Assembly: GCF_001563285.1 (NCBI RefSeq)
Contig: NZ_CP005188.1
Location: 2,361,501-2,425,500 of the forward strand
Origin: Sphingobium sp. MI1205
GTDB lineage: Bacteria; Pseudomonadota; Alphaproteobacteria; Sphingomonadales; Sphingomonadaceae
Direction: 5' to 3'
Length of the DNA stretch: 64,000 nucleotides
The position numbers and the translations under genes are program-made. The notes beneath the pieces are model-generated. The model was not told where the DNA came from. It did no database searches and was given only the letters and a program-made list of their open reading frames with translations. Numbering within the stretch: the first letter of the stretch is position 1; every line of letters starts with the position of its first letter. Positions 1 through 64,000 of the stretch are shown here, piece by piece.

Positions 1-2
1 CG

Positions 3-371
3 CACCTGAAAAAAGGCGCGGCGATCATCAACTGCACCAGCGTCACCATGTATCAGGGATCATCGGAACTGCTGGACTATAGCAGCACCAAGGGCGCGAT
101 CACCGCCTTCACACGCAGCCTGTCGGAAAATCTGGTGAAGCACGGCATCCGCGTCAACGCCGTCGCCCCCGGCCCGATCTGGACGCCGCTCAACCCCAGC
201 GGCGGCGCGAGTCAGGAGAAGCTTGAACATTTCGGCGAGTCCACCCCCATGGGCCGCCCCGGCCAGCCCAACGAAGTCGCCCCAGCCTTCCTGTTCCTCG
301 CCTGTGAGGACTCAAGCTACATGTCGGGCCAGGTCCTCCATCCGAACGGCGGAACGATTATAAATGGATAG
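3..371 (+). CDS. SDR family NAD(P)-dependent oxidoreductase, C-terminal part
   Basis: The gene begins before the window; the frame is open from base 3 and ends at the TAG at 369-371. The visible part has the short-chain dehydrogenase catalytic region: an N-C-T-S-V strand carrying the active-site serine, then YSSTK (Tyr-x3-Lys) and an alanine-rich helix. It continues to VNAVAPGPIWTPL and ends in the usual GQVLHPNGG stretch. This ending resembles the general-stress and glucose-dehydrogenase-like branch of the family. The substrate cannot be read from the sequence and the nucleotide-binding half lies outside the window. Confidence 0.93.
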   Translation, partial: HLKKGAAIINCTSVTMYQGSSELLDYSSTKGAITAFTRSLSENLVKHGIRVNAVAPGPIWTPLNPSGGASQEKLEHFGESTPMGRPGQPNEVAPAFLFLACEDSSYMSGQVLHPNGGTIING

Positions 372-793
372 GGACTGCTTTATTCTTCAAGTGGGTGAAC
401 TAATCGCCAAATCAAGCATTTATTCCCCGCAGATTCCGCTGCATTCCTTGATGGCCTCGCCCGGATACAACCCCGGGCGGGGCCCTTCTTGTGAATGAAT
501 GCCAAGAATAACTGATTGAGATTAGACAGTTTTTCTTGTTTTTATTACTTTGGATATATGGCCGCCCAGCCTTATCCATGGCCTATTAGCAGCGCAGGTT
601 TGCCCTGCAGTGCGACCCAAACTAGCCCCGTCTGTTCAGGCGGGGCTTTTTGCGTCAGCCTGTGCGTGACCATCGGCCTGCCGCTCGATCCGCCGTCGCC
701 ACAACAAGGCAACGGCGCGGCGAGCCATGCCCGCCGCGCCGTCATCGCTTCAAACGGTCGCGCCCATCCCCTCGGGCCGGCGCCTCTCCGTCT
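372..793. other. intergenic region with stem-loops, possible small RNA
   Basis: No convincing coding sequence is present. A 7-bp GC stem at 458-464/473-479 lies behind the dehydrogenase gene and may help end its transcript, although its T tract is weak. An AT-rich block at 516-560 is followed by a small hairpin around 592-608 and a strong terminator hairpin at 624-647. This order is compatible with a short independent transcript on the plus strand, but no clear -35/-10 pair was found. Confidence 0.4.
624..652 (+). terminator. Rho-independent terminator
   Basis: The stem AGCCCCG (624-630) pairs perfectly with CGGGGCT (641-647) across a 10-base loop and runs into a T tract. It ends a rightward transcript from the AT-rich stretch before it, or trailing transcription from the dehydrogenase gene. 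Confidence 0.7.
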
Positions 794-1342
794 TCAGTTC
801 GCCTTGCTCATGTCCACCTTCTCCACCCATTCGGGATAGAAGGTCGGTTCGCGGTTGGACCAGCCCACCGCCGTCGCCGCCGCTTCGCTGATCGACTGGA
901 GCAACGACCGGCGCTTTTCGGGATGGAGGTGCGGCAGGCTCGCCGCCGCGCAGAAGGCTCCGGGCAGCCATGGGCGAGACCCAGCGCCCAGCAGCCTTTC
1001 ATACAGGAAACGATAGGAGGAAAAGCTGCATAGCCTGTCCTGACCAAGATCGAAGGCGGAAATCGTCACCAGCGGGGCCATGAACGGCTCCATCTGGTCA
1101 AGGCCGCTGTCGTCGGGCACGCGTGCCTTTATCTCGTCGATGCGCCCGTAGATGCGGGCCTGCGCGCGGATGCTCGCTTCCTCCACCATGTCGCGCGACC
1201 ACAGCTTCATGGCGTCGCGGCGGTGGAGGCCGATATCCAGCGAGCGGCGGATATAGCGCTGCGTGGCAGACGGGAAACTGGCGAATTCACGCAATTCAGC
1301 CAGTGTAATGGCCCCGTCAGCCGGTCTTGCATTGGTGCCCAT
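794..1342 (-). CDS. conserved hypothetical protein (182 aa)
   Basis: The product is soluble and mostly helical, with no signal peptide or membrane segment. I do not recognise the family. The start is placed at the internal ATG (MGTNARPADG) because the seven residues before it look non-coding; the longer form would begin at 1363. The N-terminal part (LRxFASFPSATQRYIRRSLDIG) is helix-rich and could bind a partner, but no catalytic motif is visible. It stands alone on the minus strand, about 150 bp from a regulator gene. Confidence 0.7.
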   Translation of the reverse strand: MGTNARPADGAITLAELREFASFPSATQRYIRRSLDIGLHRRDAMKLWSRDMVEEASIRAQARIYGRIDEIKARVPDDSGLDQMEPFMAPLVTISAFDLGQDRLCSFSSYRFLYERLLGAGSRPWLPGAFCAAASLPHLHPEKRRSLLQSISEAAATAVGWSNREPTFYPEWVEKVDMSKAN

Positions 1343-1494
1343 GCTCTTGCCCTCCGACTTCAAGTCGATCGACAGATCATGCGCCCTTCATGGTTACTGT
1401 AAGATTAAGCGCTGACCGCGTCGACAGTTACAAGGAATCATGTTTCGTTGTGCAGTGCAACATGTAAATTTTGTGAATGCGCCGAATGGAATAG

Positions 1495-1854
1495 TCAGGA
1501 ACGCGGCGGCAGCGGCTCTCCCCTCACCTGTTGTGCAAGATCGGGCCAGTGCGTCTGGCCCGCCGCGCTGGCGGTGGCCATCTGCAGTCCGCGATACTGG
1601 GCCAGAACCTGCTGCCCCAGTTCGGTCACCAGCGCGCCCTCGCTCGAAGTCGCCACCAAAGGACCGGCCCAACAGCGGTTCATCACATCCACCAGCATCC
1701 AGCATCGCCGATAGCTCATCTTCAGCTTGCGCCCCGCCGCGGAAATCGAACCCTCGCTGGCGATGGCGTCCAACAGGTCGGCCTTCCCCGGCCCCATCGC
1801 GATCTCGTCACCGCAATAGATCTGGGTCTTTATCTTCAGTCTCGGCCCGCTCAT
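1495..1854 (-). CDS. ModE-type winged helix-turn-helix regulator (119 aa)
   Basis: Residues about 20-80 match the DNA-binding domain of molybdate regulator ModE, which is related to LysR: KADLLDAI, GSISAAGRKLKMSYRRCW, then the wing and dimer region. The protein ends at 119 residues, so the C-terminal Mop domains that bind molybdate are absent. Short ModE-like proteins of this kind are common in sphingomonads, and what they sense is unclear. No molybdenum transport gene lies next to it here. Confidence 0.85.
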   Translation of the reverse strand: MSGPRLKIKTQIYCGDEIAMGPGKADLLDAIASEGSISAAGRKLKMSYRRCWMLVDVMNRCWAGPLVATSSEGALVTELGQQVLAQYRGLQMATASAAGQTHWPDLAQQVRGEPLPPRS

Positions 1855-1876
1855 GCGCTGACTACGCGTTCACGCT

Positions 1877-2125
1877 CTACGGCCGCCGCTCCAGCACAGC
1901 GCCGATCATCTTGCGCCACGTCGCGACATCGCCCGCCTGGGCCATCTGCTCGTCCGGTTCGCGTAATGTGTGCAGGATCGCATAGGCGTCATCGACATGA
2001 TCGGGCCAGCTTGCGTCCACGGCTCCCGACGCGTGCGGATCGCTACCCTCGCCATTCATGCTCAGCTGGCGCCCGGCCAGCACGCGGGCAATGCGTTCGA
2101 TCGCGGGGGTAGTGGAAGTCGGCAT
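1877..2125 (-). CDS. conserved hypothetical protein (82 aa)
   Basis: The start at MPTSTTPAIE is preferred over the ATG 25 residues upstream, whose extension has an arginine-rich, non-coding look. The product is helical (IERIARVLAG near the N-terminus, a tryptophan-containing WPDHVDDAYAILHTL helix, and an AGDVATWRKMI end). It resembles small cytosolic proteins frequent in sphingomonads with no assigned role. The gene lies just upstream of the ModE-like gene on the same strand and could share its transcript. Confidence 0.6.
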   Translation of the reverse strand: MPTSTTPAIERIARVLAGRQLSMNGEGSDPHASGAVDASWPDHVDDAYAILHTLREPDEQMAQAGDVATWRKMIGAVLERRP

Positions 2126-2220
2126 CAACAAGGCTCCTCTCGCCGGTGATGCGAACCGCCCGGCCATCCGCCGATACGGTTCGCCTCGAATGCTGATCAT
2201 ATCACCATTATCAGCGCCGT

Positions 2221-2454
2221 CTATCGCTTGGCTTCGTCCTCTTCTTCCTCATCCTCATGAAAGCCGGAAGAAGGCACAGGATCGCCATGATCGCCCGGTG
2301 CGGTCACTGACGGTGGATCGGATGCGTCCATGCTGTCCATCAATCCTTCGTCCAGCTTTTCTTCCTTGGTCACGGCATGATCCTGCGCGTCGGTGGGGCG
2401 ATGGTCATGCGCTTCTTCGCGGCTGTTGGGCCGGACATCGGTTTTCTCGTTCAT
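2221..2454 (-). CDS. small acidic, disordered protein (77 aa)
   Basis: The product is very acidic and rich in Asp, Glu, His and Pro, with a polyglutamate stretch (DEEEEDEAK) at the C-terminus. No fold or motif is visible and it is probably intrinsically disordered. Two consecutive ATG codons follow an AGGAG ribosome site (complement of 2461-2465). The second ATG, at 2454, has the better spacing of 6 nt and is chosen. Confidence 0.6.
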   Translation of the reverse strand: MNEKTDVRPNSREEAHDHRPTDAQDHAVTKEEKLDEGLMDSMDASDPPSVTAPGDHGDPVPSSGFHEDEEEEDEAKR

Positions 2455-2760
2455 CATATTCTCCTGCGGCGCGACCTGCATGCGCGCCTCCCCCGATCAA
2501 CGGCCAGCGCCGATGGGCGGTTCCGCAGTCCAGGTTTCGGCATGGAAACAAGAACGCCCCCGGCGCAAGGGATGGCCGGGGGCGTATCCAGGATGCTGTC
2601 GGGCTCTCCGGGATCTCTTGAACATGTGACGCCGCCGATGCAGCGCTTCCGTCACACTATACGCTCATTCGGCTAACAGTGCTTGACTATTCGACATCCC
2701 CGCCCCGCTTGCGAGCCGCGATGCGCGCGCCCATATCCGCGCGATACGCTTGCCCCCAAA

Positions 2761-2775
2761 GAACAAATCTGGAAC
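2761..2775 (+). promoter_or_regulatory. LexA (SOS) box before uvrA
   Basis: GAAC-N7-GAAC, the reverse complement of the alphaproteobacterial LexA consensus GTTC-N7-GTTC, is a perfect match. It ends 10 bp before the uvrA ATG, so bound LexA would cover the transcription start. This makes uvrA an SOS gene, as in other bacteria. Confidence 0.88.
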
Positions 2776-2785
2776 AACACGGCCC

Positions 2786-5770
<2,985 letters not shown>

Positions 5771-5809
5771 TTAATCTTTCCAGACACCAATATTGCGAGG
5801 GGGCGCATT

Positions 5810-6784
5810 ATGGCCAAGCCAAGGGTATTTATAAGTTCAACCTATTACGATTTGAAGAGTGTTCGGACAGACCTAGAGCACTTCATCAAAGACCAAGGTT
5901 ATGATCCCATACTTTTTGAACGTGGCCAGGTTCCATATGGGCGAGACAGCTCGCCGGAAGAATATTGCCATAAAGAGATCGAAAACTGCGATATTTTGAT
6001 TTCGATCATAGGAGGGAAAATTGGCACTGCCTCTTATCGGGGCACTCACAGCATTTCCCAGATTGAACTCAAAACCGCATTTGAGATAAATAAGCAAGTT
6101 TATATTTTTATAGAACGTGATGTGTTCAATGAATATCGCACTTATGGGGCCAATCGCGACAGGGATGTTGAATGGCAATCTGTTGATGATAAAAAAATAT
6201 TTGAATTTATCTCTGAAGTATACTCTCTTCCATCAAATAATGCCGTCATGCCATTTGACACATCTCATGAGATAATCTCTCTCTTAAAAGAGCAATGGGC
6301 CGGATTGTTTCAAAGGCTTCTTTTGGAGTCAGCCAATCAACCTTCATTCAACCTCGTGAGGGATTTGAAGCAATCTCTCGAAATTTCAAGAAAGCTTTCG
6401 GAAGGCTTAGCGAAAGAAAAGAAGGAAGGCGCGGCTATCGTTCAAGATATCCTGTTAACTTCCCATCCGATATTTTCATCTCTCAAGGAAAAAATGAAAA
6501 TCCCTTATAGGGTGTTTTTCACGAATAAACCGGAGCTAGATTCTTGGTTAGATGCTCGATCCTTTAAAATAGATGAATTTGAAGTTGATGATGAATACTA
6601 CGAATGGATAAATAACAAATGGAATAAAGGAAAAAGTGTCGCCACAGTTCAGGTGCACAAGTCACTTTTTGATGATGATCAGCAATTACGGGTTATCAGA
6701 TCAGATCAGTGGAATGAAGACTGGATTAAATACAGCATTCGCTTGATAAAGGCACCAGATCTCGACGACGAGGTTCCGTTCTGA
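5810..6784 (+). CDS. DUF4062 domain protein (324 aa)
   Basis: Residues 4 to about 90 carry the DUF4062 signature: RVFISSTYYDLKSVRTDL, then PYG and IENCDILISIIGGKIGT. This is a Rossmann-like fold related to TIR and SLOG nucleotide-sensing domains, often found at the N-terminus of NTPases of immune type. Here it stands alone with a C-terminal half I do not recognise. The gene is visibly AT-rich with many lysine AAA and isoleucine ATA codons, unlike its GC-rich neighbours, which suggests recent transfer. It starts 39 bp after uvrA. A role in phage defence is possible but not shown. Confidence 0.85.
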   Translation: MAKPRVFISSTYYDLKSVRTDLEHFIKDQGYDPILFERGQVPYGRDSSPEEYCHKEIENCDILISIIGGKIGTASYRGTHSISQIELKTAFEINKQVYIFIERDVFNEYRTYGANRDRDVEWQSVDDKKIFEFISEVYSLPSNNAVMPFDTSHEIISLLKEQWAGLFQRLLLESANQPSFNLVRDLKQSLEISRKLSEGLAKEKKEGAAIVQDILLTSHPIFSSLKEKMKIPYRVFFTNKPELDSWLDARSFKIDEFEVDDEYYEWINNKWNKGKSVATVQVHKSLFDDDQQLRVIRSDQWNEDWIKYSIRLIKAPDLDDEVPF

Positions 6785-6796
6785 AAGCTTGGTCAC

Positions 6797-7342
6797 GTGA
6801 CTGGTTATCGCCCTGAATTTGCTGCAGCGCTCGAAATCTTCGCCGCCGTTAGCGAGCATATGGACGCCCAAGGCATCCGCCCGCCCATCCTTGTGGGCGG
6901 CGCTGCCGCCGAACTTTATTCGGGCAGCACCCTCGCCACAGGTGACTTCGACGTCATCGCCCGACAGGATGCCTTCGAAGCAGCTCTGCGCGCCCATGGC
7001 TTCGTTCGTCCGTCCGGACCGGGCACGCTGACGCGCGGCTGGATTCACCCGGACCTGCAACTGGGCTTCGAAGTCGTGGGCTCAACCCTGCTCGACGGCT
7101 TGGCCGATCTTGACCGGGTGCGCCTGTTCGACGCTGCCAACGGCGCGCAATTCCTGACAATCCCCCCCGAAGACCTGATTGCCGACCGCATGGGCCAATA
7201 TGCCTCGGGCACCGCACCCGAAATGCTGAAGCAGGCGCGCATTCTCTTCGCGCTTTCGAAAGACCTCGACCTCCATTATATGGAGAGACGCATTCGCGAA
7301 GAAACGGGGAATGAATTTGGCGTTTCGGACCTACAAGTCTAG
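6797..7342 (+). CDS. nucleotidyltransferase (DUF6036/AbiEii-like, 181 aa)
   Basis: The protein has the Pol-beta-type nucleotidyltransferase core: LVGGAAAELYSG followed by TGDFDVI, matching the G-G...D-x-D active-site pattern. Relatives include the toxins of AbiE-type type IV toxin-antitoxin systems and the DUF6036 family. The start is a GTG at 6797, 12 bp after the DUF4062 gene. The next, small gene overlaps its 3' end by 32 bp, the tight coupling expected for a two-gene module. The base composition is host-like, unlike the preceding gene. Confidence 0.8.
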   Translation: MTGYRPEFAAALEIFAAVSEHMDAQGIRPPILVGGAAAELYSGSTLATGDFDVIARQDAFEAALRAHGFVRPSGPGTLTRGWIHPDLQLGFEVVGSTLLDGLADLDRVRLFDAANGAQFLTIPPEDLIADRMGQYASGTAPEMLKQARILFALSKDLDLHYMERRIREETGNEFGVSDLQV

Positions 7343-7502
7343 CCGTCCGGCCATTTCGCTCGAAGAGTTTGGGCGCGACCTCGCGCGCCGTCGCGAGGCG
7401 CTAGGCGAAGCCGCGACCATGCCCCGCAACAGCGGCACGCGCCGCACCGCTTCCAAAAAAGCGCTGCTCAAAGCCATCAAGGACGCAGGCGGCAACTGGT
7501 AA
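7311..7502 (+). CDS. small basic protein overlapping the nucleotidyltransferase (63 aa)
   Basis: The ATG lies inside the 3' end of the nucleotidyltransferase gene, in another frame. The product has a helical arginine-rich middle (FGRDLARRREALGEA) and a lysine-rich C-terminus ending in KAIKDAGGNW. The size and overlap fit the partner of a toxin-antitoxin-like pair, but the family was not recognised and the order would be toxin first. Confidence 0.6.
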   Translation: MNLAFRTYKSSRPAISLEEFGRDLARRREALGEAATMPRNSGTRRTASKKALLKAIKDAGGNW

Positions 7503-7519
7503 ACCGCCGCCGTTCATAT

Positions 7520-7534
7520 GTTCCCATTTTGTTC
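7520..7534 (+). promoter_or_regulatory. putative LexA (SOS) box
   Basis: GTTC-CCATTTT-GTTC matches the alphaproteobacterial LexA consensus exactly, with the AT-rich spacer common in strong sites. It lies 65 bp before the ATG at 7600, in the only intergenic gap of this block, so the gene at 7600-8583 is its likely target. Confidence 0.7.
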
Positions 7535-7599
7535 TGTCCTACAACCCCTCACCTTTGATACCGTCCCGGCAAACCCTCCCCTAAACCGGAGCTTTGCCC

Positions 7600-8583
7600 A
7601 TGTCCTACCACTTCTCCTCCCTCCCCGCGCCCGCCGATCAGAGCCGCGTTGACGGCTGGAGCCCCGCGCGGCAGCGGCACTTCCTCGAAACCCTCGCCGC
7701 CACCGGCGTCATAACCACCGCCTGCGAAGCCACCCACATCTCCACCCGTTCGGCCTATGCCCTGCGCATCCGCCGCGACGGCGCGGCCTTTCGCCTTGGC
7801 TGGGACGCGGCCATCCTCATCGCCCGTGCGCGCCTCGCCGATGATCTGCTCGCCCGTGCCCTCAACGGCCATGAAGAAGTGATCCGCAAAGACCCGGACG
7901 CCCACGAAATCACCCGCCACCGCCACGACAACCGCCTCGCCATGTCGATGCTCTCGCGCCTCGACCGCATGGCCGACAATCCGCCCGCGGGGTCCGACGC
8001 CGCGCTCGCCCGCGTCGTCGCGCAGGATTTCGCCGCCTATCTCGACCTCATCTGCCCCGATGAGCAGGCAGCGGCGCAGGCTGACCGCCTCGACCCGCCG
8101 CCCTCCACCGCGCAGCCCTTCGCCCCCGCCATGGACGACGCCGCTCTTCCCGACCCAGCCATCGATCAGGCCGCCACCGCCCTGTCGCCGGGCGCGTCCG
8201 CCGCTTTGTTCGTCGCGGCGCGCATGGCGCTGGGCAGTGGCGGCAGCGCCCGCCCCCACCCCTTCGATGAACGGTGTGAACTTCGCGCGCCGATCGTCGA
8301 TCTGGCGACCCTTCCGCCCGACGAAGCCGCAGCAGGGCTGCGCGGCATCTGGTGGGATGATGAGCGGGAAGCCTGGCGCACCGACTATCCCGCGCCGCCC
8401 GGTTTCATGGGCGATGAAAGCGACGACATATATGACATCGACGCCTATCAGCGCGACCTGACGGCGGAGGAGGAGGAAGCGCTTGCCCAGCGCGAGGCCG
8501 CCCGCCGTCGCCCTTATGAGGATGCCGCCGCCCGCGCCCGCGACGTCTTTTTCGGCTTTGCGGCGCTGGAGGAAACCGGCTGA
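7600..8583 (+). CDS. conserved hypothetical protein with N-terminal HTH-like region (327 aa)
   Basis: The ATG at 7600 follows a CCGGAG ribosome site; the longer TTG form at 7594 is less likely. Residues about 20-60 (RQRHFLETLAATGVITTACEATHISTRSAYALRIR) resemble a helix-turn-helix like those in small terminase or resolvase-type proteins. The rest is alanine-rich and ends in an acidic segment. The family is known from sphingomonads without an assigned function. A LexA box upstream suggests induction by DNA damage. Confidence 0.75.
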   Translation: MSYHFSSLPAPADQSRVDGWSPARQRHFLETLAATGVITTACEATHISTRSAYALRIRRDGAAFRLGWDAAILIARARLADDLLARALNGHEEVIRKDPDAHEITRHRHDNRLAMSMLSRLDRMADNPPAGSDAALARVVAQDFAAYLDLICPDEQAAAQADRLDPPPSTAQPFAPAMDDAALPDPAIDQAATALSPGASAALFVAARMALGSGGSARPHPFDERCELRAPIVDLATLPPDEAAAGLRGIWWDDEREAWRTDYPAPPGFMGDESDDIYDIDAYQRDLTAEEEEALAQREAARRRPYEDAAARARDVFFGFAALEETG

Positions 8584-8760
8584 CGGCCTCGCTTTCCCGC
8601 CCGATTTGCTATTTCGCGCCCCTTGCCCTATATAGGCGCTGCTACAGTCGCAAATCGACGGTCTTTCGGCGCTTTGCGGCACCAAACTTCCTTCTTTCCC
8701 TGCCCCTCTAGCGCAAGGCCCGTCCACACGGGACGCGCCGCACGAAAGAAGGAACTACCC

Positions 8761-8973
8761 ATGAGCATCGTCGGAACCGTCAAATTCTTTAACGCCGACA
8801 AGGGCTATGGCTTCATCGCTCCCGATGACGGCAGCCCGGACGCATTCGTCCACATCACCGCCGTTGAGCGCGCTGGCCTTGCCACGCTGCGCGAAAAGGA
8901 CCGCGTCTCCTATGATCTGGAGCAGGACGGTCGCGGCAAGATGGCGGCCGTGAATATCGCGCACGCGCAATAA
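8761..8973 (+). CDS. CspA-family cold-shock protein (70 aa)
   Basis: This is a single cold-shock domain that binds single-stranded RNA or DNA. The RNP1-like motif KGYGFI and RNP2-like motif DAFVHI are both present, and the size is that of the family. The ATG follows GAAGGAAC at a good distance; the in-frame ATG 46 residues upstream would add an unrelated tail. About 175 bp of non-coding sequence precede it, compatible with the long 5' leader common for these genes. Confidence 0.95.
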   Translation: MSIVGTVKFFNADKGYGFIAPDDGSPDAFVHITAVERAGLATLREKDRVSYDLEQDGRGKMAAVNIAHAQ

Positions 8974-9055
8974 TTCGATCGGGTCGGGCGCTGCCATGTG
9001 CGGCGCCCGGCCTGCCTCCCGGCGGCATCCGCCTTTCAGCAAGGGAGCAAAGCCC

Positions 9056-9253
9056 ATGTCCCATCCCGATTATCGCGGACTCGCCGCACAGGCCCGCAGC
9101 CAGGCCGACGCCGCGACCCTGGACAATGTCCGTTTCCGCTGCCTGCGGTCGGAAGCAGCCTTTCTCGCCATGGCCCAGCGCCAGGACCTTGCCGACACCA
9201 ATCGCGCCCGCCGCGAAGAAGCCGCCACCGCAAAGGCCGCGGAACAGGTCTGA
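9056..9253 (+). CDS. small conserved protein (65 aa)
   Basis: The start at MSHPDYRGLA follows AAGGGAG at 9041-9047. The product is alanine- and arginine-rich and helical, with no signal peptide. It contains LRSEAAFLAMAQRQDLAD and probably forms a helical hairpin. I do not recognise a family with known function. It lies between the cold-shock gene and a small membrane-associated protein gene on the same strand. Confidence 0.65.
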   Translation: MSHPDYRGLAAQARSQADAATLDNVRFRCLRSEAAFLAMAQRQDLADTNRARREEAATAKAAEQV

Positions 9254-9384
9254 CCGCCCCGGCGCGGCTTCACATCGCCTCCTGCTCTCGCCCTGTCGAT
9301 TACGCCGAAAGGCCCGGAACCCAACGCCCCTCTGCCGGTTATCCTTGCAAATCCTGGCAAGACCAATCGCAAGGAGCGAGACAA

Positions 9385-9624
9385 ATGATCCGTACTCTGA
9401 TTTTCGGCGCCATCGCCGGCTATGTCGGCAAGAAGCTGTATGACGAAGGCAAGCTGACCGAATTCAAGCAGGACCTCGTCTCCCGCTATAATCAGGCCCG
9501 CGACGACCTCTCCCACCGTAGCGGCAACAGCAGCACGCTCAGCAGCAGCGACCTTTCCCCCCCGGCCACGCCCAGCGCGCCGCGTCACACGCCATCGGCA
9601 TCGACGTCCCCGCTCGCCAGTTGA
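9385..9624 (+). CDS. small protein with hydrophobic N-terminus (79 aa)
   Basis: An AAGGAG site at 9371-9376 sits 8 nt before the ATG. The N-terminus (IRTLIFGAIAGYVGKKLYDEG) is a short amphipathic or membrane-associating segment. The last 35 residues are Ser/Pro/Thr-rich and look disordered. No known function is recognised; the protein is probably anchored to the inner membrane or peripheral. Confidence 0.6.
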   Translation: MIRTLIFGAIAGYVGKKLYDEGKLTEFKQDLVSRYNQARDDLSHRSGNSSTLSSSDLSPPATPSAPRHTPSASTSPLAS

Positions 9625-9834
9625 CCGGCTGATCGTTTAAAATTCCAGATCCGGCGGCTAATCCCTCTGGCCGCTGGCAACGCCCGCCCGGCTCCGCGTT
9701 TCCCCCTTTCACGGTGTTGTGGCGGGCGGACTATTTTCTACCACTTTCCCCTCTCCGATAACCGTTCCGCTCACGCAACCTCCCGCCATGTCAGGGGTTG
9801 TCGCCAGAGCGGGATAAAATGAGGAGAGAGATAA

Positions 9835-10182
9835 ATGCGCACCCCCCTTATCGCTGCCGCGCTGCTGGCGCTGCCGCTCGCCGCCTGTACGTCGGACCGC
9901 TATGGCGACCGCTACGGCTATGATCGTCCGTCCGGCCCCGGCCCCTATTATTCAGGCCGCCCGATCGGCGAAAATGATTATATCTATCGCGACGCCGATG
10001 GCCGTTATTATTGCAAGCGCGACGACGGCACCACCGGCACGATCGTCGGCGCGATAGCGGGCGGCGTCCTGGGCAACATCATCGCACCGGGCGGCTCGAA
10101 AACGCTCGGCACCATTTTGGGCGCAGGCGGCGGCGCGCTGGCAGGCCGCGCGATCGATCGCAATGACATCCGCTGCGAATGA
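9835..10182 (+). CDS. lipoprotein with glycine-zipper 2TM domain (115 aa)
   Basis: A type II signal peptide ends in the lipobox LAAC, so the mature protein is a lipoprotein. A Tyr/Asp/Arg-rich linker follows (about 22-65). The C-terminal GTIVGAIAGGVLGNIIAPGG and GTILGAGGGALAGRAI segments are the glycine zipper of the 17-kDa surface-antigen family. The protein is probably outer-membrane-associated. An intrinsic terminator follows the stop codon directly. Confidence 0.88.
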   Translation: MRTPLIAAALLALPLAACTSDRYGDRYGYDRPSGPGPYYSGRPIGENDYIYRDADGRYYCKRDDGTTGTIVGAIAGGVLGNIIAPGGSKTLGTILGAGGGALAGRAIDRNDIRCE

Positions 10183-10190
10183 CAATGAAA

Positions 10191-10219
10191 AGGGCGCGAC
10201 CACCGGCCGCGCCCTCTTT
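10191..10219 (+). terminator. Rho-independent terminator after the glycine-zipper gene
   Basis: The stem AGGGCGCG (10191-10198) pairs perfectly with CGCGCCCT (10208-10215) and is followed by C and a run of T. Confidence 0.85.
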
Positions 10220-10239
10220 TTATAAAGGGATTGTCCCAA

Positions 10240-10303
10240 CTCCGTTCGCCCCCAGCCTGTCAAAGGACGCATGCGGCCTTCGAGCAACCCGGCCCGAACG
10301 GAG
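10240..10303. repeat. degenerate dispersed inverted repeat
   Basis: Outer arms CTCCGTTCG and CGAACGGAG enclose poorly matching inner parts (CTGTCAAAGG / CCTTCGAG). It appears to be a decayed copy of the dispersed repeat found between etfA and etfB. It sits between the 3' ends of two convergent genes. Confidence 0.55.
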
Positions 10304-10313
10304 CTAAAATTCC

Positions 10314-11243
10314 TTACAGCTTTTCGGTCAGCTCCGGCACGACCTTGAACAGATCGCCGACCAGGCCGATGTCGGCCACCTGGAAAATCGGCGCATCCTC
10401 GTCCTTGTTGATGGCGACGATGGTCTTGCTGTCCTTCATGCCCGCCAGATGCTGGATCGCGCCGGAAATACCGACCGCGATATAGACTTCCGGCGCAACG
10501 ATCTTGCCGGTCTGGCCGACCTGATAGTCATTGGGGACATAGCCTGCGTCAACGGCGGCGCGCGAAGCGCCAACCGCCGCGCCCAGCTTGTCGGCCAGCG
10601 GGAAGATCACCTGCTCGAACGTCTCGCCATCCTTCAGCGCACGGCCGCCCGACACGATCACCTTCGCGCTGGTCAATTCCGGGCGCTCCTGCTTGGCGAT
10701 CTCTGCGCCGACGAAGCTCGACAGGCCCTTGTCGCCGGTGGAGGACACGGCTTCCACCGCGCCCGAACCGCCCTCACGCGCCGCCTTTTCAAAGGCGGTG
10801 CCGCGCACGGTGATGACCTTCTTCGCGTCCTTCGACTTGACGGTCGCGATGGCGTTGCCCGCGTAGATCGGACGGGTAAAGGTGTCCTCGCTCTCGACCG
10901 ACAGGATGTCGCTGATCTGCATGACGTCCAGCAGGGCCGCGACGCGCGGCGCGATATTCTTGCCATTGCTGGTGGCGGGCACGACGAATGCGTCATGGCT
11001 GCCCATCAGCTCGACGACCAGCGGCGCGACGTTTTCGGCCAGCGCATGACCGAACGCCGCGTCATCGACGACATGGACCTTGCCCACGCCCGCGATCTTC
11101 GCAGCAGCCTCGCCCACGCCGCTGACGCCTGCGCCAGCGACCAGCAGATGCACCTCACCCAGCTTCGCAGCAGCGGTGACGGCGGAAAGGGTCGCGTCCT
11201 TGACGGCGCCGCCCTCATGTTCAACCCATACCAGAGTCTTCAT
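10314..11243 (-). CDS. etfA: electron transfer flavoprotein alpha subunit
   Basis: The product (309 aa) forms with EtfB the heterodimer that carries electrons from acyl-CoA and related dehydrogenases to ETF-ubiquinone oxidoreductase. The N-terminal domain starts with KTLVWVEH. The C-terminal FAD domain shows the family pattern: VSGGRALK, then [25 protein letters not shown], then [12 protein letters not shown] and [14 protein letters not shown]. It follows etfB on the same strand with an 82-bp gap containing a dispersed repeat. Confidence 0.97.
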
Positions 11244-11262
11244 ATTCTCGATCCTCTATCCC

Positions 11263-11312
11263 CGTTCGCCCTGAGCTTGTCGAAGGGCTTCGACCGGCTC
11301 AGCCTGAACGGG
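11263..11312. repeat. dispersed inverted repeat between etfB and etfA
   Basis: CCGTTC...CTGAGC..GTCGAAG and its inverted partner CTTCGAC...GCTCAG...GAACGG match at 19 of 24 positions over adjoining arms. It is a widely dispersed proteobacterial intergenic element and may form a hairpin in the etf mRNA. Confidence 0.8.
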
Positions 11313-11325
11313 CTTGGAATGATGG

Positions 11326-12075
11326 TCAGGCGGCGACGCCCAGAGCCTTCAGCTTCGCGACCAGTTCATCGACATCGGCAACCTTGACGCCAGCCGAACG
11401 CTTGGCAGGCTCGGTGACCTTCAGCGTCTCCAGACGCGGGGCGATATCGACGCCATAATCGGCGGGCGTCTTGGTTGCCAGCGGCTTGCTCTTCGCCTTC
11501 ATGATGTTGGGCAGAGAGGCATAGCGCGGCTCATTGAGGCGCAGGTCGGTGGTGATGATGGCGGGCGTGTTCAGCTTCACCGTCTCCAGTCCGCCATCGA
11601 CTTCGCGCGTCACATCGACCTTGTCGCCCGACACTTCGACCTTCGACGCGAAGGTGCCCTGCGGCAGGTTCAACAGAGCCGCCAGCATCTGACCGGTCTG
11701 GTTGCTGTCGTCGTCGATCGCCTGCTTGCCCAGGATGATCAGGCCAGCCTGTTCCTCTTCCTGCACCTTGGCGAGCAGCTTGGCGACGCCCAGCGGTTCG
11801 ACTTCGTCATCGGTCTGGATCAGAATGGCGCGGTCAGCGCCCATGGCCAGCGCCGTGCGCAGCGTTTCCTGCGACTTGGCGACGCCGATCGACACCGCGA
11901 CGACCTCGGTCGCCACGCCCTTTTCCTTCAGGCGGATGGCTTCCTCGACCGCGATCTCGTCGAACGGGTTCATGCTCATCTTGACGTTCGCCAGATCGAC
12001 GCCCGTGCCGTCGGCCTTCACCCGCGGCTTCACATTATAGTCAATGACCCGCTTGACGGGTACAAGGATCTTCAT
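11326..12075 (-). CDS. etfB: electron transfer flavoprotein beta subunit
   Basis: The product (249 aa) begins [19 protein letters not shown], the standard EtfB N-terminus; the three residues before it in the longer frame are excluded because AAAGGA lies at ribosome-site distance from this ATG. It contains the AMP-binding region ([34 protein letters not shown]) and the C-terminal recognition region [12 protein letters not shown]. It is the first gene of the etfBA pair, about 110 bp from sucC. Confidence 0.97.
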
Positions 12076-12188
12076 TGCCAACATCCTTTCGGTTTACGCC
12101 ATCGCCCGCAAATGCGGACAAGGACGCAGGCGACCCGTTAAAGACCGCCTGCGTCCCATGGTTTCTGTTCAAATCGTTGGAAAGTGCC

Positions 12189-13388
12189 TCAGGCTGCCTT
12201 CCTCACTTCCGCCACGATCTTCTTGGCCGCGTCGCCCAGGTCGTCCGCCGGGACGATGGCCAGGCCCGACGAGGCCAGAATGTCCTTGCCCTGCTGGACG
12301 TTCGTGCCTTCCAGGCGCACGACCAGCGGGACCGACAGGTCAACTTCCTTGGCGGCGGCGACGATGCCCTCGGCAATGATGTCGCACTTCATGATGCCAC
12401 CGAAGATGTTGACGAGAATGCCCTTCACCGCCGGGTCCTTCAGGATGATCTTGAAGGCCGCGGTCACCTTTTCCTTGTTGGCGCCGCCACCGACGTCCAG
12501 GAAGTTGGCGGGGAATTCGCCGTTCAGCTTGATGATGTCCATCGTCGCCATGGCCAGGCCCGCGCCGTTCACCATGCAGCCGATGTTGCCATCCAGCTTG
12601 ATGTAGGCGAGGTCATATTCGCTCGCTTCGACTTCGGCCGGATCTTCCTCGGTCAGGTCGCGCAGCTGCGCGATGTCCTTGTGACGGAACATGGCGTTGC
12701 CGTCGAAACCGACCTTGGCGTCCAGCACCAGCAAGTTGCCCTGCTCCGTCAACGCCAGCGGGTTGACTTCGATCTGCTCGGCGTCGGTGTCGAGGAACGC
12801 GGCGTAGAGCGAGGAGGCAACCTTGGCGGCCTGCTTCGCCTGATCGCCGGTCAGGCCCAGGGCGGCAGCGACCGAACGGCCGTGGTGCGGCTGGAAACCT
12901 GCTGCCGGATCGACGGTGAAGGTGTGGATCTTTTCAGGCGTCGAGTGGGCGACTTCCTCAATATCCATGCCGCCTTCGGTCGATACGACGAACGCGATGC
13001 GGCTGCTGCCACGGTCGACCAGCAGGGCCAGGTAGAATTCCTTGGCGATGTCGGCGCCGTCGGTGATGTACAGGCGATTGACCTGCTTGCCCGCTTCACC
13101 GGTCTGAATCGTGACCAGCGTATTGCCCAGCATGTCAGTGGCGTGGGCCTTCACTTCGTCCAGGTTGAAGGCCAGGCGGACGCCGCCCTTCGCGTCGGGG
13201 CCCAGCTCCTTGAACTTGCCCTTGCCGCGGCCACCAGCGTGGATCTGCGACTTCACGACATAAAGCGGCCCGGGCAGCTTCTTGGCGGCTTCGACGGCTT
13301 CCTCGACCGAGAAAGCGGCGTAGCCGGCGGCGATCGGGGCGCCATATTTCGCCAGCAGTTCCTTCGCCTGATATTCGTGAATGTTCAT
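12189..13388 (-). CDS. sucC: succinyl-CoA ligase (ADP-forming) beta subunit
   Basis: The product (399 aa) has the expected length. The ATP-grasp N-terminus [16 protein letters not shown] is followed by [11 protein letters not shown], with NPL in EVNPLALTE and the C-terminal CoA-ligase part [17 protein letters not shown]. It makes ATP from succinyl-CoA in the TCA cycle together with SucD. No sucD is adjacent: etfB lies downstream and a lipoprotein gene upstream. Confidence 0.97.
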
Positions 13389-13478
13389 GGGCCCGGCCCG
13401 TCCTTTCGCCTGAAAAGCTGATGACGGCGCTAAAGCACAGCCGGCCGGGGGACGCCAGACCGATTTCGCAAATCAACT

Positions 13479-13494
13479 TTGCAAAATTGCAAAA
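13479..13494. promoter_or_regulatory. tandem 8-bp repeat upstream of sucC
   Basis: TTGCAAAATTGCAAAA is two head-to-tail copies of TTGCAAAA in an AT-rich patch about 90 bp before the sucC start. It could be a regulator site or part of the promoter region. No known regulator is assigned. Confidence 0.35.
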
Positions 13495-13530
13495 TCGATT
13501 CCGGAAATCCCGTTCAATTCACCATTTCAT

Positions 13531-13863
13531 TCACGAAATCGCACACACAATCGCCGCCTTGCTCGTCACCATGAATATCTCAGGATCCTCCAGCGCCCGC
13601 ACCTTGTAGAGGAATCGATCGACCGTCATTTCCTCCATGCGTGACTTGCGGATCGACGCCAGCGACTGCAACCGCCGCAACTGGATCAGGCTCAGGCGAT
13701 CCGCCATCCGCTGCGACATGCATCGCGCCATCCGCGGCGAAAGCCCTGCCTCGATCAGGCCGGTTCGCAAACGCGATTCGGGCGAAACGGTAGCACAGGA
13801 AGACAGCAGCAACGCCCCGGCAGGCAAAGCAACCATGAGGACGCGAAGAGATAAGTTGGCCAT
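13531..13863 (-). CDS. small putative lipoprotein (110 aa)
   Basis: The start at MANLSLRVLM gives a clean type II signal peptide with lipobox LLSSC; the upstream ATG would add 29 unlikely residues. The mature part is helical and arginine-rich (GLSPRMARCMSQRMADRLSL, then LRRLQSL and VDRFLYKVRAL). It is probably exported and lipid-anchored. Function unknown; similar short lipoproteins occur in sphingomonads. Confidence 0.7.
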   Translation of the reverse strand: MANLSLRVLMVALPAGALLLSSCATVSPESRLRTGLIEAGLSPRMARCMSQRMADRLSLIQLRRLQSLASIRKSRMEEMTVDRFLYKVRALEDPEIFMVTSKAAIVCAIS

Positions 13864-13946
13864 CCACGCGTGATGACGGCCAAACCCTGAACAGGGGATA
13901 AATGAGCACAGCCTCATGTCGGGGTTGAGTACCCGAATCGCAGCTA

Positions 13947-14126
13947 TCAATGCGGGATGTTCACCATCCTGGCATTTTCCTCACGATAGGCATCTATCTG
14001 ATCGGTATAGCCGCGCGCCAGCCCCTCATAGGCCGCGCGTCCCTTCTTCGATCGACTCATCTGAGCGCGTATCAAGGAAACCTGCTGCCTGTGCAGGAGA
14101 TAATTGACATCCATATCTCCGGTCAT
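13947..14126 (-). CDS. small soluble protein (59 aa)
   Basis: A near-perfect ribosome site (AGGAGGG, complement of 14132-14138) lies 5 nt before the ATG at 14126. The frame stays open to the TGA at 13947-13949. The product starts MTGDMDVNYL and reads as one long helix pair rich in Arg, Gln and Glu (RQQVSLIRAQMSRS, then AYEGLARGYTDQIDAYREEN). No known family was recognised. The strong translation signal and non-random composition make it a real gene despite its size. Confidence 0.75.
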   Translation of the reverse strand: MTGDMDVNYLLHRQQVSLIRAQMSRSKKGRAAYEGLARGYTDQIDAYREENARMVNIPH

Positions 14127-15031
14127 TCACGCCCTCCTACCCTATCGCTTCAAGAGACTGGTCAAGGTGCCCCGATCTTACGTCGAGTCATCGTACCGGC
14201 AATGCGCAACCATAGCAGCGTCCCTTCGCACAGGCGATTCGGCCCAACGCAGCGAAGAACCATTTGAGCGGAAACTTCACCCCATGCCCTCGGCCTTCCG
14301 CTAAAAATTCGTGCAGCAAGGCTATGAATTTCCACCAACTTTTGCCACTGGCCGCGGCAGGCAAATGGGGGCGTGGGAAAATGGCGCAGTCGCTGACGGC
14401 GGTTTTGGCGATCATCTATCAGGAAATATTGCTGTTCGCGGTTGTCGGCCTGGCTATCGGCGGGATCGATGATTTCCTCGTCGACATCATGTTTCTGGTG
14501 CGGCGCTGGTGGCGTAACCTGACTGTCTATTCGCGTCACACGCGCATGACGACAGCCACCTTGCCGCCCTCTGAAACACCCGGACGAATCGCTGTATTCA
14601 TCCCCGCATGGGGAGAGGCAGAGGTGATCGGCCCCATGCTTCGGAATGCCCTTGGCCAATGGTCTGAGGGCGATTACCGCATCTTCGTGGGCGTTTACCC
14701 GAACGATCCGGCGACGCTGGCGGCGGTAGCGAAAGTCGCGGATGGGGACGATCGACTGGTCCTGTGCGTTAATGAACGCCCCGGCCCGACAACCAAGGCC
14801 GACTGCCTAAACCTGCTGTGGCGAACAATGGTGACGCAGGAAGATCTTTCCAGCACGCGGTTCAAGGCGGTGGTTCTCCATGACGCAGAAGACGTCGTGC
14901 ATGCCGACGAAATCCGGCTGTTCGACCTTTTGATCGATCGGTTCCAACTCGTGCAACTTCCAGTACTGCCGCTTCCCGGTGAAGGCAGCTGGTGGTCGCG
15001 TTCGATAGCCAACCATTACTGTGACGAATTC

Positions 15032-15036
15032 GCGGA
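15032..15036 (+). other. attL core (GCGGA)
   Basis: These five bases are shared with 62931-62935. Joining host sequence left of here to host sequence right of 62935 restores an uninterrupted glycosyltransferase frame (D-E-F-A-E-S-H-G). Short identity is normal for serine recombinases. Confidence 0.9.
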
Positions 15037-15042
15037 ACCTCG

Positions 15043-15057
15043 TTGGCCATTAGCGTA
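15043..15057. repeat. attP right arm (integrase half-site)
   Basis: TTGGCCATTAGCGTA is the inverted partner of TACGCTAACGCCCAA at 62913-62927, with 13 of 15 positions matching. When the phage ends are joined, the two arms flank the GCGGA core with the symmetry axis between its 4th and 5th bases. They are probably the integrase binding half-sites. Confidence 0.75.
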
Positions 15058-15248
15058 TCTCAATGACAACGAACAAAAGCGGCCCAGCAAGGCGGCATAA
15101 CCCTGCCCTGATCGCGCCACTCCGCGTTTCAGCCGTGGAAGCATTTTCCTGTTTGTTTTCAAAGCCCGTTCCCCCAAATTCGCACCATAGGCACCCACGG
15201 TTTTCCACGGGTTTCCGAGGGGTGGGGGAACTTATCCGGCCCTATAGC

Positions 15249-15404
15249 TCAGCTCCGGTTGATGCAATTCCACCAATCGGTGTTGGCGCGATGATGCATG
15301 GGCGGCTCGCCCTTCGGCCTCGCCTTCGCAGCTTTTTTCTTCGCCGCCCTGGTGTGATGGAAGAAGGCGGCGACCGCCTGCTCTGCTTCTCGTGAGTCGC
15401 TCAT
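15249..15404 (-). CDS. small basic protein with LexA box at its start (51 aa), candidate Xis/RDF
   Basis: The ATG at 15404 opens a frame starting MSDSREAEQ, with a lysine-rich centre (RAAKKKAAKARPKGE) and the C-terminus TDWWNCINRS. A perfect LexA box ends 6 bp before the ATG, the same arrangement as at uvrA. The gene is the last one before attL. Phage directionality factors are typically small, basic and near an att site, so this is a candidate, but no sequence family supports it. A longer TTG form would start at 15440. Confidence 0.5.
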   Translation of the reverse strand: MSDSREAEQAVAAFFHHTRAAKKKAAKARPKGEPPMHHRANTDWWNCINRS

Positions 15405-15410
15405 AAATGA

Positions 15411-15425
15411 GAACATGACGAGAAC
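15411..15425 (-). promoter_or_regulatory. LexA (SOS) box inside the prophage, next to attL
   Basis: On the minus strand this reads GTTC-TCGTCAT-GTTC, a perfect match to the alphaproteobacterial LexA consensus. It lies 6 bp before the ATG at 15404. It would tie expression of the terminal small gene to the host SOS response. Confidence 0.7.
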
Positions 15426-15446
15426 GGAGCAAAAGGACAAGCCGCC

Positions 15447-16298
15447 TCACCCGCTCTCCGACGCGCCGAGCAGTCTGTTGAGAGGCATGTCGACGTTGCT
15501 GATCACCAGCTCGCGCGCGTCGGTCGGCGAACCGCTCCCGATCGAATAGAGCAGATCGACTTCAACCATCTGGAAAGCGCCGAAGAGCTGGCGGATTTCC
15601 GGACAGTCGTTGATGCTGAGCAGGAACCGGCCCTCGATCGTGGACAGCTGTTCGGCCATGGTCGAGAATTGCGAACGGTCGAACAGGTCGGCGCCATAGT
15701 CGCCTTCCGACCCGAAATAGGGCGGGTCGAGGTAGAAGAGCGTGTCCGGCCGATCATAGCGGCGGATGAAATCATGCCAGCGCAAGCGCTCGATCGTGAC
15801 CGACGCCAAACGCTCGTGCAGCTGCTCCAGCATAGGCGCCAGCCGCGTCACGTCGAAGCCGCCGCTATTCATCGGATCGACGCCGAAGTTGCGGCCTGCC
15901 ACCTTGCCGCCGAAGGCGAGGCGCTGGAGGTAGAGGAAGCGCGCGGCTCGTTCCAGGTCGGTCTGCGTCGACGGGTCCACGCGCAGCAGCTTCTCGAATC
16001 CGCTGCGCGTGGTGAGCTGGAATCGCAGCATGTCGAGGAACGCGACATAATGGCGCTGGAGGATGCGGAAAAAGGTAGAGACATCCTCCGACCAATCATT
16101 GATGTATTCCGCCCCTGGGCGGCGCGTGCGGCGTAGGAACACGCCGCCCATCCCCATGAAGACCTCGCAATAGCTGTGGTGCGGAATGCGCTCGATCGCG
16201 CGCACCAGCATGCGAGACAGGCGTCGCTTGCCGCCTATGTAGGCCGCAGGCGGACTGACGGGTTGAACGAAATCATCAAAAAGGTGGCTCGACTCCAT
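15447..16298 (-). CDS. D12-class N6-adenine DNA methyltransferase (283 aa)
   Basis: The protein contains AYIGGKRRL (about 19-27), equivalent to the F-x-G-x-K SAM-binding motif, and the catalytic LDPPYFG with DPPY at 191-194. The order is that of Dam-like D12 (alpha group) methylases. The target could be GATC or another site. The start MESSHLFDDF is preferred over an arginine-rich upstream extension that overlaps a structured RNA candidate. It is the last large gene at the left end of the prophage and may protect phage DNA. Confidence 0.93.
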   Translation of the reverse strand: MESSHLFDDFVQPVSPPAAYIGGKRRLSRMLVRAIERIPHHSYCEVFMGMGGVFLRRTRRPGAEYINDWSEDVSTFFRILQRHYVAFLDMLRFQLTTRSGFEKLLRVDPSTQTDLERAARFLYLQRLAFGGKVAGRNFGVDPMNSGGFDVTRLAPMLEQLHERLASVTIERLRWHDFIRRYDRPDTLFYLDPPYFGSEGDYGADLFDRSQFSTMAEQLSTIEGRFLLSINDCPEIRQLFGAFQMVEVDLLYSIGSGSPTDARELVISNVDMPLNRLLGASESG

Positions 16299-16375
16299 CA
16301 CTGTTCTTCCGATACGTCTCCCCCACCCGGGCGCCGGGTGGCGGGATGGACCCGACAGGATCCTGTTGGGGACAT

Positions 16376-16481
16376 GGCGGTGCATACCCGCCGGCTTGAA
16401 GCGTTAGCGCGCTTCGGCCCCCGTCTTCAGGGCACTTTCCATCGGCCGCACAAATATCCTTCGGCACTATATGCAACCGCC
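16376..16481 (-). ncRNA. candidate structured RNA upstream of the adenine methylase
   Basis: Read on the minus strand, GGCGGTTGCATA (16470-16481) pairs with TATGCACCGCC (16376-16386), 11 pairs with one bulge. It encloses CGGCC/GGCCG (16444-16448 with 16415-16419) and a hairpin GAAGCG/CGCTTC (16398-16403 with 16410-16415). Below it, between 16321 and 16375, two more hairpins lead to the methylase start. It could be a cis-regulatory leader or a phage small RNA. No known riboswitch class was matched. Confidence 0.55.
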
Positions 16482-16513
16482 TAAATTGCTGATAATCAAC
16501 ACGCTCTCTTGCA

Positions 16514-16543
16514 GGTCCCGTCTCCTACCCCGGAGGCGGGACC
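16514..16543. terminator. strong hairpin at the end of the lysis genes
   Basis: GGTCCCG-TCTCC and GGAG-GCGGGACC form a nearly perfect stem with a short loop, 2 bp beyond the stop of the outer spanin gene. The minus-strand side lacks a T tract, while the plus side continues ATTTATTT. It probably marks the end of the late transcript. Confidence 0.6.
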
Positions 16544-16545
16544 AT

Positions 16546-16854
16546 TTATTTCCGGGTACGCGAGAGCTTCTCCACTTCCACGTTGTGCCGGATGATCTCT
16601 TCCCGGCTCGCCACATAGGCGTTCACCACGGCCGCGTGTCGAAGGCGGCACTCGTCATTCAGTGCGGCGTTCGGCGACGTCGCCCGCGCCAGCGTCGCCC
16701 ACATCGGGTCGGGCAACTGTTGCAGCTGCTGGCAAGGCGCACTCAATTCCGCCGTCAGCGCGGCGGGAACAGGCGCTGCCGGCGAGGGCGGCGTTGAGTT
16801 GACGCCACAGGCCGTCAGACATGCGAGCATCAGGGCGGGCAAGCGCCGGATCAT
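16546..16854 (-). CDS. o-spanin (Rz1-like outer-membrane lipoprotein, 102 aa)
   Basis: A type II signal peptide with lipobox LTAC is followed by a proline-rich stretch (STPPSPAAPVP), typical of Rz1. It starts inside the i-spanin gene in a different frame and extends 109 bp beyond it. With the inner-membrane partner it would fuse the membranes in the last step of lysis. The assignment rests on architecture and position. Confidence 0.8.
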   Translation of the reverse strand: MIRRLPALMLACLTACGVNSTPPSPAAPVPAALTAELSAPCQQLQQLPDPMWATLARATSPNAALNDECRLRHAAVVNAYVASREEIIRHNVEVEKLSRTRK

Positions 16855-17137
16855 GGGCGATTTCCTTTTCGATTGCGGGCTGGATGATGGTGCGGTGATA
16901 GACCTTCACCGCCGCGATCTTGTCGGCCAGGTCGCGGTCCTGGAAGCGGATGACGCCGGCCATGCGCCCTTCGCTGTCGCGCAGCAGCCCATCGAACATC
17001 GCCCGGATCTTCAGCTGGTCCATCTGAAAATCTTTGCGCGCGCGCTGATAGCCGCGATGATCGACATACCAGAGTCCGCCGAGCACGGCCGCCACGACCA
17101 GCAGGTGCGGCCAGATACGGGAGAAGAACGCGCCCAT
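16655..17137 (-). CDS. i-spanin (Rz-like, 160 aa)
   Basis: The N-terminal signal anchor (FFSRIWPHLLVVAAVLGGLWYVDHRG) precedes a helical periplasmic domain (RARKDFQMDQLKIR, LADKIAAVKVYH). The start overlaps the holin-like gene's stop (TGATG). The last 200 bp carry the o-spanin gene in another frame, the overlapping Rz/Rz1 arrangement. Confidence 0.78.
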   Translation of the reverse strand: MGAFFSRIWPHLLVVAAVLGGLWYVDHRGYQRARKDFQMDQLKIRAMFDGLLRDSEGRMAGVIRFQDRDLADKIAAVKVYHRTIIQPAIEKEIAHDPALARPDARMSDGLWRQLNAALAGSACSRRADGGIECALPAAATVARPDVGDAGAGDVAERRTE

Positions 17138-17457
17138 CACGCCTTCTCCGCCGCAGCCTGAATTCGATCGGCCGCTTCCTCCCCGACGCTTTCCACGGTG
17201 TTGCCACCCACCTTGAGCTTGAAGGTGCGGCGGCCGAGGATAGCCGACAGGCCAGTCAGCACGATGCCGATGAGTATCAGGCATCCATAGGCGAAATAGG
17301 CTACAGGCCACGGCCCCGTCGACTTTTCGGCAAGCAGCGTCAAGGCGCGCCATGCGATCACCGTGCAGGCGATTCCGCCTGCCCCGAGAAATACGATGCC
17401 GACGAGTCGCCGCCAGTCGCGGGCTGTCCATGCGGCCGTGTCGGGGAGAAGCGTCAT
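17137..17457 (-). CDS. holin-like membrane protein (106 aa)
   Basis: Two membrane segments are visible (VGIVFLGAGGIACTVIAW, about 24-41, and VAYFAYGCLILIGIVLTGL, about 57-75), followed by a soluble tail RRTFKLKVGGNTVESVGEEA. The position between the lysozyme side and the spanins fits a holin that permeabilises the inner membrane for endolysin release. The start overlaps the upstream stop by one base. Confidence 0.65.
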   Translation of the reverse strand: MTLLPDTAAWTARDWRRLVGIVFLGAGGIACTVIAWRALTLLAEKSTGPWPVAYFAYGCLILIGIVLTGLSAILGRRTFKLKVGGNTVESVGEEAADRIQAAAEKA

Positions 17458-17843
17458 CACCCCTCCTCCCCGTGCCTGGCGAAAATCAAGCCCAACGCAT
17501 TGCGCGGCCCGCTGTGACGCTTGTTGGCATGCGTCCGGGGCTGGAACTGGAAATCCACCGGAAGCCCGGTCTGCTTCGACAGGCGTTCCGATATTGCGAC
17601 CGTCATCACTATCCAGCGAGGATCGAATTCCCAATGCTCTTTCGCGTGAGGGAAGAGCCCGGAGAACGCCTCATCATCCATGATCATCCGCACGTCGATA
17701 TCGCGCCAGTCCGGCCGCTCCAACGAGGAACCAACCAGATAGCAGGATCCGGGGAACGCCTGATTTAGGAGCTGGCATTCAGCTTCGAGCGCGAAACATG
17801 CAGGCGCACCCACATAGACGGCCTTCTTGCGCGCCTCGTTCAT
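17457..17843 (-). CDS. nucleotidyltransferase-like phage protein (128 aa)
   Basis: LVGSSLERPDWRDIDVRMIM matches the small nucleotidyltransferase core G-S-S...D-x-D (about residues 36-54). A tail rich in basic residues (PRTHANKRHSGPRNALG) follows. Such proteins recur in lysis regions of phages of this group, with unknown substrate. Translation is coupled to the lysozyme (ATGA overlap) and to the holin-like gene. Confidence 0.65.
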   Translation of the reverse strand: MNEARKKAVYVGAPACFALEAECQLLNQAFPGSCYLVGSSLERPDWRDIDVRMIMDDEAFSGLFPHAKEHWEFDPRWIVMTVAISERLSKQTGLPVDFQFQPRTHANKRHSGPRNALGLIFARHGEEG

Positions 17844-18454
17844 GACCGCCCCTCATACATGGCGCGCTCAGCTGCGCGGCGCCGTCTCAGCCCGGCCATG
17901 ACCTTGCCGTCATTCTTGTCCCACTTGGGAAACTCGGCGGCAGCGCACGCATAGTCGCCAGCCTTATGCTTCCGCAGCAGCGTCGAATCGCCCAGCCCCT
18001 CGGCCTTGCCGTCTCCATCCATGTCGAGCCCGACATTATAGGCAAAGGACACCAGAGCATCGAACTGCGTCTGGGTGGTAGGAGCGCCGTTCAGAAGGGT
18101 GTTGACGCCGATCTCCACCGCCACGAGGTCGCGGGCGAACAGCCGGTCAGCCTTCGGCTTGTCCCACTTCGCGCCGCGCGGGATCGGCCCGCCATTCTCG
18201 TCGCGGGTCGTGCCCCAGCCGTTGGTGATCGGAAGACCATTGGCGCTGCCGGGATCGGGATAGGCTACCAGTCGCAGCTGTTCGAAACTGTGAATCAGGG
18301 CAACACCCGCGGCGCTGCATTTCATGCCCGCCTTGCCAGTCATGACGACGTGACCGGCAAGTTCCGCGTTGACTTGGTCGACCTCGGCCTGCGTCAGCGC
18401 CTTTCCTTTGATCGCGCGGATCACGTCGAACAGCCGCTTGCTCTCAAACCCCAT
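17840..18454 (-). CDS. endolysin, GH24 lysozyme (204 aa)
   Basis: Residues about 45-200 form the phage lysozyme domain: catalytic Glu58 in IHSFEQLRL, then YPDPGS and TNGWGTT carrying the Asp and Thr positions, and FDALVSFAYNVG further on. A 40-residue N-terminal helical segment (FDVIRAIKGKALTQAEVDQVN) precedes it, a common extension in endolysins of this family. No signal peptide is seen, so release should depend on the holin. The ATG at 18454 has a GGGGGT site before it. Confidence 0.93.
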   Translation of the reverse strand: MGFESKRLFDVIRAIKGKALTQAEVDQVNAELAGHVVMTGKAGMKCSAAGVALIHSFEQLRLVAYPDPGSANGLPITNGWGTTRDENGGPIPRGAKWDKPKADRLFARDLVAVEIGVNTLLNGAPTTQTQFDALVSFAYNVGLDMDGDGKAEGLGDSTLLRKHKAGDYACAAAEFPKWDKNDGKVMAGLRRRRAAERAMYEGRS

Positions 18455-18514
18455 GATTACCCCCATGAAAAAGGGCGCCCGAAGCGCCCCATGCAAATGA
18501 CAATGTGCCGACGG

Positions 18515-18955
18515 TTACAGCCTGCCCGCGTCCGCCTCGTCGATCCGGCCCAGCGCGCGCGCCATGTCCTCCGGCACTGCCAGATGAATCGGGAAAGCCT
18601 CGGCAAGGATCTTCTGCGCCTGCATCAGCGCCGCCGATTGCGGGTGCCGCTGGAGCAGCTCGGCGGCGACCATGTGGAACGCCATCCGCCATTTATCGAC
18701 GGCCACCGTCAAATCGCCCACCTGCCGCTCCAGGCCGTTCATCCTGTGGTCGAGCTTGTCGTCGAGGTCCTTCTCCCGACGGGCCAGCTCCTCGTGCCAT
18801 TTGTCCAGCTTGGCCGAACGGGTCGAGGCCCGCACATCCCGCCAGTTGATCAGCCAGGCCAGGCCCTTTCCGACCGCGACACCCATCGCAACCACGCCGG
18901 CAAGGACGCCCCCGACCTCGCCCGACGATATTCCACCTGCCCCCGGATCAGGCAT
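18515..18955 (-). CDS. phage membrane protein with coiled coil (146 aa)
   Basis: One membrane segment (GGVLAGVVAMGVAVGKGLAW, about 15-35) precedes a long charged coiled coil (LDKWHEELARREKDLDDKLD and onward). The C-terminal part contains a helix with LLQRHPQSAALMQAQKILAEAF. It lies just upstream of the endolysin and may act in lysis timing or membrane anchoring; the function is not known. Confidence 0.65.
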   Translation of the reverse strand: MPDPGAGGISSGEVGGVLAGVVAMGVAVGKGLAWLINWRDVRASTRSAKLDKWHEELARREKDLDDKLDHRMNGLERQVGDLTVAVDKWRMAFHMVAAELLQRHPQSAALMQAQKILAEAFPIHLAVPEDMARALGRIDEADAGRL

Positions 18956-19022
18956 AGTTGGTATCTCCCTGTACTGAAAATGCTTGGCGGTGATTTGTGC
19001 GCGAGCCTTACTATAAAGGCGG

Positions 19023-19277
19023 CTAGCATGATCCGTGCTGGAGCACCTTGCGGCGCGTCGGCTTGATCGGGCCGGATATAATTTGCAGCGTCGCTTTGGA
19101 AACTTCTAACAGGTCCAGATATGGGCCCGAAACCACTTGTAGCGTGGCCTTGGATATTGACATGAACCCAAAAGACGGCCCGGAAGCCACTTGCAAGGTC
19201 GCCTTGGAGACAAAGATTTTCTCGGACGGCGGGCTGGAAGCGACTTGCAAGGTCGCCTTGGATATGGAGATCGTCAT
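19023..19277 (-). CDS. short repeat protein, four SKATLQV-type repeats (84 aa)
   Basis: Four copies of S-K-A-T-L-Q-V/I-x-S-x-P follow each other at intervals of about 16-19 residues: SKATLQVASSP, SKATLQVASGP, SKATLQVVSGP and SKATLQIISGP. They fill most of the protein. The units alternate a beta-strand-like core and a variable spacer, so a small beta-solenoid or multivalent binder is plausible. The start ATG overlaps the stop of the preceding tail gene (ATGA). The family was not recognised. Confidence 0.7.
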   Translation of the reverse strand: MTISISKATLQVASSPPSEKIFVSKATLQVASGPSFGFMSISKATLQVVSGPYLDLLEVSKATLQIISGPIKPTRRKVLQHGSC

Positions 19278-20245
19278 GCGACCGCCTCGACCCCCCACTC
19301 CAGCGCCGCGTCATTGGCATCGGTCGAGGTCCAAGCCGCGCTTGTCGCCGGGTTGAGCGCCCAAACATATTGATAGGCGTCAAAGCCGGTGGTGAGAGCT
19401 ATGTCCGGGCTATAGTAGCGGGTGCCGCCGATCTTGAGATAGAATTTCATGTTTTGCGGGCCGGATGCGTCTCGCTTGGCGCGGGCGGCCACGCCCACGC
19501 CACGCACAAGGGCAAGTGTGCTGGTACGCGCCGGACTGGTGAAGCTGTTGCGCTCACCCGCTGCGCCAAAGGTGATGATGTCCGTATCATTGAGGGGAGC
19601 CTCGTCCACATCAGTATAGGCTCCGGTGCCGGTCGCATCCCCGCCCGCGCCGGTGGGCGCTTCCGTCTCCACCACAACGCCAACGGTCGAAAGATTGGCA
19701 TCCTCCACCACCAGCTCCGAAAAATAGCCAGCGAGGTTATTGTCCGGCGTGCCCCAAACGATAGTTTTCACGTCCACGGTCGCTGTGCCCATGGTGCCGG
19801 ACGCCTTGATGACACCATCGACCAAAACGATGAAGTTTGCGCCGCTCGCGCCGGTTTTCAGATAGATGGCATATGATGATTGACCGCCGGTGATCGTCCA
19901 CGACGATCCGACCGAAGTCCAAGCAGAGCCGTTCCAATACTGCGCCCAGAATACGCCGGGGGACGTTGTGTATACCCGAAATACATTGTTCGCGGAGGTA
20001 TCCTTGACCAGCACAATATAGTCGTTCTGATCGTCATCCCACGCCCCGGCATAGGTGATAGCATGTAGCCAGCACTCCGTCAGTGCAGAGCCGAGGGCTA
20101 TGGTGCCCAGCGCCGTGCCGTCCGGGCTTGCCAGACTTGCGCGGGAGTTCGCTGTCCGCCGCGCGGCGGTGGTGGCGGTGTCCTCCGCCATCGTTCCTGC
20201 GATCCTCACGCCGGACGCTTCCGTGGCTGCAAAAACAATACTCAC
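19274..20245 (-). CDS. putative tail/fibre protein (323 aa)
   Basis: The start is GTG, overlapping the upstream stop as GTGA. The composition (Gly, Ala, Thr, Ser, aromatic) and predicted beta-rich pattern (YWNGSAWTSVGSSW, FIVLVDGVIKASGTMG, FYLKIGGTRYYSPD) suggest jelly-roll or lectin-like domains in the distal tail. It lies directly behind the DUF2793 gene. A receptor-binding or adaptor role is inferred only. Confidence 0.6.
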   Translation of the reverse strand: MSIVFAATEASGVRIAGTMAEDTATTAARRTANSRASLASPDGTALGTIALGSALTECWLHAITYAGAWDDDQNDYIVLVKDTSANNVFRVYTTSPGVFWAQYWNGSAWTSVGSSWTITGGQSSYAIYLKTGASGANFIVLVDGVIKASGTMGTATVDVKTIVWGTPDNNLAGYFSELVVEDANLSTVGVVVETEAPTGAGGDATGTGAYTDVDEAPLNDTDIITFGAAGERNSFTSPARTSTLALVRGVGVAARAKRDASGPQNMKFYLKIGGTRYYSPDIALTTGFDAYQYVWALNPATSAAWTSTDANDAALEWGVEAVA

Positions 20246-20913
20246 GTCAAATCTCCCGTCATGGTCCAGATATCGGTCCCAACCTTTTTAAGCTGGCAAA
20301 CGGCATGTTGGCCGCCGCTGGTGTAGAGCGAGCCATGGCTGTTGATCGTCACGCCCGACCCCGGCGAAACCGTCACCGCGCCCGCCCCATTTTGCTCAAA
20401 GGTGAGCACGGACCAGACGGGCCAGTTGACCGACGCCTCCGGCGGGATCGTGAATGCTACCGGGAGGGCATTGGTGAAAAGAATATAACTACCAGCGTCA
20501 TCGCGGACCGCATCATATGTGGTGCCGGGCACAGTCTTCAGAGCAGCGGCGGCGCCCGGCCAAAAAGGATTCCAGCTCGCGCCGTCATATTCAATCAGCA
20601 GATCTTCGTCCTTGACCAACAATTGATTACCGTGCCGCGCGACGTTCGCAAAATACCACCCGTTGCTCGCATCGGTGCCGATCGCGATGGCAAGCTCGCC
20701 ATCATGCCCCACCCATAAACCTGTCGCGGCCGCGGCAATCAGATAGCGCGCGCCATTCGCGCAGCTGCCAGGGGGCGCCGTCAGATCGCGATCCTCCACG
20801 ATCGAGCGACTCGCGAAGGCATCGAAGATGAATGAAGCCTCGTTGACTGCATCCCATGGAGAAGCCTGGGAGGCAGCCCACATAGGCGCCCCGGTGTTAG
20901 GAAAATCTGTCAT
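20242..20913 (-). CDS. DUF2793 tail protein (223 aa)
   Basis: The first 120 residues match DUF2793: QASPWDAVNEASFIFDAF, then DRDLTAPPGS, ARYLIAAAATGLWVGHDGE and LIEYDGASW. This family occurs at the tail end of alphaproteobacterial phages and gene transfer agents. The C-terminal 90 residues form a beta-rich domain like those found in tail fibre tips (LTFEQNGAGAVTVSPGSGV). Confidence 0.85.
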   Translation of the reverse strand: MTDFPNTGAPMWAASQASPWDAVNEASFIFDAFASRSIVEDRDLTAPPGSCANGARYLIAAAATGLWVGHDGELAIAIGTDASNGWYFANVARHGNQLLVKDEDLLIEYDGASWNPFWPGAAAALKTVPGTTYDAVRDDAGSYILFTNALPVAFTIPPEASVNWPVWSVLTFEQNGAGAVTVSPGSGVTINSHGSLYTSGGQHAVCQLKKVGTDIWTMTGDLT

Positions 20914-20921
20914 GTTACCCC

Positions 20922-23900
20922 CTATGCGGCGATGGTGAGCGGAAAGCCCCTCAGAGAAAGCACCGGCGACACCTGGTAGAGGTTGACACTCAGACTGGTC
21001 TGCGGCGCGCCGAAGTCGGTCGTCTGCTGCGCACTGCTATAGGTCAGGGGCAGGCTGACGCCGGTGATCGTGTGCACCACGATGGCTCCATCCATAATAT
21101 CGCAGGACCAGCTTTCAGCCGTTTCACCGAGCGGAACGTCCTGACCATCAATCTTGCCCCCGCCGATACGGGTCCGCCGCGTCGCCGTGATTGACCAATC
21201 CCCCGTGCCCATATTGTGCGTAAGTGCGCCGTGCACCGGCGAGTAAGGCTTCTGCGCGGCGGCGGTGAAGGGAACGGTGACAGCGAAGCCGGTTTCTTCC
21301 TCGCGTCCCTGACTGACCACCTTGTAATAATCCGTGTCACCAATCTCCGATGCACCCATGACTCTCGACAGCACGGACGCGTCCATCACCAGCAGGCTGT
21401 CGCCAATGGCATGGCTCGCCAAATGCTGCTCGGTTCCCCGTCTGCCTCGCAGAAAGCCAGACAGGACGTAGCGGTTGGGCGCGATCAGGGTGGCATTGGC
21501 GAACTGCACATATTCCCGCCCGATCAGGACGAGGTTAAGCGTCGGATACAGGAGAAGATCATCCATGCTCACGCTGCTGAGCGTACCGCTACGCATATCC
21601 ACCGTGATGCTGTTGCCATTGTCCGGCAGCCAGGGAAGCGCGTCACCGAGCGCGTCTATACAAACCCCCCAGCTAGCCACACTCTGCGCGGAAATCGCCG
21701 CCCAGCCCGCGTCATAGTCATCGGCCACACCGGTGTCGCTGGCATAAACATCGGCCCCCACCCAATAGCCGTCTGGAGAAAATGGGCCGGCCGCGATGAG
21801 CATGAATGGTGTGGCGCTATCGAGCGCATCCTGCGGCAGCGGCACATCCAGAACGAAGCCGCGCGAGGGCGTCGGAATTCTTATGACTTCCGGACTCCGC
21901 GATTCCATCTCCGCACCGGCTGCGCTACCCCGGTCAGCCAGCGACGGATTATCGCGAACCCATCGGGTCTCCGTCACCCGGTCAGCGCCATGGCGCGCGG
22001 AAATGCAGCGGCCGATGCGGGACAGATTGCCCAGCTGCAATGTGTAGACGCTGCCCGGCGTCACCTTCAGAAATCGATCGGTCAACGAGAATTCATGGCT
22101 TTCCTTCTCGGCGTGCTGGCGACGCATGAAACGGTCAGCCAGATGCCGCGCGGCGTCGGCATCGATCGCAAGGTTACGCATGTCGATCTGAGTGATCCGC
22201 TTCGTCCGAACCGCATCGGCGGCGCGTGCCGATTGCGCGAGATTCACTTGCTGGTCTTTGTCGATATCAGCGAAGGTCATCGTAACCTGCAACGGCAGGT
22301 CCTCATCCTTCACCAGCGGGATGCGGAATCGGCTGTCGCCCGAGATTGCGAGCTTTCCGGTGGTGATCGTTCCCTCGCTCGCGCCGCCACGAGGGCGGAA
22401 GCGCACAAGAAAATCTTCCGACACCGGATCAATATCGAATGCTTCCAGCACCGGCGACAGGATCGACTTGCCCGCGCCAGCTGTAAAATTGAAGCCGTCG
22501 AGGATATCGGTGCAGAGCGAGGAATCGTAATCACCCACCTCGACCCCGCACAGGTCGCTGATCATGTCGATAACTGCCCCGACCGTCACCCCGCCACGGC
22601 CGACACGATCTAGATAGCGGAAGGTGAATACATCGGAAAATTGCGGCGATCCAAAGAGCGCATGAAGGCTCGGAATATAGGCTGACGTATTGAAATAGAC
22701 ATCCTCGAACTTCCAGTCGGAATAATCGATGGTGCGAACAGTCGAGAGATCGATAAGCGATATTTCATCGCGACCGAGCCAGATCGTCGGTTGCGACGGG
22801 TCGTGATGGACCCAGTTCGTGGTCGCATAGGCATAGCCAAAACTGCGGCTGCTCGAGACCGTCAGGGTCTCATCGTCAATGAGATAAAGCACCGCGCCGT
22901 TCCATTGCAGAACGAAATGGTCGCCATAGTGCGCGCCATCGACATGCGTCCAATAGGCGGCGCCTAGCGGAACTGTGAAGGCCGCAGACGATGGCGCGCT
23001 GGATCGCACCCCGGTATCGACGACGCGGCGCAGATACATAGTAGTCGTGGGGGAGATGGAGGGAGCCGAGCCGACTGCCCATATGTCCCCATGGCCATCT
23101 ACGAAATATTGCGTGATTTTCCAGCCGAAATCATATTCGTACCATCCCAGTGAGCCGCCAGAAAGCGGCATGCCATACTGGATGGGCCAGGAAGTAAAGC
23201 CGTAAGTCAGGACATGTTCGACACCGTTCCCGTCCTTCAGGACAACACACCCATCTTGAAAGCGGCCGCCGGTGTCGGATGACCCGATCAGGCTCCCGCT
23301 GGCGGCGTCGAACGTCCCGACATGATGGTTGCCGTTGAAAAACTGATCGACCGAATCATCATTGCCGATGACGGTGTAAATCCGGCCATCGGAGGTAATG
23401 CCCTTCCAATCGCCAGCGACCGGCACCGAGAAAGTGGGGCTCCCGAGAAGGGTGCGGCTAGGGAGGTCATAGACCTCGTAGCTTTGACCTCCCCAGGCCG
23501 CGAAGGTGCCCGACGGATCGAGCGTGAGATTGGTCGGTTTGCCGTATACGTAACTGAAGGTCTCCCAAGGATAGTTGGGCGAGACGTTTTTAGTGGCCTC
23601 AATCGTCGGTTGCGGCAGACGATTCCCGAACTTCTCCAGGAACACTTCCTTGAACATGACATAGGACTGACCCCGATAGGCCGGACAACTGCCCTCACCG
23701 AGCTTCGCGTCGATCGTCTGCGCCATGCGCGGGTCAGGTTCCTGATCCTCCCCACCTAGGTAGAATGTGAGAAAGTCCTTCCAGTTACCCTTGGCGATCA
23801 CCGTGATCGGCCCGACTCCGGTGGCATCGAATATCAAATGCTTGTCGAGCCAGATGCGGGTTATGGCGTCTGTCGGATGATCGGCGACATGGTTGGCCCA

Positions 23901-24161
23901 TGTGCCATAATAGCGATATTCATTATATTTCCCGCCCTTGGTCTTGCGCTTCTTTTTGACTTCGCGAAGGTCCTCGGCGAACAGAAAGCTGCAGCTTTCG
24001 AAGCGACGCGTCCCCAGGAAATAATTTTTCGCGTCGCCGGGGTCCCCCAGGCTGACGGTGCGGTCGGTCAGACGCGGCCCCTCGATCTTCCGCGAAGCCT
24101 GCAACCCCATCTGCACCGCGCTCAGCGCTATTGTGAGACCCAGTGAAACCGGATCAGCCAT
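20922..24161 (-). CDS. large tail tip protein with beta-propeller-like insertion (1079 aa)
   Basis: The N-terminus (SLGLTIALSAVQMGLQASRK) and the segments PRLTDRTVSL, YRYYGTWANHVAD and RMAQTIDAKLGEG resemble tip proteins that carry a Phage-tail_3-type hub (gene transfer agent gp15 / lambda J-like). Residues about 215-525 instead contain repeated strands with Trp, Gly and Asp (GDWKGITSDGRIYTVIGND and similar), suggesting a beta-propeller insertion. After that the hub region resumes (SILSPVLEAFDIDP, RFMRRQHAEKESHEF). It overlaps the NlpC/P60 stop by 8 bp. Confidence 0.78.
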   Translation of the reverse strand: MADPVSLGLTIALSAVQMGLQASRKIEGPRLTDRTVSLGDPGDAKNYFLGTRRFESCSFLFAEDLREVKKKRKTKGGKYNEYRYYGTWANHVADHPTDAITRIWLDKHLIFDATGVGPITVIAKGNWKDFLTFYLGGEDQEPDPRMAQTIDAKLGEGSCPAYRGQSYVMFKEVFLEKFGNRLPQPTIEATKNVSPNYPWETFSYVYGKPTNLTLDPSGTFAAWGGQSYEVYDLPSRTLLGSPTFSVPVAGDWKGITSDGRIYTVIGNDDSVDQFFNGNHHVGTFDAASGSLIGSSDTGGRFQDGCVVLKDGNGVEHVLTYGFTSWPIQYGMPLSGGSLGWYEYDFGWKITQYFVDGHGDIWAVGSAPSISPTTTMYLRRVVDTGVRSSAPSSAAFTVPLGAAYWTHVDGAHYGDHFVLQWNGAVLYLIDDETLTVSSSRSFGYAYATTNWVHHDPSQPTIWLGRDEISLIDLSTVRTIDYSDWKFEDVYFNTSAYIPSLHALFGSPQFSDVFTFRYLDRVGRGGVTVGAVIDMISDLCGVEVGDYDSSLCTDILDGFNFTAGAGKSILSPVLEAFDIDPVSEDFLVRFRPRGGASEGTITTGKLAISGDSRFRIPLVKDEDLPLQVTMTFADIDKDQQVNLAQSARAADAVRTKRITQIDMRNLAIDADAARHLADRFMRRQHAEKESHEFSLTDRFLKVTPGSVYTLQLGNLSRIGRCISARHGADRVTETRWVRDNPSLADRGSAAGAEMESRSPEVIRIPTPSRGFVLDVPLPQDALDSATPFMLIAAGPFSPDGYWVGADVYASDTGVADDYDAGWAAISAQSVASWGVCIDALGDALPWLPDNGNSITVDMRSGTLSSVSMDDLLLYPTLNLVLIGREYVQFANATLIAPNRYVLSGFLRGRRGTEQHLASHAIGDSLLVMDASVLSRVMGASEIGDTDYYKVVSQGREEETGFAVTVPFTAAAQKPYSPVHGALTHNMGTGDWSITATRRTRIGGGKIDGQDVPLGETAESWSCDIMDGAIVVHTITGVSLPLTYSSAQQTTDFGAPQTSLSVNLYQVSPVLSLRGFPLTIAA

Positions 24162-24606
24162 TATCGTCCTCCTGCGCAAGAATCGAGGGGAAGGCCCATG
24201 CGGAATCCAGCTCGCGTTGCGCCCGCCCTACCGTCCAGGGAGCGGACACAACCTGTTGCAGCCCTGCGCCCCAGCAGTGGATCAGGCGGCTGCCATCCAC
24301 CAACAGGCCAAGATGCTGCGCCTTGTCCCCGACCCGCAGCAGCAGGACGTCGCCGGGGCGCGGGCACGCGACCTGGCGCAGTTCGGCCGCAAGCCCAGCA
24401 CGGAGCAGGCGAACATCAACCTTGACGCCGTAATTCGACAGGCGAGCGTGAAAGCCATCGGCCTCGGGCAAGCCGCACTCACGCGCAACCCCGACGACCA
24501 ACCCCTTGCAGTCGCAGCCACCGCCGCGCACGCTGGCCTGCTCATGGTAGGGCGTGCCGATCCAGCGGCGCGCCTCGGCGACGATATCCGTTCGCGTTGC
24601 CATCAT
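24154..24606 (-). CDS. NlpC/P60 peptidase, tail assembly (150 aa)
   Basis: Catalytic Cys33 lies in GGGCDCKGLVVGV and the histidine in AQHLGLLVDG, the papain-like NlpC/P60 arrangement. This family sits between DUF2163 and the tip protein in gene transfer agents and siphophages and is thought to cut peptidoglycan at entry, like lambda gpK. Two ATG codons in tandem overlap the upstream stop. Confidence 0.9.
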   Translation of the reverse strand: MMATRTDIVAEARRWIGTPYHEQASVRGGGCDCKGLVVGVARECGLPEADGFHARLSNYGVKVDVRLLRAGLAAELRQVACPRPGDVLLLRVGDKAQHLGLLVDGSRLIHCWGAGLQQVVSAPWTVGRAQRELDSAWAFPSILAQEDDNG

Positions 24607-25673
24607 GCGCCCCCCGTCGCCGCTCGCAAAATCTGGTCGCTACCGCGCTGGTCGGGCTCCCCCCGGAAGTTCCAGGTGTTGCGCCAGCTGTCGCGGCAGT
24701 CCACTCGGGTGTTGAGGCAAGGCCGCCGGATGACCAGCGCGTCTCCTACCGAGGGCAGATCGGCCATGCTCGCATAAAGCTCAATCGAGCGCGTCGAAGC
24801 AGCCCAGCGAAATATCTCGATTTCCAGATCGTCTGCCAGCACGCCACTCGTGAAGGCGACCCGCCCATAGGCCAGTTCGTCGTCGATCGTGCTGAAGGGC
24901 AGCGCCGCGATCGTGAATCGGAAGCCGCTGGTGACCGATGCCACAACCGCCTCAATCGTGGCGGCCTTGACGCAGGTCCATGTGGCACCGCCATCGCTGA
25001 CCGTCGCGCCCAGTGTGGTAGGCCAGCTCGGTTCGCTGCCGCCGGTCGTTCCGGCCGCCGAACAGGAATAATGATAGCCGTTGAAAACGGAGGGGCGGAC
25101 GAAGTTGCCCGCACCTGCATCCCATGCGCCCCGCGCTGCCACAGCCGCGCCCGGCGTCCAGACATCCGGCAGCAGCGGATATTTGCAGCGGGCCGAGCCG
25201 AAGGTCTCTGCGCAATAGGGGGAGGTAACCCGCCCTATCTCCTGATTGTAGCTCGCTGTGTGACCAAGCCCCTCCAGGTTGAAGGTGTGGCCGTCGACCA
25301 AAGGCTGTCCCAGCTTGCCGCCCAGCATCCTGATCTGGCCTGACACCAATCCCCGATGATTGACCTGAAAGAGCCGGAAGCGAGCGCGATTCCAGCGGCC
25401 GCCAAGAACGTCGGCTGCCGTGAACAACGGGCCAAGCGGACCGCTGGCCTGAAAATTGTCAGCGCCAAGGCCGACAGAGAGGCTGACCTCAGACATGGTG
25501 AGTCCGCCCACATAATCCAGCGCACCGTCGCCAAGGTCGATCGAGAGGGGTCGATCATGCGTGGTCAGCCCGACGCTGACGCCATTGGCTGCATCGATCC
25601 GCAAGCACCAGCAGAGCGATCGCGTGCTGGAAGCCAGATGCGCGATATACCCGACGGGAATCGTCCTGCTCAT
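24603..25673 (-). CDS. DUF2163 tail tip protein (356 aa)
   Basis: The start is MSRTIPVGYIAHLASS at 25673, overlapping the preceding gene as ATGA; the longer upstream frame is antisense-like. The N-terminal DUF2163 part includes CWCLRIDAANGVSVGLTTHD and DNFQASG, and the C-terminal part has the cysteine-containing IRRPCLNTRVDCRDSWRN element. It corresponds to gp13 of RcGTA and is expected to be a distal-tail/hub component. Confidence 0.87.
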   Translation of the reverse strand: MSRTIPVGYIAHLASSTRSLCWCLRIDAANGVSVGLTTHDRPLSIDLGDGALDYVGGLTMSEVSLSVGLGADNFQASGPLGPLFTAADVLGGRWNRARFRLFQVNHRGLVSGQIRMLGGKLGQPLVDGHTFNLEGLGHTASYNQEIGRVTSPYCAETFGSARCKYPLLPDVWTPGAAVAARGAWDAGAGNFVRPSVFNGYHYSCSAAGTTGGSEPSWPTTLGATVSDGGATWTCVKAATIEAVVASVTSGFRFTIAALPFSTIDDELAYGRVAFTSGVLADDLEIEIFRWAASTRSIELYASMADLPSVGDALVIRRPCLNTRVDCRDSWRNTWNFRGEPDQRGSDQILRAATGGA

Positions 25674-26296
25674 GCGCGCCATTCCGACAGCGGCACGCTG
25701 CCCGCGCTTCGGCTGTTGATGGTATCCCAGCTGATCCGCAGCAAATCGTCCTCGAAGCGCACGGGCACGTCGAACTGGAAACCTGCCGTGAGAATTACCC
25801 CCAGCGGCGGAGCCGACGTGAATGTCACTATCCCCGTGCCTCGGTTGACCGACCAGCCCGTGGGCGCCGCAACGCCATCCTTGGCGATGAGCAGCGTGCC
25901 GGTTACCGGCCAAAGAACCGGCACGTCAATCGGACTGACGCTATCGGCATAGCGCTTCACCAGCTGGAAGGCCGTGGTAACGCCGTCGCCGATGCCCAAC
26001 GGCTGATCGGTCATGGCGGCCGCTGAGTTGCCGTCCGCCTTGCTGGTAAAGTCGATCCAATCCTTGAACAGAAAGGGGCGCGCAGCGCCCCGTCGTGCAG
26101 CGTGGAAAGAACGCAGCAGCCCGATATCCTCCGGTGTTTTCACATTGTGCGAGATTTCATAGCGGCGCAGGGGCACCGCCCAATTCTCGTTCGTCTCGAC
26201 ACCGCCGTCGTCGGTCAACACCGCATCGGTGGAAAATTCGAAACCGCCGTTGGATCCCTTTGACCACTTTTCCGGCAAGCGCACATCATCGGTCAT
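25670..26296 (-). CDS. DUF2460 distal tail protein (208 aa)
   Basis: The N-terminal part (LPEKWSKGSNGGFEFSTDAV) and the sequence from about residue 40, ENWAVPLRRYEISHNVKTPED, then FHAARRGAARPFLFKDW, are characteristic of DUF2460 (gp12 of RcGTA). It forms the distal tail ring linking tail tube and hub. Short overlaps on both sides show translational coupling. Confidence 0.9.
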   Translation of the reverse strand: MTDDVRLPEKWSKGSNGGFEFSTDAVLTDDGGVETNENWAVPLRRYEISHNVKTPEDIGLLRSFHAARRGAARPFLFKDWIDFTSKADGNSAAAMTDQPLGIGDGVTTAFQLVKRYADSVSPIDVPVLWPVTGTLLIAKDGVAAPTGWSVNRGTGIVTFTSAPPLGVILTAGFQFDVPVRFEDDLLRISWDTINSRSAGSVPLSEWRA

Positions 26297-29043
26297 GCCA
26301 GTCCCCTCCGGCGGAAATCATCCTGTTGCTCGGCCTGCCGCCGCGCGACCTCTGCCCCCGTTCGCCGGCGATCGGGCGTGGCGGGCACGTTCCAGTTGTT
26401 CACGATGGTCTGGCTGCCCCCGCCGCGCGGCGGCGCTGGCGAGTTCCCGCGCAGCAGCGTGCGGAAAGCCGACGCCTGCGAGCGGTTGAGCACTTCCTCA
26501 TCGGTCTGGAGCACCGACAGGAACTCATCGTTGCGCAGCGTGCCGCTGTGCAGACGCGGCAGGGCCGATACATCGAAGGGCAGCACGCGCTGCTTGCCAC
26601 CGGGGCCGACCCTGCCGCCATCATGATAGATGCCGCCCAGCGTGCCACCATATACGGCGTCCGTTCCCGCGCTGGTGACGGCGCCGCCGCCAATCGCGGG
26701 TCCGATCAGACTCGTCCCCAGGCTGAGCACCGTGCCCAGCAATCCACCACCGCCCGACACCGACCCGCCCGTCGCCATCGCGATCAAGCTGTTGAAAGCC
26801 GAGCCGAGCTGTGCCGACTGATCACTGATCGCGTTCATGCCCTCGGCTGCGCGCGCCGCTTCGCTGCCCACGTCAGCGAGCGGATCGACCACTGGCGATC
26901 CCCCGGCCGCAGCGACCCGCGTCAGCGCATCGGCCGCCATACCCGCAGCGGTAGTCAGACGCAGGAATTCGGGTTCAGCCTGAATGCCGAGCTGCTGGGG
27001 CAGGCCGGGCAGGATGTCGCTCTTTGCCTTGGCGACATTCTTTTCGATATCATTGCCAGTCAGGCCGTCGATGAGCTTGGCGATCGGCTCCTCGACATTC
27101 TTCTGGAGCAGACGCTGCAGGGGCAGATCGATCAGCTGGCTGAGAATGTCGCGGGCGCTGCCGCCATTGCGGATGATGTCGGTCAGGGTGCGGCCCACAT
27201 CCTGACCGAACCCTTCCCACATTTTATTGCCCATGCGACCGAGGTCGACATAATCCTCGGCGAGCTGCTTCATGCGGCGGCTGAAGGTAAACGCGCTGAT
27301 GGCGCCGCCATCAAAGGCGGCCTGCACGTTGGCGACCTCCTGCGCGATCATTTCGAGCGAGGTGCGGGTGTCGTCGAACATCTGAGTGGCGATGCGTTGG
27401 CGCTCTATGAAGAGCTTCTGCGCCCGCTCCGCATCATATTCGGCCGCGGCGAATTTGCGCACCGCGTCGGTCTGCTGACTGACGACCGCCGTTGCCTCGG
27501 CGCGCGCCTGGGCTTCGTCGAAATGGCCTTTCGCAACGCGGCGTCTGGCCTCGACTTCCTTGTCGACCAGCTCGGTGGAAATCCGCCGCGCGGCCGCGTC
27601 AATCGCCTGCTGGCGCACCACCGCATCCAACGCATCGCCTTCCAGCCCAAGCCGCGCCTGCGCCTCGTCGGCGCGCAGCTTGTAGCTGTCGATGACCTGA
27701 TCGTTGGACTGCTTGATGCGATCGGCTGCCTGGCGCGCCTGCTCCGCCTCGCGAGCTTGCCGCTCGGCCTCACGCTGAGCGTCCGACTTCCCGCCGCGAC
27801 CACCGCCGGACTTCTTCGGCGTGTCGGGCTTCGCCATCAGGGCGCGGGCAGCGGCGTCGGTCGCCATTCCCTGCGCCTGCCGCCCCATCGCCAGCATATT
27901 GTCGATGGGCGTGGCAAAAGCCGAGCGCGTTTCCTGCTGCTGCCCACGCGCCCAACGATAGAAGTTCGCCACCTTCGTACCGAACGCCGACACCCGGTCC
28001 GAAGTCCAGTCGATCGCACTGGCGATGCCGTTGAACATGCCAATTACAGCATCCGACACGCCGCTGCTGTCGCCGATCCGGGCCAGCATCCGGTCCCATG
28101 CCTCACCGACCGACTGCGCCGCTTCATCGAGCCCGCCGGAGCCACTCGCCGCGCGGGCGAGACCCTGAATATAGGCTTGCTGTGCTTCAGCCGTCTTGCC
28201 CGCTTCCGCGAGGCGCATGACGGTGATCTGCAGTTCGGGATTGGCGTCGGCAAGTGCGCTGCGCAGCGCCTCGATATCGTTTCGGGCCAGCGCGGACAGG
28301 ACGCTGCCCATCTTCTCGGCCCACTGGACGACAGCCTGGGGATCATCGCCTAAGTCGCCCGCGACGCTGAGCGCCTGATTGAGCGTCTCGCGAGCCAGCC
28401 CCGGTACCCTGGCCAAGGCGGTAGCTGCCTGAAGCGCGGCCTTCTCGGTCGCGATGCTGGTGCGCGCCGCCTGATCCGCGAAGTGCTCCAGCTCCTCGCT
28501 AGTCGCGGCCGACACATTGCCGGTCAATTCCAGCTGCCGGTGGAAAGCGTTCAGGGCCTCATTATGCTCGTCCGCAGCCTTCGCGGCCTTATACGATGCG
28601 ACGGCCAATGCCGTGATGACGATCGCCGCACCGCCGCCCGCTCGAGCAAAAGCAAGCAGGCGCGCCTCCGCCGCCGCCGATTTGGCCGCGATATTCTCCA
28701 GCGCCTGCGCGCCCTGCGCGTCGTCGATCACTGACTGGGCTTTGGCAACCGCGTCAGTCACATAGCTGCGGCGCTGCTGGAGCACGGACGCAGCCGGGCC
28801 GCTGCCCTTGGGGAACAGCGCCCGCGCCTCGGCATGGGCGGTCCGCCGGCGATCGCTGACCAAGGCCGCGGACTTTTCGGCATTGGCGAGCTTGATCACA
28901 GCTTTCTCGGCGCTGATCGCTTCTTTCTCGATGTCGCTGAAGGCGCGGCCCCCCGCATCGCCTACCCGTTTGAAGTCGCGCTCCGCGTCCGCGATGCCGA
29001 CGATGCGCAGCGCCAGATTTACGGCGCGGGAGGTCTGAGCCAT
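26293..29043 (-). CDS. tail tape measure protein (916 aa)
   Basis: A long, helix-rich, Ala/Gln/Arg-dominated protein with a hydrophobic segment (GGAAIVITALAVASYKA, about 135-152) placed just after the G/T chaperones. These are the hallmarks of the tape measure (lambda gpH), which sets tail length. The C-terminal part is Gly-rich (GGGLLGTVLSLGTSLIGPAIGGG) and ends in a basic region. At about 1.5 angstrom per residue it would predict a tail of roughly 140 nm. Confidence 0.92.
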   Translation of the reverse strand: MAQTSRAVNLALRIVGIADAERDFKRVGDAGGRAFSDIEKEAISAEKAVIKLANAEKSAALVSDRRRTAHAEARALFPKGSGPAASVLQQRRSYVTDAVAKAQSVIDDAQGAQALENIAAKSAAAEARLLAFARAGGGAAIVITALAVASYKAAKAADEHNEALNAFHRQLELTGNVSAATSEELEHFADQAARTSIATEKAALQAATALARVPGLARETLNQALSVAGDLGDDPQAVVQWAEKMGSVLSALARNDIEALRSALADANPELQITVMRLAEAGKTAEAQQAYIQGLARAASGSGGLDEAAQSVGEAWDRMLARIGDSSGVSDAVIGMFNGIASAIDWTSDRVSAFGTKVANFYRWARGQQQETRSAFATPIDNMLAMGRQAQGMATDAAARALMAKPDTPKKSGGGRGGKSDAQREAERQAREAEQARQAADRIKQSNDQVIDSYKLRADEAQARLGLEGDALDAVVRQQAIDAAARRISTELVDKEVEARRRVAKGHFDEAQARAEATAVVSQQTDAVRKFAAAEYDAERAQKLFIERQRIATQMFDDTRTSLEMIAQEVANVQAAFDGGAISAFTFSRRMKQLAEDYVDLGRMGNKMWEGFGQDVGRTLTDIIRNGGSARDILSQLIDLPLQRLLQKNVEEPIAKLIDGLTGNDIEKNVAKAKSDILPGLPQQLGIQAEPEFLRLTTAAGMAADALTRVAAAGGSPVVDPLADVGSEAARAAEGMNAISDQSAQLGSAFNSLIAMATGGSVSGGGGLLGTVLSLGTSLIGPAIGGGAVTSAGTDAVYGGTLGGIYHDGGRVGPGGKQRVLPFDVSALPRLHSGTLRNDEFLSVLQTDEEVLNRSQASAFRTLLRGNSPAPPRGGGSQTIVNNWNVPATPDRRRTGAEVARRQAEQQDDFRRRGLA

Positions 29044-29047
29044 ACGG

Positions 29048-29371
29048 TCAATCCCTTGCGTTTTTCCGGTCGCGGGCGGCCTGCAAGTCGCCCCACGCCT
29101 TCAGCACGATCATGATGGCCGCGACGGTCCACGCCGATTGGGCAAGCGCCCCGCCCTCTTCGGGCATGACGCCGTCCCGCCACAGCCTGGCGAGCCGCAC
29201 GATCAGCGCGACTTCATCGTCGACCAGATATTGGGGATGCACATGGAGCCAGCGGACACCCGCAGGCTCCTGCGCGATAAAGGAATCGCCGCGCAGGGGA
29301 TTGCGCGGCGTGTAATCCTCGCCACCGTCATAGGCTTTCGGGTCGAAGGCCCAGGCGGCGGCGATGATCAG
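29048..29371 (-). CDS. gpT-like extension of the tail chaperone (made by -1 frameshift)
   Basis: This frame is open from the slippery site to the TGA at 29048 with no stop, giving 107 residues fused to G. The first 43 residues have no own start codon, and the only internal starts are poor, so expression as a G-T fusion is most likely. The region includes PQYLVDDEVALIVRLARLW. In lambda the G-T fusion recruits tail tube subunits to the tape measure. Confidence 0.82.
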   Translation of the reverse strand: MIIAAAWAFDPKAYDGGEDYTPRNPLRGDSFIAQEPAGVRWLHVHPQYLVDDEVALIVRLARLWRDGVMPEEGGALAQSAWTVAAIMIVLKAWGDLQAARDRKNARD

Positions 29372-29994
29372 TTTTTTCTTGTGGCCTCGTCGGGCGTCAG
29401 CAGGCTGAGCGCGAAGGTACCGAGCTGTAGCCGGTGCTGGGCCGGAATGCTTTGATAGCCTTCCTCGATCATCAACCCGTCAGCATCGCGCGGGAAAACC
29501 CTGCCCCCGATTTCTGTCAGCAGCAACCGCACGGAATCGATGCGGCTGATCTCCTCCCAAAAATCGGCGTCGGCCCTTAGCTCCGCCCAATCCTGGCAGT
29601 GGCGATCGAGATTGGCCTCGATCGCCAGCACGTCGGGATAGAGCTTCGCCATTTCCTGCCGCCGCTCTGCCTGCTCCTGCGCGAACAGCTTGGCCCGCGC
29701 CTCCAGGTCCGGCTCGTCGATCGAGTCCTCGTCAAACGGAAGCAGCAGATCATACCAGCGTTCGATGATCTCGGCCTGGCGCGCACCTTCAGCCGCGTCG
29801 CCGGCCGCTTCGCCGATGCGCCGCGCGCCCTCCGCGCCGATCGCCCGATATTCACCGATTGTAGGGCGGCGGACGCGGGCGATGCGCAGACGGCGGCGCA
29901 TCGCGGGGAGGTCATAGACATCGGGACGGCGGAACGCATAATCCACGCCGCCCAATGTCTTCACATGGCGATGGTCGTTTAACACGGTCGTCAT
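29368..29994 (-). CDS. tail assembly chaperone G-like (208 aa)
   Basis: A helical, acidic, charged protein located between tail tube and tape measure, the position of lambda gene G. It contains LPFDEDSIDEPDLEARAKLF. Its last codons, AGA AAA AAC TGA, include a classic -1 slippery heptamer directly before the stop. Identity rests on position, size and the frameshift. Confidence 0.85.
   Translation of the reverse strand: MTTVLNDHRHVKTLGGVDYAFRRPDVYDLPAMRRRLRIARVRRPTIGEYRAIGAEGARRIGEAAGDAAEGARQAEIIERWYDLLLPFDEDSIDEPDLEARAKLFAQEQAERRQEMAKLYPDVLAIEANLDRHCQDWAELRADADFWEEISRIDSVRLLLTEIGGRVFPRDADGLMIEEGYQSIPAQHRLQLGTFALSLLTPDEATRKN
29371..29377 (-). other. -1 programmed ribosomal frameshift site A AAA AAC
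   Basis: On the minus strand the heptamer A-AAA-AAC is in the correct phase (AG[A AAA AAC] TGA). Slipping one base back gives AAA AAA C and moves into the open frame of the T-like extension, bypassing the TGA. This mirrors lambda G/T. Confidence 0.85.
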
Positions 29995-30001
29995 TCACAC
30001 C

Positions 30002-31165
30002 TCACCAGAACAGCAGGTAGATCCAGCTGTCGGGACCGACAGCTTCGAAGGGCAGGCCGTCGGCTGCGATGCCGTCCAGATCCTCTTCCTCATTACCGGT
30101 GTAGGCGATGGCCGGAATGAAGATGGAAATGCGGTTGCCGTCGACCTCGCCCCAATTCAGCCAGATCGGCTTGGTCGTGCCGGCGACCATGTCTGCCCAG
30201 GCATTGCGCTCCGACAGCGTCTTCATCTGCGGGTTGATCCGGCCCGTGGGGCGCCGGTCGGTCACGCGCGCAGGATCGTAGCCATAGATCGCGCCGGGGC
30301 AGTCCGCCTGCGTGAGGACATTGCCCCAATCGAGTGTGAAGTTGCGGAAGCAGACCCGCGTGCCGTCGAGAAAGGCGTCGGCATCGCGCAGCGGGCGCGG
30401 GCGCGTGGCGTCGAACACGCCGGCAGCGGGGTTCGCGACGTCTTCAGGGTCGGACAGCATCCCGCGCACGGTGAAGGTGAAGCGGCCCGTCTGCCGAGTC
30501 TGCACGGCGAAGGCGATGTTGGCAGCGCCACCCAGCAGCTTCTTCAGGATGGCGTTCCCGGTACTGCTGTTCTTCTGATAGACGTAGCTGGTGATCGTCT
30601 TCAGCGCGGTCGAGGCCGGCACATAGAGATTGCCTGCCTTCACCGAATAGGTGGTGGTTGCGTCAGGCTCGGTGTCCCAATCGGGATAGACGTCAGCCAC
30701 CTTGGTCGTGGTGTCGTAGGCGGTGATAACGCGAGTCTGGCCGCTGCCCGTGCCACCAGTGGTGACGATCACGAAGCCCTTCAGGTCGGTCGACGGCGCA
30801 CCCACGGCCAGCGTGATCGCTGCCGCCGCGCCAGCCTGGGCGGTGCCGGTGCTGGCCGCCGCCAGCGTGGTGAGGCCGAGGGCCCCCGCTTTCAGATACG
30901 GGTCCATTTCCGGCGCAGTGCCCGGCGTGCCGGAACCCTTGGCGAAGATGCGCTGGCTGTGCTCGACATAGCCGCCGCCGACGATCGACTGCATACTGTC
31001 GAGCGAGCCGGTCACTTCGTTCGTGCGCTCCAGTTCCATGTTCGGCGCGACGCGCGGCTCCTCACAGAGCACGGCATTGGCCGAAGGCGTTGGCGATGCG
31101 TCCGTGCCGGAGGTGGTTTCCTCCTTTGCCAGCACGAGGCGGTTTTTGATCAGGAAATCACCCAT
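30002..31165 (-). CDS. major tail tube protein (387 aa)
   Basis: The sequence starts MGDFLIKNRLVLAKEETTSGTD and has an N-terminal tube-type fold (NMELERTNEVTGSL, YLKAGALG), followed by an inserted beta-rich domain (about 105-185) and a C-terminal part (FTFTVRGMLSDPEDV, LDWGNVLTQADC). It sits at the place of lambda gene V, upstream of the G-like chaperone. It is long for a tube protein, probably because of an Ig-like decoration. Confidence 0.85.
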   Translation of the reverse strand: MGDFLIKNRLVLAKEETTSGTDASPTPSANAVLCEEPRVAPNMELERTNEVTGSLDSMQSIVGGGYVEHSQRIFAKGSGTPGTAPEMDPYLKAGALGLTTLAAASTGTAQAGAAAAITLAVGAPSTDLKGFVIVTTGGTGSGQTRVITAYDTTTKVADVYPDWDTEPDATTTYSVKAGNLYVPASTALKTITSYVYQKNSSTGNAILKKLLGGAANIAFAVQTRQTGRFTFTVRGMLSDPEDVANPAAGVFDATRPRPLRDADAFLDGTRVCFRNFTLDWGNVLTQADCPGAIYGYDPARVTDRRPTGRINPQMKTLSERNAWADMVAGTTKPIWLNWGEVDGNRISIFIPAIAYTGNEEEDLDGIAADGLPFEAVGPDSWIYLLFW

Positions 31166-31193
31166 CGGTCACGGTCCTTTGTTCGGGCTTCGA

Positions 31194-31445
31194 TTACTTC
31201 GCCTTGCGACCGGCGGAGGCCGGAGCGAGTGGCGATGGTGGATCGGTGAGATCAACTTCGGGCAGCGTCACCGCTTCGCCGTCCGGCCCCTTGATGGTGT
31301 CGACGATGTCGGCCAACGCCACATCGCGCGCCTGCGCGTCGACGTTCACCGCTGCCCCGTCGTCGCCGATCACATGCGTGTCGCCGCTGCGGGGTGTGAA
31401 ACTCATTCCCTGCTTGTCGCCCATGACTGTCTCCATTGAATTCAC
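31194..31445 (-). CDS. small phage protein between tail terminator and tube (83 aa)
   Basis: The start is GTG, overlapping the tail terminator stop (GTGA); an ATG three codons later is also possible. The product is acidic with the segments VIGDDGAAVNVDAQARDVALADIV and PPSPLAPASAGRKAK. No family was recognised. Position and overlap support expression with the tail genes. Confidence 0.6.
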   Translation of the reverse strand: MNSMETVMGDKQGMSFTPRSGDTHVIGDDGAAVNVDAQARDVALADIVDTIKGPDGEAVTLPEVDLTDPPSPLAPASAGRKAK

Positions 31446-31915
31446 GGCCCGACCTGCGAGGCATCGCCCTCGCGGGTCAGGAACCGTGCCGAAAAATCCA
31501 TGACGAGGCCGCCGACGACGCGCGCGCCCTTTTCCGAGCGACCGAAAACCGGGTCGCTGCCGCCGCGCGCTTCGATCATCTCGACCAGACCGCCCAGCTG
31601 GATGTCGTCGGGATCAAGCAATGCATTCATCACCGCGACAAACCCGGCGTCGATCAGCGCTTCCTTGCTGATCCCCGCCGATTCCTTCTCGCGGATGATC
31701 AGGCCGATCGAGAATTCTACCTCACCCTCTTCGACGCCACCTGACAGGCCGCGCGGATCAAGCAGGCCACCGTCAAACATGACAAGAGCGTTCAGCCGGT
31801 CATCGCCCAGCGGGTCGCTAGGGTTGCGCTCGGCAGTCGCCCATTCAAGCGCGTCACGGACAGCCTCGACCTTGGCGAAGACGGCCTGCAAAATCTGCTC
31901 GCGAACGCTGCTCAT
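31442..31915 (-). CDS. tail terminator, gpU-like (157 aa)
   Basis: The N-terminal helix SSVREQILQAVFAKVEAVRDA followed by LNALVMFDGG and VEFSIGLIIREKES fits the alpha-beta tail terminator fold. It lies just before the tail tube region, where lambda gene U is found, and is 157 residues against 131 in lambda. It should close the head-proximal end of the tail. Confidence 0.72.
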   Translation of the reverse strand: MSSVREQILQAVFAKVEAVRDALEWATAERNPSDPLGDDRLNALVMFDGGLLDPRGLSGGVEEGEVEFSIGLIIREKESAGISKEALIDAGFVAVMNALLDPDDIQLGGLVEMIEARGGSDPVFGRSEKGARVVGGLVMDFSARFLTREGDASQVGP

Positions 31916-32634
31916 GCCGCCGGTCCTGTTGTGCCGCTCTGCCCCAGCAGGGCGAGGAAGTTATTTTCAAGTTCCGGCCCTGCGGCGGCGAGGATGGTGT
32001 CGATCCCGCGCAGTGACGCAGGGAAGCGCAGCTCGTCGACCAACGTCGCCAGCAGCACCACCTTGCCGCCGCGCTTGCTGCCGGCGCTGTTCTTGAAGGC
32101 CCGCATCAGGAAGGATTTTCCATCCTTCCCCTTGCGGATGAATATCCGGCTATCGCCGAAATTACCGACCTGTCCCATCAGCGATCCCGGCGCCTTGCGG
32201 TTCGGTATCTTCAATTTGCCGCCGCCGCTGGCCTGAAGGACGCCGCCCTTGATGTGCAGCACCAGGAAGTCGATGAAGCTCCCCGGCCCCTTGCCGCGCC
32301 CCCACTTCGAATAGACCAGGCCGGTATATTGCCCCTGCGTCGACAGGTCGTTGTAGAATTTCGACTGCGCCGCCGCGTTCGACACTCGCCGATGATTATT
32401 GCCGTGCATCTTCGACCCGCGAAAATGCTGGTCGATGAAGTTGCGGATCTTGATCTTCACGCTGTTGGTCGTGTGCTCGACCGCATCAACCGCAGCGCCT
32501 TTAATGACGATCGCATCCTGCTCCAGGATGGCGCGACCCTCTTGCGAGGCAGCCTCACCCGCAATCTCTATACCGAATCCACGCCCGAACCCCCGTTCAA
32601 AGCTGGTCAGCTTGCGCCCCGGAACGAACACCAT
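31912..32634 (-). CDS. neck/tail completion protein at the gpZ position (240 aa)
   Basis: The start MVFVPGRKLTSFERG is 4 bp after the stop of the connector gene. The protein is basic with DAVEHTTNSVKIKIRNFIDQHFRG and several Gly/Lys-rich loops. No precise family is certain; the position (after FII, before U) matches lambda gene Z, a minor tail protein needed for correct head-tail joining. Confidence 0.6.
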   Translation of the reverse strand: MVFVPGRKLTSFERGFGRGFGIEIAGEAASQEGRAILEQDAIVIKGAAVDAVEHTTNSVKIKIRNFIDQHFRGSKMHGNNHRRVSNAAAQSKFYNDLSTQGQYTGLVYSKWGRGKGPGSFIDFLVLHIKGGVLQASGGGKLKIPNRKAPGSLMGQVGNFGDSRIFIRKGKDGKSFLMRAFKNSAGSKRGGKVVLLATLVDELRFPASLRGIDTILAAAGPELENNFLALLGQSGTTGPAA

Positions 32635-32638
32635 GGGA

Positions 32639-33001
32639 TCAGTCCACCAGTACCAGGTCGGCGGCCCACATGAAGCCGGTCTCGTCCAGCTTCGGTTCGC
32701 CAATCACGTCGAGCGTCTCGGCCCCCGGAAGCGCGTCGCCATCCTCATCGACGGGCACCACGATGCGGGCACCCCGTCCGACCGTGGCGACCTCGTCTGC
32801 ATTGATCCAGACGGCGCGCTCCGCACCCGATGCCGCCGCCTCCCCGACCGCCATCCGGTTCTTCCCCTGGCCGCGATCATAGACGATCGTGCAGACGACG
32901 GCATCGCTGCCGCTGCCCCCGGAGGGGGTGAACAGCGCCAGCTCTGCGAATTCGCTGGAGGAGAAGAAGCTGGCGCGGTCCGAGGCGGATTCAACCGGCA
33001 T
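32639..33001 (-). CDS. head-tail connector, gpFII-like (120 aa)
   Basis: The length and order fit lambda FII (117 aa), which joins head and tail. The sequence starts MPVESASDRASFFSSSEFAE and has beta strands such as VVCTIVYDRGQGK and GARIVVPVDEDGD. The assignment is by position and fold-like pattern rather than clear identity. Confidence 0.65.
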   Translation of the reverse strand: MPVESASDRASFFSSSEFAELALFTPSGGSGSDAVVCTIVYDRGQGKNRMAVGEAAASGAERAVWINADEVATVGRGARIVVPVDEDGDALPGAETLDVIGEPKLDETGFMWAADLVLVD

Positions 33002-33004
33002 GGA

Positions 33005-33352
33005 TCAGCCTGCCTTGCCCGACTTGATGAGCGCGATCAGGCCATCCTTGTCTGTGCCAGGCTCGATCGCGACCTTGCGCATCAGCAGCACGGCTTCCAG
33101 CTCGGCGCCGGACAGCAAGTCCAGATCGGACAGGTCGTCGTCATCGGCCTGCATTACATCGCGCTCGATGATGACGCCCTTTGCCTTCAGTCCGTCCACG
33201 GCCTTGGTGTTCAACCCCAGCTTCTTCAGAATGGCGCTGGTGAGATGCGTTCCCTTCTCGGCGACATGCCGTTCGACCTCGCCCTCTTTGCCTTTGACCG
33301 GCACACCGCCGCGAAGCTGCTGCGCCGCGACCAAAATTGTCTTCGTGGCCAT
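33005..33352 (-). CDS. packaging/capsid accessory protein with C-terminal HeH/LEM-like motif (115 aa)
   Basis: Residues about 80-112 (LSGAELEAVLLMRKVAIEPGTDKDGLIALI) match a HeH/LEM helix-extended-helix motif found in phage head genes. The N-terminal region (LVAAQQLRGGVPVKGKEG, VERHVAEKGTHLTSAIL) resembles phage proteins found next to the major capsid. In lambda order this is the FI position, where the protein assists the terminase during DNA packaging. Confidence 0.62.
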   Translation of the reverse strand: MATKTILVAAQQLRGGVPVKGKEGEVERHVAEKGTHLTSAILKKLGLNTKAVDGLKAKGVIIERDVMQADDDDLSDLDLLSGAELEAVLLMRKVAIEPGTDKDGLIALIKSGKAG

Positions 33353-33438
33353 GGATGGCCTCCTGTGAAATCGGGAAAAACGTGGCCGCCACCGTGCAGG
33401 GCGGCGGCCACAGGTTTGGCGACGGAGAGGATGCCGCC

Positions 33439-34473
33439 TTATCGGACCGTAGCGCAGAGCGTCGCGTTGATGCGCTTCGGCACCGGAATGGGTGCCGACG
33501 CGCTTTCCAGCAGCTCGGCGCCGGTGTTGTCGTCGATCCAGTTCTTCGAGAAATAGGCGCCCTTGCCATATTGGTTGCGCGCATCTTGGATGAGGCCGAA
33601 CGCGGTTACCCCCTCAACGCCGCCCTGGCTGACCAGGATGACGGTATAGTCGGGGAGCAGAGCCTCGATCGAGCCGGAGTCATTCTCGAACTTGTCGTTA
33701 TAGACATAGAATTCGATGTTGCCGTCGCGGCCCTTGAACACCGGCGAACCCGGCAGCTGGACAGTGAGGCCCAATTCATAGGCGACGCTGGTCTGACCGA
33801 GCGTCTTGTCGAGCGCCTTCTGCGCCTTGGGATCGGCGATGTAGAGCGCCCATGCCTTACGGTCCATGACGACGATATTGACCGCGCCGCCCGATTCTTC
33901 ACCGACCTCGTTGATCCAGTCGTCGACATCGTCATAGGGCGAGACGCCGGTTTCGCCCCAACGATCGCTGGTCAGCAGGGTCTTGGTGAGGCCAGCGCTG
34001 CGCTGATAATCGACCGTTGTGGCCGGATAGTCGGCGCTCGACAGCACCAGCGTGCCGGTCTTCAAGACCGATGCCGCCATCCATTCGACGCGACGGTCGA
34101 TCTTCCGGCGATGGCCGTTGAGCAGGTCGAATATGATCAGCTCGTGGCGCTCGGCCGCGCTTAGTTCGCCCCAAGGCTTCTCGCCGGCGATGCGCTTCAT
34201 CACCTGGCTCGCGGGCACCGGGTTGCGGGGCTTCACATAGGCCGGGACTATCGACTCCTTCTGAAAGCCGCGCGGCTGCTGGACTTTGCCCGGCGAATAG
34301 GGCGACACCAGCGGCGCGAGGCGCAGGTCGTCCAGCACGCGGTCCATCGACACCTGTTCGGTGTCGAATTCCAGCAGTCCGGGGAAAGCGATCTTCATCA
34401 GGAAATTGCCGGGGATGAAGAGGGAGTCGATCATCGGCAGCAGTTCTTCGGTGCCGTAAAGTGCGTCGGGCAT
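33439..34473 (-). CDS. major capsid protein, lambda gpE family (344 aa)
   Basis: The sequence has the Phage_cap_E layout: an N-terminal PMIDSLFIPGNFLMKIAFPG, then EFDTEQVSMDRVLDDLRLAPLVSP, KPRNPVPASQ, and a C-terminal FYVYNDKFENDSGSIEALLPDYTVILV. The length equals lambda gpE (341). It lies after the decoration protein, as in lambda. Confidence 0.94.
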   Translation of the reverse strand: MPDALYGTEELLPMIDSLFIPGNFLMKIAFPGLLEFDTEQVSMDRVLDDLRLAPLVSPYSPGKVQQPRGFQKESIVPAYVKPRNPVPASQVMKRIAGEKPWGELSAAERHELIIFDLLNGHRRKIDRRVEWMAASVLKTGTLVLSSADYPATTVDYQRSAGLTKTLLTSDRWGETGVSPYDDVDDWINEVGEESGGAVNIVVMDRKAWALYIADPKAQKALDKTLGQTSVAYELGLTVQLPGSPVFKGRDGNIEFYVYNDKFENDSGSIEALLPDYTVILVSQGGVEGVTAFGLIQDARNQYGKGAYFSKNWIDDNTGAELLESASAPIPVPKRINATLCATVR

Positions 34474-34497
34474 TTGCTCTACCTTCCATGAAAATAA

Positions 34498-34524
34498 ACC
34501 CCGGCTTCACGCGGAAGCCGGGGT
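34498..34524 (-). terminator. hairpin between decoration and capsid genes
   Basis: ACCCCGGCTTC and GAAGCCGGGGT form an 11-bp perfect stem with a 5-base loop. On the minus strand it is followed by TTATTTTC. It could stop part of the transcript or stabilise the capsid mRNA. Confidence 0.65.
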
Positions 34525-34561
34525 GCGACCCGGTGGGCCCGGTTGATGGTGGGTGACGCGA

Positions 34562-35230
34562 TCAGTCGTCGATCAGGATACCCTTCAGGCGCAGACCCTC
34601 GCGGATGCTGGCAACCGTGTGGCCGGTGCCGAGCGTCAGCGCGCCCGCCACCACATTGGCGGTCTCATAAGCGATGGCTTCGGTATCGCCGCCGCTGGCG
34701 TCGCAATCATAAGCCAGCACCATATCGGGGGTTTCCGACCCGTCGACCGCTGCGGCGAGCGAGAGCTTGTACTTCCCCGACCCGGTCGCATAATCGACCA
34801 CCACGGGGATCCGGTCGCCAGCAACGAAGTCGGTCGATCCATCGGCGAGCGTGAAGTTGATCGAGCCGTTATAGGCCTGGCCAATCACGCCGGTCCCATC
34901 GACAGTACCGTCGGGCAGGGTGACTTCGTAGGTGCCGCCATTAGCCGCTGGCTCGATGATGACAACCTGATACGTGCCCTCCTGTGCCCCGGCGTCGGAC
35001 GTAACCGTGCCAATCGAGCCGTTGCCAGGGGTGCCCGCCGGGGTAGCGGAGACCGCCGCACCGGGGGTGACGGTGACGGCGCCCAGCGCAATGGCGCCGA
35101 TCACCGCGCCGGCCACCAGGTTCTGACCGGACAGGATCGTTACCTTGCGCGTGGTGTAGGGGCCGGAGGCAAGCAGATGCTTCGGGCTGTAGGGCGTTTC
35201 TTGCGAATAATCGGCCTGTTCATAAGCCAT
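34562..35230 (-). CDS. head decoration protein, gpD-like with inserted domain (222 aa)
   Basis: The ends match the gpD family: YSPKHLLASGPYTTRKVTILSGQNL at the N-terminus with an Ala/Gly beta pattern, and VAGALTLGTGHTVASIREGLRLKGI at the C-terminus. Between about residues 65 and 155 lies an extra beta-rich stretch, making it roughly twice the size of lambda gpD (110). The insertion likely decorates the outer capsid face. Confidence 0.88.
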   Translation of the reverse strand: MAYEQADYSQETPYSPKHLLASGPYTTRKVTILSGQNLVAGAVIGAIALGAVTVTPGAAVSATPAGTPGNGSIGTVTSDAGAQEGTYQVVIIEPAANGGTYEVTLPDGTVDGTGVIGQAYNGSINFTLADGSTDFVAGDRIPVVVDYATGSGKYKLSLAAAVDGSETPDMVLAYDCDASGGDTEAIAYETANVVAGALTLGTGHTVASIREGLRLKGILIDD

Positions 35231-35247
35231 GATGCATTCCCTTCACG

Positions 35248-35274
35248 AAAAAGGGCGGCCCATCGGACCGCCCT
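35248..35274 (-). terminator. intrinsic terminator upstream of the decoration gene
   Basis: Read on the minus strand, AGGGCGG...CCGCCCT is followed by a run of six T. It lies between the protease/scaffold and decoration genes. Its position downstream of the protease stop is unclear because it precedes that gene in transcription order, so it more likely trims read-through from decoration transcripts. Confidence 0.6.
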
Positions 35275-35315
35275 GCGATGCTCCAATGGGGCAAGCCCCG
35301 GTGATGATCGGCCGC

Positions 35316-35732
35316 TCAGCCGGCCTTCGCGGGGAGACCAGGGATCTTGCCGCGGAAACGAGCCACCGCGGCCTCACCGCGATTGCCCTTCTCGCCTGTC
35401 CCGGTGCCGCGCGCCTCGCCACCGCTCGGCAGTGCGTCCGTCTTGACCGCGTCCGACTTCGCCGCTTCCAAAGCGGTCGCGGTTGCAGCCTTCGCAGCCT
35501 GCGCCAGCCCGATCGCGTAATCGCCCGCGCTGGTGCCTTCCGTCATGGCCTTCGACAGCGATGCGCTGATCGTGCTGTCGCTGTCCAGCTCGGCGAGCGC
35601 AGTGATGCGTTCACGTTCAGCCGTGGTGGCGGCAGCCGACGCGTTCGCCGAAGCCGTGGCGACAGCGGCATCCAGCTGCGCCTGAGTGTGCACGGGCGTG
35701 TCGTCCGCCGGTGCGGCAGTTTGAGTGGTCAT
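35316..35732 (-). CDS. nested scaffold protein (Nu3-like, 138 aa)
   Basis: An in-frame ATG at 35732 inside the protease gene is preceded by AAGGGA at good distance. The product (MTTQTAAPADDTP...) is the Ala/Thr-rich helical C-terminus of the protease-scaffold fusion. This repeats the lambda C/Nu3 arrangement, where the scaffold is made both as a free protein and as a fusion. Confidence 0.6.
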   Translation of the reverse strand: MTTQTAAPADDTPVHTQAQLDAAVATASANASAAATTAERERITALAELDSDSTISASLSKAMTEGTSAGDYAIGLAQAAKAATATALEAAKSDAVKTDALPSGGEARGTGTGEKGNRGEAAVARFRGKIPGLPAKAG

Positions 35733-36722
35733 AACGCTTCCCTTCATCGTTCGCGCACCGGGCGCGGGACGGGCGGCCCGTCCGTTCAATCCGCCGCCAT
35801 TCACTTGCTCGGAAAATTCCGCCATGGAATCGGCCCAGCTCATGACCTTGTCCGCGAGGCCCGCCTGCACAGCCTCCTCGCCCTGATAGACCCGGCTCTG
35901 CTGTGCCCGCACCGCCTTCTCATCCAGCCCGCGCGCGGTGGCGACATGGGCGACGAAGCGATCATAGCTGGTGGCGATCAGCGTTTCGTAACGGGCCTTG
36001 ACCTCATCGGGCAGCGGCTCGAACGGGTTGCCGTCGGCCTTGTGTGCGCCCTGCGCGATGAGCGTTACCTTGATGCCATCGTTTGCCAGGCGCTGGCTGA
36101 AATCGACATGCATCATGATGACGCCGATCGATCCGGCATAGCCCAGCTCATGCACTGTCACATCATCGGCGCAGCAGGCGATGGCGTAGGCTGCACTGCA
36201 TCCGACGCCCCGAATGATCGCGCGGGTCGGCTTCGTGCCGCGCCGAGCCATCAGCTGCTGCACGCATTCGAAAAGGCTCGCAACCTCACCGCCGGGGCAG
36301 TCAATGTCATAGATCAGCCCGCGCACATCGGGGTCGGCGTCGGCTGATGCGACCTGTGCACAGATGCCGTCATAGCCCGTGAAGCCCGAGACGGGGCCGA
36401 TGCCATTCTCGGCCACCAGCTCACCGCGTATATCAATGTGCGCAATACCAGCATACACCATCATCAGATCGGCAGCGGGCCGCGTCGGTGCAACCCGATC
36501 GGTGCGCGACCGCGCCTCGATCTTCGTGCGCTCGTCGGCCGCCAGTTCGGAAAGCTGGGGCAAGGTCATGGAGCTCCCGTCGCTGGCGACGAACAGCTGC
36601 CCTACGTCCAGTCGTTCGCCGATCGCGCCCAGAACGATCGCGGCCGTGTCGGGCATCACCGCCAACGGGGCATTGAACAAGCGCCGCGTGATCGCGGCGC
36701 GCGAAAAGGCGCGGCTGCTCAT
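35316..36722 (-). CDS. head maturation protease, S49 family, fused to scaffold (468 aa)
   Basis: The N-terminal 300 residues are an S49 (SppA/ClpP-like) peptidase as in lambda gpC: VMVYAGIAHIDIRGELV, GLIYDIDCPGGEVASLFE, the nucleophile region GVGCSAAYAIA, then HELGYAGSIGVI with HVDF. The C-terminal third is the Ala-rich scaffold. It processes portal and head proteins in the procapsid. The start overlaps the portal stop (ATGA). Confidence 0.9.
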   Translation of the reverse strand: MSSRAFSRAAITRRLFNAPLAVMPDTAAIVLGAIGERLDVGQLFVASDGSSMTLPQLSELAADERTKIEARSRTDRVAPTRPAADLMMVYAGIAHIDIRGELVAENGIGPVSGFTGYDGICAQVASADADPDVRGLIYDIDCPGGEVASLFECVQQLMARRGTKPTRAIIRGVGCSAAYAIACCADDVTVHELGYAGSIGVIMMHVDFSQRLANDGIKVTLIAQGAHKADGNPFEPLPDEVKARYETLIATSYDRFVAHVATARGLDEKAVRAQQSRVYQGEEAVQAGLADKVMSWADSMAEFSEQVNGGGLNGRAARPAPGARTMKGSVMTTQTAAPADDTPVHTQAQLDAAVATASANASAAATTAERERITALAELDSDSTISASLSKAMTEGTSAGDYAIGLAQAAKAATATALEAAKSDAVKTDALPSGGEARGTGTGEKGNRGEAAVARFRGKIPGLPAKAG

Positions 36723-38422
36723 TCCTGCTCTTCCTTCTGATCGGATGGCGCCGTTTCATTCCCGCCGCCCTTGGCGTTCGGAATCGGCAAGCCGCCATCC
36801 ACAAACCGCTTGTGCTCGGATGCCCGCACCGTGACGTTGCTGTCATAGTCGCCGCCATTGAGGCCGGCGGTGATCTGCGCGCCGGTCGACCAGGCATGCG
36901 CCTCATAGACTTCCAGCGCCTTCGCTTCGCGCGCCGGGTCCAGCGTGATCTTGCCATCACCCCTATGGCGCGCCCGCGACCATGCAACGCGCCGCGTCGC
37001 ATTGGTAAGGAAGCCTGGCATTTTGTAGACGCCCCGCACGACCTGCTCGTGCAGCCAGCATGAATAGCCGACCTGACACCACATCGACGACAGCCATTCC
37101 CGCTTGGGCATGACATAGGTCAGGTAGAACACCTCCAGCGCGCCCCGGCTTGCCGAATAGCTCGCGGTGAAGTGCAGCAGCAGGATTTCATAGGGCACCT
37201 TGGTCGCGGCCGAGAGCTGCCGGACCATGCCGAGAAAGAAAGGATCGAACGCGGGATTGGGCCGACCTGGCGATTTCACATCAACTTCGGACTCGCTGTC
37301 GATTTCCAGTACCGACCCGGCTTCCATGCGGATGTTGCCGCCACGATCGCTGCCGTCACCAGTATAGGCGCCGCCGCCCGACACCATGCGGGCTTCTTCG
37401 CTTTCGGCGCCATAATCGGCCTCGGGCATACTGCCGGCGCCGGGGGACTTGTAAACGATGGCAAGCATCGCGGTCATCACGGCCGCGAACAGTTCCGCGT
37501 CGGTGAGGTCGGACACCTGGCGCAGGATCTCCAGAACGGGCGCCAGAACCGGAATGCCCCGCGTCTGCCCGCCGCGCCGCTTCGACATGATCAGCACGGC
37601 GCTGGGCAAGCCGCTCTTCTCGCCCCAAATCGGAATGCGGACCGTATCACCCGCCGTGCGAGCATAGCGTCCACCGAACGCTCCATCGGGCGCCTTTTTC
37701 AGCACATGCACCGCGACGGGTGCGTTATAGCCGTCGACCTCGACGCCATCGGTGCAGACATTGCCGGTGCTGTTCAACGGCTTGCCTTCGACATGCCCCA
37801 GCGGCGAAACGATCCAGTCCGCCTCGACCAGCTTCCACGCGGTGAAATGCGTGCGGCCCAGCTGATCGTCGGCCCAGCAGCGCAGCGGCACGATGTCGCC
37901 GGACTCCAGGACGCCGCGCATAACGATTTCCTGCAGGCCGTATCCGGTCGTTCCCCGCTCCGCGTCGGGATCGGTCGACGACATGTAATCGTCATAGTCC
38001 TTGGCGATCTGCCGGTTGAGCGCCGCAGCGTCTTCATCCGAAAGGCCGACTGCCGCCCCGTCAATCTCCGGAATCGCCATAAGGCCAGAGCCGACTGTGA
38101 AGTCGATCGGACGCTCAACCGCCGCCGTTCCCAGCGGGATGTTCATGGCCGCGTGGCGCGACCGCGCAATCAGCGTGTCGCGCTTCGCTGCGTCCTGATT
38201 GGGCGTGCGCAGCTTTGCAGCCCAGCCCCGCGTCTGCCGCCGGTCCGACTGCCCGCCATAATAACCCCCCTGTCCCGTGACCTGACCGCCGGGGCTGATC
38301 GGCAAGCCTGCCGTCATCGACGTGGCCGCCGTCAGCGCAGCCCGAGCTGCAAAGCGGCGCGCACCGCGTTCCGGCGACACCGCGGCGACCATGCGGTCAA
38401 AGAAATTCTGGCGCACGTGCAT
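36719..38422 (-). CDS. portal protein, lambda gpB family (567 aa)
   Basis: The sequence shows the Phage_portal_2 pattern: RGWAAKLRTPNQDAAKRDTLIARSRHAAMN, a KRRGGQTRGIPVLAPVLEIL helix region, and LLHFTASYSASRGALEVFYLT with WLHEQVVRGVYKMPG. The length matches lambda gpB (533) allowing for C-terminal variation. It forms the dodecameric ring for DNA entry and exit. Confidence 0.93.
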   Translation of the reverse strand: MHVRQNFFDRMVAAVSPERGARRFAARAALTAATSMTAGLPISPGGQVTGQGGYYGGQSDRRQTRGWAAKLRTPNQDAAKRDTLIARSRHAAMNIPLGTAAVERPIDFTVGSGLMAIPEIDGAAVGLSDEDAAALNRQIAKDYDDYMSSTDPDAERGTTGYGLQEIVMRGVLESGDIVPLRCWADDQLGRTHFTAWKLVEADWIVSPLGHVEGKPLNSTGNVCTDGVEVDGYNAPVAVHVLKKAPDGAFGGRYARTAGDTVRIPIWGEKSGLPSAVLIMSKRRGGQTRGIPVLAPVLEILRQVSDLTDAELFAAVMTAMLAIVYKSPGAGSMPEADYGAESEEARMVSGGGAYTGDGSDRGGNIRMEAGSVLEIDSESEVDVKSPGRPNPAFDPFFLGMVRQLSAATKVPYEILLLHFTASYSASRGALEVFYLTYVMPKREWLSSMWCQVGYSCWLHEQVVRGVYKMPGFLTNATRRVAWSRARHRGDGKITLDPAREAKALEVYEAHAWSTGAQITAGLNGGDYDSNVTVRASEHKRFVDGGLPIPNAKGGGNETAPSDQKEEQE

Positions 38423-38425
38423 CCC

Positions 38426-38665
38426 TCAGCGCCCTACCATCACGCCACGACGCATGCGGCCGCGCACGATCGGCGCGCCGCTGGCGTTGGCGATGTCATT
38501 GCGGAGGGAATCAATTCCCTTGCGGATTTCAGCGAGCGAGGCGCGCGTCAGCTCGCGCCCATCTGGCATCTTGTAGGACTGGTTCCGGAGCACGGCGGCT
38601 TCGGCTTCGAGATAGGCGGCAAGCCGAGCTTGCAGTTGCTCGATCTCCGCCTGTGTGAGGGCCAT
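38426..38665 (-). CDS. head-tail joining protein, gpW-like (79 aa)
   Basis: The start MALTQAEIEQLQARLAAYLE is placed 3 bp upstream of the portal gene, with a GGGA site before it. A helix, a beta hairpin (SYKMPDGRELTRASL) and a second helix (LAEIRKGIDSLRND) follow, the gpW fold. It lies between terminase and portal, exactly as in lambda. Confidence 0.8.
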   Translation of the reverse strand: MALTQAEIEQLQARLAAYLEAEAAVLRNQSYKMPDGRELTRASLAEIRKGIDSLRNDIANASGAPIVRGRMRRGVMVGR

Positions 38666-38689
38666 GACGATCTCCCGGAATGAGCGCAC

Positions 38690-38724
38690 AAAAAGACCCG
38701 CCTCCGGGCGCCGGGGGCGGGTCT
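38690..38724 (-). terminator. Rho-independent terminator upstream of gpW
   Basis: On the minus strand, AGACCCGCC...GGCGGGTCT pairs perfectly over 9 bp and is followed by TTTTT. It may insulate the head operon from transcription of the preceding interval. Confidence 0.7.
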
Positions 38725-38866
38725 GTTCGTGCACAGCTCTTCTGACCTTCTGGCCTATGTCAAATAAACGATTTGGCCGTCAAGTTTCCGAGCCGGAGCA
38801 GGGGTAGAAGGGCAGGATGGCAAGTATCGGTATAGTAGGCGACTAATAAAATCAGCGGAGATATGA

Positions 38867-39268
38867 GTGGTGCGATCCTTGGTCCGCCATGACACAAGAG
38901 CCGGTCAGGACACCCGCGATGAGGCTATGGACGAGGAACGGCAACCGGCATACATTCCGGCCATGAACAGGGTCGGGGGTTGGCGTGGGCCTATTGTTTC
39001 TTTTGTCATATGGCTGGGTTCGATTGTGGTGTGCGTGAAGATGGCGCAAGCGCGTGACCGCGAACCTGTTCTATGGGGCTTCCTCGGCGCGATGTTCGGA
39101 ATTTTTGCCATTCTTCTGCTGGCGCTTATCGGCCAAGGTCCGCCGTCCCCCACGGGGATCACGCGCACTGCGAAGATGCGGAAGTGCCCGGCCTGCGCTG
39201 AATTCATCAAGGTGGAAGCCATCAAGTGCCGCTATTGCGGCACCGGCGTCGAAGCGGCTGCCGTCTAA
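38867..39268 (+). CDS. zinc-ribbon membrane protein on the opposite strand (moron, 133 aa)
   Basis: The only rightward gene in the structural block. Two membrane segments (IVSFVIWLGSIVVCVKMA and VLWGFLGAMFGIFAILLLALIG) are followed by a zinc ribbon C-P-A-C...C-R-Y-C-G of UPF0547 type. GTG at 38867 has AGCGGAG at good spacing; ATG at 38927 is an alternative start. It overlaps the 3' end of the large terminase by 4 bp. A TATAGT-like -10 at 38831 could drive it. It may be expressed from the prophage, but its function is unknown. Confidence 0.65.
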   Translation: MVRSLVRHDTRAGQDTRDEAMDEERQPAYIPAMNRVGGWRGPIVSFVIWLGSIVVCVKMAQARDREPVLWGFLGAMFGIFAILLLALIGQGPPSPTGITRTAKMRKCPACAEFIKVEAIKCRYCGTGVEAAAV

Positions 39269-41406
39269 CCGCGCGACACACGCACCGACCGGCGTGGCCG
39301 CGCATTTCTGGATGACGGACGAGGACCCATCGGCACTTGCATCGGCGGCTCTTCGCGGCCCAGCTCAACAGGATCAGGCTGCGGCTCTGGCATCAACTTG
39401 CGCGGCGCATCCTTTGGCGGCCGAGCCCATTCCGGTACCCAGGCGAAGCTGGCGTCATTGCCGCCGAAGCGGGTCACTACCGCGCACGCTTGAATATAGA
39501 GATCCCATGTCTCGTTCGCGCGATGCGGCTCACGGGTCCATTGGCCGTTGACGTTGTGCTCGGCCCGCAGCTCGGCCAGATAGGGGAATGAGCCGTCGTC
39601 GGCCTGCGGTAGATTGTTCGGGAAGGCGATGAAGCCCGGACCTTCCTCCGTCCGCTTCAGACGAACGTCGGCAATATCCTTGTAACGATTGACATTGGGC
39701 ACGAACAATTCGGCTTGGGGCGCGCCCTTAATCTGGCGCTTCGCATCGACGGTCGGCGGCGGCAGCTGCCTGCCCTTCGGATTGTTGCCGCCTTTCAGCA
39801 GCGTGATCGCCGTCGCTGGTAAGGGTGGCCGTCCCGACCCCACATCGCCAGACACCATCGCGTGCCACCAGGCGAAGGCGTTGTCGGTCGCGCCGTCGAG
39901 GCCACCCGTGTCGATCGACGTGTTCATGATCTTCATGCGGAGCTGCGGCGCACCGGCCATAGGATAGGTCCGCGACAGCACGCGGGCATGCAGCACCGAC
40001 CAGTCCTCCGGCCGATTGAACGGGCGCAGCGGTCGTTCCCGGCCATTGTCCATCGTCGTCAGCACCGCGAAGCGGTCGATCAGCCAACAGCGGAATCCGG
40101 CCCCAAAGCCCCACACGGCGACCTCGAACCGATTGCCCTGCTGGTCGATCGTGGCGATCAGGCAGAGCACGCCGGGAGGCACTTCGCCCATTCGATAATA
40201 GCTGTTGCGCGCCCGCGTATAGAGCGCGTCCTCGGTAACGGCAGGCTCGCCGTCTTCGCGCGGCACGTAATTGCGCCCGACGACGGTATTGTCGAACGAC
40301 ACCAGCGACGCCGGATCCTGCTCGATCGCAAAGGCAATCTCGGCCTCGCGCGCAAGCTTGGCGACCTGCGCCCACGGACGGAACCCCATGAGCCCGTCGA
40401 ACCGGAAGGTGGCGCGATCGGTCATGATCAAGTCGCCCACCTTGCCGAGCTTGCTGTCCCGCAGCGACACCGCGCGCTCGCCGCGCCCGACCCACCGTCC
40501 AGTCGAGCCCAGCATGCGCTTGTCCGACTGCCGATGGACACCGCCACAGTCCAAGCAAACGACGGCGGCGCTCGCCGCGGCATCCTCCGGCGTGCCGTCC
40601 TTGTCATATTGCAGATGATCGAAGGACAGACGGAACGGCGAGCTGCACTGGAGGCAGTCGACAAACCAGCGTTCATCCGTGCCGCTGGCGACCAGTGCCT
40701 CGATCCCCTTGCTGCGGCCGAGCGTCGGGCTGGAGTTCGCATAGATCTTCGTCCGCCCATAGGCGGCAAAGCTGGCCATGCGGCCTTCCATCAGACCAAG
40801 GGCGCTGCCCTGGTCGGCGACATCCTTCGCAAATTCCTCGTAGTCGTCCATGCGCCCGCGCGGGAACGGCTTAGCGCGGAAGGTCGGGCCGCCAGGCCAG
40901 AGAAAATGAAGATCGCAGCCGAGGAACCGCTTGAGGTTGATATTGTCCGATGACACCCCGCCCAGCTGGCGGTCGCGCAGAATCCCGGCCCGGCCATCGT
41001 CATAGGCGGCGAGGTCCAGCATCTTGTCGAACTGCGTCGTCACATAGCTGTTGGTGAGGTCCCGCGTCGGCGCGACGAACAGCATGTCGGCCTGGTCATA
41101 AAGGATGGTGTGCAGCTGCCAGTTATTGCCGATCTCCGACTTGCCAGTCTGGCTCGGCCCCATCACGCCGACGACCGCATAAGGGGAATCACCGTGGAGA
41201 CAGTCCATCGGCCGGTCTAGGCAGCGCATGTCATGGGGACTGTCACCCCACGGGCCGGAATAGGCGCCCGGGTTCATCAGCACGCGGTGCCGGCGGGCCG
41301 CTTCGGAAATCGACACCTTTTCAGGAAAGCGCAGCGCCTCAAATGCGCCGGACAGCACAGCGTTCGCGCTGGCTAGGGCCGGAGCTGGTAGCGCGGCTTC
41401 AAGCAT
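39265..41406 (-). CDS. terminase large subunit, lambda gpA family (713 aa)
   Basis: The ATPase part has Walker A GPSQTGKSE and LFVAPTRDLT. The nuclease part contains WGFGAGFRCWLIDRF and the C-terminal conserved WDLYIQACAVV. A C-x2-C...C-x2-C pair (DCLQCSSPF and VCLDCGGVH) lies in the middle, as in GpA relatives. The start is MLEAALPAPALAS. It packages DNA and probably cuts at a cos-type site together with the small subunit. Confidence 0.94.
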   Translation of the reverse strand: MLEAALPAPALASANAVLSGAFEALRFPEKVSISEAARRHRVLMNPGAYSGPWGDSPHDMRCLDRPMDCLHGDSPYAVVGVMGPSQTGKSEIGNNWQLHTILYDQADMLFVAPTRDLTNSYVTTQFDKMLDLAAYDDGRAGILRDRQLGGVSSDNINLKRFLGCDLHFLWPGGPTFRAKPFPRGRMDDYEEFAKDVADQGSALGLMEGRMASFAAYGRTKIYANSSPTLGRSKGIEALVASGTDERWFVDCLQCSSPFRLSFDHLQYDKDGTPEDAAASAAVVCLDCGGVHRQSDKRMLGSTGRWVGRGERAVSLRDSKLGKVGDLIMTDRATFRFDGLMGFRPWAQVAKLAREAEIAFAIEQDPASLVSFDNTVVGRNYVPREDGEPAVTEDALYTRARNSYYRMGEVPPGVLCLIATIDQQGNRFEVAVWGFGAGFRCWLIDRFAVLTTMDNGRERPLRPFNRPEDWSVLHARVLSRTYPMAGAPQLRMKIMNTSIDTGGLDGATDNAFAWWHAMVSGDVGSGRPPLPATAITLLKGGNNPKGRQLPPPTVDAKRQIKGAPQAELFVPNVNRYKDIADVRLKRTEEGPGFIAFPNNLPQADDGSFPYLAELRAEHNVNGQWTREPHRANETWDLYIQACAVVTRFGGNDASFAWVPEWARPPKDAPRKLMPEPQPDPVELGREEPPMQVPMGPRPSSRNARPRRSVRVSRG

Positions 41407-41998
41407 CGGCGTCTGAACCCCCTGCCTCAATTATCTCGATCTTCGTCTCGTCGGCAATGGTGCGCAGAAAATCCTCGATCGCTCGGGCCAGCATTCCTTC
41501 CAGCGGCGTCACGCTCTGCGGCGTCAGCCCCTCGCGGATGGCGAATTCGCCGGGCACCTGGAGCAGGCGCCGCTTCAGCTGGCTGGCGGCCGACGACAGG
41601 GCGTGGACCATTTCATGCCGATCGACCAGCTCACCCATCATCTTGCGGTATTTGGCCGCCGCTTCCGCCGCCGCATATTCCTCGCGGCGTTGCTTGCCTG
41701 TCATGCCCAGCTGGGCCGGAGCCTCGACCTGGTCACCGACGAGGTCCAATCGCATCTGCGCGAGCTGGGCGCGGCGCTCCGCGCTCTGCTGCTCTTCCGT
41801 GTCTCGCTTCGCCCGCCACCAGGCGACGCCGCCGCGCGCCTCGATGCGATAGCCGCGACCACGATCGCCGCGCTCCAGCAACCAAGCCGGATCGCCCTCG
41901 ACGCCCTTCAGGTGGGGGCGCATCGTTTCGCCGGTGACGCCGCACAGGTCAGCGAACTCTTCCAGATTGACGATCAGCTCTTGCGGTTGCTCAGCCAT
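41399..41998 (-). CDS. terminase small subunit, Nu1-like (199 aa)
   Basis: An N-terminal winged-helix region (VNLEEFADLCGVTGETMRPHL) resembles phage Nu1-type DNA-binding domains. A helical middle (DRHEMVHALSSAASQLKRRL) and acidic C-terminus follow. It overlaps the large subunit gene by 8 bp, as packaging partners commonly do. Confidence 0.85.
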   Translation of the reverse strand: MAEQPQELIVNLEEFADLCGVTGETMRPHLKGVEGDPAWLLERGDRGRGYRIEARGGVAWWRAKRDTEEQQSAERRAQLAQMRLDLVGDQVEAPAQLGMTGKQRREEYAAAEAAAKYRKMMGELVDRHEMVHALSSAASQLKRRLLQVPGEFAIREGLTPQSVTPLEGMLARAIEDFLRTIADETKIEIIEAGGSDADA

Positions 41999-42204
41999 GC
42001 CTATGCCCTAGTCGCGTAATTTTCTTACGTTCAGTCCAAAACAACAATCAAAAACCCAAGGAAATCCGCCATTTCTGCGCCACGCGCGGACCGCGCTGCC
42101 GCACCGCAACCGCTCTGGAGGCGCTGGGAGGACCCAAGGGGGGGTGGGGGTCGAGGCCCCTCGCCCGAGGTCAAGCGAAATCGGAAAGGTGCGAACCGAT
42201 TGCA

Positions 42205-42885
42205 TCAGGCGTCGCCCTCGCCTGCGGCTTCCCAAGGCGCCTGCGGTGCCGAAGGCGGCCGCACCGTGAAGCCGAGCGAGCGCATCGACAGCTGCCACGC
42301 CAGCGCGTCCAGTGCGCCCCACCAGTGGAGATAGTCCAGTCGACGCCGCGCCAACTCTTCGCGCGTCACCGTCGGGATCACACTGCAGAAGGTCGGCGAC
42401 GTGCCCCGACCCGTGCGCTCCACCTGCGCGTCCTGCCAGGGCTTCACCCACACCGTCGCCCGATACCAGTGCGAAGGCTCTTCCCAGCCATCAGGACGGC
42501 CACCGAGGCGCGCGTGGAAGGCGACCATGCGGCCATGCTCGATACCCGCCAGCAGCGCGGCCACGACCTCAGCGGCGCGATGCACCGTGTCCTTCACGAT
42601 GCGACCGGAATAGTCGATCCGGCAGCCCATGTGGTTGATGTCGGCAATGGCCGCGCACCCATCGGCCGAGCGCCCGCCCGCCTCCATGCCCGATGCCTGT
42701 ATCTCGATAGCGTGCAGGCCCGTTGTGGCGAACCGATCGACCTTCTGGTCACGATAGGACCAGATGGCCAGCTGCTCGACATCGACCGATCCGGTCCGCT
42801 CCCAGGGGCGAGCCAGCGGCGCGAAGTCCTGTTCCCGCGTGCTGCGGTGCCCCGGCAGGGCACCCGAACGAATGACCATCACCAT
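42205..42885 (-). CDS. conserved phage protein (226 aa)
   Basis: The start is the ATG at 42885 (MVMVIRSGALPG). It has several aromatic positions (HWYRATVWVKPWQDAQ, LDYLHWWGALDALAWQL) and no membrane segment. The family is not recognised. It lies between the replication block and the small terminase. Its role could be in packaging or in the switch from replication to packaging. Confidence 0.6.
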   Translation of the reverse strand: MVMVIRSGALPGHRSTREQDFAPLARPWERTGSVDVEQLAIWSYRDQKVDRFATTGLHAIEIQASGMEAGGRSADGCAAIADINHMGCRIDYSGRIVKDTVHRAAEVVAALLAGIEHGRMVAFHARLGGRPDGWEEPSHWYRATVWVKPWQDAQVERTGRGTSPTFCSVIPTVTREELARRRLDYLHWWGALDALAWQLSMRSLGFTVRPPSAPQAPWEAAGEGDA

Positions 42886-42993
42886 GCGCTGCGCTCCCTT
42901 CCAGTGGCGGAAGGGAGGAGGAAGCGACGAGCGCCCCACACTTCCACCGCCAAGCCTTTGTTCTTTCTCATTTCTTTCTACCTCAAATGATTA

Positions 42994-43098
42994 TTTGGAA
43001 GGATTGGAAGGGTTGTTGATAATCTATGTTCATGCATGCCTGCGCGCACACGCACATGCGCGCCATAGAGTTTCGTCAAACCTTCCAATCCTTCCAAA
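42994..43098. repeat. long nested inverted repeat downstream of the primase
   Basis: A 21-base arm (42994-43014) of the GGAAGGATTGGAAGG type has a 20-of-21 inverted copy at 43078-43098. The 63-base loop holds a second palindrome, GCGCGC (43042-43047) with GCGCGC (43058-43063). The repeat is intergenic, 3' of the primase-helicase. It could be a terminator, a processing signal or a replication element. Confidence 0.7.
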
Positions 43099-43130
43099 CC
43101 CGCACAAATCCGCCCTTTCTTCCTTCCGGC

Positions 43131-43163
43131 GATGCTTCCGCCACCCTTCCAAATGGAAGCATC
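43131..43163 (-). terminator. 9-bp perfect hairpin just after the primase gene
   Basis: GATGCTTCC (43131-43139) pairs with GGAAGCATC (43155-43163). It starts 20 bp beyond the stop of the primase-helicase on the minus strand. No T tract follows, so it may instead be a protein- or RNA-binding element. Confidence 0.4.
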
Positions 43164-43182
43164 GTGAACTGCTGCGCGCCCG

Positions 43183-46100
43183 CTAGAAGGGCACGTAATC
43201 GTCGTCGTCATCAGGTGGACCGACGCCGTCGCCATGATCGACTGGAGGCGCGTCGTCGGTCGGAGGCGGGCTGTCATCGCGGAACGTCACGACATTGCCG
43301 TGCTCATCCACGAAATCATGCTTCTGCTTGACCAGCTTCAGCCCCAACCATTGCATGCCGTTCGACTGTTTGTTGTCGAAGCCCCGGTCCTTCATGGCCT
43401 TGCTGAAGCCCTTCTGCTTCCATTCGACCTCGCCCGCCGCCTTGGCCCAGGCGCAGAAGACCTCATAGAGATGCGACGACTGGACGCGCGCGGCAGGATC
43501 CTCGACCGTGCACATACGCAGGAAGCTGGCCAGAGGGTCGCTGTCATCGCGATAGGCTTCGGACTGGCGCTTCACATCGTCCGGCTCGACAAAGCCGTTC
43601 TCCATCCAGTCGATCAGCCCCCGCACCATCCATGCGAGGATGCCGGGATATTCCTTCTTCAGCCGATCGGGCAGCCCCCGGTCGCGCTCGTGCGGCTCCA
43701 GGTGCGATTCCCACAGCAGCACCTTCACGCGCCGCCAGATGCCTTCGGTTCCCTGCGGAATGTCCGGCTTGGCGTTGCACCAGAGCGTCCATTTGAACGA
43801 GGGCGTGAACCGGAAGAAGGAACGGAAATTGTCGCGCGCCAGCATCGGGTCGCCGCCGGTAACACTGTTGATTAGCGCCTCGTTGATCTTCGCACCCTTT
43901 TCCGGCTCGCCAGAGGTGAGGAAGCGAACGCCGGGCAGGCGGACGATATCGGGCGTGGCCTGGTCGCCGCGCTTCTTCGGCCCGTCGTTCATGAACGTGT
44001 CGACATTGGTGATGTCGCCATAGTCGCCCGTGGCCTCACGCATCGCGTTGCCCACGGTCGACTTGCCGTTCGCGGCCGTCGGCCCCCACCAGATATGGAA
44101 GATTTGCTCCCCCATCTCGCCGGTAAGGTTATAACCGCCCCACTGGCGCAGATATCGGCGACGATCCTTGTTCGGCTGCGCCCAGCGGACCAGCTTCTGC
44201 CATTCGGGCGCTTCCGCCCCCGGATCATAGTCGCACGCCGTAATCTTCGTCAGCAGGTCGGCGCGATCATGCGGACGCAGCTCGACGCGATCCGGGCCTT
44301 CATCATCAGCGCGCAGGAAATGCAGCGTGCCATTCTGGCAGTTGAGCACCATCGGGTTGGTATCGAACGATGTCAGCTCGACCGTCAGCCAGCGCTTCAC
44401 CAGATTGGGAATGCAGCTCAGCCGCCCCGACGCTTCCGAGGCACGGCCCCAGCGGCCGATCAGGTCGGACAGCATGACCGTCTGCCCCTTTTTGACATCG
44501 ACGACCATGTCAAGGCCATGCTCGGGCTGGCCCTGATCGACCCAGATATTCCATTGCACCAGGTCGAACTTGCTCGCGCTGTCATCCAGTTCGTCGAGGA
44601 TATCTGGACGCCGCACGCCGCTGTCGCGAATGACCGCCGCCTCGCGCTGGATGGCGCGGATGGTCTCGAACACACCCGCCTGCACTTCAGACGGCGTGAC
44701 ATCCTTTTCCTGGTTGAGCACCTGGTAGCGGCGCTGATCCCAGCCCAGCCAGCCCTTGGCCGTGGTGTAGAGATAGTCGCGCCCGAAGCGCGCGTGGAAG
44801 CGCTCGGCATTGCCAAGGTCGGTTCGCTCGAACCCGGCGCACTGGAAATCCAGCAGCGTTGGCCCCGGATCGAAGCCGCGCTGCTCACCAGCGGCAAATG
44901 CGCGCACGACATCATCACCGCTGTCGGTGCTGCTGACCTCCTCCGCCTGCGCCAGTGCATCGACGAGCCGGTCGATTTCCGGCTGCGCCTCCTCGACGGT
45001 GAGCAGCCCATAATCGACGCGCCGCCCAAGCTCCCATGCCCAGCGGCAGATCGCCTTGGCTGTGATGGGGCAATGCTCGGCGCTCCGCCGCAGCCACAGC
45101 TGGCTCAGTCGTTTCAGCCGCGCCCCCACCTCCCCCGGCAATGTAGAGAAGGCCGCCACACTTCCATTCGGAAGCATCTCTTCTTCAGATAACCCCGGGG
45201 GCGGCGGGGGAAAGGCAGCGGCGTAGCGGGCATCCCATTCGACGCGATACTGTGCGCGGGTTTCCTCATCCTGGATGCCGGCGGCGAGACGGCCGAGGCG
45301 GCGACGCAGCGCGCTGCGCCCCTCAGGCGTCGAGGTATCGGCGGCGGCCAGCTCCACCTGCCAGAGGAAATCGAACATGGGCTGGGCAGCATCGAGCACC
45401 GCCTCGATCGCCGCGCGACCGCCTTCCCGCTCCAGATCGTCGGGATCCTTGCCCTCGGGCAGCAGCGCGACCGACAGCATCCTGCCCGGCCCGACCATCG
45501 GCAAGGCGCGCTCGCATGCCTTGACCGCCGCCTTGCGCCCCGCGCCGTCTCCGTCGAACAGCAGCACCGGATGATGGTGGATGCGCCAGGCGCGCTCCAG
45601 CTGCGCTTCGGTAAGTGCGGTGCCCATCGGCGCGACGCATTCGACGATTTCAGCGCGCTCCATCGCGATCACGTCGAAATAGCCTTCGACGATCGCCAGC
45701 CTGCGGGCCACGCGCGCGGCCGGCGCGGCGCGGTGATGATTGAACAGCAGCCGGCCCTTGTCGAAAGTCTCGCTGTCGGGGCTGTTGATATATTTGGGTT
45801 CGGGCGTCTCCCCCTCGCGGTTCGGCAGCGCGCGCGCGCCGAAGCCGACGACCCGGCCGCGCGCATCGTGAATCGGCACCATCAGCCGACCACGGAAATA
45901 ATCGCGGCGAAGGCCAGCAGCGGTGTCGTACTGCTCGACCGTCAGGCCCATACGCAACAGTTCTTCCGGATGGGCCCCGCACCCTGTGACCGAGTTGCGC
46001 CAGGACGACAGGCCAAGGCCGAACGCCTCCATCTGGGCCAGCGTGACACCTCGATCGATCAGCCATTGCTTGATCGCGGGCGTGCGCCCGAGCTGCTGCG

Positions 46101-46476
46101 CATACCAGTTTGCAGCCTTCCCCAGAACATCGCTGTTCGCTTCGCGCGCCAGGACACGCGCGCGATCGGCGGTTGAACGCTCGGGCATTTCCAGCCCGGC
46201 CTTCTCTGCCAGCTCCCGCACCGCGTCGATGAAATCGAGCCCGCGATGGTCGGTCAGCCAGCGGATGGCATCGCCATGCGCGCCGCAACCGAAGCAATGA
46301 TAGAAGCCCTTGTCATCGTTGATGGTGAAGCTGGGCGTCTTCTCATTGTGGAACGGGCAGCACGCCTTGTGCTCGCGCCCCGCCTTTTCGACTTTGATCG
46401 ACCCGCCGATCAGCGCGGACAGCGTCGTCCGATCGCGCAGCTGGTCAAGGAATTGAGGCGATAAAGACACGAACAC
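43183..46476 (-). CDS. primase-helicase fusion: CHC2 zinc finger, TOPRIM, SF3 helicase (1097 aa)
   Basis: The N-terminal CHC2 zinc finger (C40-P-F-H43 ... C61-F-G-C64) and a TOPRIM domain (VEGYFDVI about 263-270, LLFDGDGAGRKA) match DnaG-type primase. After an acidic linker comes a D5-like helicase with Walker A GPTAANGKS (about 798-806) and CNAKPDIPQGTEGIWRR. One protein can thus prime and unwind. The start is a GTG. It ends 297 bp before the next gene. Confidence 0.94.
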   Translation of the reverse strand: MFVSLSPQFLDQLRDRTTLSALIGGSIKVEKAGREHKACCPFHNEKTPSFTINDDKGFYHCFGCGAHGDAIRWLTDHRGLDFIDAVRELAEKAGLEMPERSTADRARVLAREANSDVLGKAANWYAQQLGRTPAIKQWLIDRGVTLAQMEAFGLGLSSWRNSVTGCGAHPEELLRMGLTVEQYDTAAGLRRDYFRGRLMVPIHDARGRVVGFGARALPNREGETPEPKYINSPDSETFDKGRLLFNHHRAAPAARVARRLAIVEGYFDVIAMERAEIVECVAPMGTALTEAQLERAWRIHHHPVLLFDGDGAGRKAAVKACERALPMVGPGRMLSVALLPEGKDPDDLEREGGRAAIEAVLDAAQPMFDFLWQVELAAADTSTPEGRSALRRRLGRLAAGIQDEETRAQYRVEWDARYAAAFPPPPPGLSEEEMLPNGSVAAFSTLPGEVGARLKRLSQLWLRRSAEHCPITAKAICRWAWELGRRVDYGLLTVEEAQPEIDRLVDALAQAEEVSSTDSGDDVVRAFAAGEQRGFDPGPTLLDFQCAGFERTDLGNAERFHARFGRDYLYTTAKGWLGWDQRRYQVLNQEKDVTPSEVQAGVFETIRAIQREAAVIRDSGVRRPDILDELDDSASKFDLVQWNIWVDQGQPEHGLDMVVDVKKGQTVMLSDLIGRWGRASEASGRLSCIPNLVKRWLTVELTSFDTNPMVLNCQNGTLHFLRADDEGPDRVELRPHDRADLLTKITACDYDPGAEAPEWQKLVRWAQPNKDRRRYLRQWGGYNLTGEMGEQIFHIWWGPTAANGKSTVGNAMREATGDYGDITNVDTFMNDGPKKRGDQATPDIVRLPGVRFLTSGEPEKGAKINEALINSVTGGDPMLARDNFRSFFRFTPSFKWTLWCNAKPDIPQGTEGIWRRVKVLLWESHLEPHERDRGLPDRLKKEYPGILAWMVRGLIDWMENGFVEPDDVKRQSEAYRDDSDPLASFLRMCTVEDPAARVQSSHLYEVFCAWAKAAGEVEWKQKGFSKAMKDRGFDNKQSNGMQWLGLKLVKQKHDFVDEHGNVVTFRDDSPPPTDDAPPVDHGDGVGPPDDDDDYVPF

Positions 46477-46521
46477 CCACCCCGAAAATCAGGCAACTCA
46501 AACAAATTTTTCGAAAGTCGC

Positions 46522-46540
46522 GGCCGTCAGGCCGACGGCC
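46522..46540 (-). terminator. hairpin between 46543 gene and primase
   Basis: GGCCGTC (46522-46528) pairs with GACGGCC (46534-46540) across 5 bases. It lies just behind the stop codon at 46543. A weak T-rich region (46503-46511) follows on the minus strand. Confidence 0.45.
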
Positions 46541-46542
46541 CC

Positions 46543-46992
46543 CTATTCCCCTTCATGCCCAATGAGCATGCCCGCGACGTCGGCGCGGTCCCCCGTCAGA
46601 TACATCCAATAGTGGCCTTCAACCGCCGCCACGATCTCTTCGGGCTTCAACAAGAAAGCCGCCGCAACTTCTCCGACGGTACAGTCACGGCCTCCACGGT
46701 CCTGAAGGCCGGTCCACACTTGCACCGCATCATCGAGATCGGATGCCACCCCTCCGATGGCGTCTTCGGCCAGATGGATAGGAAGGTTGAATACGGTCGA
46801 AATTACATCAGCCGCCAACGAGGCTCCCGCTGGCTGCGCCATTGCCCAGCGCGCCACAGCCCCGCGCACCAGCTCTCGGCCGGGCATGTAGCTGCCATCG
46901 CTATCGTCATCATCTTCCGGCTCATGAATGTTCCAGCTGTATGGATCGGCGCCCCAATGCGTGACCCACGGCTTCTTCATCTCTTCTGTCAT
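46543..46992 (-). CDS. hypothetical phage protein (149 aa)
   Basis: The start MTEEMKKPWV overlaps the MT-A70 stop codon (ATGA). The middle is hydrophobic but not membrane-like (SLAADVISTVFNLPIHLAEDAIGG) and the C-terminal half includes CTVGEVAAAFLLKPEEIVAAVEGHYWM, reminiscent of a winged helix. A DNA-binding role is possible but unproven. Confidence 0.62.
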   Translation of the reverse strand: MTEEMKKPWVTHWGADPYSWNIHEPEDDDDSDGSYMPGRELVRGAVARWAMAQPAGASLAADVISTVFNLPIHLAEDAIGGVASDLDDAVQVWTGLQDRGGRDCTVGEVAAAFLLKPEEIVAAVEGHYWMYLTGDRADVAGMLIGHEGE

Positions 46993-47588
46993 GCCGCCTC
47001 CCCGAATTTTTCTGTCTGATTGCCCCATGATGACCAGCCCGGCCGCGTTGTGCGGGCGAACAGTTCCAGCCTTGGCCCGCCGACCAGCGCTTCGATCCGG
47101 GCATATTGATCATCCGGCTTCCGGCTGTGCTCGCGGCGTCGATCGACGATCACCTGGCGCACGCCCTTCGACAGGCGCTCGGGCTTGCCGCGCGTGAAGA
47201 GCAGGCAGATTTCCGCCTGCTTGCGCGTCCAATATCCCATCGACATCAGCGGATCCGGCAGGTCGCCGGTGAAGAGATCAAACTGCGCCTCATACATGCC
47301 GGTCTTCAGCCAGATGAAGGCGACCGTCTTCAGATCGAAACCCCAGGCGCGGCCCAGCTCGATCGCCGCATCGACATGGCTGTCGACGATCCACATGAAC
47401 AGGGCTGCATCCTTCGCCGCGTGGTCGCCCACCGGCAGCGCCATGATGTCGGTCAGCTCCATCGTGCGGTAGTGATCCTCCGCCGAACGGTGCGGCGTCA
47501 TGTTCTCGCCGGAAAAGGTGCGGAACGCCCAGGGCGGATCCGCGAGCAGGCATCCAAAGTGACCAAGTGGCAAAGCGCCTAAGCTCAT
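46989..47588 (-). CDS. MT-A70-type N6-adenine methyltransferase (199 aa)
   Basis: The catalytic DPPW motif is at residues 17-20 (LLADPPWAFRTF). The C-terminal region NQTEKFGEAA and the preceding VGGPRLELFARTTRPGW are the SAM-binding end of the MT-A70 family. These phage enzymes methylate adenine in DNA (IME4/ParB-associated group). It is one of three methylases in the prophage. Confidence 0.92.
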   Translation of the reverse strand: MSLGALPLGHFGCLLADPPWAFRTFSGENMTPHRSAEDHYRTMELTDIMALPVGDHAAKDAALFMWIVDSHVDAAIELGRAWGFDLKTVAFIWLKTGMYEAQFDLFTGDLPDPLMSMGYWTRKQAEICLLFTRGKPERLSKGVRQVIVDRRREHSRKPDDQYARIEALVGGPRLELFARTTRPGWSSWGNQTEKFGEAA

Positions 47589-47791
47589 GCTTCACCCCCT
47601 GGGCCGACGATCGCGCCAATCTCAGCCATAATACGCGTTGCCCGCGCTATGTCCCGGCACCGCGCGCCCGCACTGGTGCAGTCCATGGCGATGCGCGCCA
47701 GCTCCTGGACCTTGCGCGCACGGCGATACAGCTCGCTGGCAGGCAGCAAGGCAGGACCGTCAGCGGGGTCAAAGGAACCGGCGACGCCCAT
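47585..47791 (-). CDS. small phage protein (68 aa)
   Basis: The product has helices with basic and cysteine residues (YRRARKVQELARIAMDCTSAGARCRDIARATRIMAEIG). Both ends overlap neighbouring genes by a few bases, which supports expression. No family was recognised. Confidence 0.6.
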   Translation of the reverse strand: MGVAGSFDPADGPALLPASELYRRARKVQELARIAMDCTSAGARCRDIARATRIMAEIGAIVGPGGEA

Positions 47792-48108
47792 CAGCTGCGC
47801 GCCTGCGCTTCGATCAGGTCCGCTGTTCGGACGAGGTTTTCCGCCAGCTGGCGCAGCAGCGGAACGGACATCGCGTGATGTACCGATTGCGTTCCGATGC
47901 GCAGCGCGATCAGCGCATGGGTGAGCCTGTCATCCTTTCCGGTCGCGCAATACATGACCTCTTCCGCCGGGATGCTCATCACGCGCGCATCGCCGTTGTG
48001 GAAGGGGATGAATTCGATCGAGGAGGGCAGCACATCGACGCCTTCTTCGATCTTCGACCAGTCGATTACGAAGTCGCCGAGCCGATCCTTGGCTTTCTTG
48101 AACACCAT
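47791..48108 (-). CDS. phage protein of unknown function (105 aa)
   Basis: A compact alpha/beta protein with the segments LGDFVIDWSKIEEGVDVLPS, FIPFHNGDARVMSIPAEEVMYC and a C-terminal helix LLRQLAENLVRTADLIEAQ. It lies two bases from the sliding clamp gene stop. Its place suggests a role with the replication proteins. Confidence 0.62.
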   Translation of the reverse strand: MVFKKAKDRLGDFVIDWSKIEEGVDVLPSSIEFIPFHNGDARVMSIPAEEVMYCATGKDDRLTHALIALRIGTQSVHHAMSVPLLRQLAENLVRTADLIEAQARS

Positions 48109-48110
48109 CG

Positions 48111-49325
48111 TCAGACCCTCATCGGCATAAGGACGTAGAAGGACGTGGCCTGCTCATCCTGCCGCCACAGCGTCGGTCCGGCGGGATCGGTCATCAGCAC
48201 TTCGGCAGGGCCACCCGCCAGATGGTCGAGCACCGCCAGCAGATAGCTGCCGTTGAAGCCGATCGTCAGCTCACCGCCCTCGTGCGCGACGGCCAGCTCT
48301 TCGGTGCCGCGTCCATTTTCGGGGCTGACCGATTCCAGTTGCAGCAGTTCTCCGCCGAAGACGGCCTTCACCAGCCGCGTCTTTTCGGTCGTGACGACGA
48401 TCACGCGGTCGACCGCTTCGCGCAGGATGGACGGCGTGAACTCGCACCGCTTGTCGGTGCCGATGGGGATCACCCGGGTATAATCGGGATATTGGCCGTC
48501 GATCAGCTTGGTCGTCAGCGTCACCGTGCCGAAGTCGAAGCGGGCCTTCTTGCCATCGGTTGCGAACTCGACCTCCGGCGACACGCCGTCATCGCCGGGC
48601 TTCAGGTCGTCGAGCAGCTTGGCGACAAGGCCGACCGCCTTGCGGCCGAGGATGATGGACGTCAGTCCCTCGCCACCGTCGGGCATGTCGGTGCGGAACA
48701 CCGCCAGGCGATGTCCGTCAGTCGCGGCCGCGCCCAGCAGTCCAGCGGGGGTCTGATGCAGATAGATGCCGTTGAGGTAATAGCGCGCTTCCTCGCTCGC
48801 CATGGCGAAGCCGACGCGATCGATCATCTGCGTCCACACCGAGGCGGGACATTCAAACTCGTGCAGCCATTCGGGCGCGGTGAGGATCGGAAAATCGGCG
48901 ACGGGCAGTGTCGGCAGGCGGAACCGGGCCCGGCCCGCGCTGACGACCAGCTGGTTGCCGTCGAGCACCATCGTGGCCAGCGCCTCCGCCGGCAGCTTCT
49001 TGGCGATGTCCTCCAGCAGCTTCGCGCCCACGGTTACGGAAATGCCCCGCGCCTTCTGCGCTTCGACCGTGGTTTCGATCATGAGGTCGAGGTCGGTGCC
49101 GGTCAGGAACAGGCGGCGCCCGTCGCAGGTGATCAACACATTGCTGAGGACGGGAATGGTGTTGCGGCTCTCGATCGCGCCGGACACGGCCTTCATCGCC
49201 GCGCGAAGCTGCTTCACCCCCACTTCGATGATCGGCGGATTGACGGGCGACTTACCCTTTCCGGCCGAGCCCTGTTCGTCACCCTCTGCCGGCGGCTCCG
49301 CCGTCGTGCTGGCTTTCGCCATCAT
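48111..49325 (-). CDS. phage-encoded DNA polymerase III beta sliding clamp (404 aa)
   Basis: The three-domain DnaN layout is present: VKQLRAAMKAVSGAIESRNTIPVLSNVLI, then TDGHRLAVFRTDMP in the middle, and ending LWRQDEQATSFYVLMPMRV with the PMR C-terminus. The N-terminus has a roughly 35-residue Ala/Gly/Lys linker absent from bacterial DnaN. Encoding its own clamp lets the phage direct host polymerase III to its genome. Two ATGs overlap the upstream stop. Confidence 0.95.
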   Translation of the reverse strand: MMAKASTTAEPPAEGDEQGSAGKGKSPVNPPIIEVGVKQLRAAMKAVSGAIESRNTIPVLSNVLITCDGRRLFLTGTDLDLMIETTVEAQKARGISVTVGAKLLEDIAKKLPAEALATMVLDGNQLVVSAGRARFRLPTLPVADFPILTAPEWLHEFECPASVWTQMIDRVGFAMASEEARYYLNGIYLHQTPAGLLGAAATDGHRLAVFRTDMPDGGEGLTSIILGRKAVGLVAKLLDDLKPGDDGVSPEVEFATDGKKARFDFGTVTLTTKLIDGQYPDYTRVIPIGTDKRCEFTPSILREAVDRVIVVTTEKTRLVKAVFGGELLQLESVSPENGRGTEELAVAHEGGELTIGFNGSYLLAVLDHLAGGPAEVLMTDPAGPTLWRQDEQATSFYVLMPMRV

Positions 49326-49609
49326 TCTGTCTCCTGCTTGATGCCCAGCCCTTCCTCGAACCGATCGAGGAACTCGGTCATGGGACGCGTGAATTTCAGG
49401 CGGGACATGGCGTTGAGGCAGTAGACCGCCACCAGCTCATTGCCGCTTTCGGTGTGGGCCAGCGCCAGCAGCTGATAGGAATCGCCGCTGGCACGATGGA
49501 CGAAATTTTTGCCGACGAGGCGGCGGTGCTCATTATGCTCGGCGAGCAGCCGCTCAATCGACTTGCGTGGGTCAGCCTTGGCCGCCGCAGGTTTCCGGCG
49601 CGTGTTCAT
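49322..49609 (-). CDS. DUF1653-like small protein (95 aa)
   Basis: The central part (VGKNFVHRASGDSYQLLALA, then ESGNELVAVYCL, then RPMTEFLDRFEE) resembles the DUF1653 pattern of a short beta-barrel with a terminal helix. The N-terminus is basic. Role unknown; it is translated together with the sliding clamp. Confidence 0.6.
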   Translation of the reverse strand: MNTRRKPAAAKADPRKSIERLLAEHNEHRRLVGKNFVHRASGDSYQLLALAHTESGNELVAVYCLNAMSRLKFTRPMTEFLDRFEEGLGIKQETE

Positions 49610-50154
49610 GCTGCCGATTCCTCCTGATCGAGCCGCTCCACCCAAAGGCCCGCTTCGATCAGGCGGCGCATCGCCTGCACCGGCCTCTCGCCCGCAGCGG
49701 CGGCGCTGTCGCACAGCCGCGCCCACAGCTCGCCCCATTGGGAGCGCGCCAGTTGCACCGCCGCTACCTGGTCGTCGCTGAGCGCAGTGTGCTGAAGCTG
49801 GCCACCGAACGACAGGCCGGTGACAGTCGCATCGACCATCCCGCCGCGCGCTCCGTTCGCGCCGATGGTCCGCGCTGCCTTGCGGTTCGCGCCCATGGCC
49901 TTCGCTTCGGCCTTTACCGATTCGGCGACAGCCGTGACGGCTTGGGCGTCAACCCGCGGATCCTGCTCCAGCATGGAGGGCGACAGCTCGAAACCGGCGA
50001 AGGCCACCTTGCCGCTGTTCCGCAGCGCGCGCAGGGCATCCTGGAAGGACGCCTTGTCGAGGCCGCTTGCCACGCGCAGCTTGGATGCGGTCCAACCGCC
50101 CACCGGCGGATGCCCTCGCAGGGTGGCGACGATGCGCGCCTGGGCCGCGTTCAT
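49606..50154 (-). CDS. phage protein with N-terminal winged-helix-like region (182 aa)
   Basis: The N-terminus (QARIVATLRGHPPVGGWTASKLRVASGLDKASFQDALRAL) fits a winged helix that would bind DNA. The rest is alanine-rich and helical with a middle VKAEAKAMGANRKAARTIG. The C-terminal half may mediate interaction with other replication proteins. Overlaps on both sides show coupling to the C5 methylase and DUF1653-like genes. Confidence 0.6.
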   Translation of the reverse strand: MNAAQARIVATLRGHPPVGGWTASKLRVASGLDKASFQDALRALRNSGKVAFAGFELSPSMLEQDPRVDAQAVTAVAESVKAEAKAMGANRKAARTIGANGARGGMVDATVTGLSFGGQLQHTALSDDQVAAVQLARSQWGELWARLCDSAAAAGERPVQAMRRLIEAGLWVERLDQEESAA

Positions 50155-51890
50155 GCCGCGATCCTTGTCGTTGCATCATCGTCATTGGCGAAGTCGACCG
50201 AGGCCAGCGCCCGCGCCATGACCGGGCTGACACTGTTGCCGCACATGCGGACCTGCGCTGTCTTCGTCAGTGGACGGCCGTTGACCTCCAGCTCGATGAT
50301 GTAATCAGCGGGGAAGCCCTGGGCGAGGAACAACTCGCGCGGGCTGAGCATCCGCATACCGATATCGACGATCGCATATTCCTCTCCCGCGATCGTCACC
50401 GTGACGAGGCCAAAGCGATCCTTCGTCGTCACCGCGCCCAGCGGCGCGTCAAGGCCATGGCCGTCATGCTCATTGCCATAATATTTGACGAGGAAGGCGC
50501 GAACCTCGGCATGATGCAGGCCCCCCGCACTGACCGTATGAAGCGGCGTGTCGGTGGGCTGGCCGTCCTTCGACGTGCCCCGCAGCTTGACGATATGGCT
50601 CGCCACCAGCTGCTGTTGCGTGCCGCGATGGGTGATGGTTGAAAGCGGCGCGGCTGCATCGCGGCCGACGACCCCGCCATTGTGCTGCGCCATGAAGGCC
50701 GCGACCAGATATTGATGCGCGCCACCAGCGGTGACGGTGTGGGTCGGCTCATCGGCGGCGGTATGGGGTTTACCACTGTTTCGCATCGTCATAACGTGCG
50801 GAACGATCAGCGCGCTATCACCCGACACCGTGACGGTGGGATATGGCTCGTCAATGCCGTGCGTGCCACGGCCCCGCCGTTTCCCGTTTCGATCTACGTC
50901 GCCATGGGCCGTGCGTGCGAAATAGGGTGCAACCACGGCGAACTCCCCGCCCTTCGCGGTCGTGATGGTGCGCAGCGGCTCGTCACCGGCATAGGCACGA
51001 CCCGCCGCCCAGCTGCTGTTGCAGACCGGCACGATGAACGGATGCGGCGCGTTGATGACGTAGCGCATGATCCCCGCAGCAATCCGGCGGCAGGTGGCAT
51101 CCTTCAGCGGTCGTGCCCGTTCGAAGATCGACGGGCAGGGAATAGACCAATCTATAATCTCGGCGGCCGTACGCCATGGCAGCAACTTTCCGCTGACGAC
51201 CGCCGGGCTGCCGGGCTTCCCATGCGTGGGCTTGGGCCAGCTGATCTTGCGCCCGTCACAGCGCGCCTTCAGGAACAGGCGCTTGCGGGAGGTCGGCGCG
51301 CCATAGTCGCAGGCCCGCAATTCCTTCCATTGCACGCGGTATCCGGCGCGACGCAGCTTCGCGACCCACTGGTTGAACGTCTTGCCTTTGCGCGCCGGAC
51401 AGGGACGGCCGTCATCGCCGAGCGGTCCCCAGGTGCGGAACTCCTCGACATTCTCCAGCCAGATGATCGCCGGGCGCAGGGCTGGGCCGAGCCGGTCGAT
51501 CCAGTGATGCACGACCCAGGCGAGGTCGCGGATGTTCTTCTCGACAGGCTTGCCGCCCTTGGCCTTGCTGAAATGCTTGCAGTCCGGCGAGAACCACGCG
51601 CCCCGCACCGGATGCGCCCGCACCACGCCGTCATCATCGGCCCAGGTCACGGCCTCCAGCGGGTCGACGCTCCAGACGCTCTGGCAATGGTGACGGGTGC
51701 GCGGATGATTGGCTGCGTGCATCGCCACCGCTTCGGGATCATGATTGATGGCGACGTGAACCTCGATCCCGGCCTGCTCCAGACCGGTCGAGGCGCCGCC
51801 CCCGCCGGCGAAATTGTCGACGTTGATGCCGACGGACCAGTCACGCTCCAGCGGCGCGCGCGCATCGTCGAGGAGGCTGACCGTCTTCAC
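50151..51890 (-). CDS. DNA cytosine-5 methyltransferase with repeat-built recognition domain (579 aa)
   Basis: Motif I (VDNFAGGGGAS, 24-34), motif IV with catalytic Cys104 (SPDCKHFSKA) and motif VI (ENVEEF, 145-150) are intact. The target recognition region (about 305-490) consists of at least four diverged repeats of a roughly 35-45-residue unit with (D/E)xPxxTVTxxG and xxVxxFxxxxxG. The C-terminal motifs IX-X include GMRMLSPRELFLAQGFP and GNSVSPVMARAL. It may protect phage DNA from host restriction. Confidence 0.94.
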   Translation of the reverse strand: MKTVSLLDDARAPLERDWSVGINVDNFAGGGGASTGLEQAGIEVHVAINHDPEAVAMHAANHPRTRHHCQSVWSVDPLEAVTWADDDGVVRAHPVRGAWFSPDCKHFSKAKGGKPVEKNIRDLAWVVHHWIDRLGPALRPAIIWLENVEEFRTWGPLGDDGRPCPARKGKTFNQWVAKLRRAGYRVQWKELRACDYGAPTSRKRLFLKARCDGRKISWPKPTHGKPGSPAVVSGKLLPWRTAAEIIDWSIPCPSIFERARPLKDATCRRIAAGIMRYVINAPHPFIVPVCNSSWAAGRAYAGDEPLRTITTAKGGEFAVVAPYFARTAHGDVDRNGKRRGRGTHGIDEPYPTVTVSGDSALIVPHVMTMRNSGKPHTAADEPTHTVTAGGAHQYLVAAFMAQHNGGVVGRDAAAPLSTITHRGTQQQLVASHIVKLRGTSKDGQPTDTPLHTVSAGGLHHAEVRAFLVKYYGNEHDGHGLDAPLGAVTTKDRFGLVTVTIAGEEYAIVDIGMRMLSPRELFLAQGFPADYIIELEVNGRPLTKTAQVRMCGNSVSPVMARALASVDFANDDDATTRIAA

Positions 51891-52189
51891 TGCGCCAGCC
51901 TTTCCACGACCTCAGGTTCCGGCGCGCACGCCCCGACCCCAATTGCTAACCGGGCAGTGACAATGTCGATCATCCGAAACGCGACGATAGGGTCGCCGAA
52001 AAGGGTCATCTGCTGAAGGACGGCGTCCGCCGCGGCGTCGGTCAGCACCAGTCGACCGGACTCCGCTGGCAGTTCATGCTCGCTCGGATTCCAGTTGTCG
52101 ACGATGTGCGAGCAGCCATAGTGGCGGGCGAACGCCTGCCTGTGTAGCGTCTTCCCGGTGCGCGTCGGCCCATGGATGATCGTGATCAT
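51887..52189 (-). CDS. small P-loop protein (100 aa)
   Basis: Walker A GPTRTGKT is near the N-terminus, and a possible Walker-B-like strand is GRLVLTDAAAD. It is too short for a full kinase and resembles small phage P-loop proteins. The start overlaps the stop of the ACP-like gene. Function not known. Confidence 0.7.
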   Translation of the reverse strand: MITIIHGPTRTGKTLHRQAFARHYGCSHIVDNWNPSEHELPAESGRLVLTDAAADAVLQQMTLFGDPIVAFRMIDIVTARLAIGVGACAPEPEVVERLAQ

Positions 52190-52560
52190 GCGGCTTTACC
52201 TCCGGCAAAAGATTGGCAGGGCAGCGATTCCGTCAAACCGAAAGGGTCGGCGGGAGCCGGTGCGACCCGAAGGACAGCTCCCGCCGTGCCGGGTGGGGTG
52301 AACAAGGCCCCGGCAGAAACATGATTCGTGACCGCCGCGACAACATCGCCGACGGTCGTCAGCGCCAGCAGCGCATCCTCCCCCAGCCTCAGCCCGAACC
52401 GGTCTTCCAGTTCGAGGTCCAGGCTCATGAGGTCGATATGATCGAGGCCGAGGTCGCGCATGAGGCGCTTCGCCGGGTCGCGCACGTCCGCTGCGTCCAG
52501 ATGAACGGGACGGATATGGAGGAGGAGAGCAGCGACCTGTTCCCTGATCGCCCCCGTCAT
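52186..52560 (-). CDS. acyl-carrier-protein-like protein lacking the carrier serine (124 aa)
   Basis: Residues about 1-80 follow the acyl carrier protein pattern, including LMRDLGLDHIDLMSLDLELEDRFG and the late TTVGDVVAAV helix. In true carrier proteins D-S-L carries phosphopantetheine on serine; here the triplet is D40-H41-I42, so that modification cannot occur. The last 45 residues are disordered and Pro-rich. It could instead bind a host ACP partner enzyme. Confidence 0.8.
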   Translation of the reverse strand: MTGAIREQVAALLLHIRPVHLDAADVRDPAKRLMRDLGLDHIDLMSLDLELEDRFGLRLGEDALLALTTVGDVVAAVTNHVSAGALFTPPGTAGAVLRVAPAPADPFGLTESLPCQSFAGGKAA

Positions 52561-52967
52561 GCGCGGTCTCCGGTCAGCTGCCGGGCCAGCGCCCTGTCCG
52601 CGAGCGCGCCGCCGATCGCCGCTACAAGAGCTTCAGCATCCCGTTCGGACAGAGCAGCGACGCCATCGGGCGTCACGACCAGCACTTCGCGGGACGCGGG
52701 GCGATAGACCGCGATAACACAGGTGGAGAATTTCCACTGCTGCTGCCGGGGCAGCTGCGCCGTTGCGCGAAACATCTCCATCCGGCCAGCCCTGACACAT
52801 GCCGTGCAGAAGAGCGCGAGCCCCTCACCGACGTCGAAAAGGACGTCCCATCCATGAGGGAGCGACGACGCCGGGACGCCCTGATGCAGCGCATCGCATG
52901 TGCAGCACTGCACCGTGTCGTCAGACACCTGCCGATCGGCGGCGATCGGATAGCCCTCGCCGCTCAT
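52557..52967 (-). CDS. cysteine-rich phage protein (136 aa)
   Basis: The start MSGEGYPIAADRQ overlaps the stop of the preceding small gene. Two cysteine pairs (QCCTCDALH and LFCTACVRAG) about 30 residues apart suggest a zinc site. The C-terminal half is helical. The function is unknown. It is translated together with the ACP-like gene (ATGA). Confidence 0.6.
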   Translation of the reverse strand: MSGEGYPIAADRQVSDDTVQCCTCDALHQGVPASSLPHGWDVLFDVGEGLALFCTACVRAGRMEMFRATAQLPRQQQWKFSTCVIAVYRPASREVLVVTPDGVAALSERDAEALVAAIGGALADRALARQLTGDRA

Positions 52968-53104
52968 GGACGCCGCCGCGCGATTGTGATGTCGAGAGTC
53001 CAACGGCCCCATGTGATGATGAGCGCCCAGCCATGGAAGTCATCGCATTCACTGAGGCCGGGGACGATCGCCCCCAGGAGGCCGAAACGGGGAAGCCAGC
53101 TCAT
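52964..53104 (-). CDS. 46-residue coupled small protein
   Basis: The ATG overlaps the stop of the upstream gene, and its own TGA overlaps the ATG of the downstream gene. The product starts MSWLPRFGLL and has hydrophobic and aromatic residues (GAIVPGLSE, DFHGWALIITWGRW). It fills an otherwise unexplained gap in the overlapping chain. The fit into the coupled series is the main evidence. Confidence 0.65.
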   Translation of the reverse strand: MSWLPRFGLLGAIVPGLSECDDFHGWALIITWGRWTLDITIARRRP

Positions 53105-53382
53105 GCCTTCACCTGCCGGCTGCTGCGCTGGGCGATATAATCGCGCGTGAAGCGGGGCGGATGCGCCTTGCCCTGAAACAGGTGGACGTAGCCCTGCTCC
53201 GCGAGCTTCTTCAGCTCGTCATTGACCTCTTCGCTCGCGACATGGGAGGCATGCTCGCCATGGCCATAGAGCAGCCGGGCACCGGACTGAGCCGCAAGCA
53301 CCCATTCAAGCAGTTCTTCGCGATTGAGCTGGCGCCTTGCGGCGCCGCGTTTCGCACCCTGGTCTACCCCACCCCCGTGCAT
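53101..53382 (-). CDS. phage protein with winged-helix-like region (93 aa)
   Basis: The central region (LNREELLEWVLAAQSGARLLYG, then EVNDELKKLAEQGYVHLFQ) resembles a small winged helix, with a basic N-terminus (QGAKRGAARRQ). It follows the CII-like gene by 2 bp. It probably belongs to the early regulatory or replication set. The exact start is uncertain. Confidence 0.6.
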   Translation of the reverse strand: MHGGGVDQGAKRGAARRQLNREELLEWVLAAQSGARLLYGHGEHASHVASEEVNDELKKLAEQGYVHLFQGKAHPPRFTRDYIAQRSSRQVKA

Positions 53383-53384
53383 GC

Positions 53385-53861
53385 CTATCCCCCCTGTGCT
53401 TCCAGCGCGGCCACCAATTCGGCGGCCGCATCCTGCAATTCACGCGCCTCCTGCAGCGCTTCCCTGCGGGCATTGCGATCAAGCGCACATCCAGTGATGG
53501 CGGCCTTCATCGCGGTCATGACCCCGGCGGCCTCGCCCACCACATCGGCCAGATGCTCGCTGAGCGAGCGACCCTCGCCCTTCTCGCCGCCCTCAGGCAC
53601 CAGCAGGAAACCGGCCTGCCGGGCGAGCGCACGGGTGATGCGGGGATGGCCGGGCTTGCCGACGGTCAGCTGCTCCAGCTCCGCGACCAGGTCGATCGGC
53701 ATGAATTCGTCCCGGTTTGACGAGCAGTAATGGGAGATGCGGGACTGCGATCGGCCGAGCATCTTGGCGACCTTGTCCATCCCCTGCACGTCGTCGACGG
53801 CCGCACGGGTTTCCTTCTTCAGGTAGAGCTGGTCGGTGGAGAGGGTGACGCCGTTCGTCAT
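53385..53861 (-). CDS. CII-type phage regulatory protein (Phage_CP76 family, 158 aa)
   Basis: Residues about 10-85 follow the P2/186-type CII pattern: DQLYLKKETRAAVDDVQGMDKVAKMLGRSQSRISHY, with the helix-turn-helix around MLGRSQSRISHYCS. The C-terminal part is helical. Such regulators help decide lysogeny. The start overlaps the stop of the Cro-like gene (ATGA). Confidence 0.78.
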   Translation of the reverse strand: MTNGVTLSTDQLYLKKETRAAVDDVQGMDKVAKMLGRSQSRISHYCSSNRDEFMPIDLVAELEQLTVGKPGHPRITRALARQAGFLLVPEGGEKGEGRSLSEHLADVVGEAAGVMTAMKAAITGCALDRNARREALQEARELQDAAAELVAALEAQGG

Positions 53862-54211
53862 GCGGCAGCCCCAAGGTCGGAGTCGCTCATGCACTCATCC
53901 GCCTTATGAGATGACGCCGCCGCCAGCGCGCTGGCAATATCAGCACCATGGGGCATGATCTCGACAATGCGCTTCGCAGCCTTGGGCATGCGTTCGTCCG
54001 GCCAGTTTGCTGGCTCGCTCAGCCATGCGGTGACACGAGCGTAATTGCGCACGGTGATGTCGCGCCCTTCCCGCACGCGGGCGAAGAACTGGCTGCTGGA
54101 AATGACCCGCTCAGCTAACACGGTTAGCGGCTTACCCGCCTTCGCCGACCAGATTTCGGCTAACGCCAACATCGGATCGATGAGAACAGAGGATGGATTG
54201 TCTTGGTCCAC
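53858..54211 (-). CDS. Cro-like early regulator (117 aa)
   Basis: The first gene of the leftward early operon. A GTG at 54211 with GAGGAAG before it is chosen, because the ATG at 54271 lies upstream of the predicted promoter's start point. The middle (VISSSQFFARVREGRDITVRNYARVTAWL) fits a lambda-Cro-like helix-turn-helix. The C-terminal helix is acidic. Identity is inferred from position and motif. Confidence 0.6.
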   Translation of the reverse strand: MDQDNPSSVLIDPMLALAEIWSAKAGKPLTVLAERVISSSQFFARVREGRDITVRNYARVTAWLSEPANWPDERMPKAAKRIVEIMPHGADIASALAAASSHKADECMSDSDLGAAA

Positions 54212-54237
54212 AGCAAACGACTTCCTCACTTCGGAAG

Positions 54238-54253
54238 CCGTTACATATGACGG
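54238..54253. promoter_or_regulatory. repressor operator, left early promoter
   Basis: CCGTTACATATGACGG is a 16-bp near-palindrome (one mismatch from the consensus CCGTCACATATGACGG). It overlaps the -10 of the leftward promoter and matches two sites at 55687-55702 and 55713-55728. Confidence 0.85.
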
Positions 54254-54271
54254 TTTCTGCGTCACAGTCAA
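54242..54271 (-). promoter_or_regulatory. leftward early promoter
   Basis: TTGACT (54271-54266) and TATGTA (54247-54242) have an 18-bp spacer. The operator covers the -10, so bound repressor should block it. Predicted start near 54235. Confidence 0.65.
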
Positions 54272-54291
54272 CCGGCACGGATGACGATAGC

Positions 54292-55089
54292 ATGACGGCC
54301 CGCAAATCCGCCATAAATGCCGGTATGTCCGACACCCTCAACGACCGCATCAAAGAACGCCTGGAGCTGATTAAGCGATCGGCTTCCAATGTATCAAAGG
54401 CCGCGACGGGCAACGAGGACGCGATTCGCCGTATCTATCGAGGCCACATGCCCAGCGGCGAACGGATGGAGATGATCGCGCGCGAACTCGGCACCACCGT
54501 TGCATGGCTGCTGGGCAAGGATGATCAGCCGGCGAAACCAGAGTTGTCGCTCCCCCAGCCTTATGACTTCCCAACCTTCAGCGAGGCGGAGCGAGCTATT
54601 CCCGAAATGGCAACCTTCGATAAATTAAAGCTGGGCAAGGATGTCCCCGTTCTTGGAACAGCCATGGGGAGCGATATGCACTTCGACGAAGACGGGCTCA
54701 GTAAGATCGTCGAGATGACGGAAATCGACGAAAACGATGTGATCGATTATGTGCGCAGGCCCGCAGGGGTGGCGGGCCGCAAGGATATCTACGCGATCTA
54801 TCACACCGGCATTTCGATGCAGCCGCGCTTCTTCCCAGGCTGGTTATCGTTTGTGGAGACTCGTCGCGAGCCGAGCATCGGTGACGCAGTGATCGTCCAG
54901 GTGGCCCGGCCAGAGGGCGACGAGGGCGACGGCAGGATATACAGCGTGCTCGTAAAGACGCTGCTGAAACGGACCCAGGAATATATCGAGCTGGAGCAAT
55001 ACAACCCGCCGATAGTGTTCCGTCTGCCCGCAAAGTCCGTTCACCGGATGCACCGGATCATGGAAAATAACGACCTCTACGGTCTCTGA
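54292..55089 (+). CDS. CI-like repressor with S24 peptidase domain (265 aa)
   Basis: The N-terminal helix-turn-helix (RSASNVSKAATGNEDAIRRIYRG) is followed by a linker and a LexA/UmuD-like S24 domain. The Ser-Lys dyad is Ser175 (TGISMQPRF) and Lys222 (VLVKTLLK). Such repressors can self-cleave on activated RecA, giving SOS induction. It is the only such gene in the prophage and lies between the operators of both early operons. ATG at 54325 is an alternative start. Confidence 0.92.
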   Translation: MTARKSAINAGMSDTLNDRIKERLELIKRSASNVSKAATGNEDAIRRIYRGHMPSGERMEMIARELGTTVAWLLGKDDQPAKPELSLPQPYDFPTFSEAERAIPEMATFDKLKLGKDVPVLGTAMGSDMHFDEDGLSKIVEMTEIDENDVIDYVRRPAGVAGRKDIYAIYHTGISMQPRFFPGWLSFVETRREPSIGDAVIVQVARPEGDEGDGRIYSVLVKTLLKRTQEYIELEQYNPPIVFRLPAKSVHRMHRIMENNDLYGL

Positions 55090-55607
55090 TCGGAAGCGAC
55101 ATCCAGACCGGACACGTCGAAGGAGAATTGCGGCGTTCCCTCCCGGAACACCGTCACCTCCACCACGAGTCGGCGGGCACTGATAAGCTCGCGAGCGAAT
55201 TCTTCGCCGTCTACAATCCGTAGGCGGTTGGGCGAGAAGTCTTCCATCAGCCCCAGACGGAAGCGCCTCGCCGGACGCTCGTCAAACCGAACAAGAGCGC
55301 TGCACGGAATAGACGGCGAGCAGACTAGCTGGCCTTTCGTCAGCTCGATAATCGCACCCTGCCCGCCCGCGGCGTTGCGGGCCAGCCAGAGGCGCAACTT
55401 CGACCCGCCCTGATATGGCCAGGCAAAGTCGTGACCGTTTTCCGACTCCACCACCATGGCCAGGCTTTCGCCGCCACGAATCGGATCCGGCTGCTTCAGC
55501 ACATGCCATTTGCCGGGGCCCCGTTGGATTTGCACATCCCGCGCGCCCGACACGGGCACCTGCGTTGATGCCGAAGCCAGCAGCATGAGCAGCGCCACAG
55601 ATTTCAT
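55077..55607 (-). CDS. secreted protein encoded opposite the repressor (176 aa)
   Basis: A signal peptide (MKSVALLMLLASASTQVPVSGA) is followed by a mature part with aromatic, beta-rich sequence and two cysteines (LVCSPSIPCSALV), probably forming a disulfide in the periplasm. It is convergent with the repressor and overlaps it by 13 bp. No phage family was recognised. A location next to the repressor is common for genes expressed in lysogens (morons). Confidence 0.65.
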   Translation of the reverse strand: MKSVALLMLLASASTQVPVSGARDVQIQRGPGKWHVLKQPDPIRGGESLAMVVESENGHDFAWPYQGGSKLRLWLARNAAGGQGAIIELTKGQLVCSPSIPCSALVRFDERPARRFRLGLMEDFSPNRLRIVDGEEFARELISARRLVVEVTVFREGTPQFSFDVSGLDVASDQRP

Positions 55608-55681
55608 TCAGAATTCCCCCGGTCCAGTGGCCTCATCATACCCCTCGCAGCCCAGACGCGATATCCCGTTACGCGTGCCGC

Positions 55682-55710
55682 TTGACCCGTCACATATGAC
55701 GGTGTAGCTA
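55682..55710 (+). promoter_or_regulatory. rightward early promoter
   Basis: TTGACC (55682-55687), 17-bp spacer, then TAGCTA (55705-55710). The first operator lies in the spacer and the second covers the start region, so two repressor dimers would block it. It drives the operon 55739-62920. Confidence 0.75.
55687..55702. promoter_or_regulatory. repressor operator 1, right early promoter
   Basis: CCGTCACATATGACGG, with half sites CCGTCA and TGACGG. It lies between the -35 and -10 of the rightward promoter. Confidence 0.88.
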
Positions 55711-55712
55711 AC

Positions 55713-55728
55713 CCGTCATATGTGACGG
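55713..55728. promoter_or_regulatory. repressor operator 2, right early promoter
   Basis: CCGTCATATGTGACGG, the reverse orientation of operator 1. Its centre is 26 bp from that of operator 1, so two dimers could contact each other on one DNA face. Confidence 0.88.
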
Positions 55729-55738
55729 AGATTGCACC

Positions 55739-56182
55739 ATGCTTCAGACGCCCACCGAATTCCCGCACGTCGGCAGCTATGCCGTCTTTCGCAACACCAA
55801 GGTCCGCATTCAGCGGATCAATCCAAACGGCACGCGCCTGGTGACGGGCATTACCGATCGCCGCAAACAGGTGACCGCGACCGTGGCGCTGGATCAGCTC
55901 ACCGCTTATGCCGCACCCGAAGACGCGATCGAGCTATGGTCCTCGGCGCGGATCGCATCGGTCCACAGCGACGCTTTCACGACGCGGGACGATGCCTGGG
56001 CCGATTTCTTCGCCTGGCACCGGAATGTCTATCAGCGCGAGCCCGCCATCGACAAAGCCGTCTTTGCCCGACGCCTGAGCGATAGCGGCTTCCGCATGGA
56101 ACGCCGTCGCCCGCTTTACGCCAAGGGCATCCGCAACGGCTTCGGCTTCGCGCTTCTCGACGCCGCCGAGATGGCAGCATGA
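55739..56182 (+). CDS. early phage protein with primase-type winged-helix C-terminus (147 aa)
   Basis: The first gene of the rightward operon, 8 nt after an ACGGAG ribosome site. The N-terminal half (FRNTKVRIQRINPNGTRLVTGI) is basic and beta-rich. The C-terminal part (AWADFFAWHRNVYQREPAIDKAVFARRL, then LYAKGIRNGFGFALLD) resembles the winged-helix domain found behind D5-type helicases. It could be a small DNA-binding regulator or replication accessory. Confidence 0.65.
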   Translation: MLQTPTEFPHVGSYAVFRNTKVRIQRINPNGTRLVTGITDRRKQVTATVALDQLTAYAAPEDAIELWSSARIASVHSDAFTTRDDAWADFFAWHRNVYQREPAIDKAVFARRLSDSGFRMERRRPLYAKGIRNGFGFALLDAAEMAA

Positions 56183-56355
56183 GCGCCGCGGTTCCCGCTG
56201 CCGCCGTCATGATCTTCGCGATCGCGTGGTTCGCCCTCTCGATCATCGTCGGCATGTTCTTCGAATATCGAGATCGGATCGCCGCCGCTCTCACGATGGA
56301 GCCGATGCCGGGCGACCAGCGATATCGCGCGGGGCAGCCGGTGGAACGGCGGTGA
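56179..56355 (+). CDS. small membrane protein (58 aa)
   Basis: The start overlaps the upstream stop (ATGA). One membrane helix (AAAVMIFAIAWFALSIIVGMFF) is followed by a basic and polar C-terminus (EYRDRIAAALTMEPMPGDQRYR). Function unknown. Position in the coupled series and length of the open frame support it. Confidence 0.68.
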   Translation: MSAAVPAAAVMIFAIAWFALSIIVGMFFEYRDRIAAALTMEPMPGDQRYRAGQPVERR

Positions 56356-56357
56356 TC

Positions 56358-56654
56358 ATGGCCCAGGACAGACCGAACCAGCGCGGAATGACCGTGGTGA
56401 CGAAGGAAGGATCATGGACCCTTCTGCCGCCGGGCCCCGGCCGCTGCACAGAGTGCGGCACCGTGCACGAGCCTGAGCTGCCGCATAATGCGCAAAGCCT
56501 CTATTATCAGGCCGCCTTCCACATGCAGCATGGCCGGACTGCGACCTGGCTGGATGCGATGGAGCATTGCTCCGACGCGATGAAGGCGCTCTGGACCGAA
56601 AAGCTCGAAGAGCTGGGCGTCAAGGTCAGGGGCGGCGGGGTCAATCCTTCATGA
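56358..56654 (+). CDS. conserved phage protein with Cys/His cluster (98 aa)
   Basis: CTECGTVHEPELPH near residue 32 suggests a zinc site. It is followed by LYYQAAFHMQHGRTATWLDAMEHCSDAMKALWTEKLEELG, a helical bundle known from several phages. The start at 56358 lies 2 bp after the preceding stop. Role unknown. Confidence 0.7.
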   Translation: MAQDRPNQRGMTVVTKEGSWTLLPPGPGRCTECGTVHEPELPHNAQSLYYQAAFHMQHGRTATWLDAMEHCSDAMKALWTEKLEELGVKVRGGGVNPS

Positions 56655-56797
56655 GCCGCGCCGCCGCCTTCTTCGCCGTACTGGTCGCCATAGGCGTGCT
56701 GTTGCTGCTCAGCGCGATCGACTTCGGAAAGCTCCCTTTCACCCCAGGTCGCCGCCCCGACTGTGGCGAGCCATCCGTCGAGGCTCATCATGGATAA
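56651..56797 (+). CDS. small membrane protein (48 aa)
   Basis: The start overlaps the stop of the preceding gene (ATGA). A single membrane helix (AAAFFAVLVAIGVLLLLSAIDFG) precedes a short tail with one Cys. It could be an early membrane factor, such as a small inhibitor; no similarity supports a specific role. Confidence 0.6.
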   Translation: MSRAAAFFAVLVAIGVLLLLSAIDFGKLPFTPGRRPDCGEPSVEAHHG

Positions 56798-57212
56798 GCC
56801 CGCTCGAATCCAGCTGTCGCGCGCCAAGGGGTGGCGCATGCCCGACAACACGGTGAAGGTCGATCGCTCGACCAAGTGGGGCAATCCGTTCAACTTCAAG
56901 TCGTCGGCTCACTGCTGGACGGCGCTGTCATATGGCGAACGCGGCGACCCCGCCGGGCGGCACGCGGCGAGCGTGAAGGCTTTCCGCGAATGGATTGAGG
57001 GTGGCAAGTTCATGCTGCTCACCGGCGTCGGCCTCTATGCCGTCCACAAAGGCAGGAAGAAGCCCGTCGCTGTTTCACCCGATGTTGCGGCTCCTAAAGC
57101 TCCATCGCTCGAACAGATACGCACCGAACTGCGGGGGAAGAACCTCGCCTGCTGGTGCCGACCGGGCGAGCCCTGCCACGCCGATGTATTGCTGGAGATC
57201 GCCAATGGCTAA
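56790..57212 (+). CDS. DUF4326 protein (140 aa)
   Basis: The pattern DRSTKWGNPFNF near the N-terminus and RGKNLACWCRPGEPCHADVLLEIAN at the C-terminus are the DUF4326 signatures. The conserved C-W-C and P-C-H suggest a metal site. Members occur in phages and near DNA modification genes; activity unknown. Confidence 0.88.
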   Translation: MDKPARIQLSRAKGWRMPDNTVKVDRSTKWGNPFNFKSSAHCWTALSYGERGDPAGRHAASVKAFREWIEGGKFMLLTGVGLYAVHKGRKKPVAVSPDVAAPKAPSLEQIRTELRGKNLACWCRPGEPCHADVLLEIANG

Positions 57213-57675
57213 GGTCAGCAATGAGGCGCGCAGCGCGGCTGCCGACATTCTGGAAGCAATCGGACTGACTGCCACCGCCGCATGTGTGCGCGAGGGCAAC
57301 AGTGACAGCGACCCGACAGTGCAGGAGGTCGCGCGCTTCGAAGCAGCGACGATCGAGAGGGTCGCCAATCCCTCACCACCGAGCGCGCCGAACGATTTTC
57401 GGACCATCGCTGCTCGACTGGTTAAGTGGGACAAAGACTATCCGGTCAATTGCTGGAACGGCTATGCGGGCCTGAAAGAGCTGGATGCGATCATAGCCGA
57501 TGCGTCAGCCGCCCTCTCCATCGGCGCTCAAGAGCGAAGGGAGCGGAAATGCGCGCTATCACCAAATGGCAAGCATCAGGTCGACACTTCCATGGAAAGC
57601 GGTCCTAACAACTGCTTCCATTGCGAACAACCGATGAACGGCCGGGGCGGCAATAGGGAGGACGCCCATGTCTGA
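57205..57675 (+). CDS. phage protein (156 aa)
   Basis: The ATG at 57205 overlaps the DUF4326 stop. Two segments stand out: ARSAAADILEAIGLTATAACVREG at the N-terminus, and a C-terminal cysteine cluster C-F-H-C-E-Q-P-M-N that could bind zinc. The central FRTIAARLVKWDKDYPVN appears in phage proteins of unknown role. Confidence 0.65.
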   Translation: MAKVSNEARSAAADILEAIGLTATAACVREGNSDSDPTVQEVARFEAATIERVANPSPPSAPNDFRTIAARLVKWDKDYPVNCWNGYAGLKELDAIIADASAALSIGAQERRERKCALSPNGKHQVDTSMESGPNNCFHCEQPMNGRGGNREDAHV

Positions 57676-58087
57676 CCTCCTCCAGCTGGCCGACCGCGTC
57701 GAGCGCGGTGTGATCAAGGCGCTGTCGATCAAGCAGCCCTACCCCCACCACATTTTTCACGACGGCAAGGATGTCGAGAACCGCAGTTGGGGCACCAGGG
57801 GCCGAGGCTGGTTCATCATCCATGCCGGCGTGTCGAAGAGCGAACTGGACATGCAGGATCCGAAAGAGGCGGCTATACCACGCGGCGGCGTGGTCGGCAT
57901 GGCCCGCATCGTCGATTGCGTGACCGAGATGGATTCGCGCTGGTTCTTCGGTCCCTATGGCTTCGTGCTGCACGACGCCTTCCCGCTGCCGCTCATCCCC
58001 TGCCGGGGTCAGCTGGGATTCTTCTGCCTCGACGCGGACACGCAGAGAGCGGTGGCACAGCAGATTCGGGAGCGCGCCAATGGCTGA
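57668..58087 (+). CDS. ASCH domain protein (139 aa)
   Basis: The motif set IKALSIKQPYPHHIFHDGKDVENRSWGTRGRGWFIIHAG is the ASCH fold, an RNA/nucleotide-binding domain related to PUA. Phage ASCH proteins may edit or bind modified nucleotides. It lies between a zinc-binding protein and the DUF5131 gene, and overlaps both. Confidence 0.9.
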   Translation: MSDLLQLADRVERGVIKALSIKQPYPHHIFHDGKDVENRSWGTRGRGWFIIHAGVSKSELDMQDPKEAAIPRGGVVGMARIVDCVTEMDSRWFFGPYGFVLHDAFPLPLIPCRGQLGFFCLDADTQRAVAQQIRERANG

Positions 58088-59240
58088 CGGCACCAAGATC
58101 GAATGGACCGACGCGACGGTGAACGGCATCAACGGCTGCTCCGTCCTGTCGCCGGGCTGCACCAACTGCTACGCGATGCGGCTTGCCGGAACCCGGCTGA
58201 AGCATCACCCCTCCCGCGCGGGCCTGACCATCGACAGCAAGGCTGGGCCGGTCTGGAACGGCGAGGTCCGGTTGAACGAGGACAAGCTGCTCCAGCCGCT
58301 CCGCTGGGCCAAGCCGCGCCGTATCTTCTGGAACGCGCACGGCGACATGTTCCACCCGGCCGTGCCCGATGCGTGGATCGACCGCTGCTTTGCCGTCATG
58401 GCGCTGACGCCGCAGCACATCCACCAGGTGCTGACGAAGCGATCCGATCGGATGCGGGCATACATGGAGCGCGCATGCGGACGTATCGCCGATAGGATCA
58501 TCGCCATGCGGCGCCATCGGGGGGAGCGCGTAATTGTCGCGCCGCTGGAGCATGTCCAGCCGGGCGCTGCTTGGTGGGCGCTTCCGAATGTCTGGCTAGG
58601 CGTTTCGGTCGAGGACCACGCCCGCGCCCTGACGCGAATTCCCGATCTGCTCGCAACCCCGGCAGCAGTGCGCTGGCTGTCATGTGAACCCCTGCTCGGC
58701 CCTATCTATCTGACCGACATTGCCGACGGCGGGTCGACGGTGCTGGATCCTGAATGCTGGGGGGACTGCAATTGCAGCGGGCTGTTCGGTCATGATCCGG
58801 GCTGTCGCCGTAATGGCGGTGATGGCACACTTACCCGCAAAATCGATTGGGTGGTGGCCGGCGGTGAGAGCGGGCCGGACGCCCGCCCAATGCACCCGAT
58901 GTGGGTACGCACCCTGCGCGACGACTGCGACAAGGCGGGCGTCCCGTTCTTCTTCAAGCAATGGGGCAGCTGGGCGCCGGTCTGTGCGATGAGCGAGGAG
59001 CTGATCGACGGCTGCTATCATCCCGCGCCGGTCCGCCACCCGGACGCCTCGCGCCGCTGCAAGGTCCAGTCCCACATTCTCCATGATGACGGGTCGCAGC
59101 ATCACTTCCTGGAGGATGGCGCGTTTCTGCACGGCACCGGCGCCATGCAGATGATGGCCGTCGGCAAGCGCAAGGCCGGTCGCCTGCTCGACGGCGTCCA
59201 GCACGACGGGATGCCGGAGGTTGCCCATGGCAGCCATTGA
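58080..59240 (+). CDS. DUF5131 (phage Gp37/Gp68) family protein (386 aa)
   Basis: TKIEWTDATVNGINGCSVLSPGCTNCYA carries three cysteines (20, 27, 30) of C-x6-C-x2-C type, then LTKRSDRMRAYM and WLGVSVEDHARALTRIPDLLATPAAVRWLSCEPLLGPI follow the family. The cysteine cluster suggests an iron-sulphur or radical-SAM-like enzyme; the substrate is not known. The ATG at 58080 overlaps the ASCH stop. Confidence 0.9.
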   Translation: MADGTKIEWTDATVNGINGCSVLSPGCTNCYAMRLAGTRLKHHPSRAGLTIDSKAGPVWNGEVRLNEDKLLQPLRWAKPRRIFWNAHGDMFHPAVPDAWIDRCFAVMALTPQHIHQVLTKRSDRMRAYMERACGRIADRIIAMRRHRGERVIVAPLEHVQPGAAWWALPNVWLGVSVEDHARALTRIPDLLATPAAVRWLSCEPLLGPIYLTDIADGGSTVLDPECWGDCNCSGLFGHDPGCRRNGGDGTLTRKIDWVVAGGESGPDARPMHPMWVRTLRDDCDKAGVPFFFKQWGSWAPVCAMSEELIDGCYHPAPVRHPDASRRCKVQSHILHDDGSQHHFLEDGAFLHGTGAMQMMAVGKRKAGRLLDGVQHDGMPEVAHGSH

Positions 59241-60432
59241 CAACCTGTTCGCCGCTGGCGCGCGCATGGTATCCGAGGAGGCGATCGAACTGACGCTTCA
59301 ATCCCTCCGCGCCTATTGGGACAAGCACGAGCATGTCGCCATCGCGTGGTCGGGAGGCAAGGACAGCACTGCAACCCTGACGCTGCTCGTTCACCTGATC
59401 GAAGCGGGCGAGTTGCCGCGACCGGCGAAGCTCTATGTCTTCTATGCTGACACCCGACAGGAGCTTCCGCCCATACAAATCGCGGCCGAGCAGGTCATTG
59501 CGCTGCTGCGCCTGCGCCACTGGATCGAGGTCATCGTCGTTTGCGCGCCACTAGATAAGCGGTTCATGGTCTATATCCTTGGCCGGGGCGTGCCGCCGCC
59601 TAACAACAACACCCTCCGTTGGTGCACCCGGCAGATCAAGGTCGAGCCGATGGCCGAGGCGCTGGGCGCTGCAATCGCCGCGCTACCCGGCACAGCACTG
59701 ATGATTACCGGCGTGCGCCAGGGCGAGAGCGCGGCGCGCGACGGGCGGATTGAGATGTCCTGCTCGAAGGACGGCGCCGAATGCGGGCAGGGCTGGTATC
59801 AGCAGGCACTGCCTGAGAGCAAAGGCGTGCGCGGCCGTATCGCGACGCTTGCGCCGATCCTGCACTGGCGCGTCTGCATCGTCTGGGACTGGCTGAAGGT
59901 CTATGCGCCGCAGCCTGAATTCGGGGGCTGGCCAGTTCGCATCCTTGCCGATGCCTATGGCGGTGATGATGCCGAGGAGATCAACGCCCGCACTGGCTGT
60001 ATCGGCTGTCCGCTTGCGGTGAAAGACACGGCGCTCGACTACCTCGTCGGCACCGAGGCATGGGCACACCTGGCCGCACTGAAGGAGTTGAAGCCCCTCT
60101 ATCGGTGGATGCGCCAGCCGGCCCAGCGCCTGCGCAAGGCCGGGGCCGAGACGCTTAAAAACGGCAGCTTGGCGAAGAACCCTCAGCGCATGGGGCCGCT
60201 GACGCTGGAGGCGCGTGTGGATGCGCTGGCGAGGATCCTCGACATCCAAAGCCGGGCGCAGGTCGACCTGATCAATGCCGAGGAAGAGGCCCGCATCCGC
60301 GAGCTGATCGGCGCGCGCACATTCCCGGAGAAGTGGGACGGCAGCGAGCCGAACGCTTCGGTCTGGCTCGACCGTGTCAACGGCGACGGCTCGGTCGAGC
60401 CGATCCTCTTCCGCGACATGGTGGGACAATGA
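59227..60432 (+). CDS. DndC/PAPS-reductase-like PP-loop protein (401 aa)
   Basis: The PP-loop SGGKDS is at 42-47 (AIAWSGGKDSTA), and GRGVPPPNNNTLRWCTRQIKVEP matches the DndC region where ATP-activated sulphur transfer takes place. A C-x2-C (TGCIGCPLA) may hold an iron-sulphur cluster. DndC works with DndA, B, D and E to replace a DNA oxygen by sulphur, but those genes are absent here. The start overlaps the DUF5131 stop by 14 bp. Confidence 0.88.
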   Translation: MAAIDNLFAAGARMVSEEAIELTLQSLRAYWDKHEHVAIAWSGGKDSTATLTLLVHLIEAGELPRPAKLYVFYADTRQELPPIQIAAEQVIALLRLRHWIEVIVVCAPLDKRFMVYILGRGVPPPNNNTLRWCTRQIKVEPMAEALGAAIAALPGTALMITGVRQGESAARDGRIEMSCSKDGAECGQGWYQQALPESKGVRGRIATLAPILHWRVCIVWDWLKVYAPQPEFGGWPVRILADAYGGDDAEEINARTGCIGCPLAVKDTALDYLVGTEAWAHLAALKELKPLYRWMRQPAQRLRKAGAETLKNGSLAKNPQRMGPLTLEARVDALARILDIQSRAQVDLINAEEEARIRELIGARTFPEKWDGSEPNASVWLDRVNGDGSVEPILFRDMVGQ

Positions 60433-60854
60433 GCTGCCACCTCCTCAGCGAACCTTTGCCGCCGACCACCCTTCAGCACGCGGCCGAGCAGGAACGAGCC
60501 CGCCGCGCCGCCGCGTCGAAGGCGTCGGTCGAGGCGGGCAAGGTGTCGGTCGAGAAGGCGGACTATGACGACGCCATCTGGTCGAACATCGTCCACTTCT
60601 TCCGCCGCTGGTCGGGCGACACCCGCGAGCCGCAGGGCTGGTCCGAGGCCCAGCGCGAGATCATGTCGAAGAGTGCGCGCGCCACCTATAAGCGCATGCT
60701 GGAGGTGCTGGACGGCAGCACTAGGCAGGAGGACTTCGACAAGCTGAAGGGCCTGCGCGATATCTGGTACGCTCTCGAATTCACGCTGCTCTACTGCAAA
60801 GTCTATCCCCAGCCGCGCCCCCACTGCATCCCGGGCAGGACGGCGGCAGCATGA
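60429..60854 (+). CDS. phage protein (141 aa)
   Basis: The ATG overlaps the preceding stop (ATGA). The product is helical with HAAEQERARRAAASKASVEAG, then EAQREIMSKSARATYKRMLEVL and DIWYALEFTLLYC. No family was recognised. It lies between the DndC-like gene and the HNH gene. Confidence 0.62.
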   Translation: MSCHLLSEPLPPTTLQHAAEQERARRAAASKASVEAGKVSVEKADYDDAIWSNIVHFFRRWSGDTREPQGWSEAQREIMSKSARATYKRMLEVLDGSTRQEDFDKLKGLRDIWYALEFTLLYCKVYPQPRPHCIPGRTAAA

Positions 60855-61216
60855 CTCCCGCCTGCCTCCGCATCCTCATCGCGGCACGCCTCGCCGAGAA
60901 GCAGCGCGTGCTGATCGGCTCGCGCAATGGCCTGACGAAGCCGTGCCGTCTGTGGACCGGAGCGCAGTCGAAGGGCGGCAAGCGGCCGAGCAGCGGCCCC
61001 TATGGCTCGATCTGGATCCCCGGCTTCAACGCCGTGCGCGTCCATGTCGCGGTCGCATGGGTCACGGGCATCATCCCCACGCCTCGCGTGCCCGACGGCA
61101 TGAACCTCGACCACCGCTGCGAGCGGACGCTCTGCATCGAGGAAAGTCATTACGAGCTGATCCCGGCCGAGACGAACCGAGCGCTGCGCTGGAGCCGCAG
61201 GAGGAAGGCAGCATGA
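60851..61216 (+). CDS. HNH endonuclease (121 aa)
   Basis: The C-terminal part carries the HNH pattern D-H-x-C...C-I-E-E-S-H-Y-E-L...N (MNLDHRCERTLCIEESHYEL). The N-terminal half (RLWTGAQSKGG, GPYGSIWIPGF) is common in phage HNH proteins that act near packaging or as free-standing nucleases. It overlaps both neighbours by 4 bp. Confidence 0.85.
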   Translation: MTPACLRILIAARLAEKQRVLIGSRNGLTKPCRLWTGAQSKGGKRPSSGPYGSIWIPGFNAVRVHVAVAWVTGIIPTPRVPDGMNLDHRCERTLCIEESHYELIPAETNRALRWSRRRKAA

Positions 61217-61377
61217 GCCTTGATCCAAAGATGCGGGAATTCGTAAAGGCGCTTGCGCGCGCCCAGGTTGCAAGAGACATTGCCGCCCTTCGCGCCGCCC
61301 AGAATCCACACGGGCGAAGCGGCCAGCCAGGAGACGCCGGTGCGGACGGTCATCTACGCACGCTTCAGCAGCGATAA
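61213..61377 (+). CDS. small protein overlapping the integrase start (54 aa)
   Basis: An ATGA overlap with the HNH stop opens a frame for MSLDPKMREFVKALARAQVAR and a short hydrophilic tail. It ends 38 bp inside the integrase gene. The tight overlaps suggest translation, but no function is apparent. Confidence 0.5.
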   Translation: MSLDPKMREFVKALARAQVARDIAALRAAQNPHGRSGQPGDAGADGHLRTLQQR

Positions 61378-62920
61378 TCAAAATCCGCGCTCGACCGCGG
61401 ATCAGATCGCTCTGTGCCGCCAGCGCGCGGAGCAGGAAGGCTGGCACGTCGTCGCCACGTTCGAGGATGCCGCAACTTCCGGCGCAGCCGGCATCGATGC
61501 GCACCAGCGCCCAGGACTGCACGCCATGATGCAGATGGTCGAGGCTGGCGGCATCGACCAGGTGCTCGCCGAATCAACCGACCGCATCTCCCGCCACATC
61601 GCCGACGCCCACATGATCCGCGAACGGATCGAATTCGTCGGCGCGCGGCTCTTCACGCTCTTCGACGGCACCGTCACGCCCATGATCGGCCTGGTCAAAG
61701 GCTTCATGGACGCACAGTTTCGCACCGACCTCGCCAAGCGCGTGCGGCGCGGCCAGCTGGGCACGCTCAAGCAAGGCCGCATCCCGGGCAGCATCGCCTA
61801 CGGCTATCGTCACGCCAACCGGCTCGACGAAAAAGGGCAGCTGGTGCGCGGGCTCCGCGAGATCGACACTGAGAAGGCCGACATCGTCCGCCGCATATTC
61901 GCCGAATATGCCGCTGGCCGCAGCCCCCGCCAGATTGCAGCTAGGTTGACCGCAGACGGCGTGCCGGCGCCACAGGGCGCGCTTTGGCACGAGACCGCGA
62001 TCAGTGGCGACCTGAAGCACAAGCGGGGCATCCTTCGCAACGAGACCTATATCGGCGTCGTCACCTACGGTCGCAGCAGCCAAGTCGTTAATCCGCAGAC
62101 TAGGCAGAGGCTAATGCGTCCCAACCCTGAGGAAGCGGTAGAGCGTCAGGCCTTCCCGCATCTCCGGATCATCGACGATCATCTCTGGCAGCAGGTCCAG
62201 GAACGCCTCGCGTCGAACCAGGGCGTCCGCCCTGAGCGTAAGCGCCGGCCCAAGCATGTCCTATCGGGCCTGGGCTTCTGCGGCGTTTGTGGCGCGGCAT
62301 GGGTTAAAGCGAGCGGCGACTTCTGGCGATGCAGCAACTATCGCTACCGCCTCGGATGCTCGAACAATCATATGACGAACACGCGCCTATATGAGCGTGG
62401 TGTGCTCGCGGACCTGAAGGCGGGCCTGCTTTCCCCTGACGCCATCACCGAATATGTGCGCGAATATCACCGCGACTTCGCCCGCCAGTCAGCCGAGCTG
62501 GGCCGCGATCGGGCCAAGATCGAGCGCAAGCTACAGGAAGCAGAGCGCAAGATGGAGCGCATGCTGAAGGCGTTTAGCGAGGGCGGCAGTGAATTCGCCG
62601 AAATCCGAACGATGCTCGCGGCCGCGCGAGATGAAAAGGAACGACTCACCCGCGAACTCGCCAGCTTGGACGCCATGCCCAACGTGCTATCGCTCCACCC
62701 GCATATCGAGCAGGCCTATCGTAATCAGGTCGAAGAGCTGGAAAAGGCCCTTGCCGAGCCAGAAGCCGAGCTGGAGGCTGTCCCACGCCTTCGCGCTATG
62801 ATCGCGCGCGTGATCGTCCATCCTGACACCGAACGGAAGCGCGGCGTTAAGGTCGAGGTGGTGCGACAGATGGACGAGATTCTGTCCATGGCCAAAGGGC
62901 AGCAAGCTCAATTACGCTAA
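61340..62920 (+). CDS. large serine recombinase (integrase, 526 aa)
   Basis: Catalytic Ser10 lies in VRTVIYARFSSDNQ, followed by the resolvase core (LCRQRAEQEGW, LAESTDRISRHIADAHMI) and the recombinase domain (GSIAYGYRHANRLDEKGQLV, RNETYIGVVTYG). A zinc ribbon has Cys314, 317, 331 and 340, and a coiled coil follows (RDRAKIERKLQEAERKMERML). GTG with AGGAG 6 nt away is the chosen start. Its stop codon is inside the left attP arm. It integrates by attP x attB without cofactors; excision needs a directionality factor. Confidence 0.96.
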   Translation: MRTVIYARFSSDNQNPRSTADQIALCRQRAEQEGWHVVATFEDAATSGAAGIDAHQRPGLHAMMQMVEAGGIDQVLAESTDRISRHIADAHMIRERIEFVGARLFTLFDGTVTPMIGLVKGFMDAQFRTDLAKRVRRGQLGTLKQGRIPGSIAYGYRHANRLDEKGQLVRGLREIDTEKADIVRRIFAEYAAGRSPRQIAARLTADGVPAPQGALWHETAISGDLKHKRGILRNETYIGVVTYGRSSQVVNPQTRQRLMRPNPEEAVERQAFPHLRIIDDHLWQQVQERLASNQGVRPERKRRPKHVLSGLGFCGVCGAAWVKASGDFWRCSNYRYRLGCSNNHMTNTRLYERGVLADLKAGLLSPDAITEYVREYHRDFARQSAELGRDRAKIERKLQEAERKMERMLKAFSEGGSEFAEIRTMLAAARDEKERLTRELASLDAMPNVLSLHPHIEQAYRNQVEELEKALAEPEAELEAVPRLRAMIARVIVHPDTERKRGVKVEVVRQMDEILSMAKGQQAQLR

Positions 62921-62927
62921 CGCCCAA
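62913..62927. repeat. attP left arm (integrase half-site)
   Basis: TACGCTAACGCCCAA overlaps the last bases of the integrase gene and is inverted relative to 15043-15057 (13 of 15 positions). Confidence 0.75.
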
Positions 62928-62930
62928 TTA

Positions 62931-62935
62931 GCGGA
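62931..62935 (+). other. attR core (GCGGA)
   Basis: The core repeats 15032-15036. The glycosyltransferase frame resumes directly here (GCG GAG AGT CAC GGG). Confidence 0.9.
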
Positions 62936-63665
62936 GAGTCACGGGAAGTATCTGACGATCCGGGAAGCCATGGGCGCATCGGTGCCCTCTGCCGGTGTCG
63001 CCTGCGCATTCGAACGGCTCACGCTCGATCGCTTGGTCAATCCAGCCAATGGCGGGCCTTTCGACCCCGAATCCCTGACCGAAGATTATGAAGTCGGTCT
63101 GCGGATCAAGAATATGGGAGGCCGCGGTGTATTCGTACGCATGCGGGACAGAGCGGGCGATCTGGTCGCAACACGCGAATATTTCCCGGACAGCCTTGAT
63201 GGCGCGGTCCGGCAAAAGGCGCGGTGGATGGTCGGCATTTCCCTTGCGGGATGGGATCGCATGGGCTGGCAAGGCGGTCCTGCAGAATGGTGGATGCGCA
63301 TCCGTGATCGCCGCGCCGCTATCGCCGCCTTCGTCCTCTTGGCCGCCTATCTCTCGTTCATCCTGTGGGGCGCGCTTCTGCTCGCGAGCTGGTTCGGCCT
63401 TGAAGCCGCCCCTCAACCCTCGCCCTTGATCGAGATGCTGCTCTGGCTGAACTTCGCATTCATGGCGTGGCGGATTGCGATGCGCGCCATTTTCGTGGGG
63501 CGAAGCTATGGGTGGCTATATGGGCTCGGCGCGATACCCCGCGCGATCCTCGCCAACCTGATCGCCATGCTTGCCGCCCGGCGCGCCGTCTTCCTCTATC
63601 TTGATTCCCTGTTCGGCAAGCCACTCGCCTGGGACAAGACGCAACATCGCTTCCCCAAGCTTTAG
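62931..63665 (+). pseudogene. NfrB-like glycosyltransferase, C-terminal half (split by prophage)
   Basis: 245 codons continue the left fragment in frame: SHGKYLTIREAMGASVPSAGVA, ESLTEDYEVGLRI with the conserved T-E-D acceptor motif, RQKARWMVGIS, then two to three membrane segments (IAAFVLLAAYLSFILWG, LIEMLLWLNFAFMAW, AIPRAILANLIAML). Downstream of the membrane region E. coli NfrB has an MshEN c-di-GMP domain; here the protein ends at PKL, so it is absent. A free ATG at 62970 may allow a truncated product. Confidence 0.9.
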
Positions 63666-63673
63666 AGAACAGC

Positions 63674-64000
63674 ATGAGCAGCACTGTAAGCGGCCGGCCG
63701 GTTCGCTTTTTCATCCTCCTTATGAGCGGCTGGGTCATTATTCGCGTCGCCCATGTCGCTGGCGACATGCTCGGCCTCAAGGTTCCCGAAGCACCGCTGC
63801 CGACACCCGTGCGAACAGCGGCAGCGCGCCCGCTACCGACTCCGGTAACGGCCACCTCTCAGTTCGAAAACCGCTCACCAGCAGCCTCGGGCAGCTTTGT
63901 TCGCGACGCTACAGGCTCGGCAAAACCCACCCGCTTTTCTGCAGATGCTGCCGCTATACTGATGGCCACGCCAGGGTTAGCAACCAGTTCGGCAGCAGCG
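63674..64000 (+). CDS. protein of unknown function next to the NfrB-like gene (partial)
   Basis: The ATG follows the glycosyltransferase stop by 8 bp, so the two were one operon. The product starts MSSTVSGRPVRFFILLMSGWVII, a signal anchor, then a Pro/Ala/Thr-rich linker (EAPLPTPVRTAAARPLPTP). It continues past the window end. In E. coli the partner is the outer-membrane NfrA, but nothing here proves homology. Confidence 0.7.
   Translation, partial: MSSTVSGRPVRFFILLMSGWVIIRVAHVAGDMLGLKVPEAPLPTPVRTAAARPLPTPVTATSQFENRSPAASGSFVRDATGSAKPTRFSADAAAILMATPGLATSSAAA

Follow-up and report, generated by a model that had tools for sequence, protein, structure and literature searches.

A glycosyltransferase gene of Sphingobium is split by a serine-recombinase prophage and repeatedly broken by unrelated mobile elements

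Genome comparisons indicate that one glycosyltransferase gene is broken many separate times in Sphingobium and in its family, at separate positions and by at least four unrelated types of recombinase. It is this recurrent and convergent breakage that merits follow-up. In Sphingobium sp. MI1205, in the 64,000-nucleotide stretch analyzed here (the window), the gene is split by a prophage. We regard both the anatomy of this insertion and the recurrent targeting of the gene as close to certain.

The prophage and its attachment sites

The features of the window, with the basis of each in parentheses, are as follows:

14324..15031, + strand: left host fragment of the glycosyltransferase gene, codons 1-236 (sequence, reading frames)
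14879..14893, + strand: HDAED (DxD) motif, residues 186-190, in the left fragment (motif position)
15032..15036, + strand: attL core GCGGA, likely crossover GA at 15035-15036 (host join, relatives' ends)
15037..15062, + strand: left phage arm of attP (inverted-copy arm match)
15037..62930, no strand assigned: prophage (PHROGs profile matches)
61253..62920, + strand: large serine recombinase (LSR), longest reading frame taken, start approximate (domains, PHROGs)
62908..62933, + strand: right phage arm of attP (inverted-copy arm match)
62931..62935, + strand: attR core GCGGA (host join, relatives' ends)
62936..63665, + strand: right host fragment of the glycosyltransferase gene (sequence, frame join)
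63078..63086, + strand: TED motif, residues 286-288, in the right fragment (motif position)
63213..63227, + strand: QxxRW motif (QKARW), residues 331-335, in the right fragment (motif position)
63674..64000, + strand: start of the next gene, 349 residues, extending past the window (predicted helix and 12-stranded outer-membrane barrel)

The 47.9 kb between the two GCGGA cores are a prophage. A PHROGs scan of 30 reading frames revealed genes for an endolysin, tail, major head, maturation protease, portal, large terminase, primase, repressor, and integrase. That the last of these is an LSR follows from its domains, its position beside the attachment site, and the inverted-repeat arms of attP. 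It encodes PF00239 (Resolvase) and PF07508 (Recombinase), both over the cut-off, with Zn_ribbon_recom slightly under it (24.7 vs. 25.3); it also matched phrog_95, and its frame ends at 62920, 10 nt ahead of the right core. In inverted alignment, the phage arms flanking the core agreed at 17 of 26 bases, a value reached by 7 of 20000 random phage positions.

The original prediction had placed the two GCGGA cores at 15032-15036 and 62931-62935 and had proposed that the host sequences rejoin in frame, and both points held. Positions 14324-15031 joined to 62931-63665 give a single open frame of 480 residues, and 30 of 30 Sphingobium orthologues (the 30 best-scoring out of 76 single-match copies of the genus) aligned across the junction without a gap, which answers the check for an intact gene in relatives that the original prediction had called for. 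The insertion is thus precise and site-specific as read from the sequence, and excision would restore the frame. Five identical core bases are weak evidence if taken alone. Since the dinucleotide GA is the sole sequence common to all related prophages with both ends read (G010, G021, G038, and G044), the crossover probably takes place at GA (15035-15036/62934-62935).

Searched with a pattern fitting attL, attR, attB, and attP, the strain's assembly yielded two sites, an attL and an attR, with no match to an empty attB or a circular attP. A search of viral contigs with one attP arm as the pattern found no stretch (0) of a free phage form.

The split enzyme and its neighbour

The rejoined protein has a family-2 glycosyltransferase domain with the DxD, TED, and QxxRW motifs. 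In the lysogen these are divided, with DxD on the left fragment and TED and QxxRW on the right, so that neither fragment has the full set; the frame of the left fragment extends into the prophage as far as a stop at 15100. The excerpts of PMC8669469 that we consulted report that NfrB homologues conserve the three motifs and that N4 plating was not restored by NfrB variants altered in the active site. With the catalytic motifs parted in this way, the lysogen should be without the enzyme, as had been predicted, and the motif positions make it very likely that the enzyme is off. No match beyond the fragments, which might represent a compensating second copy, was found in the 17 Sphingobium genomes with a split gene.

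The gene had been described as NfrB-like, and this stands for the glycosyltransferase domain, which is 39% identical to Escherichia coli NfrB over 464 residues. It does not extend to the whole protein: the rejoined sequence scored 367.7 bits with the curated NCBIfam model for NfrB (NF008411), for which the cut-off is 1170, and its best NCBIfam model was NF011307 (708 bits, cut-off 431). The c-di-GMP control that had been suggested along with it was rejected as unsupported, because the 480 residues hold glycosyltransferase domains only and lack MshEN, which lies at 542-628 in E. coli NfrB.

The next gene starts 8 nt downstream of the glycosyltransferase gene, and the lysogen would probably also make less of its barrel protein. 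We considered this gene as a candidate NfrA, and its sequence gave no support for the identification: it had no Pfam match, including TPR and NfrA_C, and no significant match by BLASTP or profile comparison. There was no NfrA entry among the matches listed for its predicted structure.

Compared with the NfrB/NfrA pathway of E. coli, which makes the glycan receptor of phage N4 (PMC8669469 and PMC8669472, consulted in excerpt), the Sphingobium locus is alike in the glycosyltransferase domain, its three motifs, and a predicted barrel as neighbour. It differs in the absence of MshEN, in scoring under the NfrB cut-off, and in a barrel gene without a TPR or NfrA_C match. By this homology, a phage-receptor role of the glycosyltransferase product is partly supported at best.

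Recurrent interruption in the genus and the family

The glycosyltransferase gene was matched in 93 of 94 Sphingobium genomes, and in 17 of the 93 it was present solely in pieces (G000, G003, G004, G008, G010, G012, G021, G025, G034, G038, G044, G046, G053, G055, G071, G079, and G089). Both pieces shared one contig in 14 of these 17, about 3.5 to 48 kb apart; they lay on two contigs in G025 and G089, and G055, where the gene ends at a contig edge, was left unclassified. Part of the gene is lost in G012.

Two genes, TauE and uvrA, served as controls. The neighbour gene TauE was one full-length piece in all 93 genomes that have it. The second, uvrA (1006 residues), was matched in 92 of 94 genomes and was in pieces in four of the 92: in G021, G040, and G078 the pieces were adjacent and frameshift-like, and in G059 they lay over two contigs, where an insertion is possible. 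None of the 92 had a large uvrA insertion with kilobases separating the pieces on one contig. Against zero broken control copies, Fisher's test gave p = 7e-6 for 17/93 and 7e-5 for 14/93; with all four uvrA copies taken as broken, p was 0.004 and 0.02, respectively.

In the family sample, the gene was present in 272 of 298 genomes. We followed up 37 with multiple or weak matches: 12 were dissected, eight had a full-length match, and 17 remained unclassified (G100, G161, G163, G198, G204, G250, G281, G298, G305, G323, G336, G343, G345, G352, G363, G364, and G367).

The elements found in the gene were grouped by recombinase:

Class A, the LSR clade of the window, site at codon 237: G000, G010, G012, G021, G038, and G044 in the genus (68-100% identical, all 6 of 6 clade members there); beyond it, G262 (63%), the viral contigs L035 and L036, and Sphingomonas aracearum L065 (63-67%)
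Class B, a second LSR clade, site at HDAED: G008, G025, G046, G053, and G079, with a remnant in G004
Class C, an IS1595-type transposon: codon 173 in G003, G034, G071, G110, G232, G248, and G315; codon 150 in G173, G322, and G326
Class D, a tyrosine integrase adjoining the right fragment, codons 225-232: G089, G129, and G282

Unrelated recombinases have therefore converged on one gene, at conserved positions and in several species. Wherever its flank could be read, the class A LSR adjoined the glycosyltransferase gene (10 of 10; in L034 the contig ends). A 50% identical LSR in G303 also adjoined the gene; LSR relatives at 51-52% in G021 (a second copy) and G066 were located elsewhere, as was a 51% relative of the class B LSR in G074. 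The class D insert of G129, of about 11 kb, carries terminase, portal, and helicase-primase-like genes. In G382, a 23-kb island near codon 290 carries a Mutator-type transposase and a patatin-like gene in addition to a third LSR; it was left out of the count of recombinase types because either the LSR or the transposase may have been the inserter.

The prophage is reversed in orientation in four of the six class A cases of the genus. A palindromic core dinucleotide as the cause of the two orientations was ruled out, the common dinucleotide being GA. G000 and G021 are sister rows in the gene tree described below, yet their recombinases are 71% identical and their prophages run in opposite directions.

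The variety of these elements bears on the proposal that the prophage is a regulated switch (active lysogeny), in which excision would be timed to give back an intact gene on demand. Part of this proposal stands: the prophage splits the gene precisely, and the frame is restorable by excision. There is also a precedent in the SPbeta prophage of Bacillus subtilis, which, in the excerpts of PMC4191935 consulted, likewise uses a serine recombinase, splits a polysaccharide gene (spsM), and restores it by excision. Excision of SPbeta is, however, developmentally regulated and was shown experimentally, whereas here it is predicted from the sequence, and other classes of element break the Sphingobium gene too. 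Regulation is unsupported in our data: the assembly has attL and attR only, no directionality factor was identified, transposons also break the gene, and G012 is without part of it. Since transposons and a tyrosine-integrase element break the gene in other genomes, a phage-specific switch is one of several readings, and we consider it highly improbable.

A tree of 47 copies of the gene, 46 of them counted, requires 14 changes of state (five for A, six for B, and three for C when counted singly), so most interruptions would be separate events; this tree took in 30 of the 76 single-match genus copies, and the placement of some of its long rows is unsure. Measured against the nearest intact copy, dN/dS was 0.06-0.20 in 30 intact rows and 0.06-0.53 in 16 interrupted rows, 14 of which were under 0.30. 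As a test of reversibility this ratio was not decisive, with synonymous sites near saturation. A stop lay inside an alignment piece in eight of the 46 rows of the dN/dS set, and inside the matched stretch in nine of the 76 single-match copies, yet these nine had an open frame of at least 474 residues.

These data speak to two further explanations. The gene could be a neutral haven, where the invariant DNA of catalytic motifs offers stable attachment sites in a gene that is cheap to lose, with no benefit from exclusion of other elements. This agrees with the class A, B, and D sites, which fall within or close to conserved motifs (HDAED; HYCDEFAE), and with the tree, where almost every interruption is its own change. 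The gene is nevertheless kept almost universally in the genus and in the sampled family and its copies have low dN/dS, so this is not a gene that nobody needs; we give this explanation somewhat less than an even chance. Alternatively, inactivation of the glycan might be selected in the host, for example under phage attack, with the elements acting as mutagens. The breaks, however, fall at a few repeated positions and are made by site-selective elements, and no matching load of point mutations was seen, the checked rows of the 76 copies having open frames of 456 residues or more. Host-driven loss is accordingly improbable.

Target choice by the IS1595-type transposons

A companion gene of roughly 158 residues lies beside one end of the IS1595-type elements. 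We examined 26 transposons, three from the genus and 23 from 23 of the 298 family genomes. Ten were in the glycosyltransferase gene, nine in comM (at two repeated sites), and seven elsewhere or unreadable. The comM assignment rests on a gene piece that scored best with a YifB-family Mg-chelatase-like model and is too short for the full-length cut-off. An exact 8-bp duplication was present in 21 of the 22 transposons with both ends readable.

The companion tree tracked the target: it needed four changes, as few as in none of 200 shuffles (23 rows; four single-target rows ungrouped). The transposase tree did not, with 10 changes and 171 of 200 shuffles as low (21 rows). G300, G132, and G347, whose ends or target could not be read, appear in neither tree; the transposase tree also lacks G253 and G245. 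In two same-genus pairs with different target genes, the transposases were 95% and 92% identical and the companions 35%. Five further elements of the genus were all in comM; the nearest companion predicted this in five of five, and the nearest transposase predicted the wrong gene in two of the three with a readable transposase. As exceptions, G134 and G245 group in the comM companion clade, yet are inserted elsewhere.

The predicted structure of the companion is a long helix and a winged-helix fold (pLDDT 83). Foldseek gave no match to this model at E 0.001 or better, and the top rows were winged-helix regulators. The transposon target thus appears to follow the companion and not the transposase, as an association only. 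We found no report in the open-licence literature of target choice by a companion protein in IS1595 elements. Target selectors are known in Tn7-type transposons, where target choice lies with a separate protein, as seems to be so here; the present case differs in pairing an IS1595-family transposase with a winged-helix companion, and in that the link is an association.

Discussion

The explanation that we favour, with modest confidence, is LSR integration into a recurrent target whose breakage is cheap and perhaps useful. The LSR of a temperate phage would recombine attP with a fixed attB at codon 237, probably at GA; the gene would be off in the lysogen, and excision would rejoin its frame. 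Convergence would follow from the low cost of losing the gene and perhaps also from a gain to the resident element, a gain that would depend on the glycan admitting rival phages.

That the resident element benefits by excluding rivals is a tentative proposal, rather less likely than its opposite; a similar benefit has been proposed for elements that break competence genes. Mobile elements break comYC, comFA, comM, and comK (PMC4774983, consulted in excerpt), and there too, unrelated integrases converge on conserved positions across species and break the gene. Unlike those cases, the target here is a probable surface-glycan enzyme and not one of DNA uptake, and the benefit to the element is putative. 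A fuller version seems more doubtful still: at least four unrelated elements would break the gene because its product admits rival phages, comparable to comM and transformation, and an exchangeable winged-helix protein would pick the glycosyltransferase gene or comM as the target of the IS1595-type element. Among these elements are temperate phages and one phage-like element that carries terminase and portal genes.

The splitting of host genes by prophages is already known, and we found no account in the open-licence literature of integration into this gene. What is unusual is that a conserved and probably surface-related gene is broken independently, at repeated positions, by phages, a phage-like element, and transposons. 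If the companion truly sets the target, it would give a simple transposase a targeting module that can be exchanged. The finding opens the general question of whether mobile elements choose genes whose loss shuts competitors out.

The prophage and its relatives

The prophage of the window carries two DNA methyltransferase genes and two further genes that match candidates of PADLOC, one of them DndC-like with a PAPS-reductase domain. A DUF4062 protein is encoded in the upstream host flank, immediately after uvrA.

5810-6784, DUF4062 protein (host)
15447-16385, DNA methyltransferase (phage)
50151-51890, DNA methyltransferase (phage)
57957-59240, match to PADLOC candidates PDC-M41B/PDC-M30B (phage)
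59221-60432, DndC-like, PAPS-reductase domain, match to PADLOC candidate (phage)

Within the single clade of large serine recombinases (LSRs) to which that of the window belongs, orientation is not constant: the prophages of loci L037/L038, L050, L051, and L054 differ in it from the prophage of the window, with the same probable core, GA. The right fragment of the glycosyltransferase gene begins only at about residue 357 in genome G012, and in G044 it holds a second insertion with a 9-bp repeat at its flanks (L053 reversed, near 4590 and 7247).

Other elements in the glycosyltransferase gene

Elements of other types also break the gene.

L115 1870-12261, L059 5997-7058, and L097 2794-3828, tyrosine-integrase elements, codons 225-232
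L121 2115 to L122 11191, 23-kb island of G382, about codon 290
L039 2022-5786, IS1595-type transposon, with 25 similar elements besides and further ones at L167-L171; targets are this gene, comM, or other places

The tyrosine-integrase element of G129 (~11 kb) has terminase and portal genes and is possibly a phage satellite. The G382 island encodes both a third LSR and a Mutator-type transposase, either of which may have inserted it, and also carries a patatin-like gene. In each of three genomes (G008, G053, and G025), both the glycosyltransferase gene and comM are broken. Second, longer relatives occur alongside the full-length copy in G192 (C6:74972-76207) and G338 (C3:47162-48262); they have open frames of ~750 residues and 28-29% identity.

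Among the IS1595-type transposons, the target gene (glycosyltransferase or comM) is associated with the small companion protein and not with the transposase. The companion is predicted to combine a coiled helix with a winged helix.
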